DNA of 58,818 nt from positions 1 through 58,818 of the forward strand of contig RSEH01000281.1 of NCBI GenBank assembly GCA_006503475.1. Reading direction: 5' to 3'. The DNA comes from Stentor roeselii (Eukaryota; Ciliophora; Heterotrichea; Heterotrichida; Stentoridae). The notes beneath the pieces are model-generated. The model was given only the letters and a program-made list of their open reading frames with translations. It was not told the DNA's origin and searched no databases. Positions 1 to 58,818 of this stretch are shown here, piece by piece; the first letter of the stretch is position 1; each line of letters starts with the position of its first letter. The translations under genes and the position numbers were made by a program.

Positions 1-842
1 TTTTTCAAACTTTTCAATATTTTAAGAGCCTCACAATAGTTTCCTTCTCTGGCATTGCTGATTGAGTCAATCAGTTCCCTCTGGCCAGGTAAAGCTGGTC
101 CTCCAACATATACGCCTATGTATTTTCCCTCAGATATGATGGGAGAGCCACTCATTCCGCTGGTTGTACTGCACGAAATTTCAACTATTTCATTGTTTTG
201 CTCAACAATCGCACCATGCGAATACACTATTCCTACAAAATCATTAAAGATTTTTCGCATTTCGGATTTTAGTTCAGCATCTTGAATGGCGGATGAAGGT
301 ATACAATACCGAGGGTTATCAGGGGCAACTGGAAAACCTGGGACATAACAACTTTCTCCTTTTACGATTCGATCTGGATTAGCTGGTTCTAGATATGCAG
401 GTGGATTCGAGTTGTCTAACTCAATCAGCAAAATCCCAACGTCTCCTGGAAGGCAATACAAAGAACCAGTTGAAGTACACTTGTGATCGGTGATTGTATC
501 TTGAGTAAACTCTCGAAGGAAATAAGCATTATCACGAATACCATTCAAGTAGCATTCAAAAGTTTGAGATGAAGCCTTCCCAGTTTGCAAATCGAGAACA
601 ACATGAGCTGCAGTGAGGAGCAGTCCTACTCTCTTTAAAACTCCATTTATGCCTATTTCTGATATTGAAATCAGAAAGCCAGTTGCTTTTTTGTCGATAT
701 TGTAGACGGCATTAACGAAGTCAGAAGGAGAATTTATATCAGTTGGGTTAAATTTAACACCTCCACTTTGTACAGTTGGGATGGCGACGTCTCCGAAGTA
801 ATTCGGGCCCTTCATATGAAAAGGCAGCATCCAATCTTCCAT
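1..842 (-). CDS. Chymotrypsin-fold serine protease, C-terminus cut by window edge
   Basis: The minus-strand frame is open from an ATG at 842 to the left edge, about 280 codons. All three catalytic positions of a trypsin/chymotrypsin-fold protease are visible: His in LTAAHVV, Asp in GDVGILLIEL, and Ser in GMSGSP, which stands where GDSGGP is usual. No signal peptide is evident at the N-terminus (MEDWMLPFHMKG), so a cytosolic or otherwise non-classically located enzyme is possible. An in-frame TAA precedes the ATG with no other ATG between, which supports this start. A decayed copy of the N-terminal half lies just upstream at about 1500-1835. The variant GMSGSP motif resembles V8/Trypsin_2-type proteases more than classical trypsins. 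Catalysis is inferred. The end of the protein is outside the window. Confidence 0.75.
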   Translation of the reverse strand, partial: MEDWMLPFHMKGPNYFGDVAIPTVQSGGVKFNPTDINSPSDFVNAVYNIDKKATGFLISISEIGINGVLKRVGLLLTAAHVVLDLQTGKASSQTFECYLNGIRDNAYFLREFTQDTITDHKCTSTGSLYCLPGDVGILLIELDNSNPPAYLEPANPDRIVKGESCYVPGFPVAPDNPRYCIPSSAIQDAELKSEMRKIFNDFVGIVYSHGAIVEQNNEIVEISCSTTSGMSGSPIISEGKYIGVYVGGPALPGQRELIDSISNAREGNYCEALKILKSLK

Positions 843-2040
843 TTTATAAACAGTGAAATTACTAAGATTTCCAAGATTGTCTCGAGAGAAGCTTATTTAG
901 ATAAAGAAACTAATTAATACTTGAAAAAGACTATTGAAATATAGATAAAATTATTTTCATTCGATAAATCATTCTAAAAAGTTAATACTCAAGATTATTA
1001 TTTCTTAAGTGATTAAACCTTGTAGTAGCTTGAATACTAAGAGTGTAAAGTATGTGCAATTATTAATTACTCCCTCCTTCTCATTTATGCCAAATGCTCG
1101 AAATAATTTTTCAAGATAGAGAACAAGTAATGTTGCTTTAATAATTTGATCAAATCTAAAAATATACCAAAACTAGAATGATAGAACAGGATAAATTTTT
1201 ACACCAAGTTTTTCCACTCCACTTAACTCAATTGCTTCAGACTTGTCAATTTAGCTTCGATTTCACCCATTTCAATATATTATTATAATCCAAAAATAAA
1301 TGTGTATATTTCATATATGTATAGGAAATTGAAGAATATGAGAATCTTTTGATATTTATATATTTATTTCTGACAAGAATAAAAAGTTTTATAGATTATT
1401 GACATACCTTATTGTATTCCTCAAAGCATTTAAATCTTTTAACAATCAAGGCTATAACTATCTTAGCATATGGTCAGCTTTCAATAATTTCCGCTAAATT
1501 TTAAGTAAACTCTCTAAAAAATGTACTTTCTCATGAATACCATTCGAATATCAAATGAATGTTTGAGATCAAGTCGTTTCAATGTGATAATTCGAATAAT
1601 CTGAGCTCCAGTGAGAAGCTGCCCTACTCTCTTTAATACTTCGTTTAAACCTATTTCTGATATAGAAATCAGAAACACAGTTCCTTATATAATATTCTAA
1701 ACAGCATTTAAGAAATCAGAAGGAGGATATAGCCAGTTGGATTAAATTTAACACCACCACTATCAACAGTTGCGATAGCAATATCTCCGAAGTAATTCAG
1801 CTCAATAAATGAAAAGACAGCATCAAATCTTTCATTTTGGAAAGAAGTAAAATTACTAAGATCTTTAAGATTGTCTAGAAAAGCTTATTTAGAAAATAGA
1901 CTTTATTTGTCAAATTTACAGCTTCCAAAAAATTAGTTGAAATAATTTTATAGATAGAATTATACTCATTCGATAAATTATACTAAAGTTTATTTATAAA
2001 ACCTTGTAGTACCTCTAATACTCGGACTGTTTAACATGTA
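500..2040. repeat. Diverged tandem duplication (about 545 bp units)
   Basis: Segments of about 500-1045 and about 1497-2040 are alignable imperfect direct repeats. Each covers the protease N-terminal coding half plus upstream flank; shared landmarks are TTCATTCGATAAAT and AAACCTTGTAGTA. The unit ends were judged by eye, so borders are uncertain by tens of bases. The remaining sequence between the copies (about 1045-1497) shows nothing recognisable. Confidence 0.65.
1500..1835 (-). pseudogene. Decayed truncated copy of the adjacent protease gene
   Basis: This stretch aligns by eye with the first half of the protease gene at 500-842, and similarity continues into upstream flank (about 880-1045 matching about 1877-2040). 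The copy has an ATG at 1835 but meets a TGA after 12 codons where the intact gene encodes Gly-Pro. It then keeps NYFGD and SGGVKFNPT before a frameshift around 1725. It lacks the region that would carry the catalytic Asp and Ser. The His region is also degraded. It is a duplication remnant with no intact reading frame. Confidence 0.75.
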
Positions 2041-2090
2041 CAGATAACTGCTACCCTCATTGTGATTTAAAATATAAAAATTCGATAAAC

Positions 2091-2597
2091 ATGATTCCCA
2101 CAAAACAACATCATATCCTTACACTCTGAAATATTTCAGAACAAGTTCCAAATTATGAGGATTTTATAGACTACTCTTGGTCAACCTATATTTTCTACAG
2201 AGAGAACCACTTTCCAAGCTTTTTTGATTTCAAAGAATATAAATTGCAACATATTCAATCGAAGTATTTTAGTGTTTTTTGTGGATCAGAGATAAAGTGT
2301 AAATTCTTAATCGAGGATAAAAATGCTAGTTATGATTGGGTCTAAAACGCTTGATATTCTATTTATTATTTTGTGTTATATAAATTTCTGTGAAGAGGAT
2401 AGAAGCCTTCAAAAGATAAAAATAGAGATATCAACATTTTAGTTGACTCACAAGAAAAAAATGATTTTGTTGATTTAGAAAAGGAAAAGATAAAGAAAAG
2501 CCTTAAAATGATCGTCATAAATATATACAAATTAATGAACCTGACTTCAAAAAGCGTAAGTGATCACGAAATGATAGAAATCAAAGAAAATCATTAG
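2091..2597 (+). pseudogene. Possible nonsense-riddled coding relic
   Basis: One frame starting at an ATG at 2091 reads for 168 codons with five in-frame stops (TGA 2127, TAA 2343, TGA 2352, TGA 2391, TAG 2400). It includes open runs of 68 codons (2139-2342) and 64 codons (2403-2594). The open runs have mixed, protein-like composition and stay in the same phase. No 15-nt intron removes the stops. Each stop is one transition away from a Gln, Arg or Trp codon, as in a decaying gene. No family was recognised. Base composition alone could give part of this, so confidence is low. Confidence 0.25.
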
Positions 2598-2935
2598 TTT
2601 AGATAAAATTCCTAATTTAGATAAAACTTAAGCTGATAAGATTCAAATCATTTTAAAATTTTAATTAGAAAATTTCCAGTTGAATTAAACACCTGAAAAT
2701 TATAAATTTAAAGGTTTAATATATTTTCTATTCTAGAGAGAATATTAATGATCTCTCATCTTCTATTTAAACTTCTTTTTTTAATCTTTTTGAATGATTT
2801 TTTAAATTTGAACTAGCATTAGGATATAATCTTGCAGGTTCTCATAAGTAATCTTTTTAATGCATAATCTTCATATAAATTCTTAATATCCTTTTTAAAA
2901 TTGGGATTTTTTGGAATTTTTAATTAACTAACAAA

Positions 2936-5900
2936 CTAACTGAATAAAGTTGAGTGTCTGGCTTGGGTCTCGGGAGCCCTTTTGGAATTGAGATCCCTGA
3001 TCTTCTTGATTTTTATCCAGGCTCCTTTAATAGCATTAAACAAACCATATAGAGAAACCAGGAACTGAGCAGCCATTCCACTTAGAATCGAATAAATAAC
3101 TATCTGCTCAATGATGTTACTGGTATCAATAGATAGTTCTCCAATAAAAGCAGCAGAGAGTGAAAACACTGTTAAGATGCTTAATTCTCCTGCAAAATTA
3201 GAAAACATGATAGAGGAATCTCTGAAAGGTCTGTAATACCCAAGAAACCCAAGAGTCAAAACACTGAAGAAAATATTAATTCCAGACTGCACATAAGAAT
3301 AGTCATTCAAATAAGTCTGGCTAAGCACATAAGCCAGTCTTCTGGTAAAATAAAGAGTATAATACTGAGTACTAACAAACCCTTTATCATTCTTAAACTC
3401 ATTAAACAGCGACCCATACTTCCTCCGAAACTCTTGATTTTCAGGATCCCTGAGCTTATTATACGATAAATACGACGAAATAAGCACCAACGGAGAAGTG
3501 ATAAAAAATCCAATCTAATTATTCATTACAGATCCAATGACAGCACAAGCAACATGCAAGTACCCATTATCAAACCCATTCGCAGCCTATCTAAAAAATA
3601 CCGACTTGAGCTGAATGATTCCCATGAACCCGAAGTCCAGAAAGCTTTGAGTCCAAAACCTCAAAAAAACTCCATATTTGTAATTTGCTAAAATTTTTAA
3701 AAATCTTGCAGCGACTTTCCCCATCTGAATTTTGCTTAACAAGAAAATAACTGGCCAGAGTAAGAGAGTTGCAATGAATATTGAAAGATTCGAACCGATG
3801 TTGATAAGAAAAACTGAAGACTCGAACCCGTAATCTTTTGCTTCTTTATAAGGAGTTCCAGTTTCTTTATCGTTGAAAATATATTGGAAGGGGTTGGGGA
3901 TGAAGTTAAAACCGCCTAAAGACTTGCAAAACTTGCTGACTGTTGGGGTTAAAGGGTTTGAGTTGATGGGCAGGTAAGCGATGAGCTGAATCGTGTTGAT
4001 TAGACCCCAGGCTGCAGAAGGGTTGGCAAAGAAGGCGATTCCAATGGAGCTTCCTACCATGGCTTGGGTGGTAGCTGTTGTTGTACTAGCAAGAGTTTGG
4101 CTTAATCCAGATTCAACTTGTTTTTCCGTCAGTTTTTCAACAAACGAGTAATTTTTCAGCTGTGAGCCGAGTTCTGAATACAACACCTTCTTCAAAACTG
4201 TCACAATTGCCTTAGTCCCATCCTCAATAGAACTCTCAAAATCCATCAAAAAACTGTAAGTTTTATTTTGCTTTGAAATAATCTTCCAAGTAAACGTTTT
4301 ATTAATTCCAACCTCAACATGAAAGTCTTTTTCGTCCAACTTCAACTCAGTCGCTTCTGAAAACTCAAGTCGCAAGTTATCAAGAGAACTAACTGAAAGA
4401 CTTCCATTGAAGTACTTCTCAACACACTTTGATTTATATTCAGAAAACCCTCGAAGACATTCACATCGTTCTTCAAAAAACTCAGAATTTTCAGTGCATT
4501 GTTCACAGTTCATGAATTCATCGCATTTGTCACAAAGCTTCGGGCAAGACTTGCAGCGATCTTTTATGTTCACTGAGCCTAAAGGACAAATCATCTTGCA
4601 GACTCCAGAAATCGCATCAGGCTGTTTTGTTGAGTTTCTGCAGGAAAGACAGAAGAATTCCTCTGAGCATTCAAAACATTCTGAAGAGCAAAGTTTGCAT
4701 TCTTGCCCTGATCTGAAATAACCTGACTTGCAAATGCATCCTTTTTCTCCTGGCTCCGAGTTTTCGATTAGGCAGACTGAACATGTGTCGGTTGATGTGC
4801 AACTTTTGCAGTCATTGTGGCACTTTTTGCATGAGTCTGATGATTTGATTCGCCCTGATGAGAAGTAACCTTCGATACATTTGCAGCCTCCGTTTATTGC
4901 ATCTTTTTCTGAATGCTCTGAAATACATGATAGGCAATCAAATGAGTTTTCACAGGCTTTGCAACCGTTGTTGCATTTAAAGCAAGAGTCACTTGTTGTT
5001 AGAGATGAGTTGGAAAAGTATCCTTCGTTGCATTCGCAGCCTTTGTCAGTTCTTGGCAAGGAGTTGTCAGATTTGCAGGTTAAACAAAGAAGGTCATTGT
5101 TGCAAGTTGAGCATTCTTCGAAGCAGGGAAGGCACGAGTTAATCTGATCAAGAACTCCTAAGGAATAGTAAAACTCAAGACATTTGCACCCAGAGTTTCT
5201 TTTCGGCTCTGCGAACTCACTGATGCATGTCAAGCACTTCAGTGAATCTTTGCAGGTTAAGCATTCAGGTCCGCATGGTTTGCAGCTGTCTACTGCAGTC
5301 AAGCTTACATCTGAATAGAACTTCAAATCGCAATCACAGCCTGAACTTGTACTTGGAAGAGCATTTGCTGAAATGCAGGACAAGCATAGACTTGCTTGAG
5401 AACAGGATTTACATTCGGAATGGCAGGATTTGCAACTATTGCTTGAGCTAAGAGGCTTGACTCCGTAATAACCTTCTACACAATCACAGCCTACTGTTCC
5501 TGGAACTGCATTTAATGCAAGGCAGGTCAAACAGACATTTGGCTGGTCACATGTAGCGCAGTCACTGTGACACGATTTACACGAATCAGTAAAAATTAGT
5601 GGCCTAATCGGGTAAAACTTAGGATTGCAATTGCAGCCTGATATTGGATCTGGTAGTGCATTCAGTGATTTACAATAAGAGCAGGCAAGTTCTGAATCGC
5701 ATGTTTGACATTCATCGCTGCAAGAATGACATGAGCTGGTTGTTGTAAGAGGGTGAACTCCATAATAGTTGTTATTGCAATTGCAACCTAGGCTCGTATC
5801 TGGAGAAGCATTTAAATCTATACATGTTAAACATATATCAGCTCGATCACAAGTTGCACATTCTGAGTAGCACAATTGGCAACTTGTTGATAATATTAAT

Positions 5901-8900
5901 GGTTTACTCCCAAAGTATTGTGTTATGCAATTGCATCCAGATGTATTATCAGGAATTGCATTATCTGATTTACAAGTAGTACATTTGAGAGCTTGGCTAC
6001 ATGTTTTACATTCTTGGTGGCATGAAACACAAGCACCATTTGAAGTTAATGGCCCACTGGGATAGAACCCATCATTGCATTTACACCCTGATGATACATC
6101 TGGTGAAGCATTAGCATCCTTGCAAGTGAGACATTTACCAAACTCAGCACAGGTCTTGCATTCTGAGTTGCAGTTCAGACATGCTGATTGAGTGATAAGA
6201 TCGTTAAGACTGTAAAATCCATCTAAACATGTGCACCCGGCTGCTAAATTTGGTGCTGCATTATCAGCAATACATGTTAGGCATTTATCTGCTTGGTTAC
6301 AAGTCCCGCATTCATTGTTACAACTGAGACATGAATTGGATAGAGTTAACGGCTTTGTTCCATAATAGTACTGATTGCAATTGCATCCAAGTGTTGTATC
6401 AGGGCTAGCATTCAAGCTTACACAAGAAGTGCATTTGTTTACTTCGGTGCAGGACTTACACTCTTGATAACAAGAAATACAAGATGATGAGCTCGTAAGT
6501 AATCCGGTATTGTAAAATCCTTCATTACATGTGCAACCTGCACTAGCATGAGGAACGGAGTTAAGAGCTATGCATTCAGTGCAAGAATTTGCATTAGTGC
6601 ACTTTGCGCACTCAACGTTACAAGACAAGCAACCATTTTCTGAAGTCAAAGTTCCTGAACTATAAAATTTATCTATGCACTGACAGCCTGAAGTTGAATG
6701 AGGAACAGAATTCAAACTGATGCAAGAAGTACATTTTTCAGCCTCCACACATTTGGAACAGTGAGGATGACAAGAAATGCAAGAGTTTGAAGCTGTTAGT
6801 GGGAGAATACTATAGAACTTATCTATGCAAGTGCACCCTTGAGTAGCATGTGGGATTGAATTTAAAGCTATGCAAGTTAAGCACTTATCGGCTTGATTGC
6901 AAGTTGCGCATTCGGAAAAACAAATGACACATGATTCAGCAAGATTTAATGGTTTAGTTCCGTAATACTGGGTGTTACAATTACACCCAGTTGTTGAATC
7001 TGGGCTTGCATATGTTGCTTTGCAGGTTAAACATTTATTAGGTTCGTTGCATGTCTTACATTCACTGTGACATGCTAAGCAAATTCCATCAGATGTTAAT
7101 GGTCCACTTGCATAGTAGCCATCATTGCATACACAACCGATTGAAGTGTGTGGTGATGCATTTGAATCAATACAAGATAGGCATTTATCAGCTGCATCAC
7201 ACTTTTTGCAATTGTTATTACAGCTCAGGCAAGAAGTTTTCATGGTTAAACCAGTCGTAGTATAAAAGCCATCATTACACGTGCATCCAACAGATGAATG
7301 AGGGGTAGCATTATCAGCAATGCAAGCAAGGCATTTAAAGTCTTGATCACAACTTGAACATTCATTTTGGCAACTGTAGCATGAGGCTGTGGAGGTTAAT
7401 GGTTTAGTTCCGTAGTGATACTGGTTACAGTTGCATCCTGAACTGCTATCTGGACTAGCATTATTGCTTATGCATGTTACACATTTCAGAGCTTCAGAAC
7501 ATGTCAAACATTCTTCATGGCAGGATAGGCATGAATCAGTATTCGTTAAAGATACTAAACTATAATATTTATCATTGCACTTGCATCCTGAAGTTAGTTT
7601 AGGACTGGAGTTCAAAGAAATACAACTGGTGCATTTATTTTCTTCTGTGCAAGTCGCACATTCCACATTACAACTTAAACAACTTCCAGAGGCAGTCAAT
7701 AAACCAGTGCTGTAAAACTTATCGTGACATTTACACCCTGAATCAGATTTAGGACTTGAGTTGAGAGCGATGCAAGTAATGCATTTATCACTTTGATTAC
7801 ATGTCGCGCACTCGCTGTTGCACGCTATGCAAGAAGCAGTATCAGTTAAGTAGCCAACATTATAAAATTTATCATGGCATTTACATCCAGCAGTTGTATC
7901 TGGGCTAGAGTTAGCTGCGATGCAAGTTAAGCATTTACTAGCTTCACTGCAGGTTAAACATTCATTATGGCAAAGTTGACAAGATGTAGATGAAGTCAAT
8001 GGTTTAGTCCCATAAGCGTTCGAGACACAATTACACCCTGCTGTACCATCAGGAGTTGCATTTGAACTCACACATGACGTGCATTTATTAGCTTCAGTAC
8101 AAGTAGCGCATTCTTGGTGACATGCAGAACATGAATCAGAAGAAGTTAATAAAGCAGCCCCGTAATATTTATTATTGCATTTACAACCTCCGTTAGAATC
8201 AGGACTGGCATTTGCACTGATGCAAGTATCACAAAGATTAGCAACAGTACAAAGTGCACATTCGTCATGACATTTAATACAAGAATTAATATCAGTTAAA
8301 GCGCCGGTGCTGTAATATCCTGAATCACAGACACAACCTCCAGAAGGGTCAGGACTTGAATGACTTGATATGCATGTTAAACAAAGACTTGCATGATTGC
8401 ACGTTTCGCATTCTGAATTGCAAGATGTGCATGCTCCTGATAGACTTAAAGCTGAAGTCGCGTAAAAACGATTGTTGCATTTACAGCCTGAGGTATCAGG
8501 TGAAGCATTTGAAGATATACAGCTCACACAGATATTTGCTTGAGTGCACTTAGCACAGTGAGAGTGACAACTTAAGCAACCAGTTGAAATTGTCATATCT
8601 ACTGAATTGTAAAACTTATCATTGCAAAGACATCCTGTTGAATCAGGGCTCGAGTTAAGAGCAATACATGTATCACAAATATTAGCTTGGCTACACGTTG
8701 CACACTGACTATGACAGCTCAAGCAGCCTGATATTACTGTCAAATCTCCTGAACTATAGTATTTTGGATCACAAGAACATCCTCCGCTCGCATCTGGAGA
8801 GGAATTAGATGCAATGCATTCCGAGCAGATATTTGCCTGAGTGCATTTTGAGCAGTGAGAGTGGCATGATGAGCAAGCATTTTGAGTATTAAGTGGCGAA

Positions 8901-11900
8901 CTGCTGTAAAACTTATCGTTGCACTTACATCCAGTAGTATCTAGACTAGCATTTAAAGCAACACATGTCAAGCAAACATCAGGCTGGTCACATGTTAAGC
9001 ACTGATTAGAGCACAATTTACAAGAATCAGCTGAAGTCAGAGGTTTAGTTCCATAAGCATTACTTAAACAGTTGCATCCAATCGACGAGTCTGGCGTAGC
9101 ATTTGCACTTACACAAGCTGTACATTTATTGTTTTCTGTGCATGTAGAGCACTCTTCGTGACAAGACAGGCAAGAAGTACTTGTAGTTAAACCTGTCCCA
9201 TAATATTTTGTGTTACATTTACATCCTGAATTACTATCTGGTGAGGCATTAGCCGCAATACAAGTCAAGCATTTTGAGGCTTCATTGCAAGTTGCGCATT
9301 CACTGTTGCACTGTAAGCATGACCCTGAAGTTGTTAATGTTGAAGTACTATAGTATTTATTATTGCATTTACATCCTAATGAGCTGTCAGGATAAGAATT
9401 TGATGCAATACAAGTAACACAAATATTTATCTGAGTACAAGTCGCACATTCAGCGTGACAAAGTGTGCAAGAGTCTGATGATGTTAAAGGTTTAGTTCCA
9501 AAAGAATTAGAAATACAGTTGCAGCCAGTCGAGGCATCAGGACTTGCATTTGAACTGATGCAAGATGTGCATTTATCTGCTTGGTTGCATGCTGAGCACT
9601 CAGGGTGGCAGGCCTGGCAAGAGTTGGAGCTTGATAATGGAGAGCTTCCGTAAAACTTAGATGAACATACGCAGCCAAGTGTTGCGTGTGGAGTGGCGTT
9701 TTGACTAATGCATGTGGTGCATTTACTTCCATCACTACATGTTGAGCATTCTTGATAACACTGAGAACAGGATCCTGCTAATGAAAGAGGTTTGGTTCCA
9801 TAGTATCCAGAATTACAGTTACAGCCACTTGATGTGTCTGGACTTGCATAAGTAGCAATACATGTTAAACATTTATCTGCCTGATTGCATGTCTGGCATT
9901 CTGAGTTGCAACTCAAACAAGAATTAGCATTTGTTTCGGATCCAAGGCTATAAAACTTGTCATTACATTTGCATCCGACTGTATCCGGGCTTGCGTTGGA
10001 ACTTTTACATGTTAGACAAGTATTCGCATTATCGCATGTAGCGCATTCAGAATTACATGAAAGGCATGACCCTGCACTAGTCAAAGGGCCAGATCTATAA
10101 TACCCGGCATTGCAGACGCAGCCTGATGTTCCTGAGGGACTAGCGTTTGAAGAAATGCAAGTGAGACAAATATTAGCATCGTTACACGTCGCACACTCAG
10201 AGTTGCACGAAAGACAGGAAGAACTAGTAGTTAAGGATGTTGTGCTATAAAACTTGTCGTTACATTTGCACCCTGATGAGCTTGATGGGCTTGCGTTAAG
10301 AGCTATGCAGGTTTGACATAAGTTTGCTTGTGAGCAAGTCGCACATTCAATATGGCATGAAATGCACGAATTAGAAGCTGTCTCAGATCCTAAACTGTAA
10401 TATTTATCATTGCATTTACATCCTGCTGTTGAATCAGGACTTGCATTCGAACTAACGCAGGTTAAACAAGTATTCGCATTGTTGCATGTAGAGCATTCAC
10501 TGTTGCATAGCTGACAAGATGTAGAAGATGTTAAAGGCTTTGTACCAAAAGCGTTAGAAACACAGTTGCAGCCAGTCGAAGAATCCGGTGATGAATTAGC
10601 ACTTACGCAGGTCAGACATTTATTTGCTTCTGAGCAGGTTTTGCATTCTGAATAACAAGCAATACATGAGGTAGAAGTTGTTAACGATGAACCATAAAAC
10701 CCATCATTGCATTTGCAGCCAGACGGTGTTGAAGGGCTAGCATTTGATGCTTTGCATGTCGTGCAAAGGCTACCATCAGAGCATGTCGAGCATTCACTAT
10801 TGCATGATAAACAGGAGTTCGAAGCTGTTAACGAACCGGAAAGATAATAACCATTACTACATTTGCAACCTGTGGTATCTGGGATCGCATTTAAAGTTTT
10901 ACAGGTCAGGCATATATTAGCCTGGTTGCAAGTGGCACAGTGAGAATGGCAAGCAATGCATGAGTTTGAAGCTGTCAGTGCCCCTGTACTGTAGTACCCT
11001 GAATTGCATTTGCATCCAATGGTTGTATCTGGAGATGCATTTGATGAAATACACGTTAAGCAAATACTTCCACTGTTACATGTAGCGCATTCACTATTAC
11101 ATGCTAAACATGATCCAGAAGCTGTAAGTGATCCAGTACTGTAGTATTTGTTATTGCAAACACATCCAGAAGTAGTTGAAGGTGATGCGTTAAGTGAAAT
11201 GCAGGTCAAGCAGATAGTCGCATGATTACATGTTGCACATTCAGAATTACAAGAAAGGCATGAGTTGCTACTCGTTAGTGACCCAGAGCTATAAAACTTA
11301 TCATTGCACTTGCATCCTGATGATGGTGAGGTATTCGGAGAAGCATTAAGTGCTATGCAAGTAGTGCAAAGGTTGGCCACAGTACATGAATCACATTCAA
11401 TATTGCAAGATTGACACGAGGTTGACGAGGTAAGTGGACTAGTCCCGTAGTATCTTGAGTTGCATTTGCATCCACTTGTCGTATCAGGGCTAGCGTTAGA
11501 ACTTTTACATGTAAGGCACTTATTCGCTTCTTGGCAAGTAGAACACTCAGTATGGCATGCTAGGCATGAGGTGGCAAGTGTGAGAGGTTTTGTTCCGTAA
11601 TAGGCATTGTTGCATTTACACCCAGAAGACCCATCCGGACTAGCATTACTTGCAACACAAGTTAAACAAGTCGTAGTAGAAGTCCTACTACAAGTAGCAC
11701 AAGAGCTTTCACAACAAAGGTCAAAAACGAGCGAGTACCCACTAGGACAAGTGCAAGAACTAGTAGAAACTCCAACACATCCACTCGGACACCAGCAATA
11801 ATTATTACCTGCACTTTGATAACAAGAATAAGAAGAACATCCACAATTAAGAGAACCTGAAGGCGAACATCCATAAGTCGACCCTGAACAATCAGCTCCA

Positions 11901-12736
11901 GCAGAATCTTTATTTTTTTCTTTAATCAATGAAATGCATCCAGTTCCTTGATAAGGATCGATAACTGCCGGGTTGCAGGGTGTTGTGCAGGAACTAGTCA
12001 AACAAGTTGAACTTGATGAAGAAGAAAAAAAACTTGATTGCTCATTAGAAGTGTCTAAAATTACAAAGTACCAAACAAAGCCTTTTATTGCATTATCTGA
12101 TGAACTTCCTGAACCGAGGTACATTGAATATGTTCCACTTTCTGAGTAGCTGTTTGAAAAAGTATGGGTTATTTTTTCTGCTGTGTTGTAATAAAGCTTT
12201 ACGTCTTTTCCATTGACGATCATTGTGATCATATCCCATTTGTCTAGTTAAGGATTACCTTTTAGGAAACTGTTGTTATCTCCTTCTTTTTCACTGCATT
12301 CATCACCTGAAATAGATCCTCTGAAAAGAAGCTTATCACCGTCTTTTTTCCTTTTTATGTATAAATAATCTGAGGATGATTTGATCCTTCTGAATAAAAA
12401 ACCATTCTCATCTCTAGGTAATACCCAAGCTAGGACTGTGAAAGGAGAAGTCAAGGTTATGTCGAAATTTGCGTAGGTATTCTTCGGCATTAATATGGTC
12501 TGTTGACCTGCATCGAAATATGCTCCTCGATCTGTTGCTAAAGAGTTTTCGTTTGTCGTTAAATGAGATATTCCGTTCACTGCATGACGGCCGTTACTTG
12601 AAAAGTCTCGGAAAATCTCTCCGTAGTTATAACCGAATCGATATTCGACAACCTTAGCCCCATTGCTTAAGGCTAAAAGTAAAAAAGCACAGATCATATT
12701 TATTAAACTACTAGCTTTTAAGCTGGTTTTTTGCAT
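2936..12736 (-). CDS. Giant Cys-rich repeat surface protein with LamG-like head and multi-pass membrane tail (4 exons, 3251 aa)
   Basis: Four exons (12736-12259, 12243-3602, 3586-3530, 3514-2936) joined by three 15-nt introns give 9756 nt, exactly 3252 codons, with phase kept at every junction. Residues 1-26 form a signal peptide (hydrophobic MICAFLLLALSNG). Residues about 28-230 look like a LamG/concanavalin-A-like domain. Residues about 330-2765 hold some 47 repeats of about 50 aa, each with a CxxC...CxxC...GCxC pattern of the furin/growth-factor-receptor type. The last 480 residues contain about six hydrophobic segments separated by short loops, including NPFQYIF and YYRPF motifs. The N-terminus is therefore likely extracellular and the tail embedded in the plasma membrane. 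Similar architectures are common in ciliates and other protists, but no specific function is known to me. The intergenic region upstream is 1.2 kb. Confidence 0.9.
3515..3529 (-). other. 15-nt intron 3 of the giant Cys-rich gene
   Basis: The coding strand reads GTAATGAATAATTAG. Removing it joins ...VIGS to IGFFITSP in frame and removes a TAG stop. Confidence 0.9.
3587..3601 (-). other. 15-nt intron 2 of the giant Cys-rich gene
   Basis: The coding strand reads GTATTTTTTAGATAG. Removing it joins ...IIQLKS to AANGFDNG in frame. It is the only one of the eight introns with GTAT at its 5' end. Confidence 0.88.
4430..11735 (-). repeat. Tandem Cys-rich protein repeats, about 47 units of about 150 bp
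   Basis: Counting GC-x-C landmarks in the translation gives about 47 units of 48-51 residues. The typical unit is NASPD-x(3)-GCKCN, then YY/FY, a Thr/Ser stretch, SCxxC, xECxTC and CLTC. The units are very similar at the N-terminal side and diverge toward the C-terminal end (units 43-48 lose the NASPD element). A sub-class carrying GTKPLT recurs every few units. Confidence 0.9.
12244..12258 (-). other. 15-nt intron 1 of the giant Cys-rich gene
   Basis: The coding strand reads GTAATCCTTAACTAG. It splits a codon (phase 1), and removing it joins NNSFLK to DKWDMITM. Confidence 0.9.
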
Positions 12737-13928
12737 AGAATGGAGCAGTTACAAAATTTACTTTCTTACAATTTTTTAAATTTAAGTTGAAAAAAACTTA
12801 GAAAGTATTACTTCATTTCAAATCATGTCTTCAATTTAATCAATAAGAAATTTCTGAGAGAGATTTTGAAAATTTGAATGTTTTTTCAAATTGTCACATG
12901 AACATTATGGTATTGATATCAAATCAGCTCGAAATATGTTTAAATTAAACTTAAATAAATTCAAAAAAAGCTCAGCCCTTTCCATATTCAACCTCATATC
13001 ATCACAAATCCTTGACTAAGAAACCATCAGAAAACATCTGTTTCAGTAAAAACCTTCAGATTACAAGTTCAAAATAATAACTTTTCCCAAGATGAAGACT
13101 TCTCAGATCTTCAAGATTAAAATTCCGACGCTTCTAACGAACGAAGCACAAGAAACAACAGCAATTGATAAAAACCTCACATTGTATTTTAGACCTATTC
13201 AGAAGGGCATCACATACTGAAAGACGAGTTACCCGATGAGAAGAACAGATTCAAACCTTCCGCGTTTACGCGGAAGTAGTCTTTAATTCTAATTAAACCC
13301 TGGCATAAGCAATTATTATTTATGCAGAATAATATCTCGTCTTATTCGGAAAAGGGACCAAAAGCGCCTCATTGCTCTGACGTCGGCAGTGACGTCATCT
13401 TGACGGGTTATCATTGGCACTCATCTCAGGGTATGTCTTCATCGCGGCATTAATCAGCATAAACGCTGAGAACATTCCTGAGTATTGGGAATAATCGGTC
13501 TTTTGAAGACATCAGTACTTAAGATAAGAATTTGAACTTCCTTTTCAGAGGTGCTGAATTGTTTGGAGTACTATTTGTTGGTATATTAAATATGTTGAGT
13601 TTAATGATATGAAAGGGTGAACACTTTTATGAATTAGTTATCATTTGAAACTAGTCTAGTCATAGTTTTTAAGGTTATATGAAAGGATTTATAATTTTTA
13701 TGTTTAACACTCTTTGAATTGGTTCTTAATTCCTTGATAAATAACTAGAAAATCAAGTCACTATTTAATCATTTGAGTTTATATGTAAATGATGACTAGT
13801 ATTCAGATATTTTTTTACAATTGACTTAAATCAGTATGTTTCTTTGATTCCTAAGATTAAAGCATAATAAAAAATTTCAAGCAAGATTACTCAAATCCTT
13901 CCAAATAAAAAAATATGATTATAACTAA
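12737..13928. other. Intergenic region with one GC-richer island
   Basis: No gene-length reading frame is seen on either strand. The flanks (12740-13200, 13520-13928) are plain AT-rich DNA. The middle (about 13250-13500) is clearly richer in G+C and has clustered inverted repeats, listed as a candidate RNA. The region separates the giant gene's start from the 3' end of the first WWE gene. Confidence 0.6.
13250..13500. ncRNA. Candidate structured non-coding RNA (unknown family, strand unknown)
   Basis: Six perfect short hairpins lie in succession: CTTCCGCG-TTTA-CGCGGAAG (13257-13276), TTTAAT-TCTA-ATTAAA (13282-13297), GCATAA...TTATGC (13303-13325), TGACGTC-GGCAGT-GACGTCA (13378-13397), TCAGC-ATAAAC-GCTGA (13454-13469) and ATTCC...GGAAT (13474-13492). 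The block is far less AT-rich than its surroundings and is not coding in any frame. GC-rich islands in AT-rich genomes often mark RNA genes. I could not match it to U1-U6, U3, SRP RNA, RNase P or telomerase RNA. A regulatory element or a decayed mobile element remains possible. Confidence 0.35.
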
Positions 13929-15665
13929 TTATCCTAGCTGAGGATCTGGATGATTAATCCAAGGAGTAGGTTCAGCACTAACCTGAGACACCCTAAACTG
14001 ACAATTGAGCCCATCTTTCTTAATCGCTCTCCATCTCCTAGTTTTTTCATTCCTCTGAACCATATTCACAAAGTCCATCAAATAAGAAAACCCACTCGTT
14101 CCCGAAATAAGAACAGATTCAGCTTTTGCAATAGCCTCCTTATTCGGCATAGCTGATAAATTCCTTCCTCTGAACTTATTAACAAATGTCTGATAATGTC
14201 TTTCAATTAACTGACAAGCTTCAGGTTCATAGTTCTTCCATTTATTTCCAACTTCATCAGCCCAGTACCATCTCACAATATCTGGATTGAAGTTTTGACT
14301 TGCAGCATCCCTGCCTCTTCGAATAGTTCTGTAAATCTCTCCTCCTTGTAGAAGCTGTTGATGAGGAAAGTTGTTTTGTCCATATATCACTAGGTAAGCC
14401 TTTCCATTCGTAGAGATTTCAATCATTTCGTTACCGTTCGAGAAACCGTTTTCTATTATTTGGTTGACTGAAGTCTCATAAGGCTGAAAAGTACCTGAAT
14501 CATTTAAGAAGTACCATTGAGTGTCTTGAGATTCCATGTTCCTTAAAGCGCTGTGAGCTGAATTCACTGCTTGAGGATTTCCTACAATGTTGATAAATGC
14601 TTGGCCTGGACCTGCACTGTTCGAATATAATGAAACTCCTGGGTTTTTACTTATTATTTCGGATAGTCTTCCGTCATTGTTTGCCTTGTTTATACCTGTC
14701 TCGCTTAGACCTACTCGCTTTATTGATATTGAAGGATTGGACTCTGGACGGTTGAAGTCCGATGGAGGTGGAAAGGCCGAAGGGGGAACTGGAGGAAAGT
14801 TTTGAACTGGAAGTTTCGGAGCTGTTGGGAAATTAGGAGGCACTGGCAGGCCTGGATTCATTCCCATAGGTGCCATCATCGGAGGACCAGGACGAAGATT
14901 CATTCCAGGACCAGGAAGATTCATGCCAGGACCAGGAGGAAGATTCATGCCAGGACCAGGTGGAAGATTCATGCCAGGACGAGGAAGATTCATTCCAGGT
15001 CCAGGTGGAAGATTCATTCCAGGTCCAGGTGGAAGATTCATTCCAGGTCCTGGTGGAAGATTCATGCCAGGACCAGGAGGAAGATTCATTCCAGGACCAG
15101 GTGGAAAGCCTGGCATACCTGGTTTAGGAGGACCACCTTGAATCATAGGATTAGTTATAGGCAATGACGGACCCGAGAAAACCCCGGGGAGATTAGGTGG
15201 TGGTATACCAATAGGCACATTATTTCCCATACCTTGTGATGGAATCGGAATTTTTTCATTATCATTTCTATTCTGCACAATTGATACATTTCCAGCACTG
15301 GATCCTTCTAAATTTCCTGGAGGACGCAACAAAGGTACAGGAGGGGGAATCAAAGGCATACCAATAGGAACCTGCGGACCTGTTCGCATAGTTTGGATCA
15401 TTGTCCCTTGAGGTGGCCTGTTAGGAGCTGGAGCATTGCTTATCCCAGCTGGCAATGGCAGACCATTAGGAGCACCTGGAGGTCCTGGCATTCCTAAAGG
15501 AAGACCCCCAGGACTACCCTGTGGAACAGGAAGGCCCGAAAGGCCCATAGGGGGTACTGGAAATCCTGGATTCATACCTGGCAAAGGAAGACCTTGACCT
15601 GGTCTTGGAATATTTACCTGAGGAGGCAAATGAGGAGGTCCCTGATTCATTATATTTATAGACAT
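13929..15665 (-). CDS. Tandem-WWE domain protein with Pro/Gly-rich N-terminus (578 aa)
   Basis: The N-terminal half (about 1-300) is Pro/Gly/Met-rich and includes consecutive PPGPGMNL octads. Residues about 305-375 form a compact region (ISIKRVG...FINIVGNP..VNSAHSALRNM) that faintly recalls a KH fold. Two WWE-type domains follow. The first is about 380-455 (QWYFLNDSG...YRTIRRG). The second is about 465-550 (RWYWADE...YLMDFVNMVQRNEKTRRWRAIKK). Both show the defining Trp residues, and the second has the closing MxQxNxxTxxxRxI element. WWE domains in other proteins bind ADP-ribose units and occur in PARPs and ubiquitin ligases. No catalytic domain is present here, so an adaptor or reader role is inferred. 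A close paralog lies at 17121-18707. Confidence 0.8.
   Translation of the reverse strand: MSINIMNQGPPHLPPQVNIPRPGQGLPLPGMNPGFPVPPMGLSGLPVPQGSPGGLPLGMPGPPGAPNGLPLPAGISNAPAPNRPPQGTMIQTMRTGPQVPIGMPLIPPPVPLLRPPGNLEGSSAGNVSIVQNRNDNEKIPIPSQGMGNNVPIGIPPPNLPGVFSGPSLPITNPMIQGGPPKPGMPGFPPGPGMNLPPGPGMNLPPGPGMNLPPGPGMNLPPGPGMNLPRPGMNLPPGPGMNLPPGPGMNLPGPGMNLRPGPPMMAPMGMNPGLPVPPNFPTAPKLPVQNFPPVPPSAFPPPSDFNRPESNPSISIKRVGLSETGINKANNDGRLSEIISKNPGVSLYSNSAGPGQAFINIVGNPQAVNSAHSALRNMESQDTQWYFLNDSGTFQPYETSVNQIIENGFSNGNEMIEISTNGKAYLVIYGQNNFPHQQLLQGGEIYRTIRRGRDAASQNFNPDIVRWYWADEVGNKWKNYEPEACQLIERHYQTFVNKFRGRNLSAMPNKEAIAKAESVLISGTSGFSYLMDFVNMVQRNEKTRRWRAIKKDGLNCQFRVSQVSAEPTPWINHPDPQLG
14880..15112 (-). repeat. 24-bp tandem repeat encoding PPGPGMNL
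   Basis: About nine imperfect copies of a 24-base unit (coding strand contains GGTCCTGGAATGAATCTTCC-like units) encode successive PPGPGMNL octads; one or two copies are shortened. The paralog has only five or six looser copies, so this array has changed length since duplication. Confidence 0.8.
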
Positions 15666-16303
15666 TTTGATTATTCTGTAAATATGAATTTAGAATTTTT
15701 TTAGAGGTTTGGAAAAAGTTTAAGGTAGTTTTTTGGGAGATTTTTTTTAGATTTTTAGAGATTTTTGATAGGGTTTGATTTTTTTTAATGATGTTGGGTG
15801 GTTAGAAGTTTCAAGAAATTAGCTTTTTTATGATTGATTAAAATTTGGGGATATATGAAGTGGGTTATTATGGTTTAAGATTAAAATATTAGTTAAATGA
15901 TCACAATTCTTTTTAAATATGCAGAGTATTTTGTTTTCAACTAATTTTTATACAGATATAATTATGATTAAATAAACTATGCTAAAGCATAACCAAATAA
16001 TAAGAAGATAACTCAATTTCTATCCTTTCAAAAATAAATCCCATTAAATAAATACAGAAAAAAATTTTCATAATCTTCTTTACAATAAATATTTTTATCC
16101 AAAACCCAATAATAATATCTTCATGAAAAAAACCTGAAATTAATCAACTATAACTAAAAACCAATGCCTCAATCAAATTCTAAATCAATTCATTCACCCA
16201 AGAAATTTCCTAATCTTTACTAAATTTCTCTCAACATACAAACAAACAATCATTTGAATCTCTTAATCAAAATATTCTAATACCCAGAAAATATCTAAAA
16301 ATT
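15666..16303. other. Intergenic region, no gene seen
   Basis: The left part (about 15680-15900) is strikingly G/T-rich on the plus strand, and the right part (about 15940-16300) is A/C-rich. It holds the upstream region of the first WWE gene and the 3' flank of the 109-aa gene. No open frame or hairpin of note was seen. Confidence 0.6.
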
Positions 16304-16648
16304 CTAAAACTCATCATCTCCGAAAATTTTTAAAGGTTCTCCGAACTCATCTCGCTCAACATCGATAAAATTTTCTAATGAATTCGAGTAAGGGGCAGTC
16401 TTGTTTATCTTGTTGACTTGTAAAACACTTTTTGAATTGATACTAAAATCCTTTAAAGATCGATTAGAAAGGTCAGTCATTCTTAAATCATTTGGTTTTA
16501 TGTGTGAATGCTGAAAAGTGCTTGGATATGTCGATTTTGAGATTGGCATTGAATTTACAAGGTTTCTTTGATGAATCTCGTTCTTTTTTGTCTTCTTGAG
16601 AGCACTTTTCTTCTTACCTCCCCTAGATGATGATTACATCCAGTTCAT
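16304..16648 (-). CDS. Small basic protein of unknown function (109 aa, 2 exons)
   Basis: A tiny first exon (16648-16638, encoding MNWM with a split codon) is joined to 16622-16304 by a 15-nt intron, giving 330 nt or 109 residues. The N-terminus is Lys-rich (GGKKKSALKKTKKNE) and could be a nuclear-localisation or nucleic-acid-binding patch. The C-terminus is acidic and looks conserved (VERDEFGEPLKIFGDDEF). No known domain was recognised. The gene sits between the two WWE paralogs on the same strand. The precise intron fit, with an ATG 11 bases upstream of it, favours a real gene over a chance frame. Confidence 0.7.
16623..16637 (-). other. 15-nt intron of the 109-aa gene
   Basis: The coding strand reads GTAATCATCATCTAG. 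Retention would place a TAA directly after the fourth codon. Confidence 0.8.
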
Positions 16649-17120
16649 TTTAGTATATCTTTGAAGATTTTAGAGAAATTACTTGGATTAATTGATTCGC
16701 GGACTTTGAAAATTTTGAGTGGTTGGAAAGATTAGAAAAATTAGATTTTGATTAGAAGAGATAAGATTTCAGCCTTGAGAGAAAATTTGATAAAATAAGT
16801 TTTTTGCTTTCAATAAGAAATAATCCTAAATTTAAACAGTTTAACAATAATTCGAATCTTTCTCTTATTTTATTATTCCTGTGAATTTATATAAAAACCC
16901 TTAACTAAAATTCCTTATTTTAATCAGTCCAAAATTAAAATTGAAGTAAGGACTAATAAATCCATTCAATTCTATAAAACATTCTCCAATAAAAAATATT
17001 TTAAACTGAAAAGAGTTTACATGAACCCTATTGCTAAATAATACCCAATAATAAAACCACAAAATAAACCCTAGATAAATAAATCCTACCTAAAGATAAT
17101 AAAAATATGATTATAACTAA
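16649..17120. other. Intergenic region, no gene seen
   Basis: This AT-rich spacer changes from G/T-rich (about 16660-16800) to A/C-rich (about 16860-17120) on the plus strand. It carries the upstream region of the 109-aa gene and the 3' flank of the second WWE gene. Confidence 0.6.
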
Positions 17121-18707
17121 TTATCTTAGCTGAGGATCTGGATGATTAACCCAAGGAACTGGCTCAGCGGTGATCTGAGACACCCTAAACTGACAATTGA
17201 GTACATCTTTCTTAATCGCTCTCCATCTCCTAGTTTTTTCATTCCTCTGAACCATATTCACAAAGTCCATCAAATAAGAAAACCCACTCGTTCCCGAAAT
17301 AAGAACAGATTCCGCTTTTGCAATAGCCTCCTTATTCGGCATAGCTGATAAATTCCTTCCTCTGAACTTATTAACAAATGTCTGGTAATGTCTTTCAATT
17401 AACTGACAAGCTTCAGGTTCATAGTTCTTCCATTTATTTTCAACTTCATCAGCCCAGAACCATGTCACAATATCTGGATTGAAGTTCTGACTTGCAGCAT
17501 CCCTGCCTCTTCGAATAGTTCTGTAAATCTCTCCTCCTTGCAGAAGCTGTTGATGAGGAAAGTTGTTTTGTCCATATATCACTTGGTAAGACTTCCCATT
17601 CGTAAAGATTTCAATGACATCGTTACCGTTGGAGAAACTGTTTTCTATTAATTGGTTGACTGAAGTCTCATAAGGCTGAAAAGTGCCTGAATCATTTAAG
17701 AAGTACCATTGAGTGTCTTGAGATTCCATGTTCCTTAAAGCGCTGTGAGCTGAATTCACTGATTGAGGATTTCCTACAATGTTGATAAATGCTTGGCCTG
17801 GACCTGCACTGTTTGAATATAATGAAACTCCTGGGTTTTTACTTATTATTTCGTTTAGTCTTCCGTCATTGTTTGCTTTGTTTATACCTGTCTCGCTTAG
17901 ACCTACTCGCTTTATTGATATTGAAGGATTGGACTCTGGATTATTGAAGTTTGAGGGAGCCGGAAAGGCTGAAGGGGCAGGAAAGTTTTGAACTGGAAGT
18001 TTTGGACCTGCTGGGAAATTAGGAGGAACTGGTAGGCCTGGGATCATTGTCATTGGTAAGTTGTTTGGAGGATTATTCATTCCAGGACCAGGAGGAAAAT
18101 TCATTCCAAGGCCAGGAGGATTATTCATTCCAGGACCAGGAGGAAAATTCATTCCAGGACCAGGAGGATTATTCACTCCAGGACCAGGAGGAAAATTTGG
18201 CATATTTGGTTTAGGACCACCTGGAAGTGGAATATTACCTGGCATAGGCACGCCTCCTAGATTAGGGCCTGGGGGCATACCTATCCCAGAATTAAGGGGT
18301 GGTTGTAACCCAGTGGTCTGATAATTTCCCATTCCTACTGCTGGCATCGGTAAAGTAGTTTTAATAGTTCCCGGCTGTCCCAAAGGTATATTCCCAGCAG
18401 TAGGTCCTGCAAAATTAATTTGAGGACGATTCGGAGGTACTGGAACACCTCCAGGATTCAAAGGCATGCCAAGAGGAACCTGTGGACGGGTTGGACCATT
18501 ATAGATAATTGATGGTTCTTCATTAATTGTGGATTGAACTCGCATGTTTGAGCTGCTCATGTCTCTACCTTGCAATCCTGGCATCCCTAAAGGTAAACCC
18601 CCAGGACCACCTGGTGGAAGAGGAGGCCCGGAAAGGGGCATGCCTGGAAAAGGAATACCATGATTTAGTCTAGACAAATTGTCTGATGGAGATGATCCCT
18701 GATTCAT
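17121..18707 (-). CDS. Tandem-WWE domain protein, paralog (528 aa)
   Basis: This is the same architecture as the gene at 13929-15665. A Pro/Gly-rich N-terminus (about 1-250) contains alternating PPGPGMN units. It is followed by the conserved ISIKRVG...HSALRNM region and two WWE-type domains ending in TRRWRAIKKD. The C-terminal 290 residues are almost identical to the paralog, including long stretches of identical DNA, while the N-terminal tails differ in sequence and repeat number. Both proteins end in NHPDPQL plus one residue. The pair is probably a tandem duplication, with later homogenisation of the folded part or recent origin. Function is inferred only from the WWE family (ADP-ribose recognition). 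Confidence 0.8.
   Translation of the reverse strand: MNQGSSPSDNLSRLNHGIPFPGMPLSGPPLPPGGPGGLPLGMPGLQGRDMSSSNMRVQSTINEEPSIIYNGPTRPQVPLGMPLNPGGVPVPPNRPQINFAGPTAGNIPLGQPGTIKTTLPMPAVGMGNYQTTGLQPPLNSGIGMPPGPNLGGVPMPGNIPLPGGPKPNMPNFPPGPGVNNPPGPGMNFPPGPGMNNPPGLGMNFPPGPGMNNPPNNLPMTMIPGLPVPPNFPAGPKLPVQNFPAPSAFPAPSNFNNPESNPSISIKRVGLSETGINKANNDGRLNEIISKNPGVSLYSNSAGPGQAFINIVGNPQSVNSAHSALRNMESQDTQWYFLNDSGTFQPYETSVNQLIENSFSNGNDVIEIFTNGKSYQVIYGQNNFPHQQLLQGGEIYRTIRRGRDAASQNFNPDIVTWFWADEVENKWKNYEPEACQLIERHYQTFVNKFRGRNLSAMPNKEAIAKAESVLISGTSGFSYLMDFVNMVQRNEKTRRWRAIKKDVLNCQFRVSQITAEPVPWVNHPDPQLR
18070..18190 (-). repeat. Short Pro/Gly-Met tandem repeat in the WWE paralog
   Basis: Five or so 24-base units encode alternating NNPPGPGM and NFPPGPGM octads. 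The array is shorter and less regular than in the neighbouring paralog. Confidence 0.7.
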
Positions 18708-19304
18708 TATTTATAGAATATAGATATTTTTGGAATGAATTACTAGGATTAAGGAAAATGTCAAAGGAAATTTTTTTTTTTTGAGTAAGAGGTTTAGTTT
18801 TAACTTTACTGATGAGGGAAGGAGTGATTATTAAATTATAGATTTAATTAATATAGAGTTAATTTAGTTATATCAGTTTCTAATATTTATGTTTAGGTAA
18901 TTTAGAATTATGTTATTTGATAGTTTGGCAGGTGTTTGATTGAATTTTGTGATTAAAAATAGGCATATCAAGAGTTCTTTAATTTTGGATAGTTTTTATC
19001 TGATTTTTTTTTCATATTATGAATAATATTAATACATCAAATAAACCAATCAAACATAATATTCAAAGGCTATTACTATGAATAAAAGCATGCCTCAATA
19101 ATTATAATAATAAATATCTATAAATATCAATTTTTTGTAAATACTAAAGTAGAAGTAAAACTATATCTAAATATCATAGATAAAATCCCAAAATTTAAAT
19201 AATCATATGCCTAAAACTATTCCCAATGAAATACTCCAAAGAAATGAAATCAAATTATTCTAAACCTTCTTAATCTTTCCCTCAAAAGAAACATAATCTA
19301 TTAT
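18708..19304. other. Intergenic region, no gene seen
   Basis: The left part (18715-18990) is G/T-rich and the right part (19020-19300) A/C-rich on the plus strand. It contains the upstream region of the second WWE gene and the 3' flank of the topoisomerase gene. Confidence 0.6.
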
Positions 19305-21875
19305 CTAAAACCCATCAAAAGTCATCCGATCATCAATTCCTTGATTTTTTCCTCTTCCCGCACCTCGACCGCCTCGTCCTCCTCTTCCACGACCGCGTCC
19401 TCTTCCTCTTCCTCTGAACTTTCCGCCTCTTTTAGCCCTTCCTCTATAGCCTCTTCCTTCCCTGAACCCTTCATTATTTTCATTAGCTTTCTTAGTGCAA
19501 AAAACGCACTCTTGCACACTTTTATCAGCGAATTTTGCATTTAAAATTAAACCTCCGCACTCTTCACAGTATTCCTCACTGCCGACTACTTCTTTAGCCC
19601 CATCGAAGATATTTTCAGAATAATGGCAATCGACACAGACGATTTTCCAGTTGGGTTTGGATAAATCACTTAAAATCATATCATTTTCACACTTTGGACA
19701 TCCTGAAACTGGCACTTTGTATAAGTTGTTAGGACAGTCAGCTTTTGGACAATTCAAGCAAGTTAGACCTGGCTTCGTTGCTTCAAAGGGAGGATCATTA
19801 AAACACGCAGGACACAGCACAAACGAAACCCTATCATTTTTATAAATAACAAGCTCAAAATTATCAACAGGACATTTCTGTTCTTTAAAAGTCTTAATCG
19901 TTCCATTCTGCGGTAATTTATAAGTCAACTCACAATTAGGACAATAAAGTCTACAAGGTTTAAGAGCCAAGAAGTTCATATATCGATAACATTTCCCACA
20001 TTTCGATAACATTTTTCCCGAACTCTGAGCAATAGGTGAAAAAATAGCTTCAAACAATTGATCAACAGTTCCAATATTTTCAACATAAAACCTGAACTTT
20101 TCCTTAAAAATCCTCAAAGAATATTCAACAATACTCTGATAATCGGCCTGTCCCTTTGCAATCTGTGCGACGTTCTGTTCAATTTCCGACCTGACCTTGG
20201 GCAAGACCAAATCTTTATCAACTAAATAAAATCCATGAACAAGAGTGACTCCAAGTTGAGTAGGAACAAGTCTTCTCGAGTTAGTTTCAACTTTAACATA
20301 ATTTCTTTCACAGATATTATTAATATGAACAGACATAGAAGCATCAGTTCCAATTCCATGATGTTCCATAAGTCCCAACAGTTCACTTTCACTAAGATGA
20401 GCAGGTGGTGTGGTCTAAATAAACCTTACATAATCAGTATTAAGTTCAACATTTGAAATAATCACAACATCACCTTTGCTAAAAGACGGAAGTTCTTTTT
20501 CCTTCGCACAAAGCCAAGGTGTTGCATTTCCAAATCCAAGATTTTTCGTGATAGACCCTTCAGCCCGAAACTCTTCCTCAAGCATAACAAGTCGAATCAC
20601 GACTTTTTCATAAGTCGAGTCCTGACTGACAGTAGCTAAAAAGTACCAAGCAATTAAATCAAATAAATTTCTATGCAACTTGTCCAAGCCGTTCACTTCT
20701 GAAGAACATGGAGTGATTGGAGGGTGGTCACCATTATCAACACCTTTATGAGGTTTTTTAAACTCGCCGTTTAAAAGCATTTCACAATGCTCAGTCATTT
20801 CTTTGACACGCTTTAAATCTCGCACGACGCCCATCAAGTCGAAAGAACTTGCATAGGCAGTACTTTCAGTTCTTGGATACGTGATAAACCCTGAGAGGTA
20901 AAGATGTTCCGCGATTGAAAGGGTGGTGTGAGGACTAAGACCAAGTTGTGTTGATCCTAGTTTCAGTAATTGAACAGTGTTTAACCCTAAAGGTTTTTTC
21001 ACTTTATGAGCGGATTTTTCAATACTTGTAATAATTGCCGGCGCGTTTTTATTTTCATTTAGTTTCTGAAAAATCACTTGCGCTGCAGGCTGGTGCTTGA
21101 TATGTCCTTTGATATGATGAAACCTCACTGACGGCTGTGACCTGCTGACTAAAACAACTGTGTAAAAAGGTTCAGGCCTGAAAGAAAGGATCTCATCATG
21201 TCTTTTAACACAAAAGCCTAAAGTCGGTGTCTGACACGGTCCATAGCTGATGAGTTTCGAGTCCAAATTTCCATATTTCCCTTGAAAAAATCGTGTTTGA
21301 AACCTAGTAAAACTCACTCCAACCTTCAAGTCTAAAATCTGCCGAGCGTCTACTGAAAGTGCTTCATTTTGATTAGGAGTCCCTAAATTTTCCATCGCTT
21401 TTCGAAGGTCCTGAGAAGTCAACGATGAGAACTTTGCCCTGTAAATCTGCTGATATTGAGTCTTTCTCAGTAATGGCTTGACAGTCTCAATCACTTCAAA
21501 GCAGATATTTTCACCTTCACGGTCACAATCAAGCCAAAGTACAAGATAAGTGCAAGAATTTGCCTCATGTTGCAGATGTTTTATTAAACTTCCACCTTTT
21601 GTAGGAGTCTCTACTTTGACAGTGTCTACGTCGTAAAGTTCTAAAGGGTCGATGCTTTCCCAGTTGTTGTACTGTCTGGGAAAGTCTCTTGAATAGAGGT
21701 GGCCGCAGACGGAAGTGACTAGGAAAAAGACCTGCTCTCCGAAGAAGGATCCTTTGTATTCGTAGACTGGACAGACTTTAGAGATTCCACTTCTTTTAGA
21801 GTAGTTGGAGCCCAGTGCATCTGCGATTGATTTGGCGATGCTGGGCTTTTCTGCTACCATCAGAACCCTGGCCAT
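19305..21875 (-). CDS. TOP3B: DNA/RNA topoisomerase III beta-type (851 aa, 2 exons)
   Basis: Exons 21875-20430 and 20414-19305 join across a 15-nt intron to give 852 codons. The N-terminal TOPRIM domain is clear (MVAEKPSIAKSIADAL and DCDREGEN). The type IA active-site Tyr lies in GFITYPRTES near residue 335. The C-terminal third has several CxxC pairs (zinc ribbons) and ends in an RG/RGG-rich tail. The length and the RGG tail match the beta branch of topoisomerase III (human TOP3B is about 860 aa), which acts on DNA and RNA as a single-strand passage enzyme. The 3' end of the next gene lies only 20 bp from this start. Confidence is high for topoisomerase III and somewhat lower for beta versus alpha. 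Confidence 0.92.
20415..20429 (-). other. 15-nt intron of the TOP3B-like gene
   Basis: The coding strand reads GTAAGGTTTATTTAG. Removing it joins ELNTDY to TTPPAHLSESELLGLMEHHGIG, a conserved stretch of type IA topoisomerases, which confirms the splice. Confidence 0.95.
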
Positions 21876-21895
21876 TTACAAGGTGTTAAATTTAA

Positions 21896-22612
21896 CTAAA
21901 TGATCTCGCATGACTGGCAACCTGATGAAGGACTTGAATCTTCAGAGAACTTTTTAAATGAAAAATTTTCTTTTAAACGGTAAGAATGAAGTCTGAGTTC
22001 GAAGTTTTGTAAATTGATTGTTTTTAAAGTGTCTTCGTTTGATTTTAGCTGGTTTTTTAAGAGATTTATCTCGGATTTTAAAGAGGTTATTAAAGTTTTC
22101 GCTTTGGAATTTGGATAATCGATTGATAGGCTTTCGGTGTAAAGATTGCTTTGGATTTCGTTTACTTTTTCATTTGTTTTTTCGAGTTTTTTTTTTATTT
22201 CTTGAATTTCTGTTCGGGATTTCGTAGTTTCTTGCAAAATCTCAGAGACTTCTGATTGAACCTGGAAGAAATTCTGGTGAAAAACATCGACTTCTGATTC
22301 GGTTTCATTGTTTTTTATGATAAATTCGGTTGTTGCGGATTTGAATAGTTTTAGAGAATTTTTCAGGTTTTTTTGAAGTTGTTTTGATTCGGTTTCGAGG
22401 GTTTCTGAATCGATTGAATCGGATAAGGCTGGGGATTTTATTGCAAGACCTGTTTTCGACTTGGTTATTGGACTTGATGTGGATTTTAAAGGGATTTGGT
22501 GAGATTGCTTTAGAGAAAGAGATATGATTTCAGCATCGGCTTTTGACTTTAGACTGGGCCTTTTGGTTATGTAGGCATTTGAGTTTCGCTTTTGTACGTT
22601 CCTCTTATTCAT
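21896..22612 (-). CDS. Coiled-coil protein of unknown function (238 aa)
   Basis: The first 75 residues are basic and Ser/Thr-rich (SPITKSKT, KSPALSDS). Residues about 75-215 are predicted by eye to form a coiled coil (heptad-like Leu/Ile spacing, many E/K/N/Q). The protein ends in GCQSCEII. The last four residues fit a loose CaaX pattern, but the acidic second position makes prenylation doubtful. No family was recognised. The start is divergent from the CCDC17-like gene, with 47 bp between the two ATGs. Confidence 0.75.
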   Translation of the reverse strand: MNKRNVQKRNSNAYITKRPSLKSKADAEIISLSLKQSHQIPLKSTSSPITKSKTGLAIKSPALSDSIDSETLETESKQLQKNLKNSLKLFKSATTEFIIKNNETESEVDVFHQNFFQVQSEVSEILQETTKSRTEIQEIKKKLEKTNEKVNEIQSNLYTESLSIDYPNSKAKTLITSLKSEINLLKNQLKSNEDTLKTINLQNFELRLHSYRLKENFSFKKFSEDSSPSSGCQSCEII

Positions 22613-22659
22613 TAATTTTCAAAAAAAACTCTAAAATTTCCATTCCAATTCTATAAACC
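22613..22659. promoter_or_regulatory. 47-bp shared divergent upstream region
   Basis: Only 47 bases separate the start codons of the coiled-coil gene (minus strand) and the CCDC17-like gene (plus strand). Any core promoter and both 5' leaders must fit here or overlap coding sequence. No TATA-like or other recognised motif stands out. Confidence 0.5.
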
Positions 22660-25600
22660 ATGCTTGAATGCAGAGACTGCGAAATGAGATTCGAAAGCAA
22701 AGACCAGCTAGTAAACCACATGTCAAAATTTTGCATAAGGTCTGACTACGGCAACGCGAAAAAACTCCAAGAAAAGCTTGACGAGGCAAACAAAGCATCA
22801 GAAGGTCCAAAAATCGACTTGCGCAACAACCTTTCAGTATCAGATCTAAAAAGTTACTTAAGAGGAGAAGAAGTGCCTCAAGCATCAAAATTACAAGAAA
22901 TGTCCATCGGCGAATTACGTCAAAACATTCGAGCAGTCGAGTCCGAATTCGCCACAGCGACGAGGGACCAGATGGCATTAAAAGAGCAAGAAATCCGGGA
23001 AGAACTTAACGAAATGAGACTTGAACGTCAACAGATAAGAGCAAAGCGCAAACAAGAAGAAGCAGTTTTAGAAGACTTACTAAACGAGCTTGATAAGAGA
23101 AAAGAACGTGAATCAAAAGCAAGGATTGAAAAAGAACAAATTGAATCAGCGATGCATGAACTGGAAAATAGAAAACTTTCAGCTTTAGAAGCTGATAAGA
23201 AAAAAGAACTGCAAAAACTTCATAATGAAAGAGAAACTTTAAGGCTTAAAGAAGAAGAACTTATGAATGAAGTACAGAGACTTCAACAGAGAATTGATGA
23301 TAATGAAAGACTTTGGAAAGCTGAAAGGGATAAAACTAATTTAAAGGCTCAGGGTGTTGATGTGGAAATCAACATGCAGAACTTACACAAAAGGCAACTT
23401 CAACTTGCTAAGGAAAGAGGAGAGTTCGCTGCTAGTCTTGTTAAGAAAAAGGATATCTTGGAAGCTGAAAGAGTTAGAATCATGGACGACTTAAGGAAAA
23501 TGAAAAAAGGAGACTTCGGGTCTATTAGAAAAAATGCTGCTGGGGTCTTAGTCGCAAATCGCATCTTAGGAAATCCTTCAGTCAACCTTGATGATCGTCG
23601 ACTTCCTAGTCAAGCCCAGAAACTTCGGGAAAAGATGTCAGAAGACTATGAAAGACTTGAGAAACTGAAAAAACAACATCAAGAAACTTTAGGAAGAGAA
23701 GAAAAAGGATTTGAACCTTTTAGTAAACAAAATAGTCGACAAGAAATGAGAAGGACAAATGAACCTGATATCCAGATGGATGCTGTTTCGGGTGATTTTA
23801 GGAATCATGGAATAGAGAAGAATAGGTTTTTGAATGATTTGGAAAATTTGAGGAATGCTGGAACTCCGCAGTATGTTCCAAGAATCAACTCGCCTCAGGT
23901 TGATCCCAAGTTTTCACAGTCGGTTAACCCTGTGAATGGCTCGAATCCTTTTAACCCTGGGAATCCTTATAATCATCCTAATAGTTTTGGTCCTTTTGGT
24001 CATGCTGGAAATGGTGCTGGACAAGGGAATATGACTGGAAATCAAGGATACCCGGGATATAGTACTAATCCTTTTAATGGTTCTGTTCCCGGATATCCTC
24101 CATACGGGTACCCTTACGGAGGTTTTCCGCCTTATGGAATGCCTCCAGGAATGCCTCCTTATCAGTTCTACCCACCATATCCGCCTCAACCTGCTGAAGA
24201 AGACCAAGAGGCAAAACTCTTGATGAAAAAAGTGAAAAAGCTTAAAAAAAAACTGAATGAGCCTCAAAATGACCAGTTTTATAACAGCTTGCAAGAAGGC
24301 CTCCGGGCAATCAATAATCGACTCAACGGTCCTGCCCCTTCAAATGAAGCTCAACAAAAAGCTCATCTAGAAATGCTTCCTGAGGAAAAAGCTCTCAAAA
24401 ATGTTATTCAACAAGAACAAAATGACTTGAGGATCTTAGCAGCTTTGCCTAAAGGGTCGGAAATTTATAATACAAAACTTGAACAGTATAAAGAAATCGC
24501 TGGGATTCGGATGAGGATGGAAGCAATGCTGCAGGAGTTGTCATTCGGTAGAATAAAAAAGAACTTCGAAAGAGAAATGGAGTTAGAAGACCGTAAATAC
24601 GAGAACGAAAAATGGATCGAAGACCAAAAACGTGCAATTCTGCAAGACCGTCTTCCATTAATAAACCAAGAATACCGAGGCGACAACAATTTCAGCATTC
24701 TCTGGGACTTCGTATCAGGAATTCCATCAAAATACAGCCAATGCCAGATGGTATACGGTATCTACGAGAACAGTCAACCAAGACAAGAAGGCAAACTAGT
24801 TCCAAGAGTAAACTTATCATCAGACTCCTACAAATCTCCAACAAGCCTCGCATTATTTTCCATTGAACACGAATTTACCCTAAACCTAAACCCATCACTT
24901 TTACTAGTAATCGAAGTGCAAGTCTTTTACCAAAACCATTCAATTCAATTCGGTTGGAGCATAATGGACATCTTTAACCAAAGTCCTTCTTTAAACGAAG
25001 GTCTCTGGCGACTTCCAGTTTACAAGCCTCCAACAAATCTAGCAGTTGGCCTTGGGGACCTACTTTCTCTGTCTCCTATTCCCAATTCTTTTATTTTTTT
25101 CCGAATAGCTTTTCCTACTTCTAAATTGCATTCAATTCCAGTGAACCCTGACAAGCCTCATCAATACATCATTCCTGCAAGTCATAAACTTATAAGTTCC
25201 CCAAGGGTCGAGTCTCGTCATTCAAACCACCCAGCTTCTTACATTATTCCTAAAAGTGCAAGGTCAGGTATCAACACCTTAGCAAATAATGGAATCGCTG
25301 TTAATATCTCGAAATTACTTGGATTTATTTCTAAGAATCATTTAAAGTTCAAGGTTTCTGTTTATGTGGATGATAAACTCGCTCTTGATAGAAGTAAACA
25401 AAATTGTCAGTGGATTAGTCAGTCTGTTAATCCTTTGAGTCTTGGATCTGGATCTTCTAAAACTAGGAGAATTCCTGGAACTCAGGTCAGAGTTGATAAA
25501 GCGGAAGAGTCGTTTTCGAGAGGGAGTGGAAGAGTCTCGAATCATGAGGAAAATTCTATTGTTGTTGAACAGAGAGCTATGTTTTTTAATAACTTTTATA

Positions 25601-27573
25601 CGGATCTGCATAGGGAGGACTGGAGACAAGATATGTATTTGGTTATTGAAGTTTTGGAAAAAAACTCTGGTGGGTTTAATGGGCCAGAAGTTTCTACGGA
25701 AAGTGATCCTAATAGTTATGTTCCGGTTGCTTGGGCTGTAATGTTATTAACTGACCCTGAGCGAAAAGTAATCTTATTTGAATCACTCCAGTTAAACCTA
25801 TACGAACTTCCAGTAGAAATCCCAGTCGAAAACCCTGAATCACTAAGATCTCGAGGAGGAACAATTGAAATCACAATCTATGAGCCAACAGATCAACTTG
25901 CCTCAAGAATGTCAGGTTCTCGTCCAGGTAGTTTATCAGCTCTAAAGCCAAAATCAAGACTAGCCGCCTTTCTCGACAACAACACTCCACAATACGAAGA
26001 CGCAAGATTCTACGAAAAGGGAGACGGTATCGATTTTTACGTCGACTCTGCAAGATTTTTACCTGACAATACATCCTGCACGAAAATCATCATTAAAACA
26101 ACGAATTCGAATTTAGAAAAAGCTGGAGGACCTTTTGGAGGAATGCCTGATTTGGACTCTGATACTTTTTCACCTTTTTATAACTTTCGATGTGAGTTTA
26201 GAAAACCGATATTTGACCCGACAACGACAATTATTGTCACGATTCTCACTATTGACACTCAAAATAATGAAATCAGGGTGTTAGGGTATTCAGCTATTAA
26301 TATGTTTTTGGATAAGCAGAGAATGAATCAACCGACTAATCCTAATGACCAGGATTTTATTATTAATAAAGGAAACTTTCAAATGAAAATTTATTGTCAG
26401 GAACCTTATAGATCTCCACCTTTTAATATTCAATCGTTTAAGAAACTTGAAGCTATTCCTTGTGCTACGCTACTTGTTAGGATTAGGGAAGCGGCTAAAT
26501 CTGATGATGGACTTAGAGTTCTTAATAAGAAAGATGTGCCTAGTTCGGAATGGCTTATTAGAGGAGTGGTGGTTCCTCCACCGAAATATGAGGATCGTGC
26601 ATATAACACCTCAGACTGCATTCCATCAAACATAGAAAGAAAGCTCTACGAATTCCGATTATCTCGCAAATCACTAAAAGTCCGTGACTCAACATCCCAA
26701 ATCCAAAACCAACTGGGAGTAAAGATGAACTTATCAGATGACGAACAGAATTCCTGGATAGACAAGCGTCTTCAAGTAAATCAAAGAACTCCAATGCTGG
26801 ACATGAAATATTTCTCCAAATACAACCCAGACCTAGGCTTTAAAGTAGCAATCGACGCAGTTCACAACACTCCATCAGACGATCCCCACGTAGTAATATT
26901 TTGCCTGAACCCTCCAGGTTCACTATACATGAACACAAAAATAACCCAAGACGTGATTTTTACAACAAAAGTCGAATGGTCAAGTTCAATAAAAACTCCT
27001 CAATACTTAGACGGTTTTCACACTTACAAAAACATCACATTTGACAAAAATCTTCATCTTTTAATAGATGTCCGTGCAGTGAGTTTTGCAAAGCAAAAGC
27101 CTGAAGTTCAAGCAGTAGGTTGGACTATTCTTCCTATTTTTAGCCCTGATGGGTATGTCAGGTCAGGGATTTACCAAATGCCAGTCTTTCGAGGTCCAGT
27201 CCCTGCTTCTTTTTTACCTGACTTGGCAAGTAATGACCCTTGGGCGACTTTAATGAATGCTGTCAATAAACCGGGAGGTCCTGTTTATTTAAACTCGGTT
27301 TCTGTCATTGTTAGACTTGTTGATTCTCAGAGAGATGGTCATTTTATTGTTCCTTTGGATATCAATCGGTTTAATTATGATTATATTGCTGAGGATCTCA
27401 TGCAGAAAATGGCTTATAACTCGGCTGCTCAGGCAAAAGCTCAGCAGAGTAGAAAGCTGAAAAGTTTAGTACCTGCAAATTTTTCACCTGAGACTTATTT
27501 GAAAAGAGTTAATGATGCTGTTGCAAATGTAAGTTTTAGTTAGCATGTTGGATTGTCGCATGTTACAGCTTGA
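22660..27573 (+). CDS. Large CCDC17-like protein: zinc finger, coiled coils, beta-rich repeats (1632 aa, 2 exons)
   Basis: Exon 1 is 22660-27528 and exon 2 is 27544-27573, separated by a 15-nt intron; the last exon encodes only nine residues (HVGLSHVTA) and a TGA. Residues 4-25 are a Cys2-His-Cys finger (C4, C7, H20, C25, ending HMSKFC) resembling the N-terminus of vertebrate CCDC17, a protein linked to multiciliated cells. Long coiled coils follow (about 85-300 and 525-690), separated by a Tyr/Pro/Gly-rich segment with PPYG and MPPG repeats. Residues 700-1600 look like several beta-rich modules with repeated features (GWSIMDIF, AWAVMLL, GYSAINMF, GWTILPIF), perhaps C2-like. It is much longer than human CCDC17 (about 620 aa). 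A ciliary or basal-body role is inference. Confidence 0.75.
27529..27543 (+). other. 15-nt intron near the 3' end of the CCDC17-like gene
   Basis: The sequence reads GTAAGTTTTAGTTAG, with the same pattern as the other introns. Unspliced, it encodes VSFS and a TAG, so a naive reading ends the protein here. The splice has no homology support, only pattern fit. Confidence 0.75.
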
Positions 27574-27589
27574 GAAGAGTAGATTATAG

Positions 27590-27911
27590 AGAAGTTTTAA
27601 TAGATAATAGAGAAGTTTTAAGAGTGATAGAGAAATTTTAAGAGATTATAGAGAAGTTTTAAGAGTGATAGAGAAATTTTAAGAAATAATTGAGAAGTTT
27701 TAAGAGTGATAGAGAAGTTTTAAGAGATAATAGAGAAGTTTTAAGAGTGATAGAGAAATTTTAAGAAATAATAGAGAAGTTTTAAGAGATAATAGAGTAG
27801 TTTTAAGAGATTATAGAGAAGTTTTAAGAGATAATAGAGAAGTTTTAAGATAATAGAGTAGTTTTAAGAGATAATAGAGAAGTTTTAAGAGATAATAGAG
27901 AAGTTTTAATA
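27590..27911. repeat. Minisatellite, 20-21 bp unit, about 16 copies
   Basis: About 16 imperfect copies of AGAGAAGTTTTAAGAGATAAT or its 20-base variant with GAGTGAT run head to tail. The two unit types partly alternate. The array begins 16 bases after the TGA of the CCDC17-like gene and ends about 55 bases before the next ATG, so it fills the whole intergenic space. It is strongly purine/T-biased on the plus strand (almost no C). Whether it is transcribed as 3' UTR is unknown. Confidence 0.9.
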
Positions 27912-27967
27912 GTTATTCAGGAAATTATGATTTTTAAGTGACTATATAATAAACTTTATTAAGAGTA

Positions 27968-28615
27968 ATGATTTTCAAGGCCAAGTCAGTGATAAGACTA
28001 TTTTCCAAAACAAGTTTTCAAGAAAAAATAGATTCCTTGAAGCCTTTCATCAGCTCAAACATTCCCCACCCATCATTTCCCTCGATTTATATAAACTCCT
28101 CAATTCCAGTGCTTATAGGAGGACTATCCTCATTAGTATTTCCAGCATTAGGAGTATTTCCAAGTGCAGTTCCAGATATAGTATTATTTACAATGATTTA
28201 CTCTTCTCTTCACACAACACTTCTTGCAGGTGCTCACATTGGCCTTGCATCAGTTTTCTATGAAGACCATCGCGAAGACATAGACTCAAGTCACTTAACA
28301 AAACAACTGGTTTACCCTTTCTTTGCCCCGATTTTCTGTACTTTTCTGACATGTTCTTACTGGGCTTTTCCCTTTACTCACCTGAAAAGTCTTTACGCGA
28401 TTTCAGGAATCGGAGTTATTTACCTCGGGGTCTTCATTGGTGACAACTTTTTTGGAGATAGGGTAAAAGTAGTGCCTTTGTGGTATGTTAAACTTAAGAG
28501 GAACGTGACTGTTATTTCCTTGATTGGAATTATTTTCTTGTTGATAGGGGTTTATGCTTATCCTCAACAAACGAAACTGCCGGAGAAGGGAGTTGTGAAG
28601 AGTTTAATTATTTAG
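27968..28615 (+). CDS. TMEM69/DUF3429-like multi-pass membrane protein (215 aa)
   Basis: The first 20 residues (MIFKAKSVIRLFSKTSFQEK) are basic and amphipathic without acidic residues before position 19, like a mitochondrial presequence. Four to five hydrophobic segments follow: about 47-65, 72-105, 125-148, 150-165 and 180-198. A conserved-looking YSSLHTTLLAGAHIGLA stretch lies in the second, where DUF3429/TMEM69 proteins have a Phe/Leu-Gly-Gly-x-x-Trp-Gly segment. The match is by eye and partial; an unrelated inner-membrane protein is possible. The gene lies directly downstream of the minisatellite. Confidence 0.6.
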   Translation: MIFKAKSVIRLFSKTSFQEKIDSLKPFISSNIPHPSFPSIYINSSIPVLIGGLSSLVFPALGVFPSAVPDIVLFTMIYSSLHTTLLAGAHIGLASVFYEDHREDIDSSHLTKQLVYPFFAPIFCTFLTCSYWAFPFTHLKSLYAISGIGVIYLGVFIGDNFFGDRVKVVPLWYVKLKRNVTVISLIGIIFLLIGVYAYPQQTKLPEKGVVKSLII

Positions 28616-28757
28616 AAAAGGGTTAAATTATTGAATTCTAGGATTTTTTAAATGAAAGTTGGAAGGTTTTTCGATTGTTTTGAAAGAAAATTTGATTTGG
28701 GCTTGGTTTTGGAGTAGAAGGTGGATGGGGTAAAGAGTTTAACTGATTTTGAAATAA

Positions 28758-29177
28758 ATGGATTTTAAGTGTTATTACCCGAGTTGCAATAGAGTTTATA
28801 AATCGAGGCAGAACTTAAGGAGACATGTTAATACAGATCATTTGAAGGTCACTCAATATCTGTGCAGTGTTTGTGGACGTTTTCTTTCTAGTAAAAAAAA
28901 TCTTGTTTATCATACAAACAGACACTGGAAACTGGAATCGGTTAAGATTATCAAAAGAGAAAATCAGCAAATGACTGAAGATCAACTTATTGTAAAACCT
29001 TTGATTCTCAGCAATCACTTTAAAGATCAGCTTGAATTCTTTCAACATAATAACTGCTACCCTAAAGTCCAAACCTTTCTTCCTCCAATAGACTCGAGTC
29101 GTCAATCAATTAGTTCTACTATCAAACTTAAATTGATTCCTTCATTGTTAGACTTTTCAGGCAAGACTTTCACTTAA
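28758..29177 (+). CDS. Two-finger C2H2 zinc finger protein (139 aa)
   Basis: Two classical C2H2 fingers occupy residues 5-29 (CYYPSC...HVNTDH) and 34-56 (CSVCGRF...HTNRH), in tandem with a short linker. The remaining 80 residues are low in recognisable structure. C2H2 pairs usually bind nucleic acid, so a transcription-factor role is likely but not proven. The gene converges with the coiled-coil gene on the other strand, with 61 bp between stop codons. Confidence 0.8.
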   Translation: MDFKCYYPSCNRVYKSRQNLRRHVNTDHLKVTQYLCSVCGRFLSSKKNLVYHTNRHWKLESVKIIKRENQQMTEDQLIVKPLILSNHFKDQLEFFQHNNCYPKVQTFLPPIDSSRQSISSTIKLKLIPSLLDFSGKTFT

Positions 29178-29238
29178 ATTAAAGAAATTTTGAATTAGAC
29201 TAAAAAAATATTGAAATTAAAATATCAGGATGGGTTAG

Positions 29239-30201
29239 TTATAAAGTGCTTTCGTTACTTCTGGGTGTTAGTATGTTTATTCCAATCACACAACACTCGT
29301 CGTCTTCTTCGGTTGTGACACTTGGCACATCTTTTAAATGATCTTGAAGTTTTATCATTGGAGGCCCTTCGAAAATTTTTAGAAGTTTTCCACGGGATTC
29401 GAGATCTTTTTGCCATTTTTCAAGTTTGTTAAAATTTTGTCTTAGAATTTTCTTGTCTTTTTCTAGTTGAAATTGACCTTTTTTTAAGAAATTCTGGTCT
29501 TTTTGGAGTTTTTCTTCTCTTGTTAAAAGGTTTGAGTTGATTTTTTCGAACATTTTTGATGTTTTTTGAATGTCTCGACTTTTCTGTTCAATATCCTCGA
29601 TTATATTCAAATTTTCCTTTTCTCTAATATCAAAAAGTATTTTCTTTTCTTTAAATCTTCTTTCATTTTCAATTAAATCCTCAAAAACCATAAAATTTCT
29701 CTCTTCCGCAATTTTTAAGTTTTTTTCCCTTTCATTGACAGAAAGTGCTTTATTCCTAATCTCGCTTTGTATTTTATGCAAGTTTTCTCCAAGAATCTGA
29801 CATTTTTCCAATTCAGTCGCAAGTTCTTCCCTCTGAACTTCAAGTTCCAATTCACGACTTTCAATATCTTCAAGTTGTCCATCCAAGATTTTTTTCCATT
29901 TTTCTTTTTCCCCTTCAAAATTTTCATAAACCTTGTAAAATTCAGCTTCTTGTTTTGCAAGATCAATTTCTTTGATTCTAAGATGTTCAAGTCGACTTTT
30001 GTAGTTATTTTCAAAGTTTTCTTTTTGCCTTGCAAAAGTTTTCATCTTTTGTTGCAAGTCTTCAGCTTGCAGTTGGAGATATTCTTGTTCATGTGCGAGT
30101 TCTAGTCTGAGTTTTTCGAGATAATCAGCTGGAAGTGACCCTGGTCGATCTGAGTAGTTGTCTGAAATGAAAGAACGGGGAGAGCCTTCGAATGACTTCA
30201 T
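29239..30201 (-). CDS. Long coiled-coil protein (320 aa)
   Basis: Residues about 25-280 form one almost uninterrupted coiled coil (Glu/Lys/Leu heptads such as LRLELAHEQEYLQLQ). The N-terminus contains SPRSFISDNYSDRPGSLP, and the C-terminus ends in a mixed segment with ITTEEDDECCVIG-like character. No family could be assigned; structural proteins of basal bodies or cortex are typical candidates in ciliates. Its start is divergent from the RING gene, with 87 bp between ATGs. Confidence 0.75.
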   Translation of the reverse strand: MKSFEGSPRSFISDNYSDRPGSLPADYLEKLRLELAHEQEYLQLQAEDLQQKMKTFARQKENFENNYKSRLEHLRIKEIDLAKQEAEFYKVYENFEGEKEKWKKILDGQLEDIESRELELEVQREELATELEKCQILGENLHKIQSEIRNKALSVNEREKNLKIAEERNFMVFEDLIENERRFKEKKILFDIREKENLNIIEDIEQKSRDIQKTSKMFEKINSNLLTREEKLQKDQNFLKKGQFQLEKDKKILRQNFNKLEKWQKDLESRGKLLKIFEGPPMIKLQDHLKDVPSVTTEEDDECCVIGINILTPRSNESTL

Positions 30202-30288
30202 CTTTAACAGTTAATTAAAGGATTTAGTGTAAGTCTTGATTGAATTTTTTAATTCATTTAGTTTAATGCTGGTTTGGTAATAAACAGT

Positions 30289-32091
30289 ATGAAACGCACT
30301 CATCACCTTTCATCGGATGTGAAGACTTCTGTGAAACAAGGGAAAATTAACCCGATGAAGAATAAACCTGTTCTTCAGCCGCTTCCTAAAGCATCTTCTC
30401 CTGTTTTAAGTCAGAATCAGAGGACTTTAGAAGAGAGTTCTAAGTCGCCTAGAATTAAACGAGGAGTTAAAAGTCAGATTAATTTTTTATACTCGCCGAA
30501 AAATGATAATTTGAAGTATTTGGTCAAGGAAGGAACTGGTAAAAAGATTAATTCGATCATTACGGAAAAGGGGATTGGACAAAATGAAACTCCTAGTCAA
30601 ATTTTAGATGTTTTCAATAGTGAAACTTGCAGATCAGGGAAAGAAAGTAGTGAAATGTTTTTATTGAATAAAGAAAAAAATAGTTTAAACAAGTCTTCTC
30701 TTGAAAAGAAACTTTTAAGGGTTCAACTCAAGGATAAGTCATTAGCAGTTCAAGACCCAGTCTTAGAAGAAATCAAGAACCAATCACTAGAAAACTTCGA
30801 CGAGCTCGAAAACGAAGCCACAGTCTCCGAAGACCCGGAAAACCTAAAAAAGCTGATATCAGACAAGTCCTGCGCATATTCAAAACTTGAAGAAATGTAC
30901 TGCCAGGACACGAATTCCCTTAAACGAGAAGTAGAAAAACTGAGAATGACTATAAAAAGACAAGACATCGAAATATCTTCCTATCGATCTCGAATCGACC
31001 AAAACGCGAGTGACTTAGAAGACTTACAAAAGCGACTTTTCTCAATTTCAAAAGAAAAAGAAGGACTAATCAGCCAATATGAAGACGACCTGGCAATAAA
31101 AAAAAGCGAAGTGCTTCAAATGAATGAAATCATCAACAAACTGAAACTTGACCGAAAAAACAAAGACGAGCAAATAAAAGACCTTCAAAGGCAGGTCCTG
31201 GTCATATCAAACTGCAACAAAATCATAGAAAACGATCTTTTTTCCAACAAAAAAGAACTTCTCATCGCAAATGAAACCCTTCAAAACACCTCAAAAAAAC
31301 TTCAACTTTTCGATGCCCAGTCACAAGAACTATCAACAATCCGAAGTCTTCAACAAGACCTGGAACATCAACTAAAAACTTCTTTAAAATCATTTGAATT
31401 CGTGTCAAATAACTACAAAGTCCTTCAAACTAAATACAACGACACTAAAGAAGAACTTGAAGAAAAAAATTCTCAACTTTCAGAAGCTCTTAATAAACTT
31501 TCAGATTCCATTTCTTCATCTAAGACCCCAGCAAAGCCAGCCCTTCGACGAACTTCTACCTTAAACTTATCAACCTTGACCCCTGAGACCCAAAAAGACA
31601 ATTTTTCTCGACTTTACCAGAAGATATCAGGACTAGAAGAAGAACTTCAACAAGAAAAGTTCGAAAAAGAAAAACTTTCTCGAAATTTCGAATATTCCAA
31701 AAAAATAATCGACGAAAAGCTTCAAATAATCTCAAAACTCGAGTCTAAAGTCCAATCAGACTACCTGATGCAAGTTGAAGTAATCAAGGAAAGTCTTGCA
31801 AGTCAAATCTTTGAACATTTAAATATTTTTCAAAGACTTTTAAATGAAGTAAAAAATTCTGTAACATGCTCCAAATGCAGAAGTCCTGAAGGCAAGTTCA
31901 TCAGCTGGGACTGTGAACATATCTTTTGCAAGACATGTGCAATGTTTCAAGAAACTTGCCCTTGTTGCTCAAGCGGGTCGAGGGTGTTACGACCAAAGCT
32001 ATTAAAAATGATTTACTCGAAACTTCCTGAACAGCAGGTAGAATTAGATAATGTGAAAAAGCTGTTTCAAGGAAAATCTAATAATAACTGA
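30289..32091 (+). CDS. Coiled-coil protein with C-terminal RING finger (600 aa)
   Basis: The first ATG of the frame is at 30289 (MKRTHHLSSD). The N-terminal 150 residues are basic and unstructured, residues about 190-510 are coiled coil, and residues about 528-565 form a RING-type finger (CSKC...C.HIFCKTC...CPCC). Such proteins are usually E3 ubiquitin ligases. The coiled-coil plus C-terminal RING layout recalls BRE1, but the flanking residues do not clearly match, so only a generic call is made. The gene ends in TGA, and the RNA polymerase I gene starts 29 bp later on the same strand. Confidence 0.8.
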   Translation: MKRTHHLSSDVKTSVKQGKINPMKNKPVLQPLPKASSPVLSQNQRTLEESSKSPRIKRGVKSQINFLYSPKNDNLKYLVKEGTGKKINSIITEKGIGQNETPSQILDVFNSETCRSGKESSEMFLLNKEKNSLNKSSLEKKLLRVQLKDKSLAVQDPVLEEIKNQSLENFDELENEATVSEDPENLKKLISDKSCAYSKLEEMYCQDTNSLKREVEKLRMTIKRQDIEISSYRSRIDQNASDLEDLQKRLFSISKEKEGLISQYEDDLAIKKSEVLQMNEIINKLKLDRKNKDEQIKDLQRQVLVISNCNKIIENDLFSNKKELLIANETLQNTSKKLQLFDAQSQELSTIRSLQQDLEHQLKTSLKSFEFVSNNYKVLQTKYNDTKEELEEKNSQLSEALNKLSDSISSSKTPAKPALRRTSTLNLSTLTPETQKDNFSRLYQKISGLEEELQQEKFEKEKLSRNFEYSKKIIDEKLQIISKLESKVQSDYLMQVEVIKESLASQIFEHLNIFQRLLNEVKNSVTCSKCRSPEGKFISWDCEHIFCKTCAMFQETCPCCSSGSRVLRPKLLKMIYSKLPEQQVELDNVKKLFQGKSNNN

Positions 32092-32120
32092 ACTTTTATG
32101 GCCTTTGATAAGTAATAGAA

Positions 32121-35100
32121 ATGAGTATCGAGTCGATCTCAAGAATGCATATCGATTCATTTGACTATGCAATGTCAGAAGGCTTGATGCATCTTTGTGA
32201 GAGACTCCAACCGTGTGAGATTGAATTTGAGGACTCGGTGGGGATCAAGCTTTATAAGTTCTGGGTTGAACTTCTGCATATCAAACAACCTTATAAAGAT
32301 ACACCCACTGAAGGCGTCATGAAAGAACCTAGGCTTTTTCCTTCTGAGTGTAGACTTAGGGAAATTTCTTATACTGCTCCTCTTGTTGCTACTATTGGAA
32401 GACAAATTGATAATTCTGTCATTGAAAGGTTCAAAGTCAACTTGGGACGATTTCCGATTATGGTCAAATCTGACTTCTGTCACCTTAGCAAGATGTCAAA
32501 AGAAGAATCAATCCAATCCGGTGAAGACTTCCACGAGCTGGGAGGTTACTTCATAATAAACGGTGTAGAAAAGTTAATCCGTCTGCTAATAATGCAAAAG
32601 CAAAACTACCCTCTCGCAATATTCCGACCAGCCTTCACAAACCGTGGAAACCTATTCACCCCTTTATCAATAATTATCCGTTGTGTAAGAGACGATTTAT
32701 TTACCCAGAGCATAACATTGCACTACCTTTCCGACGGTTCCTGCAGTATGCGTTTTATTCTTCGCAGAGGTGAGATTTTCGTACCAGCGATAATAATTTT
32801 GCGTTGTTTCCGAGAGGCAACTGATTTCGACATCTATCACAAAATAGTAAGAGGAAGTTACTCCTCGAACCAGACCTATTCAAGAGTCGAGGTCTTACTT
32901 CGAGAGTCTTCAAAGCACGCGGTTTATACACGAGAAGAAGCTCTTAAGTTCCTTGGTCAGAAATGTCGAGTTTCGATCAACCCACCTTCTTATCTCTCTG
33001 ATCAACAAGTGGGTCAAATGGTCATCAGCGAGTTCGTCTTCGTGCATCTTGACGACGATAATGACAAGTTCGAGCTCATGACTCACATGATTGAAAAACT
33101 TTACGCTTTAGCTGAAGGTGAAATTTCTCCAGAAAATTCTGATGTTTTAAGTACTCAGGACTTTTTACTCCCTGGTCATCTTTGTCTTAACTTTTTGAAG
33201 GAAACACTTGAAAATACCATGGATTCAGTTAAACTTAGATTTATCAAGGAAAGCACTAAAGCTGGAAATAAAGTCAGAGATTTGGCTTATTTGGAAAAAG
33301 TCATTGAACAACATGCGGATATTGGAAAGAAAATGGAATATTTGCTGGCAACTGGAAATCTTATCAGTCGCACTGGTCTTGACTTGATGCAAACTTCAGG
33401 CTTTGCGATTATTGCTGATAGAATTAATTATTCAAGGTATACAAGTCATTTTCAGAGTGTTCATCGAGGTGCTTATTTCACGGAAATGAAAATTTCTAGT
33501 GTTAGGAAATTACATCCGGAATCTTGGGGATTTCTTTGTCCTGTTCATACTCCTGATGGAGCACCTTGTGGACTTTTAAATCATCTTAGCTCAAGATGTA
33601 GACCACTTGGAAAACCCTTGGATTTCACTTCGAAGGAATTTTTAAATGTTGTCAAAGGAACCTTTGAGTTTGAGGAAATCAAAGAAGAAATTAAAACTTT
33701 TCCAAAAGAAGCGGTTCCTCTTGTTTTAAATGGAAAAATTGTGGCTTTTACTGATCAGCCTCAAGTGGCTGAAAATGTTTTGAGAAATTTGAAGGTTGAA
33801 GGGAAGTTACCGAAAAGCTTGGAAATTGCGTATTTACCGGGGAAACCGTTTTATCCTGGAATTTTTTTGTTTAGTGGAGAAGGACGACTAGTCCGAGAAG
33901 TGATCCATTTACAATCCGGTAAAGTCGAATGGATCGGTCCTCTAGAGCAGCTAAACCTAAAAATCTCCTGCAATACAATCGACCCAACAGCAAGTCACAA
34001 AGAAACAACTCCCTTAAGCATGTTATCCTTATTAGCCTGTTGCATTCCATTCCCAGACCACAACCAAAGTCCACGAAACATGTACCAATGCCAGATGGCG
34101 AAGCAAACAATGGGCACAGCAATTTACAACTACCCATTCCGTGCAGATAACAAGATCTACAGAATAACAACTCCTCAAAAGCCTTTAGTCTCTTCACGAA
34201 CAAAGCAAGTAAAGAAGTCAGGTTTCGACGATTACCCATCAGGTACCAATGCAGTAGTCGCAGTCATTTCATACACCGGATACGACATGGAAGACGCCAT
34301 GATCATCAACAAGTCCGCTTATGAAAGAGGCTTCGGTCACGGCTACGTCTATAAAACCAAATTCAAAGAAATCAGTTCAAAAGACGTCAAATGTGAACTC
34401 ATCGGAAAAGACTTCGCAAATGAAAGTCTCTCTAAAGGTCTTGACGTCGATGGTCTTGCCTTCACTGGCAGCAGACTTCTGGCAGGACAGTCAGAAATGA
34501 TGTTATTCGACAAGGAAAAGAAATCAAATCGAGAAGTCATCTACAAAGACTCAGAAGCCGCTTGTCTTGACGACATTAAACTGATGGCGACTGATAAAGA
34601 ATTTAAAGTTTCTTACAAATATCGCCTTCTTCGAAACCCAATCATCGGCGACAAGTTCAGTTCTCGTCATGGTCAAAAAGGTGTCTTGTCCATCCTCTGG
34701 CCTCAGGAAGACATGCCTTTCACTGACCAAGGAATCACCCCAGACGTTATCATCAATCCACATGCTTTTCCTTCAAGAATGACCATCGGAATGCTCATCG
34801 AGTCCATGGCGGGCAAGGCAGGGGCCTTGGAAGGAAAGTTTCAAGAATCTGCAGCTTTTCAGAATTTTGATAAACTTGAAGAATTCGGCTCAAGACTGAC
34901 AAGACTAGGGTTTAATTACTTCGGATCAGAAAAAATGTACTCTGGTATCTTTGGAAATGAAATGACGGCAGATATCTACCTGGGAGTTGTTTATTATCAA
35001 CGACTTAGACACATGGTCGCTGATAAGTTTCAAGCAAGGTCTACTGGACCTGTTGACATCCTCACGAATCAACCGGTAAAGGGAAGGAAAAAACATGGAG

Positions 35101-35378
35101 GTATAAGATTAGGAGAAATGGAAAGGGACTCTTTATTAGGACATGGAGGCGCTTTTATGCTTTATGATAGACTTTTTAAGTGCAGTGATGAAAGTTCTGG
35201 CTTTTTATGTGAAAGCTGTGGAAGTATTTTAACTGCTTTCATGAAGGTCAAGGGTGAAAACGCGATTTGCTCTTTATGTGGAACGGAAGCTCAGAAGGTA
35301 AGTCTGCCTTTTGTTTTAAGATATCTGACTAATGAACTCGCTGCTATGGGAATCAAACTCAAGTTCAAAGCAGCTTAG
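32121..35378 (+). CDS. RPA2: RNA polymerase I second-largest subunit (1085 aa)
   Basis: The protein shows the complete beta-subunit layout. Near the N-terminus comes the lobe/protrusion signature GGYFIINGVEKLIRLLIMQKQNYPLA. The fork and hybrid-binding region has HPESWGFLCPVHTPDGAPCGLLNHL, NAVVAVISYTGYDMEDAMIINKSA and GDKFSSRHGQKGVLS. The clamp has GGIRLGEMERDSLLGHGGAFMLYDRLF with a final CxxC...CxxC zinc site. The wording of these motifs, and the LAAMxIKxK ending, fit RNA polymerase I (POLR1B/Rpa135) rather than Pol II or III. Rpa135 in yeast is about 1200 aa, so this is slightly shorter. It makes rRNA in nucleoli. The Rab gene follows after 10 bp. Confidence 0.95.
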   Translation: MSIESISRMHIDSFDYAMSEGLMHLCERLQPCEIEFEDSVGIKLYKFWVELLHIKQPYKDTPTEGVMKEPRLFPSECRLREISYTAPLVATIGRQIDNSVIERFKVNLGRFPIMVKSDFCHLSKMSKEESIQSGEDFHELGGYFIINGVEKLIRLLIMQKQNYPLAIFRPAFTNRGNLFTPLSIIIRCVRDDLFTQSITLHYLSDGSCSMRFILRRGEIFVPAIIILRCFREATDFDIYHKIVRGSYSSNQTYSRVEVLLRESSKHAVYTREEALKFLGQKCRVSINPPSYLSDQQVGQMVISEFVFVHLDDDNDKFELMTHMIEKLYALAEGEISPENSDVLSTQDFLLPGHLCLNFLKETLENTMDSVKLRFIKESTKAGNKVRDLAYLEKVIEQHADIGKKMEYLLATGNLISRTGLDLMQTSGFAIIADRINYSRYTSHFQSVHRGAYFTEMKISSVRKLHPESWGFLCPVHTPDGAPCGLLNHLSSRCRPLGKPLDFTSKEFLNVVKGTFEFEEIKEEIKTFPKEAVPLVLNGKIVAFTDQPQVAENVLRNLKVEGKLPKSLEIAYLPGKPFYPGIFLFSGEGRLVREVIHLQSGKVEWIGPLEQLNLKISCNTIDPTASHKETTPLSMLSLLACCIPFPDHNQSPRNMYQCQMAKQTMGTAIYNYPFRADNKIYRITTPQKPLVSSRTKQVKKSGFDDYPSGTNAVVAVISYTGYDMEDAMIINKSAYERGFGHGYVYKTKFKEISSKDVKCELIGKDFANESLSKGLDVDGLAFTGSRLLAGQSEMMLFDKEKKSNREVIYKDSEAACLDDIKLMATDKEFKVSYKYRLLRNPIIGDKFSSRHGQKGVLSILWPQEDMPFTDQGITPDVIINPHAFPSRMTIGMLIESMAGKAGALEGKFQESAAFQNFDKLEEFGSRLTRLGFNYFGSEKMYSGIFGNEMTADIYLGVVYYQRLRHMVADKFQARSTGPVDILTNQPVKGRKKHGGIRLGEMERDSLLGHGGAFMLYDRLFKCSDESSGFLCESCGSILTAFMKVKGENAICSLCGTEAQKVSLPFVLRYLTNELAAMGIKLKFKAA

Positions 35379-35388
35379 TTGAATAAAT

Positions 35389-35994
35389 ATGACTGATATG
35401 GAACAGGCGAAAGTGACTATTCTTGGAGATGCGAATACTGGAAAGTCAAGCATTATTTTAAGATATGTCTCGAATACCTTTTCTGATCATTCCAACCCCA
35501 CTATTGGAGCGACTTTTATGACGAAGGTTATTGATTATCAGCAAAGGTCAATCAAACTTAGCATCTGGGATACTGCAGGGCAAGAAAGGTATCATGCTTT
35601 GGCATCGAATTATGCAAGGGACTCGAAAGCTTGTCTTCTTGTTTATGATGTCACTAATCGTGACTCTTTTCATAATCTTGCGAAGTGGTATCAAAGTATC
35701 AAGGACTTCGTTCCTGAAGATGTTGTGTTGGTTGTTGTGGGGAATAAAGAAGATATGGTTGAAGAGGAAACTGTGGAATTGGAAGAGGCTAAGGAATTTG
35801 CGGATTCTATTGAAGCGGTTTATATTAGGACTTCTGCTAAACTTGGAACTGGAATTAGTGAAGTGTTTTTAGAGATCAGTAAAAAATTACTGGGGGTCAA
35901 GGTATTGAATTTAAAAGAATCGATTAGAAGCTCTAGAGCGGTTTCTGTGAATTTAGCACAAAGGAATCAGAAAAATAAGAAATCGTGTTGTTAA
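35389..35994 (+). CDS. Rab-family small GTPase (201 aa)
   Basis: All GTPase motifs are present: P-loop GDANTGKSS, switch I Thr in NPTIGATF, WDTAGQERY, NKED (guanine specificity) and TSAKLG. The protein ends in SCC, a double-Cys site for geranylgeranylation, typical of Rabs. The effector region resembles the Rab5/Rab21/Rab22 group, suggesting endosomal traffic, but subfamily is not certain. Only 10 bp separate it from the upstream polymerase gene, so its promoter must lie within that gene's 3' end unless the two are co-transcribed. Confidence 0.92.
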   Translation: MTDMEQAKVTILGDANTGKSSIILRYVSNTFSDHSNPTIGATFMTKVIDYQQRSIKLSIWDTAGQERYHALASNYARDSKACLLVYDVTNRDSFHNLAKWYQSIKDFVPEDVVLVVVGNKEDMVEEETVELEEAKEFADSIEAVYIRTSAKLGTGISEVFLEISKKLLGVKVLNLKESIRSSRAVSVNLAQRNQKNKKSCC

Positions 35995-36202
35995 GTAGAA
36001 AATTAAGGTGCTGAGTTCATTAATATAAATAATAGTTTAAGTGAAATGAAGAAAATCTTACCATCCTTCTACTTTAATAAAACCTAATACTTTAAGTGAA
36101 ATGAAAAAAATCCTGATTTAACCAGTCCTTACACTTAAATTAATTCTTAAAATAGATGCCTAATCAAAATCTATAAAAACCCTCCTTATACTATACTAAT
36201 CC

Positions 36203-37654
36203 CTAATGAGGATGGTACTTTTCTCTATATTTCCTATCAAGTCTCTGCAAATTCTCAATTTCTTCCTTAGCCATCTGCGCTTCTTCCATATTTCCCTGCC
36301 TCAACAAAACCAAATCCTTTCTCCTTTCAGAGTCAGAAGGTAAATTAGGTTGATACTTGACAGTCGAAGGTTTGATATGCCTGACATCCCAATACCTGAC
36401 TTTATCAAAGTCCATATACCCGATCCAAGTTCCAAATATTTTATGAATAAGTCCTCCTTTCGCATCAACAACGCTTCCTTCAAAGTAATCAGTTGGTCTT
36501 CCCTTTACTCCAAACTTAAGACTTGCGACGTTTCCGTAGTTGAGGTCTTTAAAGACGTACTCGCCTTGACAGTCATGTCTCAGAGTTCCGAAAAAGGTCC
36601 CTCCGAATAAGTCTTCTCCACAGTTCTGGGTAATGACATGCCCGTCGTTGAAGGTGAAGGTCTTTTTACCGTTGTTTGTCACGGTTACTGTGTTTAAACC
36701 TGCCTTTGCTGAGAAGTTGAAGTAACCGGTTAGCTTGTAAAGAGGGTTTTGAATGTGGAAGTGAGTTATTGGAGGGTGATGAGAACTTTGCTCTGCGTAC
36801 ATGTCGCTTCCGTCTTCGAGTTTTCCGTATAAGGTCTCTCCTAGGACTGGGTTTATCGGCTTTTCGAATGTGGATAGGTAGTAAAAGGAACACATGCTTG
36901 ATGCTACTACTAGCTTTAGTCTTTCTATTGGATCTGATATGCTTCCTGCGTAGGCCAAGTAAGGAGGGCTTAAAATAGCGGATTTTAATGTATTGTGCAA
37001 TGCTGTCGCTGCTTGCATACAACGGATTGGAACTGATACGCGAGTTAGGTTAAAGTCGCCGTTTAACAGCTTTCTACCGATTTCTCGAACCATTTCTTTT
37101 CCTACAGATCTTATTTTACTCTGAACCTCTTCGCTGGGGACTGGAATACCTCCAGTTTTGTAAGCATTTGGGAGACGATAGTCATCGTTTTCAGCGATCG
37201 GCTGCCAGACAGTGATAACGGGTTCAAGTTTCTCCCCTTTAATCCTCGACTTCGGTCTAGGAACATCTTCCCATTCCCCTCCCGAGTACTCTTCATTATC
37301 TTCCGGATCCTTTCCAAGAAGTTGCAAGATCTGGCTAATATGTTTTTTCAAAGCCTGTTTTTCCTGCTTTAAATTCTCTATTTCTTTACTGAAAATCATA
37401 TCAACCGGTAAAAATCCAGGATTATCATCTTCTTCACTTTCAGCCGAGTCAACAAACGACCTCTTTAAAGCCAAGTCATTATCCGGGAAGACTCTTCGAG
37501 CTTCATCATTCATTTCCTGAGCTTGAGCCTTCAGATTCAAGACACTTTTTTGATAAGAAGCCAAAAGTGTCTTTCTCGTTCTTATAGTCGATTCATTTTG
37601 CAGATACTCTGAATGAATTTTGCGACATTCAGCAGAGAGTTCGAGTTTCAGCAT
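36203..37654 (-). CDS. Oxysterol-binding protein-related lipid-transfer protein (483 aa)
   Basis: Residues about 1-130 contain a coiled coil and an acidic stretch. Residues about 170-470 form the ORD lipid-transfer domain, with PINPVLGETLYG and the family fingerprint EQSSHHPP. No PH domain, ankyrin repeats or transmembrane segment is seen, so this is a short ORP. Such proteins exchange sterols and phosphoinositide PI4P between membranes. No FFAT motif was clearly seen. The tiny acylated-protein gene ends 17 bp upstream of this start on the same strand. A candidate 16-nt GT-AG stretch overlaps the stop codon but is not convincing. Confidence 0.92.
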   Translation of the reverse strand: MLKLELSAECRKIHSEYLQNESTIRTRKTLLASYQKSVLNLKAQAQEMNDEARRVFPDNDLALKRSFVDSAESEEDDNPGFLPVDMIFSKEIENLKQEKQALKKHISQILQLLGKDPEDNEEYSGGEWEDVPRPKSRIKGEKLEPVITVWQPIAENDDYRLPNAYKTGGIPVPSEEVQSKIRSVGKEMVREIGRKLLNGDFNLTRVSVPIRCMQAATALHNTLKSAILSPPYLAYAGSISDPIERLKLVVASSMCSFYYLSTFEKPINPVLGETLYGKLEDGSDMYAEQSSHHPPITHFHIQNPLYKLTGYFNFSAKAGLNTVTVTNNGKKTFTFNDGHVITQNCGEDLFGGTFFGTLRHDCQGEYVFKDLNYGNVASLKFGVKGRPTDYFEGSVVDAKGGLIHKIFGTWIGYMDFDKVRYWDVRHIKPSTVKYQPNLPSDSERRKDLVLLRQGNMEEAQMAKEEIENLQRLDRKYREKYHPH

Positions 37655-37671
37655 TTTTAATGATTAGATTA

Positions 37672-37878
37672 TTACCCGAAAGTTGTTTTTAACAGAGTGT
37701 CTGAAGAGTACCTCAGGTAGGACTGGCCAGTGTCATCCCCGAGGACCTCGATGACCGTGAATAACTTTTGGTCATTCATTGGACTGAGACTTGTGATTCG
37801 CTTTGAAGACTGCCCGATTTCTTCAAAATTTGTCTCGTTTTGCTTGTCTTGGAAGTTGTTACAACAGAAGCTGCCCAT
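37672..37878 (-). CDS. Small protein with predicted N-terminal dual acylation (68 aa)
   Basis: It begins MGSFCCNN: Gly2 followed by Cys5 and Cys6 fits an N-myristoylation plus palmitoylation signal, which would anchor the protein at membranes. The rest (about 60 residues) is hydrophilic with no known domain. The gene lies between the ORP gene (17 bp to its start) and the divergent LRR gene (143 bp). A short frame alone could be chance, but the acylation signal and its neat placement in the dense gene array favour a real gene. I found no 15-nt intron linking it to the ORP frame. Confidence 0.6.
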   Translation of the reverse strand: MGSFCCNNFQDKQNETNFEEIGQSSKRITSLSPMNDQKLFTVIEVLGDDTGQSYLRYSSDTLLKTTFG

Positions 37879-38021
37879 AGTTTGAATTATCGAAGAAATG
37901 GTTTTTCAATTAAACTTTTTCCATTGAATCTTTCTAAGAATTCTTGAAAATTCTAGGAATTCAAGGAAATATCGTCAAGCAACTCTAAACACTTGGGCCT
38001 TTGCAGTTAAATATTAAAATC

Positions 38022-40334
38022 ATGGAACAAACTAAAAACAGCTGCTTTAAAACCTCTTGGAGTCGGCTTGAAACAGCCTTGAACTTCGATGAAAGCTATA
38101 CTTATTTAGATTCACGTCCAAAAACAACTGCTTCTCAACGGAAGAATAGTCCAGGTACAAAGCATCCAAAAGTGCACATTTTCAGGACGCCGTCTTCGGC
38201 TTGTCGAAGCTGCCGTAACCGTTTAAAGCGTCCTACTGAGGAGCTATCATCGAGAGTGCATTATTCAGTTCCAGGTCTAACAACAAGCCAAGTGCAACTT
38301 CTTTACAGCGCGAAATGCGAAGACCTATGCATTCCAGTATTACCCGACCAAGAAAAGCGTTTTTTCAAATACTGTTATCGAAATTTCCAATTTCGCCGAC
38401 TAAAACTTCGCGAGTCAGGTATCGCTTTATGCACAGCTCGAGCCTTAGGAGAAGTGATAAAGACTTCGACTTACTTCGCCTACCTCGAACTAAGCAAGAA
38501 CTTATTAAAGGACTCAGGAGTGGTACGTTTAGCTCAATGTCTTCTTTCTTCAGTCACAGTCGTTCACTTCGACGTGTCCAGCAACGAAATAACCCCAGAA
38601 GGAGCAAGAGACTTATTCAAGACACTTAACGGGCACTTGTCCTTAGCAAGTATCGACGTCAGTTCACATGAAGGCCTTCACCGGAACCGCCTGAGCGCTG
38701 TAGGTTCAGAAGCTGTAGGCGCTTTTTTACAGACTTCCCCAGTCTTATCAGTCTTAAATCTCGCTGGAACTTGCATAGGACCAGAAGGAATCGATTTCAT
38801 TGTCGCAGGACTTTCTCAGAACCAGTCACTTTCAGCACTAAACCTTAGCAACAACGGTTTAGGATGGAAAAGTATTGAAAAACTCGCAAGAGTTTTAGTT
38901 AAAACTGACATCAGAGATCTTAACCTCGCTTATAATAAAGCAGGAAATGAAGCCTGTGAAGCTCTTGGACTTCTCATCAGTGGAGGGTTTAATGGGTACT
39001 GCATGTTGGAAAAACTTGATTTGTCTGAAAATGAAATTGGAACTGAAGGTATTGGAAAACTTTTAGCTGCTCTTAGGATCAACTCACAGATTTCAAGTCT
39101 TAATTTAAAGAAAAATGATTTTTCTGCGGGACTTTCATTTGGGTTGCATCAGTTTTTATGTGAAAATGCAAGTTTAAACACTTTGGTTCTTAGTCATTGT
39201 CGTATTGAATGTGAAGCTCTTGCTGCTTTCGCTGAAGGACTTGCGAAGAACTCTGGACTGACACATTTAAACTTGAGTTGTAATCAAATCGGTGATAAAG
39301 GAGTTGAGTTCATCGCTGCAGGACTTAGTAAAAATAAAGGACTGAAAATGATTGACTTGTCAGCAAATCTTATAAAAGATAAAGGCGGCCTGGCACTTTG
39401 CAGAGCTATTCAAGAAAACATATCACTTACAGATTTGATATTAAAAAATAACGGCATCAAAGATGAAGGTGCTGCAAAGTTCAGCGAAATCACACGTTGG
39501 AAGAAAAATTTGATGAAATTAAGTCTTAACCTGAATCCTTGCAATTTGAAGTACTTAGAAGTGATAAAAACCAACTTAAAGTCAAACTTTCAACACAATA
39601 AAAAAATGATGATTCCTCATCTTTACAAGGCAGTTGAAAAACTTCATTTTCGTGACTCGGCTTTTGAGGAACTTCAGTCTAAAATCACTCAAAAGGAAAA
39701 AGAAAGGCAGGACCTGGAGGTGAAAGTAAAGACCACCGGGGGAAAGTTAGATGAAATCAAGCAGAATGAAGAGCAGAAGTTATCAGAATTGAAACAAGAA
39801 TACGAAAAAATCAGGGAAGTTAGCATTAAGCTCAGTCATGAAATAGAAGAACTCAATTTTCAGTTGAATGTAAAAAATATGCAGAAAGCCAAGTTTCATG
39901 GAGAAAAAATCACTGGAGAAATTAATGAAAAACTTGAAGCTGCACAGGCAATGGTCAAGGATCTTATTGAAAAAAGTAAAATTTATGCAGAATTTGTTGC
40001 AAAAACAGAAGTTTTGAATAAAGACTCGCAGAATAAAGAAATCGTTGAACATTTCAATCAAAATTTACACAATGAACAAGTTGCTAGAAAATCAGCTGAA
40101 AATAACGTCGAAATGTTGAAAAAAAGACTGGAGGAGAAAAGAAGTTTAATTGAAAATATGAAAAATCCTAAAAACAATGGAAAATCGCTTGGAAAGGACT
40201 TCTTGGCTAGTGAAAAACTTGCATCAAGCAAGAAAAAGTCACTTTCGCCCATTAAACCGCGCGAAGTACTTACTCCGAAGCTTCTGACGAAGAGAGTTAA
40301 AAGTCAAAGCAAGAGATTTAAGAGAAATGTTTGA
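38022..40334 (+). CDS. Leucine-rich-repeat plus coiled-coil protein (770 aa)
   Basis: The first ATG is at 38022 (MEQTKNSCFK). Residues about 120-520 contain about a dozen ribonuclease-inhibitor-type LRRs (e.g. LSALNLSNNGLGWKSIEKLA, LTHLNLSCNQIGDKGVEFIA). Residues about 540-735 are coiled coil, and the tail is basic (KKSLSPIKPREVLTPK). LRRC45, a centrosomal linker protein, has the same order of parts; NLRC3-like LRRs without NACHT are another comparison. No orthology is claimed. The gene ends in TGA, 21 bp before the potassium-channel start. Confidence 0.85.
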   Translation: MEQTKNSCFKTSWSRLETALNFDESYTYLDSRPKTTASQRKNSPGTKHPKVHIFRTPSSACRSCRNRLKRPTEELSSRVHYSVPGLTTSQVQLLYSAKCEDLCIPVLPDQEKRFFKYCYRNFQFRRLKLRESGIALCTARALGEVIKTSTYFAYLELSKNLLKDSGVVRLAQCLLSSVTVVHFDVSSNEITPEGARDLFKTLNGHLSLASIDVSSHEGLHRNRLSAVGSEAVGAFLQTSPVLSVLNLAGTCIGPEGIDFIVAGLSQNQSLSALNLSNNGLGWKSIEKLARVLVKTDIRDLNLAYNKAGNEACEALGLLISGGFNGYCMLEKLDLSENEIGTEGIGKLLAALRINSQISSLNLKKNDFSAGLSFGLHQFLCENASLNTLVLSHCRIECEALAAFAEGLAKNSGLTHLNLSCNQIGDKGVEFIAAGLSKNKGLKMIDLSANLIKDKGGLALCRAIQENISLTDLILKNNGIKDEGAAKFSEITRWKKNLMKLSLNLNPCNLKYLEVIKTNLKSNFQHNKKMMIPHLYKAVEKLHFRDSAFEELQSKITQKEKERQDLEVKVKTTGGKLDEIKQNEEQKLSELKQEYEKIREVSIKLSHEIEELNFQLNVKNMQKAKFHGEKITGEINEKLEAAQAMVKDLIEKSKIYAEFVAKTEVLNKDSQNKEIVEHFNQNLHNEQVARKSAENNVEMLKKRLEEKRSLIENMKNPKNNGKSLGKDFLASEKLASSKKKSLSPIKPREVLTPKLLTKRVKSQSKRFKRNV

Positions 40335-40355
40335 GTTTAATGTATTTATTAATAA

Positions 40356-41690
40356 ATGGAGTATCTTCTTGAGAAAGATGAAGAAAAGGACTCGTTGTTG
40401 AAGGAAAACGAGTTCAAGATGTACATCCTTGATTTTATTATCATGCTTCTTGGACTTATGGGAACTGGTCTTAGTCTTTATGAGCATGAGTTGTTTTTTA
40501 CCTTTAGTGAAGACTGCATTGATACTGGAAAACTCCAGGGTGGCCAGGAGTGCTTGTCTGAAGAACCTGATAAGAACTTTTATATAAGGCTTGTTGTTAC
40601 TTTGTCTACTGGACTTTTGTGCTTGTTGATCGTTTATCGGTACTTTCTCCTGCTAAGAGTGGAGAAACTTAAGGATAGTCTTGATCAGCTTGATACTCTT
40701 TACACTTCAGGACTTTACATCGGAATGATTGCAGAAGTTCTGTATTGTTTAATCCATGTGCCTCCAAGATTCAACGTGGCGATTCAGCTGAATCAATATG
40801 AAGGGGACTTTGTTTACACTTTAAACATGCTGATAAGTCTTCTGATGTTAGGACGAGTGTATATGATCTGGAGAATTTTCATTCACTACTCAAAGTGGAA
40901 TAGTTTTCACTCAAATGCAGTGTGTCGTTCATGTAGCTGTAAAGGTGGAATAAACTTTGCAGTGAAAGCGGAACTTAAGGAAAGGCCTTATACGGTAGTG
41001 GCAGGAGTGATGATAGTTTCAATATTGGTTTTCGGAGTCGCTTTAAGGAACTTGGAGCGTCCCTTCCAGCACAAGTCAGGAAAGGACTGGGACTACGTCT
41101 GGAACGGTATGTGGTGCATAATAATCACCATGGCAACAGTCGGCTACGGCGATTACTTCGCCACTACTCACCTCGGCCGGTTCATTTCAGTAATCGCATG
41201 TTTCTGGGGCACTTTCTTGATTTCCTTGATGGTTCTAAGTCTGACAATCAGCTCAGAGTTCACCCCTCAAGAGAGCAAATCATTCAACAAGATAAAAAAA
41301 GACGAGGCAGAGCAAGAAGTAAAAGTAAAAGCAGCAAATGCGATAAAATTCGGCATTCGACTCAAGATCTTTCTAAGAAAAAACCCAAACGCAAGTGAAA
41401 AAAAGAAGTCAACATTAATCAACAAGTTCAAAAGCGCCCTAATAGAATTCCGAACTTTTTCAATGAAACTAAAAGCAAGTGAACAAGACGCGCCAATCGA
41501 ACTTGTCTTATCAAGACTAAACGATAAAGTAACCTACGTTCTGGACAAGATAAAAAACGACTGCTACGTCTATAAAGGCATCAGTTCCAAGTTAGAAGCC
41601 GCTGAAAACAACCAGAAAATCATTTCAAACTCAATAGAAGAGCTTTTTAGACTAAACGAAATGGTGATTCTAAAGGTAAAAAGCAAGTAA
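40356..41690 (+). CDS. SK-type calcium-activated potassium channel (444 aa)
   Basis: Six transmembrane segments can be placed: S1 about 25-46, S2 about 73-97, S3 about 115-133, S4 about 150-172, S5 about 210-230 and S6 about 275-300. The pore carries the K+ selectivity filter TMATVGYGDYF before S6. S4 has few positive charges, as in voltage-insensitive SK/IK channels. The basic, helical C-terminus (about 310-440) is in the position of the calmodulin-binding domain. Such channels couple Ca2+ entry to hyperpolarisation and, in ciliates, to swimming or contraction behaviour. It is packed between the LRR gene (21 bp) and the NEK gene (32 bp). Confidence 0.92.
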   Translation: MEYLLEKDEEKDSLLKENEFKMYILDFIIMLLGLMGTGLSLYEHELFFTFSEDCIDTGKLQGGQECLSEEPDKNFYIRLVVTLSTGLLCLLIVYRYFLLLRVEKLKDSLDQLDTLYTSGLYIGMIAEVLYCLIHVPPRFNVAIQLNQYEGDFVYTLNMLISLLMLGRVYMIWRIFIHYSKWNSFHSNAVCRSCSCKGGINFAVKAELKERPYTVVAGVMIVSILVFGVALRNLERPFQHKSGKDWDYVWNGMWCIIITMATVGYGDYFATTHLGRFISVIACFWGTFLISLMVLSLTISSEFTPQESKSFNKIKKDEAEQEVKVKAANAIKFGIRLKIFLRKNPNASEKKKSTLINKFKSALIEFRTFSMKLKASEQDAPIELVLSRLNDKVTYVLDKIKNDCYVYKGISSKLEAAENNQKIISNSIEELFRLNEMVILKVKSK

Positions 41691-41722
41691 TAGTTAGCTA
41701 AATCACTTAAAAAACTGTATAA

Positions 41723-43681
41723 ATGGAACTTTACGAAGTAGTCAAAAGCATCGGAAGCGGCAACTACGGCCAAGTCTACCTCGTGCGTCACAAGTACGAA
41801 GGCCGGAACTACGTCGTAAAAAAAATCAAAACTCGAGACATGCCCGACAGCGAAAGAGAAAAAACCGAGCAAGAAGTCAAACTTCTTCAAAAGTTACGAC
41901 ATGCAAACATAGTGGCTTATAAAGACTCTTACATCGACCGTGACCAGTTTTTATGCATCGTGATGGTAAATTGTGAAGGAGGCGACATGTACTCCAAGAT
42001 AAAAGCAGTAAAAGGGAAGAAGTTCACCGAAGCTCAGATCTTGGAATGGTTTGCTCAGATACTTTTAGCCCTTTTATACCTTCATGATAAGAGAATTCTT
42101 CATCGCGACTTGAAAACTCAGAACATTTTTTTGAAAAACTCGAAAATCCGCTTAGGCGATTTTGGAATTGCGAAAGTTTTAGACGGTACTCGAGACTTCG
42201 CGAACACTTGCATTGGGACTCCTTATTACATGTCTCCTGAATTGTTTAAGAACCGGCCGTATTCGTTTAAGTCTGACGTGTGGGGCTTGGGTTGTGTGAT
42301 TTATGAAATGTGTAACTTGCGACATGCCTTCGACGCTCAAAGTTTAAACGGCCTTGCGATGAAGATCATGAAAGGGACTTACCCGCCCACGACTCCTTTT
42401 TACTCGAAAGGTCTGAGGGACTTGATCAGCAAGATGTTGAGTGTGAACCCGATGAATAGACCTACATTAAGTGAAATTTTAAATTTTCCTTTTGTTAGAA
42501 GACATGTCGTGCTTTACCTAAGAGAATGCTTCAATCCTTCAGCTGATGTCAGTGATTTAGACGACCTCAACATCGACTCTTTAAAGGACCAGGCGGAAAG
42601 ACTGGGACTCATGCCGCTTGTCAATGGAGAAAGCAAACTTCCTCAGCCACTTCCTAGAAATCCTCAGGCAATCGAAGCGAAACTCAGAAAAGAAGAAGCT
42701 GAAAAACTTCAAATTGAAGAAGAACTGAATCGACTTGCTACTCAGAAAAATGAAATGAATAAGATGATTCAAGCAAAGAAAAAAAATGCAAGTGATGCAA
42801 AAGCTAATGATATGGAAAAGGCTCAGAAGCAGAAAATGCTTGATGCTGAAAAAAGAAGGGAAAAAATTTTAGAGGAAAAGAAAAAAAAAGCAGCGAAACC
42901 AGGAAAAAGATTAGATTCTGATGATCTTAGAGATGATAATGAAGAAGGCTTTTCTGCTCGTGAACGAGTTATACAGATGAGGGAAAAGAAGAAGAAGGAA
43001 GAACTGGAAAAAAGAGAAGCTCAGTTGAAAGAGATTCATCAACAAAACAACGTCGACAGGCAAAAAGCTCAAGAAATGCAACAAGCTCAGTTCAGGACTT
43101 CTTCAGTCCTCCAATCAGCCCTTTCTCTAAAAGAAGGAGTTCACGATGACGAATCCGATTCACATGAAGTAAAAGAAATAATCGAGGAAGAAAGTGAATC
43201 AGAAGAAAAGCTGAAACCTTCTGAGTTAATGGAAGTCGAGCAGAAGTACTCAGACCTTCTTGAGAAGATCAAAGAAAAAACCATTCGAATTGATGAACTT
43301 AGAGAAAGTCTTAAATTCGCTCAATCAGCGACTTATTTAGAAGAAGATGAATCTGTTGAAGAAGCTGAAACTCCTTTACCGGGAATGTTGGAAAGTGTAG
43401 AGGAACGTGAAGAGGAGGAAGAGATGAAGGAAGAGCCTCCCACTTGGCACTCGAAGATAAGGGACAGGATCAAGCTTCTGAGACAGTAAGTTTTATTTAG
43501 TCGCTGTGAAAGTGGACTTGGAAATCAATTGTATGAAGTGACTTATGCGGCACTTAAAGGCATGGCTGCAAGGAGGAATAAAGATATACGAAAAGAACTT
43601 GTGACGCATTTGGGAGAGGAAAATATCGGGTACTGGGCGTTACTTGATCAAATTGTTTATTTAGAAGGATGTTTGATGTAG
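41723..43681 (+). CDS. NEK-family protein kinase (647 aa, 2 exons)
   Basis: Exons 41723-43485 and 43501-43681 join across a 15-nt intron, giving 648 codons and ending in TAG. The kinase domain (4-260) has GSGNYGQV, HRDLKTQNIFL, DFGIAK and GTPYYMSPE, the last two characteristic of NIMA-related kinases, closest in feel to NEK1/NEK5. A coiled coil rich in Glu/Lys (about 310-480) and an acidic segment follow. The second exon adds 60 residues (...LGNQLYEVTYAALKGM...). NEK kinases regulate cilia and the cell cycle, and ciliates have many. Without the intron the protein would seem to stop at ...KLLRQ. Confidence 0.93.
43486..43500 (+). other. 15-nt intron of the NEK gene
   Basis: The sequence reads GTAAGTTTTATTTAG. 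It splits a codon (phase 2) and opens a further 60 codons downstream. Confidence 0.9.
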
Positions 43682-43712
43682 GGGTTTAGAGCTAATTCTT
43701 AACTAAACATAA

Positions 43713-44279
43713 CTAAGTGAAGAACCTTATTTCATAGGACAGCGCTTTGTTGGTGTTACTTGCGTCGTTTAAGATTTCCCATTCGATGATGTTTGTGCCT
43801 AGTCTCCAGTATCTGTCAACTTTGATTGGGAGAATTGTTCCAGTGTTCGGAGCAACACACAAGCCAGTGCCCCCCTTAATGTTGACTGCTCTAACCTGGA
43901 TACCATTAACATATAATTTTGCACTTCCACCAAGCATCGTTTTACAATATACATAGGCATATGTAGGTTGGCATGTTATCTCAATGATTCTCGAATAGTA
44001 TTTTCGAGTGGATCCGGCCCAGCTTACCCCGTCATTAATATATACTGCTGATGAACCGGATATAGCAGTCCAAGATGAAGCTAGTCCTGTAGCTTGAACT
44101 GCATTCACTAAACCTGTGCTTGATATCATCTTGTCAACAGTGGGCTGACTAAAGATTTTGAAAGTTGATGTAGATTCACTGTTAGGTGTTGTTGAACACG
44201 CTGGTGCAACATCGCAGACCATGTCCTGAGCAACGACATAGACTGAAAGGAGGCTGATTATCAAAATGAACCTTAACAT
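43713..44279 (-). CDS. Secreted protein of unknown function (188 aa)
   Basis: Residues 1-18 are a signal peptide (MLRFILIISLLSVYVVAQ), followed by a short Cys/Ser/Thr segment. The mature protein has six Cys and beta-rich character (YVYCKTML, KLYVNGIQVRAV, WRLGTNIIEWEILND), like a small carbohydrate-binding or adhesive module, but no family is recognised. There is no membrane anchor. It converges with the NEK gene with 31 bp between stop codons, and a 1.3-kb intergenic region lies upstream. Confidence 0.8.
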   Translation of the reverse strand: MLRFILIISLLSVYVVAQDMVCDVAPACSTTPNSESTSTFKIFSQPTVDKMISSTGLVNAVQATGLASSWTAISGSSAVYINDGVSWAGSTRKYYSRIIEITCQPTYAYVYCKTMLGGSAKLYVNGIQVRAVNIKGGTGLCVAPNTGTILPIKVDRYWRLGTNIIEWEILNDASNTNKALSYEIRFFT

Positions 44280-44942
44280 TTATAGCCATTACTTTTTAAG
44301 GCCTTTGATTGGAGGGAATTAAGATGAGATTTAAATAATTATTGAATTCTGATGAATGATCTTCAAAACCCTGATAAAGAGTCATCAAAAACCTTTTAAT
44401 GTTTATTCTAAATCAGAAAATCTAAAAAAAGTCTGATATTTTTTAAATTTGAGACGATTATTATTGTATCAATGTAAAGAAATATAATTCTCACATAAAT
44501 GTCTGATTAGAGGATGAGAGGAAATCACTTTTTGTGGTCAAGAGGTTTATAGGGCATAGACAAGAAACTTTCTAAATATTTTGTTTTGTTTCAGCTTGTT
44601 GCTTGTTTAAGTAAGCGTTTTGGGAGAAAGCAGATCTTTAGTGATTGGATCAGAAAGTCTAAGTCTAACTTGTATGATCTTGTCTTCAATTAAAATTCAT
44701 CTTAATAAATTATATTATTCAAGTTTTGATCAGCTCTTTCAAAAGATTTAGGGATATTAGAAGTTTAAATAATTTTTAACACCTTTGAGCGATATCTGCT
44801 CGTTTTTAGTTTTAATAAAATAAGTTCTTCAGTTTCAGAGAAACTTCTGAAGTTTAAAGAATTTGACTTCGATTTATGTGATTAGGAAGTAAACTTTTCA
44901 ATTAAAATGATTTATTGGAATAGGAACCGCGCCCATGTTGAA

Positions 44943-44959
44943 TATTGACTGCGTCAATA
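44943..44959. repeat. Perfect inverted repeat TATTGAC-TGC-GTCAATA
   Basis: A 7-bp stem with a 3-base centre lies in a slightly GC-richer patch (ACCGCGCCCATG just upstream). It may be a protein-binding site or part of a structured RNA. Nothing else supports a function. Confidence 0.4.
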
Positions 44960-45360
44960 CTTACTTCCATTAGAGATTTGAGTTCGTAAAGCTAGATATG
45001 AGATTCTAAAGAAAAATTCATATAATTATATTATTTAAGTATTATAAGAAATAATTTTAGCTAATATAAGATGTATTTTGGAATATGTTTGAACTTGATT
45101 TGTGTTATGGATAAATGGGATGAATTGTCACCTTATGCACATCTAGTTACATCCATAGTCCTAAAAGCATCTGATGATGGTAAACTTTCATCTAGTAAAG
45201 ACTTTCTATCAAGTATATGTTTAAAATTGAATAAATTATTTAAGATAAAATTTTAGAACAATACCCTTCATGTAAATTCTTTATAAAACTCTAACCACTA
45301 TAAAAATTCCTTATATCGTCAATTATTCTAATTAAAATAGATCATATAACCAACTTAAAT

Positions 45361-45530
45361 ATCCTTCTTACGGTTCCCAAGGCATAAATATTTCACATTC
45401 ACCTATATCTATATGAAAAATTAGTTAAAAACATCTACTTATTTTAATATCCTTCTTACGGTTCCCAAGGCATAAATATTTCACATCCACCTAAATCTAT
45501 ATGAAAAATTAGTTAAAAACATCTACTTAT
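45361..45530. repeat. Two-copy direct repeat, 88-bp period
   Basis: Copies 45361-45442 and 45449-45530 differ at only a couple of bases (ATTCACCTATATC versus ATCCACCTAAATC). Both contain CTTCTTACGGTTCCCAAGGC, a GC-richer core unlike the surroundings. This is a recent tandem duplication about 95 bp upstream of the START-like gene. Confidence 0.85.
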
Positions 45531-45623
45531 AATTTAAAGTTTGCTACAAAATATTATTCTCCTCTAATCAAAAGTACCATAAAAATCTTCATATGGTTCA
45601 AACCTGTCACACCAATCGAAATA

Positions 45624-46760
45624 ATGGATTATTTCGTCAACATCCCAAGAGAAGTTATCGACGACTTATCACTGTCATTTCGTCTATTCATGCAAGGAAA
45701 TACAGAAAAGTCTCTCGAGTTATTTACCCAATCAGAAACTGTGTTAAACTCACTTAAAGCAACTTCTGATGACTCAACCACATCACCTTCAATCCCAGAA
45801 TGGTTTATTTTATGGAAAGCCGCGATTTTATCAGGTCATTCAAACAGAATTTCAACTTTGCCTGACCCTCCAGGAGAATTTTTATCATGTGTGAAGATCG
45901 TTGAAAATTTATCAATAGACTCAGTGATGAGCCAAATAATTTCTTTGTATAATGATGATAAATTAGGAGAGGCTGTTGAGTTATTATCAGAAATTCGGAA
46001 AAAACATCAGAAACTTTTCTATGATCATCCTAGTATTCTTGAATTGGAGAATGATTATAGAGAAATTTTAGATGTGTTGAGGATGGTCAAGGATCAGGAC
46101 GGCTGGCATAGTGAGTGCTCCGGGGAGGTGAGTGTTAAGTATAAGAGTGTTGAAGGGACAAAGACTTACTCGTTGTTAACTGAAGCAACATTAGACGTAC
46201 CAATGAAGAACTACATAACAATGGTCTTTGAAATCGATTTATATTCAAACTGGGTCCCATTTTGCAAGAAAAGTTACATAATCGAGAAAATCGCTCGATC
46301 TCGAAGAATTCTCGGACTCGAGTTCAACGTAAGATTTGTCCCCAGCCGTCACACTTGTCTTTACGGTTTCGGAGCAAATCTCTTATCAAGTGAAGGTTGC
46401 GTAGTGATCTGTGCAAAGTCATGTGACCAAAAACCTTTCTTCAAAGGTATAAACCTTCCAAAATTCGACAGTCCAAGAGCAGAAGTAACCGCATTAGCCT
46501 GCATTCTAACACCCATAAATAACACCCGAGTAAATATAAAGTTACTTACTAACTTCGACCCAAACATGTACTACGTGCCTTACAAGATTCTCAATTTTTT
46601 TTCAAGAAAACTCGCAAAAGGCATTTTCAAGAAAGTAGCAAAACTTGCAGTAAACTTTAAAGGAAGTGAGTATGAAAAAAGGATTACTTGTGAAGAAAAT
46701 AGAGAATTTTACGAGTATATTGAAAGGTCTGAAAAGGAGTATTTGACGAGAATAGGGTAG
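45624..46760 (+). CDS. START-like lipid-binding domain protein (378 aa)
   Basis: Residues about 1-150 are helical and may be TPR-like (FMQGNTEKSLELFTQSE, YNDDKLGEAVELLSEIRKKHQ). Residues about 155-375 resemble a START domain: a strand pair (SVKYKSVEGTKTYSLLTEATL), then PMKNYITMVFEIDLYSNWVPFCKKSYIIEKI, then a long C-terminal helix (YKILNFFSRKLAKGIFKKVAKLAVNF). START domains carry lipids or sterols in a hydrophobic cavity. No signal peptide or membrane segment is seen. The family call is from pattern similarity only, so the lipid is unknown. A tRNA gene begins 45 bp after the stop. Confidence 0.7.
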   Translation: MDYFVNIPREVIDDLSLSFRLFMQGNTEKSLELFTQSETVLNSLKATSDDSTTSPSIPEWFILWKAAILSGHSNRISTLPDPPGEFLSCVKIVENLSIDSVMSQIISLYNDDKLGEAVELLSEIRKKHQKLFYDHPSILELENDYREILDVLRMVKDQDGWHSECSGEVSVKYKSVEGTKTYSLLTEATLDVPMKNYITMVFEIDLYSNWVPFCKKSYIIEKIARSRRILGLEFNVRFVPSRHTCLYGFGANLLSSEGCVVICAKSCDQKPFFKGINLPKFDSPRAEVTALACILTPINNTRVNIKLLTNFDPNMYYVPYKILNFFSRKLAKGIFKKVAKLAVNFKGSEYEKRITCEENREFYEYIERSEKEYLTRIG

Positions 46761-46805
46761 ATTAATGTGGATTTCTATAAATATCAGGATTTCAGGAACT
46801 GGTCA

Positions 46806-46878
46806 GCCCGTCTAGCTCAGTCGGTAGAGCGCAAGGCTCTTAACCTTGTGGTCGTGGGTTCGAGCCCCACGGTGGGCG
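46806..46878 (+). tRNA. tRNA-Lys (anticodon CTT)
   Basis: A 73-nt cloverleaf folds without mismatches other than G-T pairs: acceptor GCCCGTC/GGTGGGC, D-stem GCTC/GAGC, anticodon stem CAAGG/CCTTG with loop CTCTTAA (anticodon CTT), T-stem GTGGG/CCCAC and discriminator G. A-box (TAGCTCAGTCGG) and B-box (GGTTCGAGCCC) are present, and no intron or encoded CCA is seen. Confidence 0.98.
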
Positions 46879-46884
46879 TTTTTT
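46879..46884 (+). terminator. RNA polymerase III T-run terminator
   Basis: Six T residues follow directly after the discriminator base of tRNA-Lys, the usual Pol III stop signal. Confidence 0.85.
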
Positions 46885-46911
46885 AAGAAAATTTTAAGAT
46901 TTACCTAATTA

Positions 46912-49900
46912 TTAAAAGTTCGAGATGTAAGGCTGCAGAAATATATCTGCAAGTCTTTTATGATCATTTCCTTGCAAATGAGAGAAAAATTCGTTATTTT
47001 TCTTGAAACTTTCATCACATATTAAGCACTCGTATTTGAAGGTTATTTGACTGAAGGTGTTTTTTTCCTTTTCAGCCATTAGTTTCAGCTCGTAAAATTC
47101 ATTTTTCCAGATTTCTTCAGACATTTTCACGATTTTTCCTCCTGGTAGTCTGAAAGCGACTGGAGACTTGTCTGAGATAAAAGTGCTTCCCTGCAAGTTC
47201 CAAGCAATTACATGTTTATTCCTGCAAATTTCCCAGTAATCAAAGTCATAATTCTGTTTGACAAAAGAAATAAATTGATTAGAAACCTGAATATTTTCAG
47301 CAGCTTCCATTTTTCCATATTGAGGAAAAATTTCAAATAAAGGTGGATCGTTTTCTTCTAAAGTGACAGCTTCAGGTTCACAAAGACTTTCACTGCATTC
47401 AATACAAATAAGTTCAGTCCTCGTAGCAAGAGAAGTATGGCAAAGTCCTTCAATTTCTTTTAAATATTTCATTTTTTTCGATAAAATCTCTCGTTGCGCT
47501 GTTTCAGAAAGATATAAAATCGAGTCTTCATCAATGACTGGAATTGGAATTCCAGTCTGGTCTTCAATATCAGGTTCAAAAGGAATCACTTCACTTTGCC
47601 AGTTGATGATATGTCTCCAGTCAGGAAGGTCGATATTAATCGGAAGTCTCGGCTTCTCTAGAAGACTTTTAATATCTTCCAAGATTGCAGGTCTCAATTC
47701 GAAATTTTTAATAATTTCCAGATTTCCCATCATATCTGCCAAGTCTCTTCTAATCTTATTAATAGTTTTAGCATCTTCACTAGTGAATACATAATCAAAG
47801 TTCAAGTAACTATCATAGTTTAAAAACTTGATTCCTTTATACCTGTTTCCTTTCGCATTTAACAGGTACTCGATTTTACTACTGAAGATCAACGAAAGTA
47901 TATGAGGCAGAAGTGGATAAAAAGGCATCAAAGTGCTTTGCTTTCCAATAGTAAGTGATTTTCTTAGAATGTACTCAGAACAGACCAACATGAACTTCTG
48001 ACTTTTCTCCGGGTCAGTTGTGAAAGTGTGACAATTAACTGACTCATCCTCAATAATCACATCAGCGCGACTGAGCATGTCCTTGAATGACAACTTAAAC
48101 GGGTATTCAGGTCTTGATAGAAAAATGACTTCGTCCACAATAGAGTACCTTTCGTTTTCAGTGTGACTCACGTCGACTATCGACCCTTCACGTCGTTGTC
48201 CGATTTGCACCTTGTTGAGTTCAGCAGCGGTCATTTGAAGAAGTTCTTTTTTTATGATCCTGCCGAATAAATCTCGAGTGACTCGCTTTAACAACACCCA
48301 GGCTAAGTTGAGATAACGTCTTCCATAACTCCCTAGCCACATAATGTATTTTAAAGTGTTTGGGTTCACGTTTTCGTTAAATTCGATTATGCAGTTTGAA
48401 TAAACGATTTTTATGTCTTTTGGACGTTGACGGTTGTCGCTTATTAAACTTTCAATGTCGCTTGGAGTTACGCTGTTGGCAACGTCTGGGATTAGAAGGG
48501 AATGCTTGAAGTTTTTACCAACTTTTCCGATTAGACGGTCTCGGCTCATTTGGTCTAGCATCTCGTAGTGAGAGATTAGGTATTTTCCTGGAAATGATGC
48601 AGCGATGCAGAGCTTTAGAAGAAGTTGGTCGTTTGGTGATGCAAGGCTTAGACTGTGACCTTTTTTACGGCTGTAGTATCTGGGGTCCACATTTAGTCCT
48701 ACGAACTTTTGCTTAATTTCGCAGTAGTGACTTCGTGCTTCTCGCATTAGTATTGGATCGATTGAGTACTGATCACAGAAGTTTCGTTCTTGCTCACTGA
48801 TCCTTGGCTTTGTTATCACTCGTTTGCCGTTATTGTGAATGAAGTGCTTAACTTTTCGACCGCATTCGTCGTACCACCTCATATAAGCGAATAACATCAT
48901 AATGATATCGCTATTCGACTTACCAGCAAAAATAAGTCGATTCATATAAGTTTTTTTATGTCCTCTACTTAAATTCCCAGGTTGCCCAGCATAACTTCTA
49001 ATCGGAGCCCTATCAAGTGACAAAAGAGCTCCAATAACCATAGCTTCCTTAAAGCACCCAAACAAGATCCCAACCATACAAATCCTAGTAACCTTAATTT
49101 CAAAAGGAAACTCCGAATAAATTTGCCCTAATTCCGTCAATTTTTTACTAAAATTCAAAGCTCCCATTTCAACCAAATATTTCTCAGTTTTAACAATTTC
49201 AATATCATCCGGCGCTTCTAAAATATTCCCCAACAAATCTCTAATATTTTCAATTTTTTTCAATTTCAACTTCAAAATAATTTTATCTAAAGTCGATTTT
49301 TGAACTTCAGGCCTTGCATATTCATAAAGCATAGAATTGAAAAAATTCATGGGCATCATTCTAAAGACGACACCATTTGCGACTCGCCCTGCTCGGCCTG
49401 CTCTTTGACGCATCATCGACTTTGCCGCCCAAACAAGTTCGAATGAATCTGAGTTTTTTTGGTTGTTGTAGGCGGTTTCTCGGTTTAGCCCGAAGTCGAT
49501 AATGAACCTGACGTCTGGAAGGGTCAAGGAACTCTCTGCGATGTTGCTTGAAAGGATTACTCGTCGTTTGTTTTCTTCTGGCTCGGTGAAGATTTTTTTG
49601 TATTCGTCTTCTGGGATGTTTGCGTGAAGTTGGATTATTTCGAACTCGCCTAACTTGTTGCCTAGGCTGTCGATTAGGATCTCGAACATTAGGTTTATTT
49701 CGTAGGCACCGGGAAGGAAAACTAGGAAGGTGAATGGCTTGTCTTCTTCTCGGTAGAGGTGCAGATGTTGCACTAGGATTAGTCGACAGGCAAGATCATA
49801 TAAAATCCTGATAATCTCAACAGGGTTCGTATCAGCATCTTTACTAAACATAGGATTGAAAGACTGTTGATCAAGCACCTCCAGTTCAAGTTCACTCAAA

Positions 49901-50730
49901 GCATAAAGCGGAGAAATAATTTCCAAAATCCTATCCAAATAAACCTCTTCAATATCAAAAAGCCTTGCAGAGTTACTTAAAGTCTCCGACCCATCTCTAG
50001 TATTTCTCGAGCTTCCCTGAGTTTTCTTTTCTTCTTCTTCATCTTCGTCAGAAGACCCTTCCCAATTAATTTCATCTTCTCTTTGCCTTCTTCTCGAGTT
50101 TTCACTAGTCCTCCTCATTTCATTCGCATTTAAATAAGCAGGAAAAATTTTCTGAATAGTAGCCGACATGATGATCAATCGAAATTCTTTCCCTTCATTC
50201 AACTTAAGTTTAATAATAGCAAGAAGCAAGTCAGTTTCAAGAGACCTTTCATGAACTTCATCAATGACAATGAAATCCCATCGAAAGTTCTCATTTAAAA
50301 CGATTTCTAACAAACAGTCAGTAGTTGTGAAGGTGATTCGAGTAAGATCTGATCTTTTTTCCTCGCCTTTGAAAATGACTCCAACAAGTCCTCCAATTTG
50401 AGAGTTCATTTCTTCGGCAACTCGTAATGCCAGCTCTGAAGCGCTTATCTTCAGCGGCTGTGCTACGACAATGTCGCTGTGAGGGAAGCGCTCGAAGATG
50501 TACTGAGGAATTTGGGTTGATTTGCCTGAACCTGTTGGGGATTCGATTATTGTTGTGTCGTATTTTTGGATGTGGTGCATTATTGTCTCTTTCGATTGGA
50601 AGATTGGAAGCTCGCTTCGGCCTACTGCTCGAGATTCTTCCATTTTTCGCGGCCTTGGAATTGACCTGGAATGGTTTCGGAATGAACGTGGTCCTCGTCT
50701 TCGGTTGTATCCCCCTCGTCCTCGCTCCAT
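46912..50730 (-). CDS. DExH-box RNA helicase with C-terminal C2H2-like finger (1272 aa)
   Basis: The N-terminus is RG-rich (MERGRGGYNRRRG). Helicase motifs follow: motif I GSGKST at 67-72, motif II DEVH (in VIDEVHERSLETDLLL), motif III SAT in MSATIQ, and motif VI QRAGRAGRV. A winged-helix/HA2/OB-like region comes after. The last 60 residues contain a C2H2-like finger (YECLICDESF...FFSHLQGNDHKRL). DEVH rather than DEAH, and the overall layout, recall the TDRD9/Spindle-E branch, which acts in small-RNA pathways; YTHDC2 also has DEVH. A Tudor domain could not be recognised with confidence, so the branch assignment is tentative. An acidic/Ser-rich insert (about 215-245) interrupts the first helicase domain. 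Confidence 0.85.
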   Translation of the reverse strand: MERGRGGYNRRRGPRSFRNHSRSIPRPRKMEESRAVGRSELPIFQSKETIMHHIQKYDTTIIESPTGSGKSTQIPQYIFERFPHSDIVVAQPLKISASELALRVAEEMNSQIGGLVGVIFKGEEKRSDLTRITFTTTDCLLEIVLNENFRWDFIVIDEVHERSLETDLLLAIIKLKLNEGKEFRLIIMSATIQKIFPAYLNANEMRRTSENSRRRQREDEINWEGSSDEDEEEEKKTQGSSRNTRDGSETLSNSARLFDIEEVYLDRILEIISPLYALSELELEVLDQQSFNPMFSKDADTNPVEIIRILYDLACRLILVQHLHLYREEDKPFTFLVFLPGAYEINLMFEILIDSLGNKLGEFEIIQLHANIPEDEYKKIFTEPEENKRRVILSSNIAESSLTLPDVRFIIDFGLNRETAYNNQKNSDSFELVWAAKSMMRQRAGRAGRVANGVVFRMMPMNFFNSMLYEYARPEVQKSTLDKIILKLKLKKIENIRDLLGNILEAPDDIEIVKTEKYLVEMGALNFSKKLTELGQIYSEFPFEIKVTRICMVGILFGCFKEAMVIGALLSLDRAPIRSYAGQPGNLSRGHKKTYMNRLIFAGKSNSDIIMMLFAYMRWYDECGRKVKHFIHNNGKRVITKPRISEQERNFCDQYSIDPILMREARSHYCEIKQKFVGLNVDPRYYSRKKGHSLSLASPNDQLLLKLCIAASFPGKYLISHYEMLDQMSRDRLIGKVGKNFKHSLLIPDVANSVTPSDIESLISDNRQRPKDIKIVYSNCIIEFNENVNPNTLKYIMWLGSYGRRYLNLAWVLLKRVTRDLFGRIIKKELLQMTAAELNKVQIGQRREGSIVDVSHTENERYSIVDEVIFLSRPEYPFKLSFKDMLSRADVIIEDESVNCHTFTTDPEKSQKFMLVCSEYILRKSLTIGKQSTLMPFYPLLPHILSLIFSSKIEYLLNAKGNRYKGIKFLNYDSYLNFDYVFTSEDAKTINKIRRDLADMMGNLEIIKNFELRPAILEDIKSLLEKPRLPINIDLPDWRHIINWQSEVIPFEPDIEDQTGIPIPVIDEDSILYLSETAQREILSKKMKYLKEIEGLCHTSLATRTELICIECSESLCEPEAVTLEENDPPLFEIFPQYGKMEAAENIQVSNQFISFVKQNYDFDYWEICRNKHVIAWNLQGSTFISDKSPVAFRLPGGKIVKMSEEIWKNEFYELKLMAEKEKNTFSQITFKYECLICDESFKKNNEFFSHLQGNDHKRLADIFLQPYISNF

Positions 50731-51083
50731 TTATTATTTTGGATATTTTAGATTGACTTTTTTGATGAGGATTTTTAAGATTTTAGCGGATTTGGAGAAT
50801 TTTAGAATTTTTTATGGGTTGGGATGATTTATTTGACAATTTTTTTTAATTTTTTAAGGGGTTTTTTTTTGATTTTTTGTGAGATGGATTTTTTGTTTTT
50901 AGGATGAATTGAGACTTTTATTATTGAATTTGAGATGATTTTCAAGATTTTATTTTAGTTTTTGATGGAAAGTGAATGAAATTCTGGAAATTTTAATGAT
51001 TTAATTACTTGGATTATTTAACATTTAGTTTATAGATTCTAAGACTTTAAACGAATTCATGATAATTACAATTAAATAATCGT
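50731..51083. other. Intergenic region, no gene seen
   Basis: The sequence is strongly G/T-rich on the plus strand (runs such as GGGGTTTTTTTTTG) until about 51010. It holds the upstream region of the helicase gene and the 3' flank of the CDPK gene. Confidence 0.6.
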
Positions 51084-52604
51084 TTAAGGTCCATCAACAA
51101 ACCTCATACAAATTTCTTCAAATTCCTGATAATCGATGACTCCATCTCCATTTTTATCAGCTTCTTTTAAAATCTCTCGATACATTGTTTCATCAAGAAC
51201 TCCTCCGATCATTTCCTTTAATTCACTCAGGTCGATTTTTCCGTCTCCGTTTAAATCAAATGTTTTGAATGCGCTTTCAAGTTTTTTTCTGCTAAGAGTT
51301 CTTTGCCAATCCATTGCAGCAGTAAGAAACTCTGAATATTCGATGAAGTCACTACCGTCTGCATCACATTCTTCGATGATTCTTTCAATATCAAATATTT
51401 TTGAGTATCTCACTCTTTCTATTCCTTGAACAATCTCCTGACGACTAAGTTTTCCATCTCCATTAACATCCAAAATCATAAAAGCATTTTGAAGAGCCTT
51501 GAGTTCCTGCTGAGTAGAAAGATGAGAGACAATAAACTCAAAAGTAGCCTGTTGAATTTTAACTTGTGAGCGAAACTTGATCATATTTTTAACAGAGTCC
51601 AAATTAATCTTACTTCCAAGTCCATGCATATTAGCCTGAATCCAAGGATGCATAATAATTTCCTGAGCCATAGGCCTTTTCGCAGGGTCCTTCTGAAGTA
51701 GCCAAGAAACCAAATCCTTGGCATCTTGAGTGACTTTATTCCACTCAACTCCTGAAAATTCCAAATCCTTTTGAACAATCTGAGCAATAGTCTGACTTTC
51801 CTTATTCCCAATAAAAGGTAGATACCCACAAAGCATAACATACAAAATGACTCCACAGCTCCAAACATCACTTTTTTCTGTGAAAACTCCACAAAAAACT
51901 TCAGGAGCAGTATAATGAGGCTATTTAAAAGTTACTTGACCATACCTCCTGGCAGGTGACGTTGGAATATTCACAAGTCGAGAGATTCCAAAGTCAATTA
52001 CTTTCAATGGTGAGTTTTTTTGACTATCAACAAGAAGAAGATTTTCTGGTTTCAAGTCACGATGAAGGACATGATGTGAATGACAGTAGCTGATAGCTGA
52101 GATTATTTGATACATATAACGAGCTGCTTGCTTTTCTTTAAACTTTTCCAGTTCAACGATTTTGTTGAAAAGTTCTCCTCCTGAGAAGAGTTCAGAGACG
52201 ATGTGATAACAACGGTTGTCTTGGATGACTTCAGTGATTTTTATTATGTTTGGATGGTCGAGCTTTCGAAGAATGTCTACTTCGAGCAACATGTTTTTTA
52301 CCTCTGAAAGCTTCACGAAGGACTTCATGATTGTTTTCATTGCGCGCTCGACACCCGTCGCTCGGTGGACTACTCGACGAACACATCCGTAGGCGCCTTC
52401 TCCGAGGATTTCTTTTACTTCGTAGTGATCTACCACATGGCCTACTATGCACTTGATGTGCTGACGGGTTAGGATACGAATCACGGTTTTACTACGACCG
52501 TCACGACGTTTGAATGGCTCTGCTCCTTGTAAGTTATCTTCGAGTTTTACCTCTTCGGGAGATAGCTCTTTTTCGGAATTGACTAGAGAACTGCAACAAC
52601 CCAT
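51084..52604 (-). CDS. Calcium-dependent protein kinase, CDPK (501 aa, 2 exons)
   Basis: Exons 52604-51936 and 51920-51084 join across a 15-nt intron to give 502 codons. It starts MGCCSS, a myristoylation and palmitoylation signal. The kinase domain (about 61-330) has GEGAYGCV, HRDLKPENLLL, DFGISR and, across the splice, GQPHYTAPEVF. A junction helix (about 345-375) leads to four EF-hands with calcium-binding loops DVNGDGKLSRQE, DADGSDFIEYSE, DLNGDGKIDLSE and DKNGDGVIDYQE. This is the standard CDPK layout of ciliates, apicomplexans and plants: calcium directly activates the kinase, here probably at a membrane. Confidence 0.95.
51921..51935 (-). other. 15-nt intron of the CDPK gene
   Basis: The coding strand reads GTAACTTTTAAATAG. 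Removing it restores the conserved kinase motif PHYTAPEVF, strong proof of the splice. Confidence 0.95.
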
Positions 52605-53300
52605 TTAATTTTATTAGGCGTATCGTAAGGAGGTTTGGAATGGGTTTAGCATGTGGGGATTGTGGATCACGGGAAGATAGTTCAACTCAATAATCTATAT
52701 AAGTTCTACCAGATCTTTAAATATTTTTTGAACACCTCACTAAAATTGTTGTTAAAAGGAACTCAATAAATTAAAATTCCAAAACTTTATCTTAATCAAG
52801 GAATTATTTGATTAAAGTAAGGAAAATTTGGTCAATTTTGATAGAACTTAAATATTTTTTTTTTCGATATATTCTAGTTTTTAAGAATTAAAGGAAAGAG
52901 AAGCCTCATTTTTAACAAATTTCTTTATTCTTTAATTTAAAATCCTGAGCCTATCATAAAGCCTCTTAGAATTATTCTAATAATAACACGAAAATAAAAG
53001 CAAATAATGAATTTAAAGAGTTTTAAAGTTTGATTATCTTATAATAATTTTAAGTATCTTAGCGAATATTTATATAAAAACCAAGAAGTTTTTCGTTTCT
53101 TGAAGAAAAAATCAATTTATATTTAAAAATTCACCCATCTATTTTACATTTAGTCTCTTCAAAGTCATTCCACAGCTTGTCATTTCTGTATTTAAAATTC
53201 TTAAAAGTAGACACCTATTTAAAATATTTCTATCTCTTAATCAAATCTCAGTCAAGTCGATTTCTAAATTCATGATAATCATTGTTGTCACAGTCTTTAG

Positions 53301-53942
53301 TGCATTAACAACTTCACTTGGATCAAAAACTGGCCAGACGACTCAGATAATTTATTAGAAGAATTGAGCTTCAATTTTAGATTTTGGTTATATCAAGTGT
53401 TAATAAAAAGAACAAATTCAGAAGAAATAATAACCAGGTCCAATGATGATGCCTATACCAGAATACTCCTGGTGTCAGAAAGTTTAGAATGCAAGTTTAC
53501 TATCTTTTACCTTCAAAAGGCTTGACAGTTCTAATCATAAGCTTTAAGAAGTAAGTATAAAGAGTTTTTATTGGGTTATATATAGAATCTAATGGAAGAT
53601 TTCAATTAGCATCCTTACTATTGTGTAGAGTTTGCTAATCAGCGAGCGAATTGATATCAGAAGACTCGAGACTCAATCGCGATTTGAGTAGATTGAAAAG
53701 TCCCAAGATTTGCATACTATTCACAAAACATTTTCATAGTAATACTCTTGCGATGCTTGACCCAGTTAGTTTAAATAGAGGCTGATGAATGGAAGTCTCC
53801 TCTGGAATCGCTTAACTTGATTAAATTTGATATGCTTGATAATATCCAGACTTTGAGAATATTGGCAGATCCCATATTGACTGGCATAGTGGTGAATGAA
53901 GTTCCTGGTAGAGCATTTCTTTTGATGTGTTTTAGAGGTGGT
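53301..53942 (+). pseudogene. Weak coding relic, several open runs in one frame
   Basis: Open runs of 74 codons (53301-53522) and 56 codons (53775-53942) lie in the same frame, separated by a stretch with about nine stop codons. No canonical 15-nt intron links them. Across the whole block the stop density is only slightly below the random expectation, so this may not be a gene remnant. No family was recognised. Confidence 0.15.
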
Positions 53943-54203
53943 TAAGAAAATATAATGATTTCCATGAGACTTGATTGAGATTGGCCTCGTTGCTATTGGG
54001 TTTCAATTATTAGTTTTAATGAAAAAGACTCAAAAGGCCTTTGTTCATTGATTTTTGTATAATTTTAAAAAAAAAAAGGATAAGTTTCATAAACTTTAAG
54101 GAAATGATTTGACATCGTGATTCACCTAGAATAATTCATACAATTTTCATATTAAGTAAATCTATTTAAATTCTAATTTCCTTTAGTTAAGCGAATATAA
54201 TAA

Positions 54204-54809
54204 AGCCAAACAGAACAAATCGCATATATTCTCTACCTTCAGGTAAATAAAAAACGCAAAACCAACTACCCAAAGCCAGGTCTTTTTCAAGACCAAAGCA
54301 AAAATTCAAACCCTCAAGCGTTTCTTAATAACTTAATTTCAAATCCCAAGTCATCTTCACCAATCATCCTTTCTTAAATTGCCATGTTGACCCAAGTTCA
54401 AATTTCAAACGATATAATTAAACGAATGAATGAAGAGGATAGAAGACGGCTATTTAATCATCAGTTTCGTTAAATATCCAGTCTCTCACTAAATTTCACA
54501 GGAAAAGGCTTGAATTCTGTTTTTCTCGAAGAAAAAATTCAAAAAATAAGCCACTTTTATGAGAGATTCAGCCCGAAGGTAGAGAAGGATAATCTCTACA
54601 ATAATGTTCCAGCCTATGAAAACCTCGAATTCGACGCCATCTTCTATTCTAAATTTGAAGCCAATTTCAATTCTGAATTTGACAAAGCAGTGGTAACAGT
54701 ATATAAACTTCTTTTACAATTTATCCCTAAGGTAGAGAAGGATAATCTCTACGATAATATAGCAACCTATGAAGATCTTGATTTTGCACAATCTTCTATC
54801 TGGACCTAA
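54204..54809 (+). pseudogene. Broken reading frame with a 51-residue internal repeat
   Basis: One frame runs for 202 codons with only two internal stops, both TAA (54375 and 54471), before a terminal TAA; about 15 would be expected by chance at this base composition. The text is hydrophilic and protein-like (KRMNEEDRRRLFNHQFR, FLEEKIQKISHFYERFSP). The motif PKVEKDNLY(N/D)N occurs twice, exactly 153 nt apart, and the matching DNA differs by about three bases in 33. No 15-nt intron removes the stops. It is probably a recently decayed gene; function is unknown. Confidence 0.5.
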
Positions 54810-56590
54810 AAAATAAATTATTAAGATTAAAGGCTATTTACTTTGAGAAGAGAAAACTTAAACAATGATAATAAAGGTCCTATTGATATCTCTTAAAAAT
54901 AATTAACGAAGACGATAATACCAAGTCCTTTAAAATATTAATTAAATCTAAATATTTCTGATTTTTTCTTCCTTTAAAAGACTGATGTTTGTTTTATAAT
55001 CTTCGATAGTGGGTCAAGTCAGATCTACAGAGATTTTTTTCTTGTGAAAGGCTTTTTAAGTTAATTGAAGATTTTCATATTCAAATTTCGAGAGTTTTAA
55101 CTCTCAATAATTACAAAAGTCGTTTCCTCTCTGAAAAATTTCTTAGGTTTATATTAAGTATTATTAATATCAAGTTTTGAAAAAGACATAACTTGTGTAT
55201 TCTTGCAATTCATCACAGTCTGATCTTCGGAATCTCGAATTTTTTTCAAGATATTTTTCTTTCAGTTTCAAAAAATAAATGATGATTGACAAAATTTTAA
55301 CTATTTTTATGTACTTGTCAATTAGAATCGTTGTTTTAATTTTCGTTTAGGTTGTTCTGCAAATAACTTTAATTTTTTCTGAACATTTCAAGTTCTAGAT
55401 CAACTGAGTAGAGTGTCTTCGTAACTTGTTCTAAAGCAGAAGAAAACAGCAGGTATTTAAACCTAAATGAAAGTTACTAGCGCCACTTCAGTCAATTTTT
55501 CAGCTTAAAATTTAGATCCAACTTCTCACTTTAAAACTCTTTTTTTGCAGGCCATATCCATAGCTCACCTTTAAAATCTTAAATTAATTCAGTCCGGATT
55601 AAAAAATCCTTAAAACCATTCCTTTTCTCATTTCTTTGATTTTTAATTCGACCTCTACTTAATCGTTGTTAAAGTCTAAAATTTTCATGATTTTTCATCT
55701 TTTCCCCTAAACCTTAGGATATGTTTCAAATTTAAATTTTTATCGATTTTTCGATGACCCAGTCAATGAAAGAGTTGTTTTCAAAGTTAATCTAAACAAT
55801 TTCTACTAAATTCGAGTCACTTCGCTAAAATGGATAATTCATGAGAACTGAAAGTTGTTTATTTAGGTGTTCTAGCAGCTGATTCCTTTTTATGATAAAA
55901 GAACTCGCTGAGAGCATAAATAATTCACAAATGAAGAAAAAATTCCAGAGGATTAACTATTTTATAGAGCATATCTCGAATAAAAAAATTCAAAAGCATT
56001 AGAGAGATAATTTTTTTAAAGAAAAAGCTTATTGTTACTACCTAGGGCTCGAAACAGAAACTTGAGGCCTTCTGAGTCCATTTCATTTTCATGAATGTTG
56101 ATTTTTTCACGAAATCGAAGCCTTCTTTAAGCATCCAACATTTAGGCCATAGCTGCTCATTGTTTTTTCTGCAATCATAAAGTCGCTAAGTTGTTGAAAG
56201 AAAGATATTTGAGTTTTCATGAGTTAATACTGAATTTTTTGACATCTTAAATCTTCAGCTATTAAATTTAACTTTTTTTAAATTACAAATATTTCCTATC
56301 TAGTTTTTAGATAAAATACCAGATTGATTCATTTTAAATGATTTTTGTTGCTGACCACTAGAGAAAAATGCTAAAATAATTTTAATAAAAGAAAATTATT
56401 TAGTGAATTTTTCCTTCTTCTTGAATTATCTAATATAATCACTAACTAAAACCTAAATATAAACTCAAATAACTAAAAAATAAATTAAAATATCAAAAAT
56501 CAACAAGAATGACTACAACTAAAAATAATTCCCATAAACCATCAAAAATCCAAAACCATCTAAAATTTCTCTAATCATTAATAAACTTAC

Positions 56591-58818
56591 TTAACTATTC
56601 CTCAAAATGATATATTTGAAAGACCTCGAAACCGCAAAAGCTGCTTCTGTTTTATCAACAGTCTCAACATCAGGCATGATTTTCGAAGAAAGTAAAATAT
56701 TGAAAGACTCCTTAGGTTTCAAAGGTACTTTTCCAAAAGGTGCATGCATGAGACTAGTGATTTTATGAATATTAGAAGTAGAATAAGTTTTTTCCGGCAT
56801 GATCTTATCAAGTGCTTTTTCAATATGATTAATGTTTACATTTGAACTGCTTCCAAGATAAGACTTCAAAGTCGAATCATCAACTTTGTTTAACCCGAAG
56901 CTGTTTGTAACAATATTTAAAAATTTCAAAGCTTGATCAAGATTCGCTCCAATTTCTTCGTCATTGTCAGTGTCAGATACATCTGAGGATGAAGGAGTAT
57001 TTGCTTTGAGGACACTCATTTTCTTTTCTTGTCGCTTTTTCATGTGCTCGTCTAATTTTTCTTTCTTTTTACGAGCGGATGAACTGGGATCTGAGGATGA
57101 GGAACTTGAGGAACTTGAGGAACTTGAGGAAGAACTTGAGGAGGAGGAACTTGAGGAGCTGGAGGATGATTTTGATTTCTTTTGGGATGATCCGGACTTT
57201 GCACCTACTTCGATTTTAGAAGACGCTCCTGTTTTAGCAGATGCTCCAATTTTTGCAGAAGCATCTATATTTGCAGACGCTCCTATTTTCGCTGATGCTC
57301 CTATTTTCGCAGAAGCTCCTGCTTTCCCTGCGATCACTGATTTCTTTTTACTTGAACTACTAGAGGAACTACTGAAACTTTTCTTTTTAGCAAGGTTGAT
57401 ATTAGTTTGAGGGACTGTTTTTTTCACATCAACACTTGGCGCCTTAACCGCAACTTTTTTATTTTTGTTTGAACTTGAGGAGCTTGATGAGCTACTGGAA
57501 GAATTTTTCTTTGCAATAGTGGCGACAGTAGGTCCTTTGATTTGTGGTTTGCTGATTTCAACAGTCGGCTTAGATATTCCTGATTTTTTCTTTGAACTAC
57601 TCGATGAAGATGATGATGAAGATGATGAAGAACTGGATTTTTTCTTCATTCCGATGTTTACTGAAGGAGCTTTAACTTCTGGTTTGTTGATGATGGTTGA
57701 AACTGGCTTTGCTTCTGGCTTGCTAACGTTCACTGAAGGAGCCTTTACTTCTGGCTTGCTAACGTTCACTGAAGGAGCCTTTACTTCTGGCTTTTTGAGG
57801 TTTAATCCTGAGTTTTTTCTACTTGAGCTGCTTGATGAGCTACTTGAACTACTTGAAGAACTGGAGGACTTCTTTTTTGATGAGATCACGGGCGGCTTCA
57901 CCTCAGGCTTGTTAATTATTGGAACAGGTGGTGCAGAAATATGTGGTCTTACATTAGTTCCTGATATTGAAGGCGCATCTGGCTTTTTAATATCTCTTGC
58001 AGGAGGTTTAATTCCAATTTTCTTTTTTTTACTAGAACTGCTCGAAGAACTACTGGAAGAACTGCTAGAAGATTTCTTTTTCAGTCCAAGACCAATCGAA
58101 GTATTAGTCGCTGGTTTTTTCACGTCTATGGCAGCCTTAACCGAAGTGTTTCCAACGATTTTTTTCTTTTTACTTGAAGAGCTGCTTGAAGATGAACTTG
58201 AAATTTTCTTGAATCCGAAGCCAGTTGAAGGAGGTTTAACTTCTGGATTCTTTATCTGAACTGAAGGTTTGATTTCAGGTTTCTTTACTTCTACTGAAGG
58301 TGGTTTGATCGAAATATTTTTCTTTTTATTTGAGGAAGAGTCAGAAGAACTTGACTTTTTCTTTCCTCCGATGTTTAGATTTGGTTGTTTTGGATCAGTT
58401 TTCTTGATTTCAACGGAGGGTTTAGTGATTGTTCCGCCTGGAGGCTTAAATCCTATTTTTTTACTGCTTGAGCTACTGGAAGATGAGCTGCTCGAATTTT
58501 TCTTGTTTCCAACATTTACAGAAGAAGCTGGGATTACTGGTTTTTTTACTTCAACAGTAGGAGGTTTTATGGCTATTTTCTTCTTTTTACTTGAACTACT
58601 GGAAGAAGAGCTGCTTGGTTTTTTCTTGATTCCGGCATTTACAGTAGGAGGTGTAATTTGTGGTTTTTTAACTTCAACAGTAGGAGGTTTTATGCCTATT
58701 TTCTTCTTTTTGCTTGAGCTACTGGAAGATGAGCTGCTTGGTTTTTTCTTGATTCCGGCATTTACAATAGGAGGTGGTGTAATTTGCGGTTTTTTAACTT
58801 CAACAGTAGGAGGTTTTA
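56591..58818 (-). CDS. Ser/Lys low-complexity repeat protein, N-terminus beyond window (at least 742 aa)
   Basis: The frame is open from the right edge to a TAA at 56591. Most of the protein is a repeat: poly-Ser tracts of 8-24 residues flanked by KKK, then a hydrophobic-basic stretch (IGIKPP, VEVKKPEVKAPSVN). About ten or more units are visible. One stretch has KIGASAKIGASA repeats. Ser codons are mixed (AGC, TCA, TCT, AGT), so the tracts are kept at protein level and are not simple DNA slippage. The C-terminal 170 residues are more ordered, with an acidic patch (SDVSDTDNDEEIG) and a folded-looking region (LDQALKFLNIVTNSFGL...). Ser/Lys tracts recall Nopp140/SRP40-type phosphoproteins, but acidic blocks are mostly missing, so no family is assigned. 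Confidence 0.8.
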   Translation of the reverse strand, partial: KPPTVEVKKPQITPPPIVNAGIKKKPSSSSSSSSSKKKKIGIKPPTVEVKKPQITPPTVNAGIKKKPSSSSSSSSSKKKKIAIKPPTVEVKKPVIPASSVNVGNKKNSSSSSSSSSSSKKIGFKPPGGTITKPSVEIKKTDPKQPNLNIGGKKKSSSSDSSSNKKKNISIKPPSVEVKKPEIKPSVQIKNPEVKPPSTGFGFKKISSSSSSSSSSKKKKIVGNTSVKAAIDVKKPATNTSIGLGLKKKSSSSSSSSSSSSSSKKKKIGIKPPARDIKKPDAPSISGTNVRPHISAPPVPIINKPEVKPPVISSKKKSSSSSSSSSSSSSSSSRKNSGLNLKKPEVKAPSVNVSKPEVKAPSVNVSKPEAKPVSTIINKPEVKAPSVNIGMKKKSSSSSSSSSSSSSSSKKKSGISKPTVEISKPQIKGPTVATIAKKNSSSSSSSSSSSNKNKKVAVKAPSVDVKKTVPQTNINLAKKKSFSSSSSSSSKKKSVIAGKAGASAKIGASAKIGASANIDASAKIGASAKTGASSKIEVGAKSGSSQKKSKSSSSSSSSSSSSSSSSSSSSSSSSSSDPSSSARKKKEKLDEHMKKRQEKKMSVLKANTPSSSDVSDTDNDEEIGANLDQALKFLNIVTNSFGLNKVDDSTLKSYLGSSSNVNINHIEKALDKIMPEKTYSTSNIHKITSLMHAPFGKVPLKPKESFNILLSSKIMPDVETVDKTEAAFAVSRSFKYIILRNS

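What the first reader, a model, noticed from the sequence alone, without database searches (positions are those of the whole stretch)
1..58818. Alternating G/T-rich and A/C-rich blocks that ignore gene boundaries
On the plus strand, composition repeatedly switches between keto-rich (G+T) and amino-rich (A+C) blocks of about 300-1000 bp. Clear G/T blocks by eye: 15680-15900, 16480-16800, 18715-18990, 21900-22600, 25260-25740, 26150-26590, 27100-27950, 33080-33880, 36480-37130, 48070-48880, 50310-51010. Clear A/C blocks: 15940-16300, 19020-19330, 24600-25060, 25780-26110, 26600-27080, 30760-31830, 33890-34640, 41100-41690, 47200-48060, 49800-50290. Borders fall inside genes (e.g. near 25760, 26595 and 33885), where third codon letters change from T to C/A. 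The pattern appears in genes on both strands and in spacers, so it is not codon bias per gene. A strand-asymmetric mutational process tied to replication or transcription is one idea. I know of no description of this in heterotrichs.
Basis: partly seen in the sequence, partly recalled or inferred. Interest (0 to 1): 0.72.

Follow-up and report, generated by a model that had tools for sequence, protein, structure and literature searches.

The report
Kilobase sawtooth of DNA-strand base composition
In this ciliate the two DNA strands swap their letter preferences about every half kilobase, even in the middle of genes, and one direction of the swap happens within a few codons, which hints at a strand-specific mutation process starting from fixed, closely spaced points.

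Summary
In 338.8 kb from 11 contigs of the assembly, synonymous codon choice inside genes alternates between G/T-rich (K) and A/C-rich (M) stretches of roughly 500 bp; 93% of 111 long ORFs exceed their own synonymous shuffles by z>2, and an E. coli control shows nothing.

K-to-M changes are steps a few codons wide, M-to-K changes are ramps. Inside ORFs 53 drops but 14 rises reach 0.9 nat per codon, none in five shuffles. Beside the steps, four-fold sites go from A12 C6 G18 T64 to A48 C26 G7 T19 per cent, nearly a complement. Spacers and amino-acid-changing positions follow, so the cause acts on DNA. The autocorrelation has a firm trough at 510 bp and weak later peaks.

Best reading: a bidirectional strand-specific mutational process spreads from fixed K|M points. 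The polarity fits 3' single-stranded tails at DNA breaks, and also yeast-type replication origins; neither is proven. TA-bound excised elements and telomere-addition sites were tested and not supported. No convincing motif was found.

The parts
1..58818 (.). Whole contig C209: alternating K (G+T-rich on +) and M (A+C-rich on +) segments
   Evidence: One search lists the HMM segments; searches give the synonymous-shuffle tests. Single HMM borders are not individually reliable: shuffled controls also give 440-487 borders per 338.8 kb, at lower amplitude
22657..27543 (+). 1628-codon ORF with several K/M cycles inside one gene (weak PI3K_C2 match, below Pfam's cut-off)
   Evidence: Overdispersion 8.6, z 38 against synonymous shuffles; Pfam
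24541..24541 (.). K|M step inside ORF 22657-27543
   Evidence: step 0.92 nat/codon
25738..25738 (.). K|M step inside ORF 22657-27543 (reader: 25760)
   Evidence: step 1.04; sequence
26596..26596 (.). K|M step inside ORF 22657-27543 (reader: 26595)
   Evidence: step 1.19; sequence
26080..26080 (.). M-to-K rise inside ORF 22657-27543
   Evidence: step 0.91
32112..35378 (+). RNA polymerase second-largest subunit (Rpb2 domains, RNA_pol_Rpa2_4) carrying K/M cycles
   Evidence: Pfam; overdispersion 7.2, z 26
32508..32508 (.). K|M step inside the RNA polymerase gene (HMM border 32459/32460)
   Evidence: step 1.18
33885..33885 (.). K|M step inside the RNA polymerase gene (reader: 33885)
   Evidence: step 1.35
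46912..50730 (-). DEAD/DEAH helicase-like ORF carrying K/M cycles on the minus strand
   Evidence: Pfam; overdispersion 8.9, z 33
47178..47178 (.). K|M step inside the helicase-like ORF
   Evidence: step 0.70
48873..48873 (.). K|M step inside the helicase-like ORF
   Evidence: step 1.04
49350..49350 (.). M-to-K rise inside the helicase-like ORF, the only rise of at least 1.1 in the 111 ORFs
   Evidence: step 1.14
49791..49791 (.). K|M step inside the helicase-like ORF, the strongest in the window
   Evidence: step 1.54
30724..30724 (.). K|M step inside ORF 30262-32091
   Evidence: step 1.00
15646..15937 (.). K segment, mostly spacer; 15680-15900 has 1% C on +
15938..16378 (.). M spacer segment; 15940-16300 has 4% G on +; K|M border at 15937/15938 is the strongest raw-base drop in the 258.8 kb then in hand
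21499..22598 (.). K segment ending in a K|M border at the start region of ORF 22657-27543
18481..19021 (.). K segment; K|M border in the spacer at about 19021

Best explanation
Shown: a sawtooth of strand composition in all 11 contigs sampled, with K|M borders that are steps a few codons wide, M|K borders that are ramps, and four-fold compositions on the two sides of a step that are nearly complementary. Inferred with fair confidence (about 0.7): the steps are fixed points from which a strand-specific mutational process runs outward in both directions for about 500 bp, removing A and C from the plus strand on the left and from the minus strand on the right. Inferred with less confidence (about 0.35, the figure given below for the whole chain): the process is exposure and mutagenic repair of 3' single-stranded tails at recurrent germline DNA breaks at fixed sites. 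Left of a break the plus strand is the 3' tail, right of it the minus strand; changes such as C to T and A to G on those tails give G/T on the left and A/C on the right, fading with distance, and neighbouring points meet about halfway, which makes the ramp.
For: Steps and ramps: interior derivative skew -0.708 against -0.009+-0.040 in 20 synonymous shuffles; -0.648 for 16 window ORFs with a codon table trained on the other contigs, against -0.025 to +0.135 in four shuffles; drops/rises of at least 0.9 nat per codon 53/14, at least 1.1 29/1, none in five shuffles. Aligned drops are strongest at the border and fade over about 450 bp, aligned rises are weakest near the border. DNA-level cause: spacers show it more strongly than genes, and codon positions 1 and 2 follow the synonymous signal (z 12 against circular shifts, 111 genes). 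K|M as the focal side: left and right amplitudes correlate at K|M (Spearman 0.33, n 209; controls 0.02-0.12) but at M|K (0.15, n 211) no more than in controls (0-0.14). Polarity: at human meiotic breaks flanking mutations are strongly strand-asymmetric, C>N and A>N on the forward strand, with the single-stranded tail left of the break being the forward strand (PMC7615360: section 4 and a passage of the Fig. 1 legend); that this predicts K left and M right is my inference. GC skew and TA skew flip together (+0.54/+0.68 to -0.58/-0.43), as C-to-T plus A-to-G changes would give. One Spo11/TopoVI-A-type (TP6A_N) match is present in the assembly.
Against: No break map exists. In humans the central +-100 bp of hotspots shows no strand asymmetry, whereas here the reversal is complete within a few codons; ordinary Spo11 hotspots are too diffuse for that. 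No convincing motif, no AT-richness at intragenic steps. A process with about one point per kilobase that outweighs all other mutation is unprecedented to my knowledge. Gly GGT and Arg CGT move against the trend, so codon selection or context effects act too. The raw derivative is only mildly skewed (-0.30), and in held-out data K|M is only slightly sharper than M|K.
Confidence: 0.35

Rival explanations
1. Excision scars: in the germline nucleus each K|M point holds a germline-limited element (IES). A gradual change across the element looks like a step because the element was cut out of the somatic DNA sequenced here.
For: Explains the sharpness without a motif. Blepharisma, a heterotrich, has 39,799 IESs on a 41 Mb somatic genome (about one per kb), 70% intragenic where genes cover 77% (PMC9942856 section 5); here the quasi-period is about 1 kb and 67% of 273 K|M borders lie in ORFs that cover 78%. 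Twelve Piwi matches show a large small-RNA gene family.
Against: About three quarters of Blepharisma IESs are TA-bound (passage), but TA is not enriched at well-located steps: 1.33+-0.21 per 18 nt at 21 steps against 1.10 nearby, 1.22+-0.11 at 68 steps against 1.11. PF13843 (PiggyBac-type) finds nothing in the assembly, though that search had no positive control; PF13358 finds nothing. No germline sequence is at hand, and this reading does not itself say why strands differ.
Confidence: 0.2
2. The K|M steps are replication origins about 1 kb apart with an A+C-rich leading strand as in budding yeasts; forks meet halfway, which makes the ramp.
For: Same polarity as S. cerevisiae and K. lactis, whose leading strands are enriched in A and C (PMC3459929 introduction); jump-and-ramp shape like human skew domains; near-linear profile between K|M borders in five interval-length classes (HMM-defined intervals, so biased); K|M favours spacers.
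Against: Replicons of about 1 kb firing with high efficiency would be needed; eukaryotic origins usually fire in a minority of S phases, which reduces skew. No motif and no AT-rich element at intragenic steps.
Confidence: 0.12
3. Transcription-linked skew: coding strands are C-rich at 5' ends and G-rich at 3' ends as in unicellular fungi, with cryptic bidirectional start sites inside long genes.
For: Genes start M and end K (78% of 111 ORFs have positive slope); spacers go K to M in all four gene arrangements on average (129 ORF pairs; spacer values only for gaps of 60 bp or more); the fungal pattern has this direction and extends into flanks and amino acids (PMC3315797).
Against: Interior blocks survive removal of linear and cubic trends (83% and 68% of 111 ORFs at z>2), with several sharp resets in one gene. 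In fungi AT skew is largely constant along genes; here TA skew flips too. Starts inside genes are not shown; 45 stricter spacers are noisy for divergent pairs.
Confidence: 0.15
4. Somatic chromosome breakage and telomere-addition sites: G/T-rich 3' ends favour telomere healing on both sides of a break.
For: The telomeric G strand is itself G/T-rich; Blepharisma has 46,705 potential alternative telomere addition sites, 38,686 of them with one read (PMC9942806, passages).
Against: Sixteen telomere-capped ends show little: mean keto 0.037 in the terminal 300 bp, 1.05 null SD, 10 of 16 positive. With 16 ends a weak effect is not excluded.
Confidence: 0.05
5. Selection on translation or mRNA (codon modes along the gene).
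For: Gly GGT and Arg CGT behave differently in genes and in spacers, so some codon selection exists.
Against: Spacers show the asymmetry more strongly than genes and codon positions 1 and 2 follow it.
Confidence: 0.05

Closest known systems
Opposite GC skews at 5' and 3' ends of genes in unicellular fungi (PMC3315797; abstract, section 4 part 1 of 2 and section 9 seen)
   Same: Coding strand C-rich at the start and G-rich at the end, in four-fold sites, flanks and amino acids.
   Different: There one gradient per gene with largely constant AT skew; here several cycles within long genes, sharp K-to-M resets, and TA skew flipping together with GC skew.
Replication skew domains: human skew jumps and yeast origin skews (PMC3459929; abstract and introduction seen)
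   Same: Jump plus linear change of combined GC and TA skew; yeast polarity (A+C on the leading strand) would put origins at K|M.
   Different: Human domains jump upward and have no downward jumps, with about 1,500 putative origins genome-wide; here jumps are downward, about 1 kb apart and inside genes. No replication data here.
Strand-asymmetric mutation at human meiotic break hotspots (PMC7615360; section 4 and passages seen)
   Same: Loss of C and A from the 3' single-stranded tail gives the observed polarity, on a scale of 1-2 kb per side against about 0.5 kb here.
   Different: There measured as rare variants, with no asymmetry in the central 200 bp; here an equilibrium composition that reverses within a few codons, one point per kb.
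Subtelomeric base-composition bias of hypotrich nanochromosomes (cited in PMC3558436 and PMC7858049, passages seen; original paper not held)
   Same: Strand-asymmetric composition in ciliate somatic DNA.
   Different: About 50 bp at chromosome ends with a 10-bp rhythm in Oxytricha; here blocks of about 500 bp throughout, and 16 capped ends are not clearly special.
Blepharisma IES landscape (PMC9942856; section 5 and passages seen)
   Same: About one site per kilobase, mostly intragenic.
   Different: IESs there are mostly TA-bound; steps here lack TA enrichment and no germline sequence is known.

Membership tests
Fungal-type gene-end skew | C/A-rich start and G/T-rich end of the coding strand | tested here: met
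   Positive slope in 78% of 111 ORFs; first 50 codons negative and last 50 positive in all four length classes
Fungal-type gene-end skew | Single gradient per gene, AT skew largely constant | tested here: not met
   Interior blocks after cubic detrending in 68% of 111 ORFs; TA skew flips from +0.68 to -0.43 at 91 steps
Replication skew domains | Jump of combined skew followed by a near-linear return | tested here: met
   (downward jump, upward return)
Replication skew domains | Jumps coincide with mapped origins | not testable with these tools
   No replication data for this organism
Meiotic-break mutational asymmetry | A and C depleted on the strand left of the point, G and T on the right | tested here: met
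   Four-fold sites at 91 steps: A.121 C.056 G.184 T.640 left, A.483 C.255 G.068 T.193 right
Meiotic-break mutational asymmetry | Points coincide with breaks | not testable with these tools
   No break map; only one TP6A_N (Spo11-type) match found
TA-bound IES scars | A TA at the junction | tested here: not met
   No TA enrichment at 21 or 68 well-located steps
TA-bound IES scars | PiggyBac-type excisase in the genome | tested here: inconclusive
   PF13843: 0 matches, no positive control
TA-bound IES scars | Insertion at the point in germline DNA | not testable with these tools
   No germline sequence held
Telomere-addition sites | Telomere-capped ends carry the same K gradient | tested here: inconclusive
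   16 ends, mean 0.037 in 300 bp, about 1 null SD; no support
Per-gene codon bias or chance | Variation no larger than in synonymous shuffles | tested here: not met
   15 of 15 window ORFs; 93% of 111 ORFs z>2

The most novel reading that the evidence does not exclude
The somatic genome of this ciliate carries a near base-pair map of tens of thousands of fixed germline break or excision points, about one per kilobase, written as reversals of strand composition inside ordinary genes. A single process acting at fixed points, stable long enough for synonymous sites to equilibrate, would dominate the substitution pattern of the whole genome. (Genome-wide number extrapolated from 11 sampled contigs.)
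Probability: 0.35. Interest if true: 0.9.

Novelty: new variant of a known kind. Interest (0 to 1): 0.74.

Why it matters
Skew jumps are the classic sequence fossil of where strand-specific processes begin and end. Here they occur inside ordinary genes, roughly one per kilobase, with almost complete reversal of four-fold composition, so the genome offers many precisely placed candidate sites. That makes the question of what shapes germline mutation in ciliates directly testable: sequence the germline across a few steps, map breaks or forks, and see what sits there. It also warns that codon-usage, substitution and gene-prediction models which assume one codon usage per gene will mislead in such genomes.

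Tried and rejected
Telomere-addition sites: 16 capped contig ends show no clear gradient. TA-bound excised elements: TA count at located steps not raised; an earlier hint (TA at negative steps, z -11.8; z -9.0 in coding sequence, with AT also negative in both) proved broad, over roughly +-200 bp, and not centred on the steps. Motifs at 91 drops, k=2 to 6: best CAGG 31/91 versus 128/725 flanking windows, p=3.5e-4 among 136 tetramers tested, ATGC similar; not convincing. AT-richness at 166 intragenic K|M borders: none. Introns or frame changes: 37 same-strand ORF junctions, mean step 0.005+-0.020. Paralogs: 12 pairs; the two pairs with 13% and 15% synonymous codon differences keep the pattern (r 0.88 each) but are too close to tell; the other ten range from r -0.16 to 0.76 and share the start-M, end-K trend, so I claim nothing from them.

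HMM spacing (median 1112 bp) is partly set by the model's prior: four shuffled controls give 1167-1244 bp. The spacing claim therefore rests on the autocorrelation, whose first trough is firm (-0.38+-0.03 at 510 bp) while later peaks and troughs are 1.4 to 2.4 SE from zero. A correlation of segment lengths across M|K borders (0.19) is hardly above controls (up to 0.16) and is not used.

Species: the 18S family search did not complete. TGA acts as a stop (it ends 16 of 169 closed ORFs; ORFs up to 2886 codons lack it). A heterotrich that does not read TGA as an amino acid is likely; that Blepharisma reads TGA as Trp while Stentor and Climacostomum use the standard code is recalled. No relative could be fetched, so whether other heterotrichs share the pattern is untested.
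Full report
What was checked. The window is a whole contig, C209 of a 44.4 Mb, 522-contig assembly. I compared it with 280 kb from ten other contigs, 338.8 kb in all; 14.4 kb of contig ends were used only for the telomere test. Genes were taken as non-overlapping stop-to-stop ORFs of at least 120 codons under the standard code (176 ORFs, 265 kb); introns were not modelled.

The observation. 21 of 21 blocks have the stated sign, and 10 of 21 stand out even against random stretches of the same blocky window. In 15 of 15 window ORFs tested, third-position keto content varies more along the gene than in synonymous shuffles (z 2.0 to 11.3). Over all 111 ORFs of at least 300 codons, 93% exceed z=2, with a median overdispersion of 4.75; after removal of a linear or cubic trend 83% and 68% still do. 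Not every gene shows it: among 34 ORFs of at least 700 codons, C50 1679-3806 and C150 1795-4117 reach only z 1.4 and 0.8, and C50 10385-13079 has a trend only. The same statistics on 21 E. coli ORFs give nothing (overdispersion 0.95 against 0.87+-0.09 shuffled; derivative skew -0.07 against 0.00+-0.09).

What kind of change it is. Between extreme deciles of local score, four-fold sites (without Gly and Arg) go from A.466 C.251 G.066 T.216 to A.087 C.061 G.185 T.666, while GC falls only from 0.32 to 0.25. The two states are close to complements: the strands swap roles. T versus C at two-fold sites carries most of it (0.24 to 0.85), G versus A less (0.26 to 0.39). Spacers show it more strongly than genes: in K orientation C is 8.6% and G 19.7%, and GGG outnumbers CCC 257 to 22. 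First and second codon positions shift by 0.11-0.12 in keto units between extreme deciles, far beyond a circular-shift null (z 12). This places the cause at the level of DNA. There is a context effect: in spacers the T/C shift is weakest on average after G, and in genes Gly GGT (0.35 to 0.10) and Arg CGT (0.36 to 0.19) move the opposite way, which I read as codon selection on top, without proof.

Shape. The derivative of the profile is negatively skewed: -0.30+-0.03 on raw bases (258.8 kb), -0.57+-0.06 on third positions (gene bootstrap), and -0.708 on the codon score inside genes with 100 codons trimmed from each end (20 shuffles -0.009+-0.040). The codon score was trained on the same data, so I retrained it without the window: 16 window ORFs then give -0.648 against -0.025 to +0.135 in four shuffles. 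Steps of at least 0.9 nat per codon number 53 drops and 14 rises in 227 kb of ORFs, of at least 1.1, 29 and 1, with none in five shuffles. The median posterior SD of position is 4.1 codons for the top 120 drops and 6.7 for the top 120 rises, and the change can be seen by eye, for example at 26596. In held-out data (borders from half the codons, profile from the other half) K|M is only slightly the sharper.

Spacing. The autocorrelation of the codon-score track falls to -0.38+-0.03 at 510 bp, returns to +0.05+-0.035 near 1050-1110, -0.08+-0.03 at 1530 and +0.056+-0.03 at 2010 (33 chunks). The first trough is certain; the periodicity is suggestive. A two-state HMM gives 273 K|M and 271 M|K borders, but shuffled controls give 440-487 borders in all, so border counts say little. 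The controls do have lower amplitude (0.044-0.051 against 0.09-0.12), more scattered spacing (CV 0.61-0.70 against 0.47) and weaker left-right amplitude correlation at K|M (0.02-0.12 against 0.33).

Relation to genes. K|M borders favour spacers and M|K borders avoid them (33% and 10%; controls 20-27% and 12-20%). On average spacers begin K and end M in all four arrangements of neighbours (129 ORF pairs; spacer values only for gaps of at least 60 bp); in a stricter set of 45 spacers the trend holds overall but is noisy for the divergent pairs. Equivalently, genes start M and end K. That part matches the known skew of fungal genes (PMC3315797). What the fungal pattern does not include is several cycles within one long gene with abrupt resets, and TA skew flipping along with GC skew. 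The fungal authors note that C-to-T deamination would make GC and AT skews change inversely, which they do not see; here they do change inversely.

Mechanism. A K|M border is symmetric under reverse complement, so it marks a point from which something acts alike in both directions. At human meiotic breaks the flanks are strand-asymmetric, with C>N and A>N on the forward strand and the 3' tail left of the break on that strand (PMC7615360); by my inference this predicts K on the left and M on the right. At yeast replication origins the leading strand is A+C-rich (PMC3459929), which predicts the same. Excision of germline DNA would make any gradual change look abrupt; Blepharisma has about one such element per kilobase, 70% of them in genes (PMC9942856), close to the spacing and placement here, but the TA that bounds most of them is not enriched at these steps and no PiggyBac match was found (no positive control). 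I put breaks with 3' tails first because they act locally and need neither 1-kb replicons nor an unseen insertion, and because such a process could dominate where the germline nucleus otherwise mutates very slowly (low ciliate mutation rates are recalled). Sharpness is the main difficulty for that reading; it favours a site-specific cut or a missing insertion.

Literature. Ten searches of the open library were made. None of the papers listed (some lists were capped, for example 12 of 206) has a title or abstract opening that describes kilobase-scale alternating skew in a ciliate or skew jumps inside genes. Most subscription papers are not held, and the two tried by id, the Stentor genome paper and the hypotrich composition paper, were not, so absence from print is not established.

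Verdict. The finding stands, holds in every contig sampled, and is stronger than reported: a sawtooth with sharp, intragenic reversals. It belongs with known strand-composition skews as a new variant. The mechanism is open between breaks, excision scars, transcription and origins.

Noticed in passing
window 13929-15689 and 17121-18710: Tandem pair of WWE-domain genes (first copy scanned) with very similar 3' halves (1132 bp at 90.5% identity) and different proline/glycine-rich repeats.
   Followed up: partly
window 19305-21875, minus strand: Topoisomerase III-type gene split over two ORFs that abut at 20414/20415, as expected of a tiny intron (Toprim, Topoisom_bac, TOP3B zinc ribbon).
   Followed up: no
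window 27581-27913: Imperfect tandem array of about 16 units of 21 bp just after the stop of ORF 22657-27543, itself strongly G/T/A-rich.
   Followed up: no
window 45358-45530: Two copies of an 88-bp unit at 97% identity across the start region of ORF 45513-46760.
   Followed up: no
window 3587-12247: 2886-codon Cys-rich repetitive ORF with no Pfam match at 0.001; a relative lies in C100 (about 42% identity).
   Followed up: no
Gly and Arg codons in all contigs sampled: GGT falls and GGA/GGG rise in K stretches, against the T trend of the other four-fold families.
   Followed up: partly
assembly G000: Twelve Piwi matches, 23 tubulin matches and one TP6A_N (Spo11-type) match, but none for PF13843 or PF13358.
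   Followed up: no
window 46806-46878: tRNA-Lys (CTT), the only tRNA in the contig.
   Followed up: no
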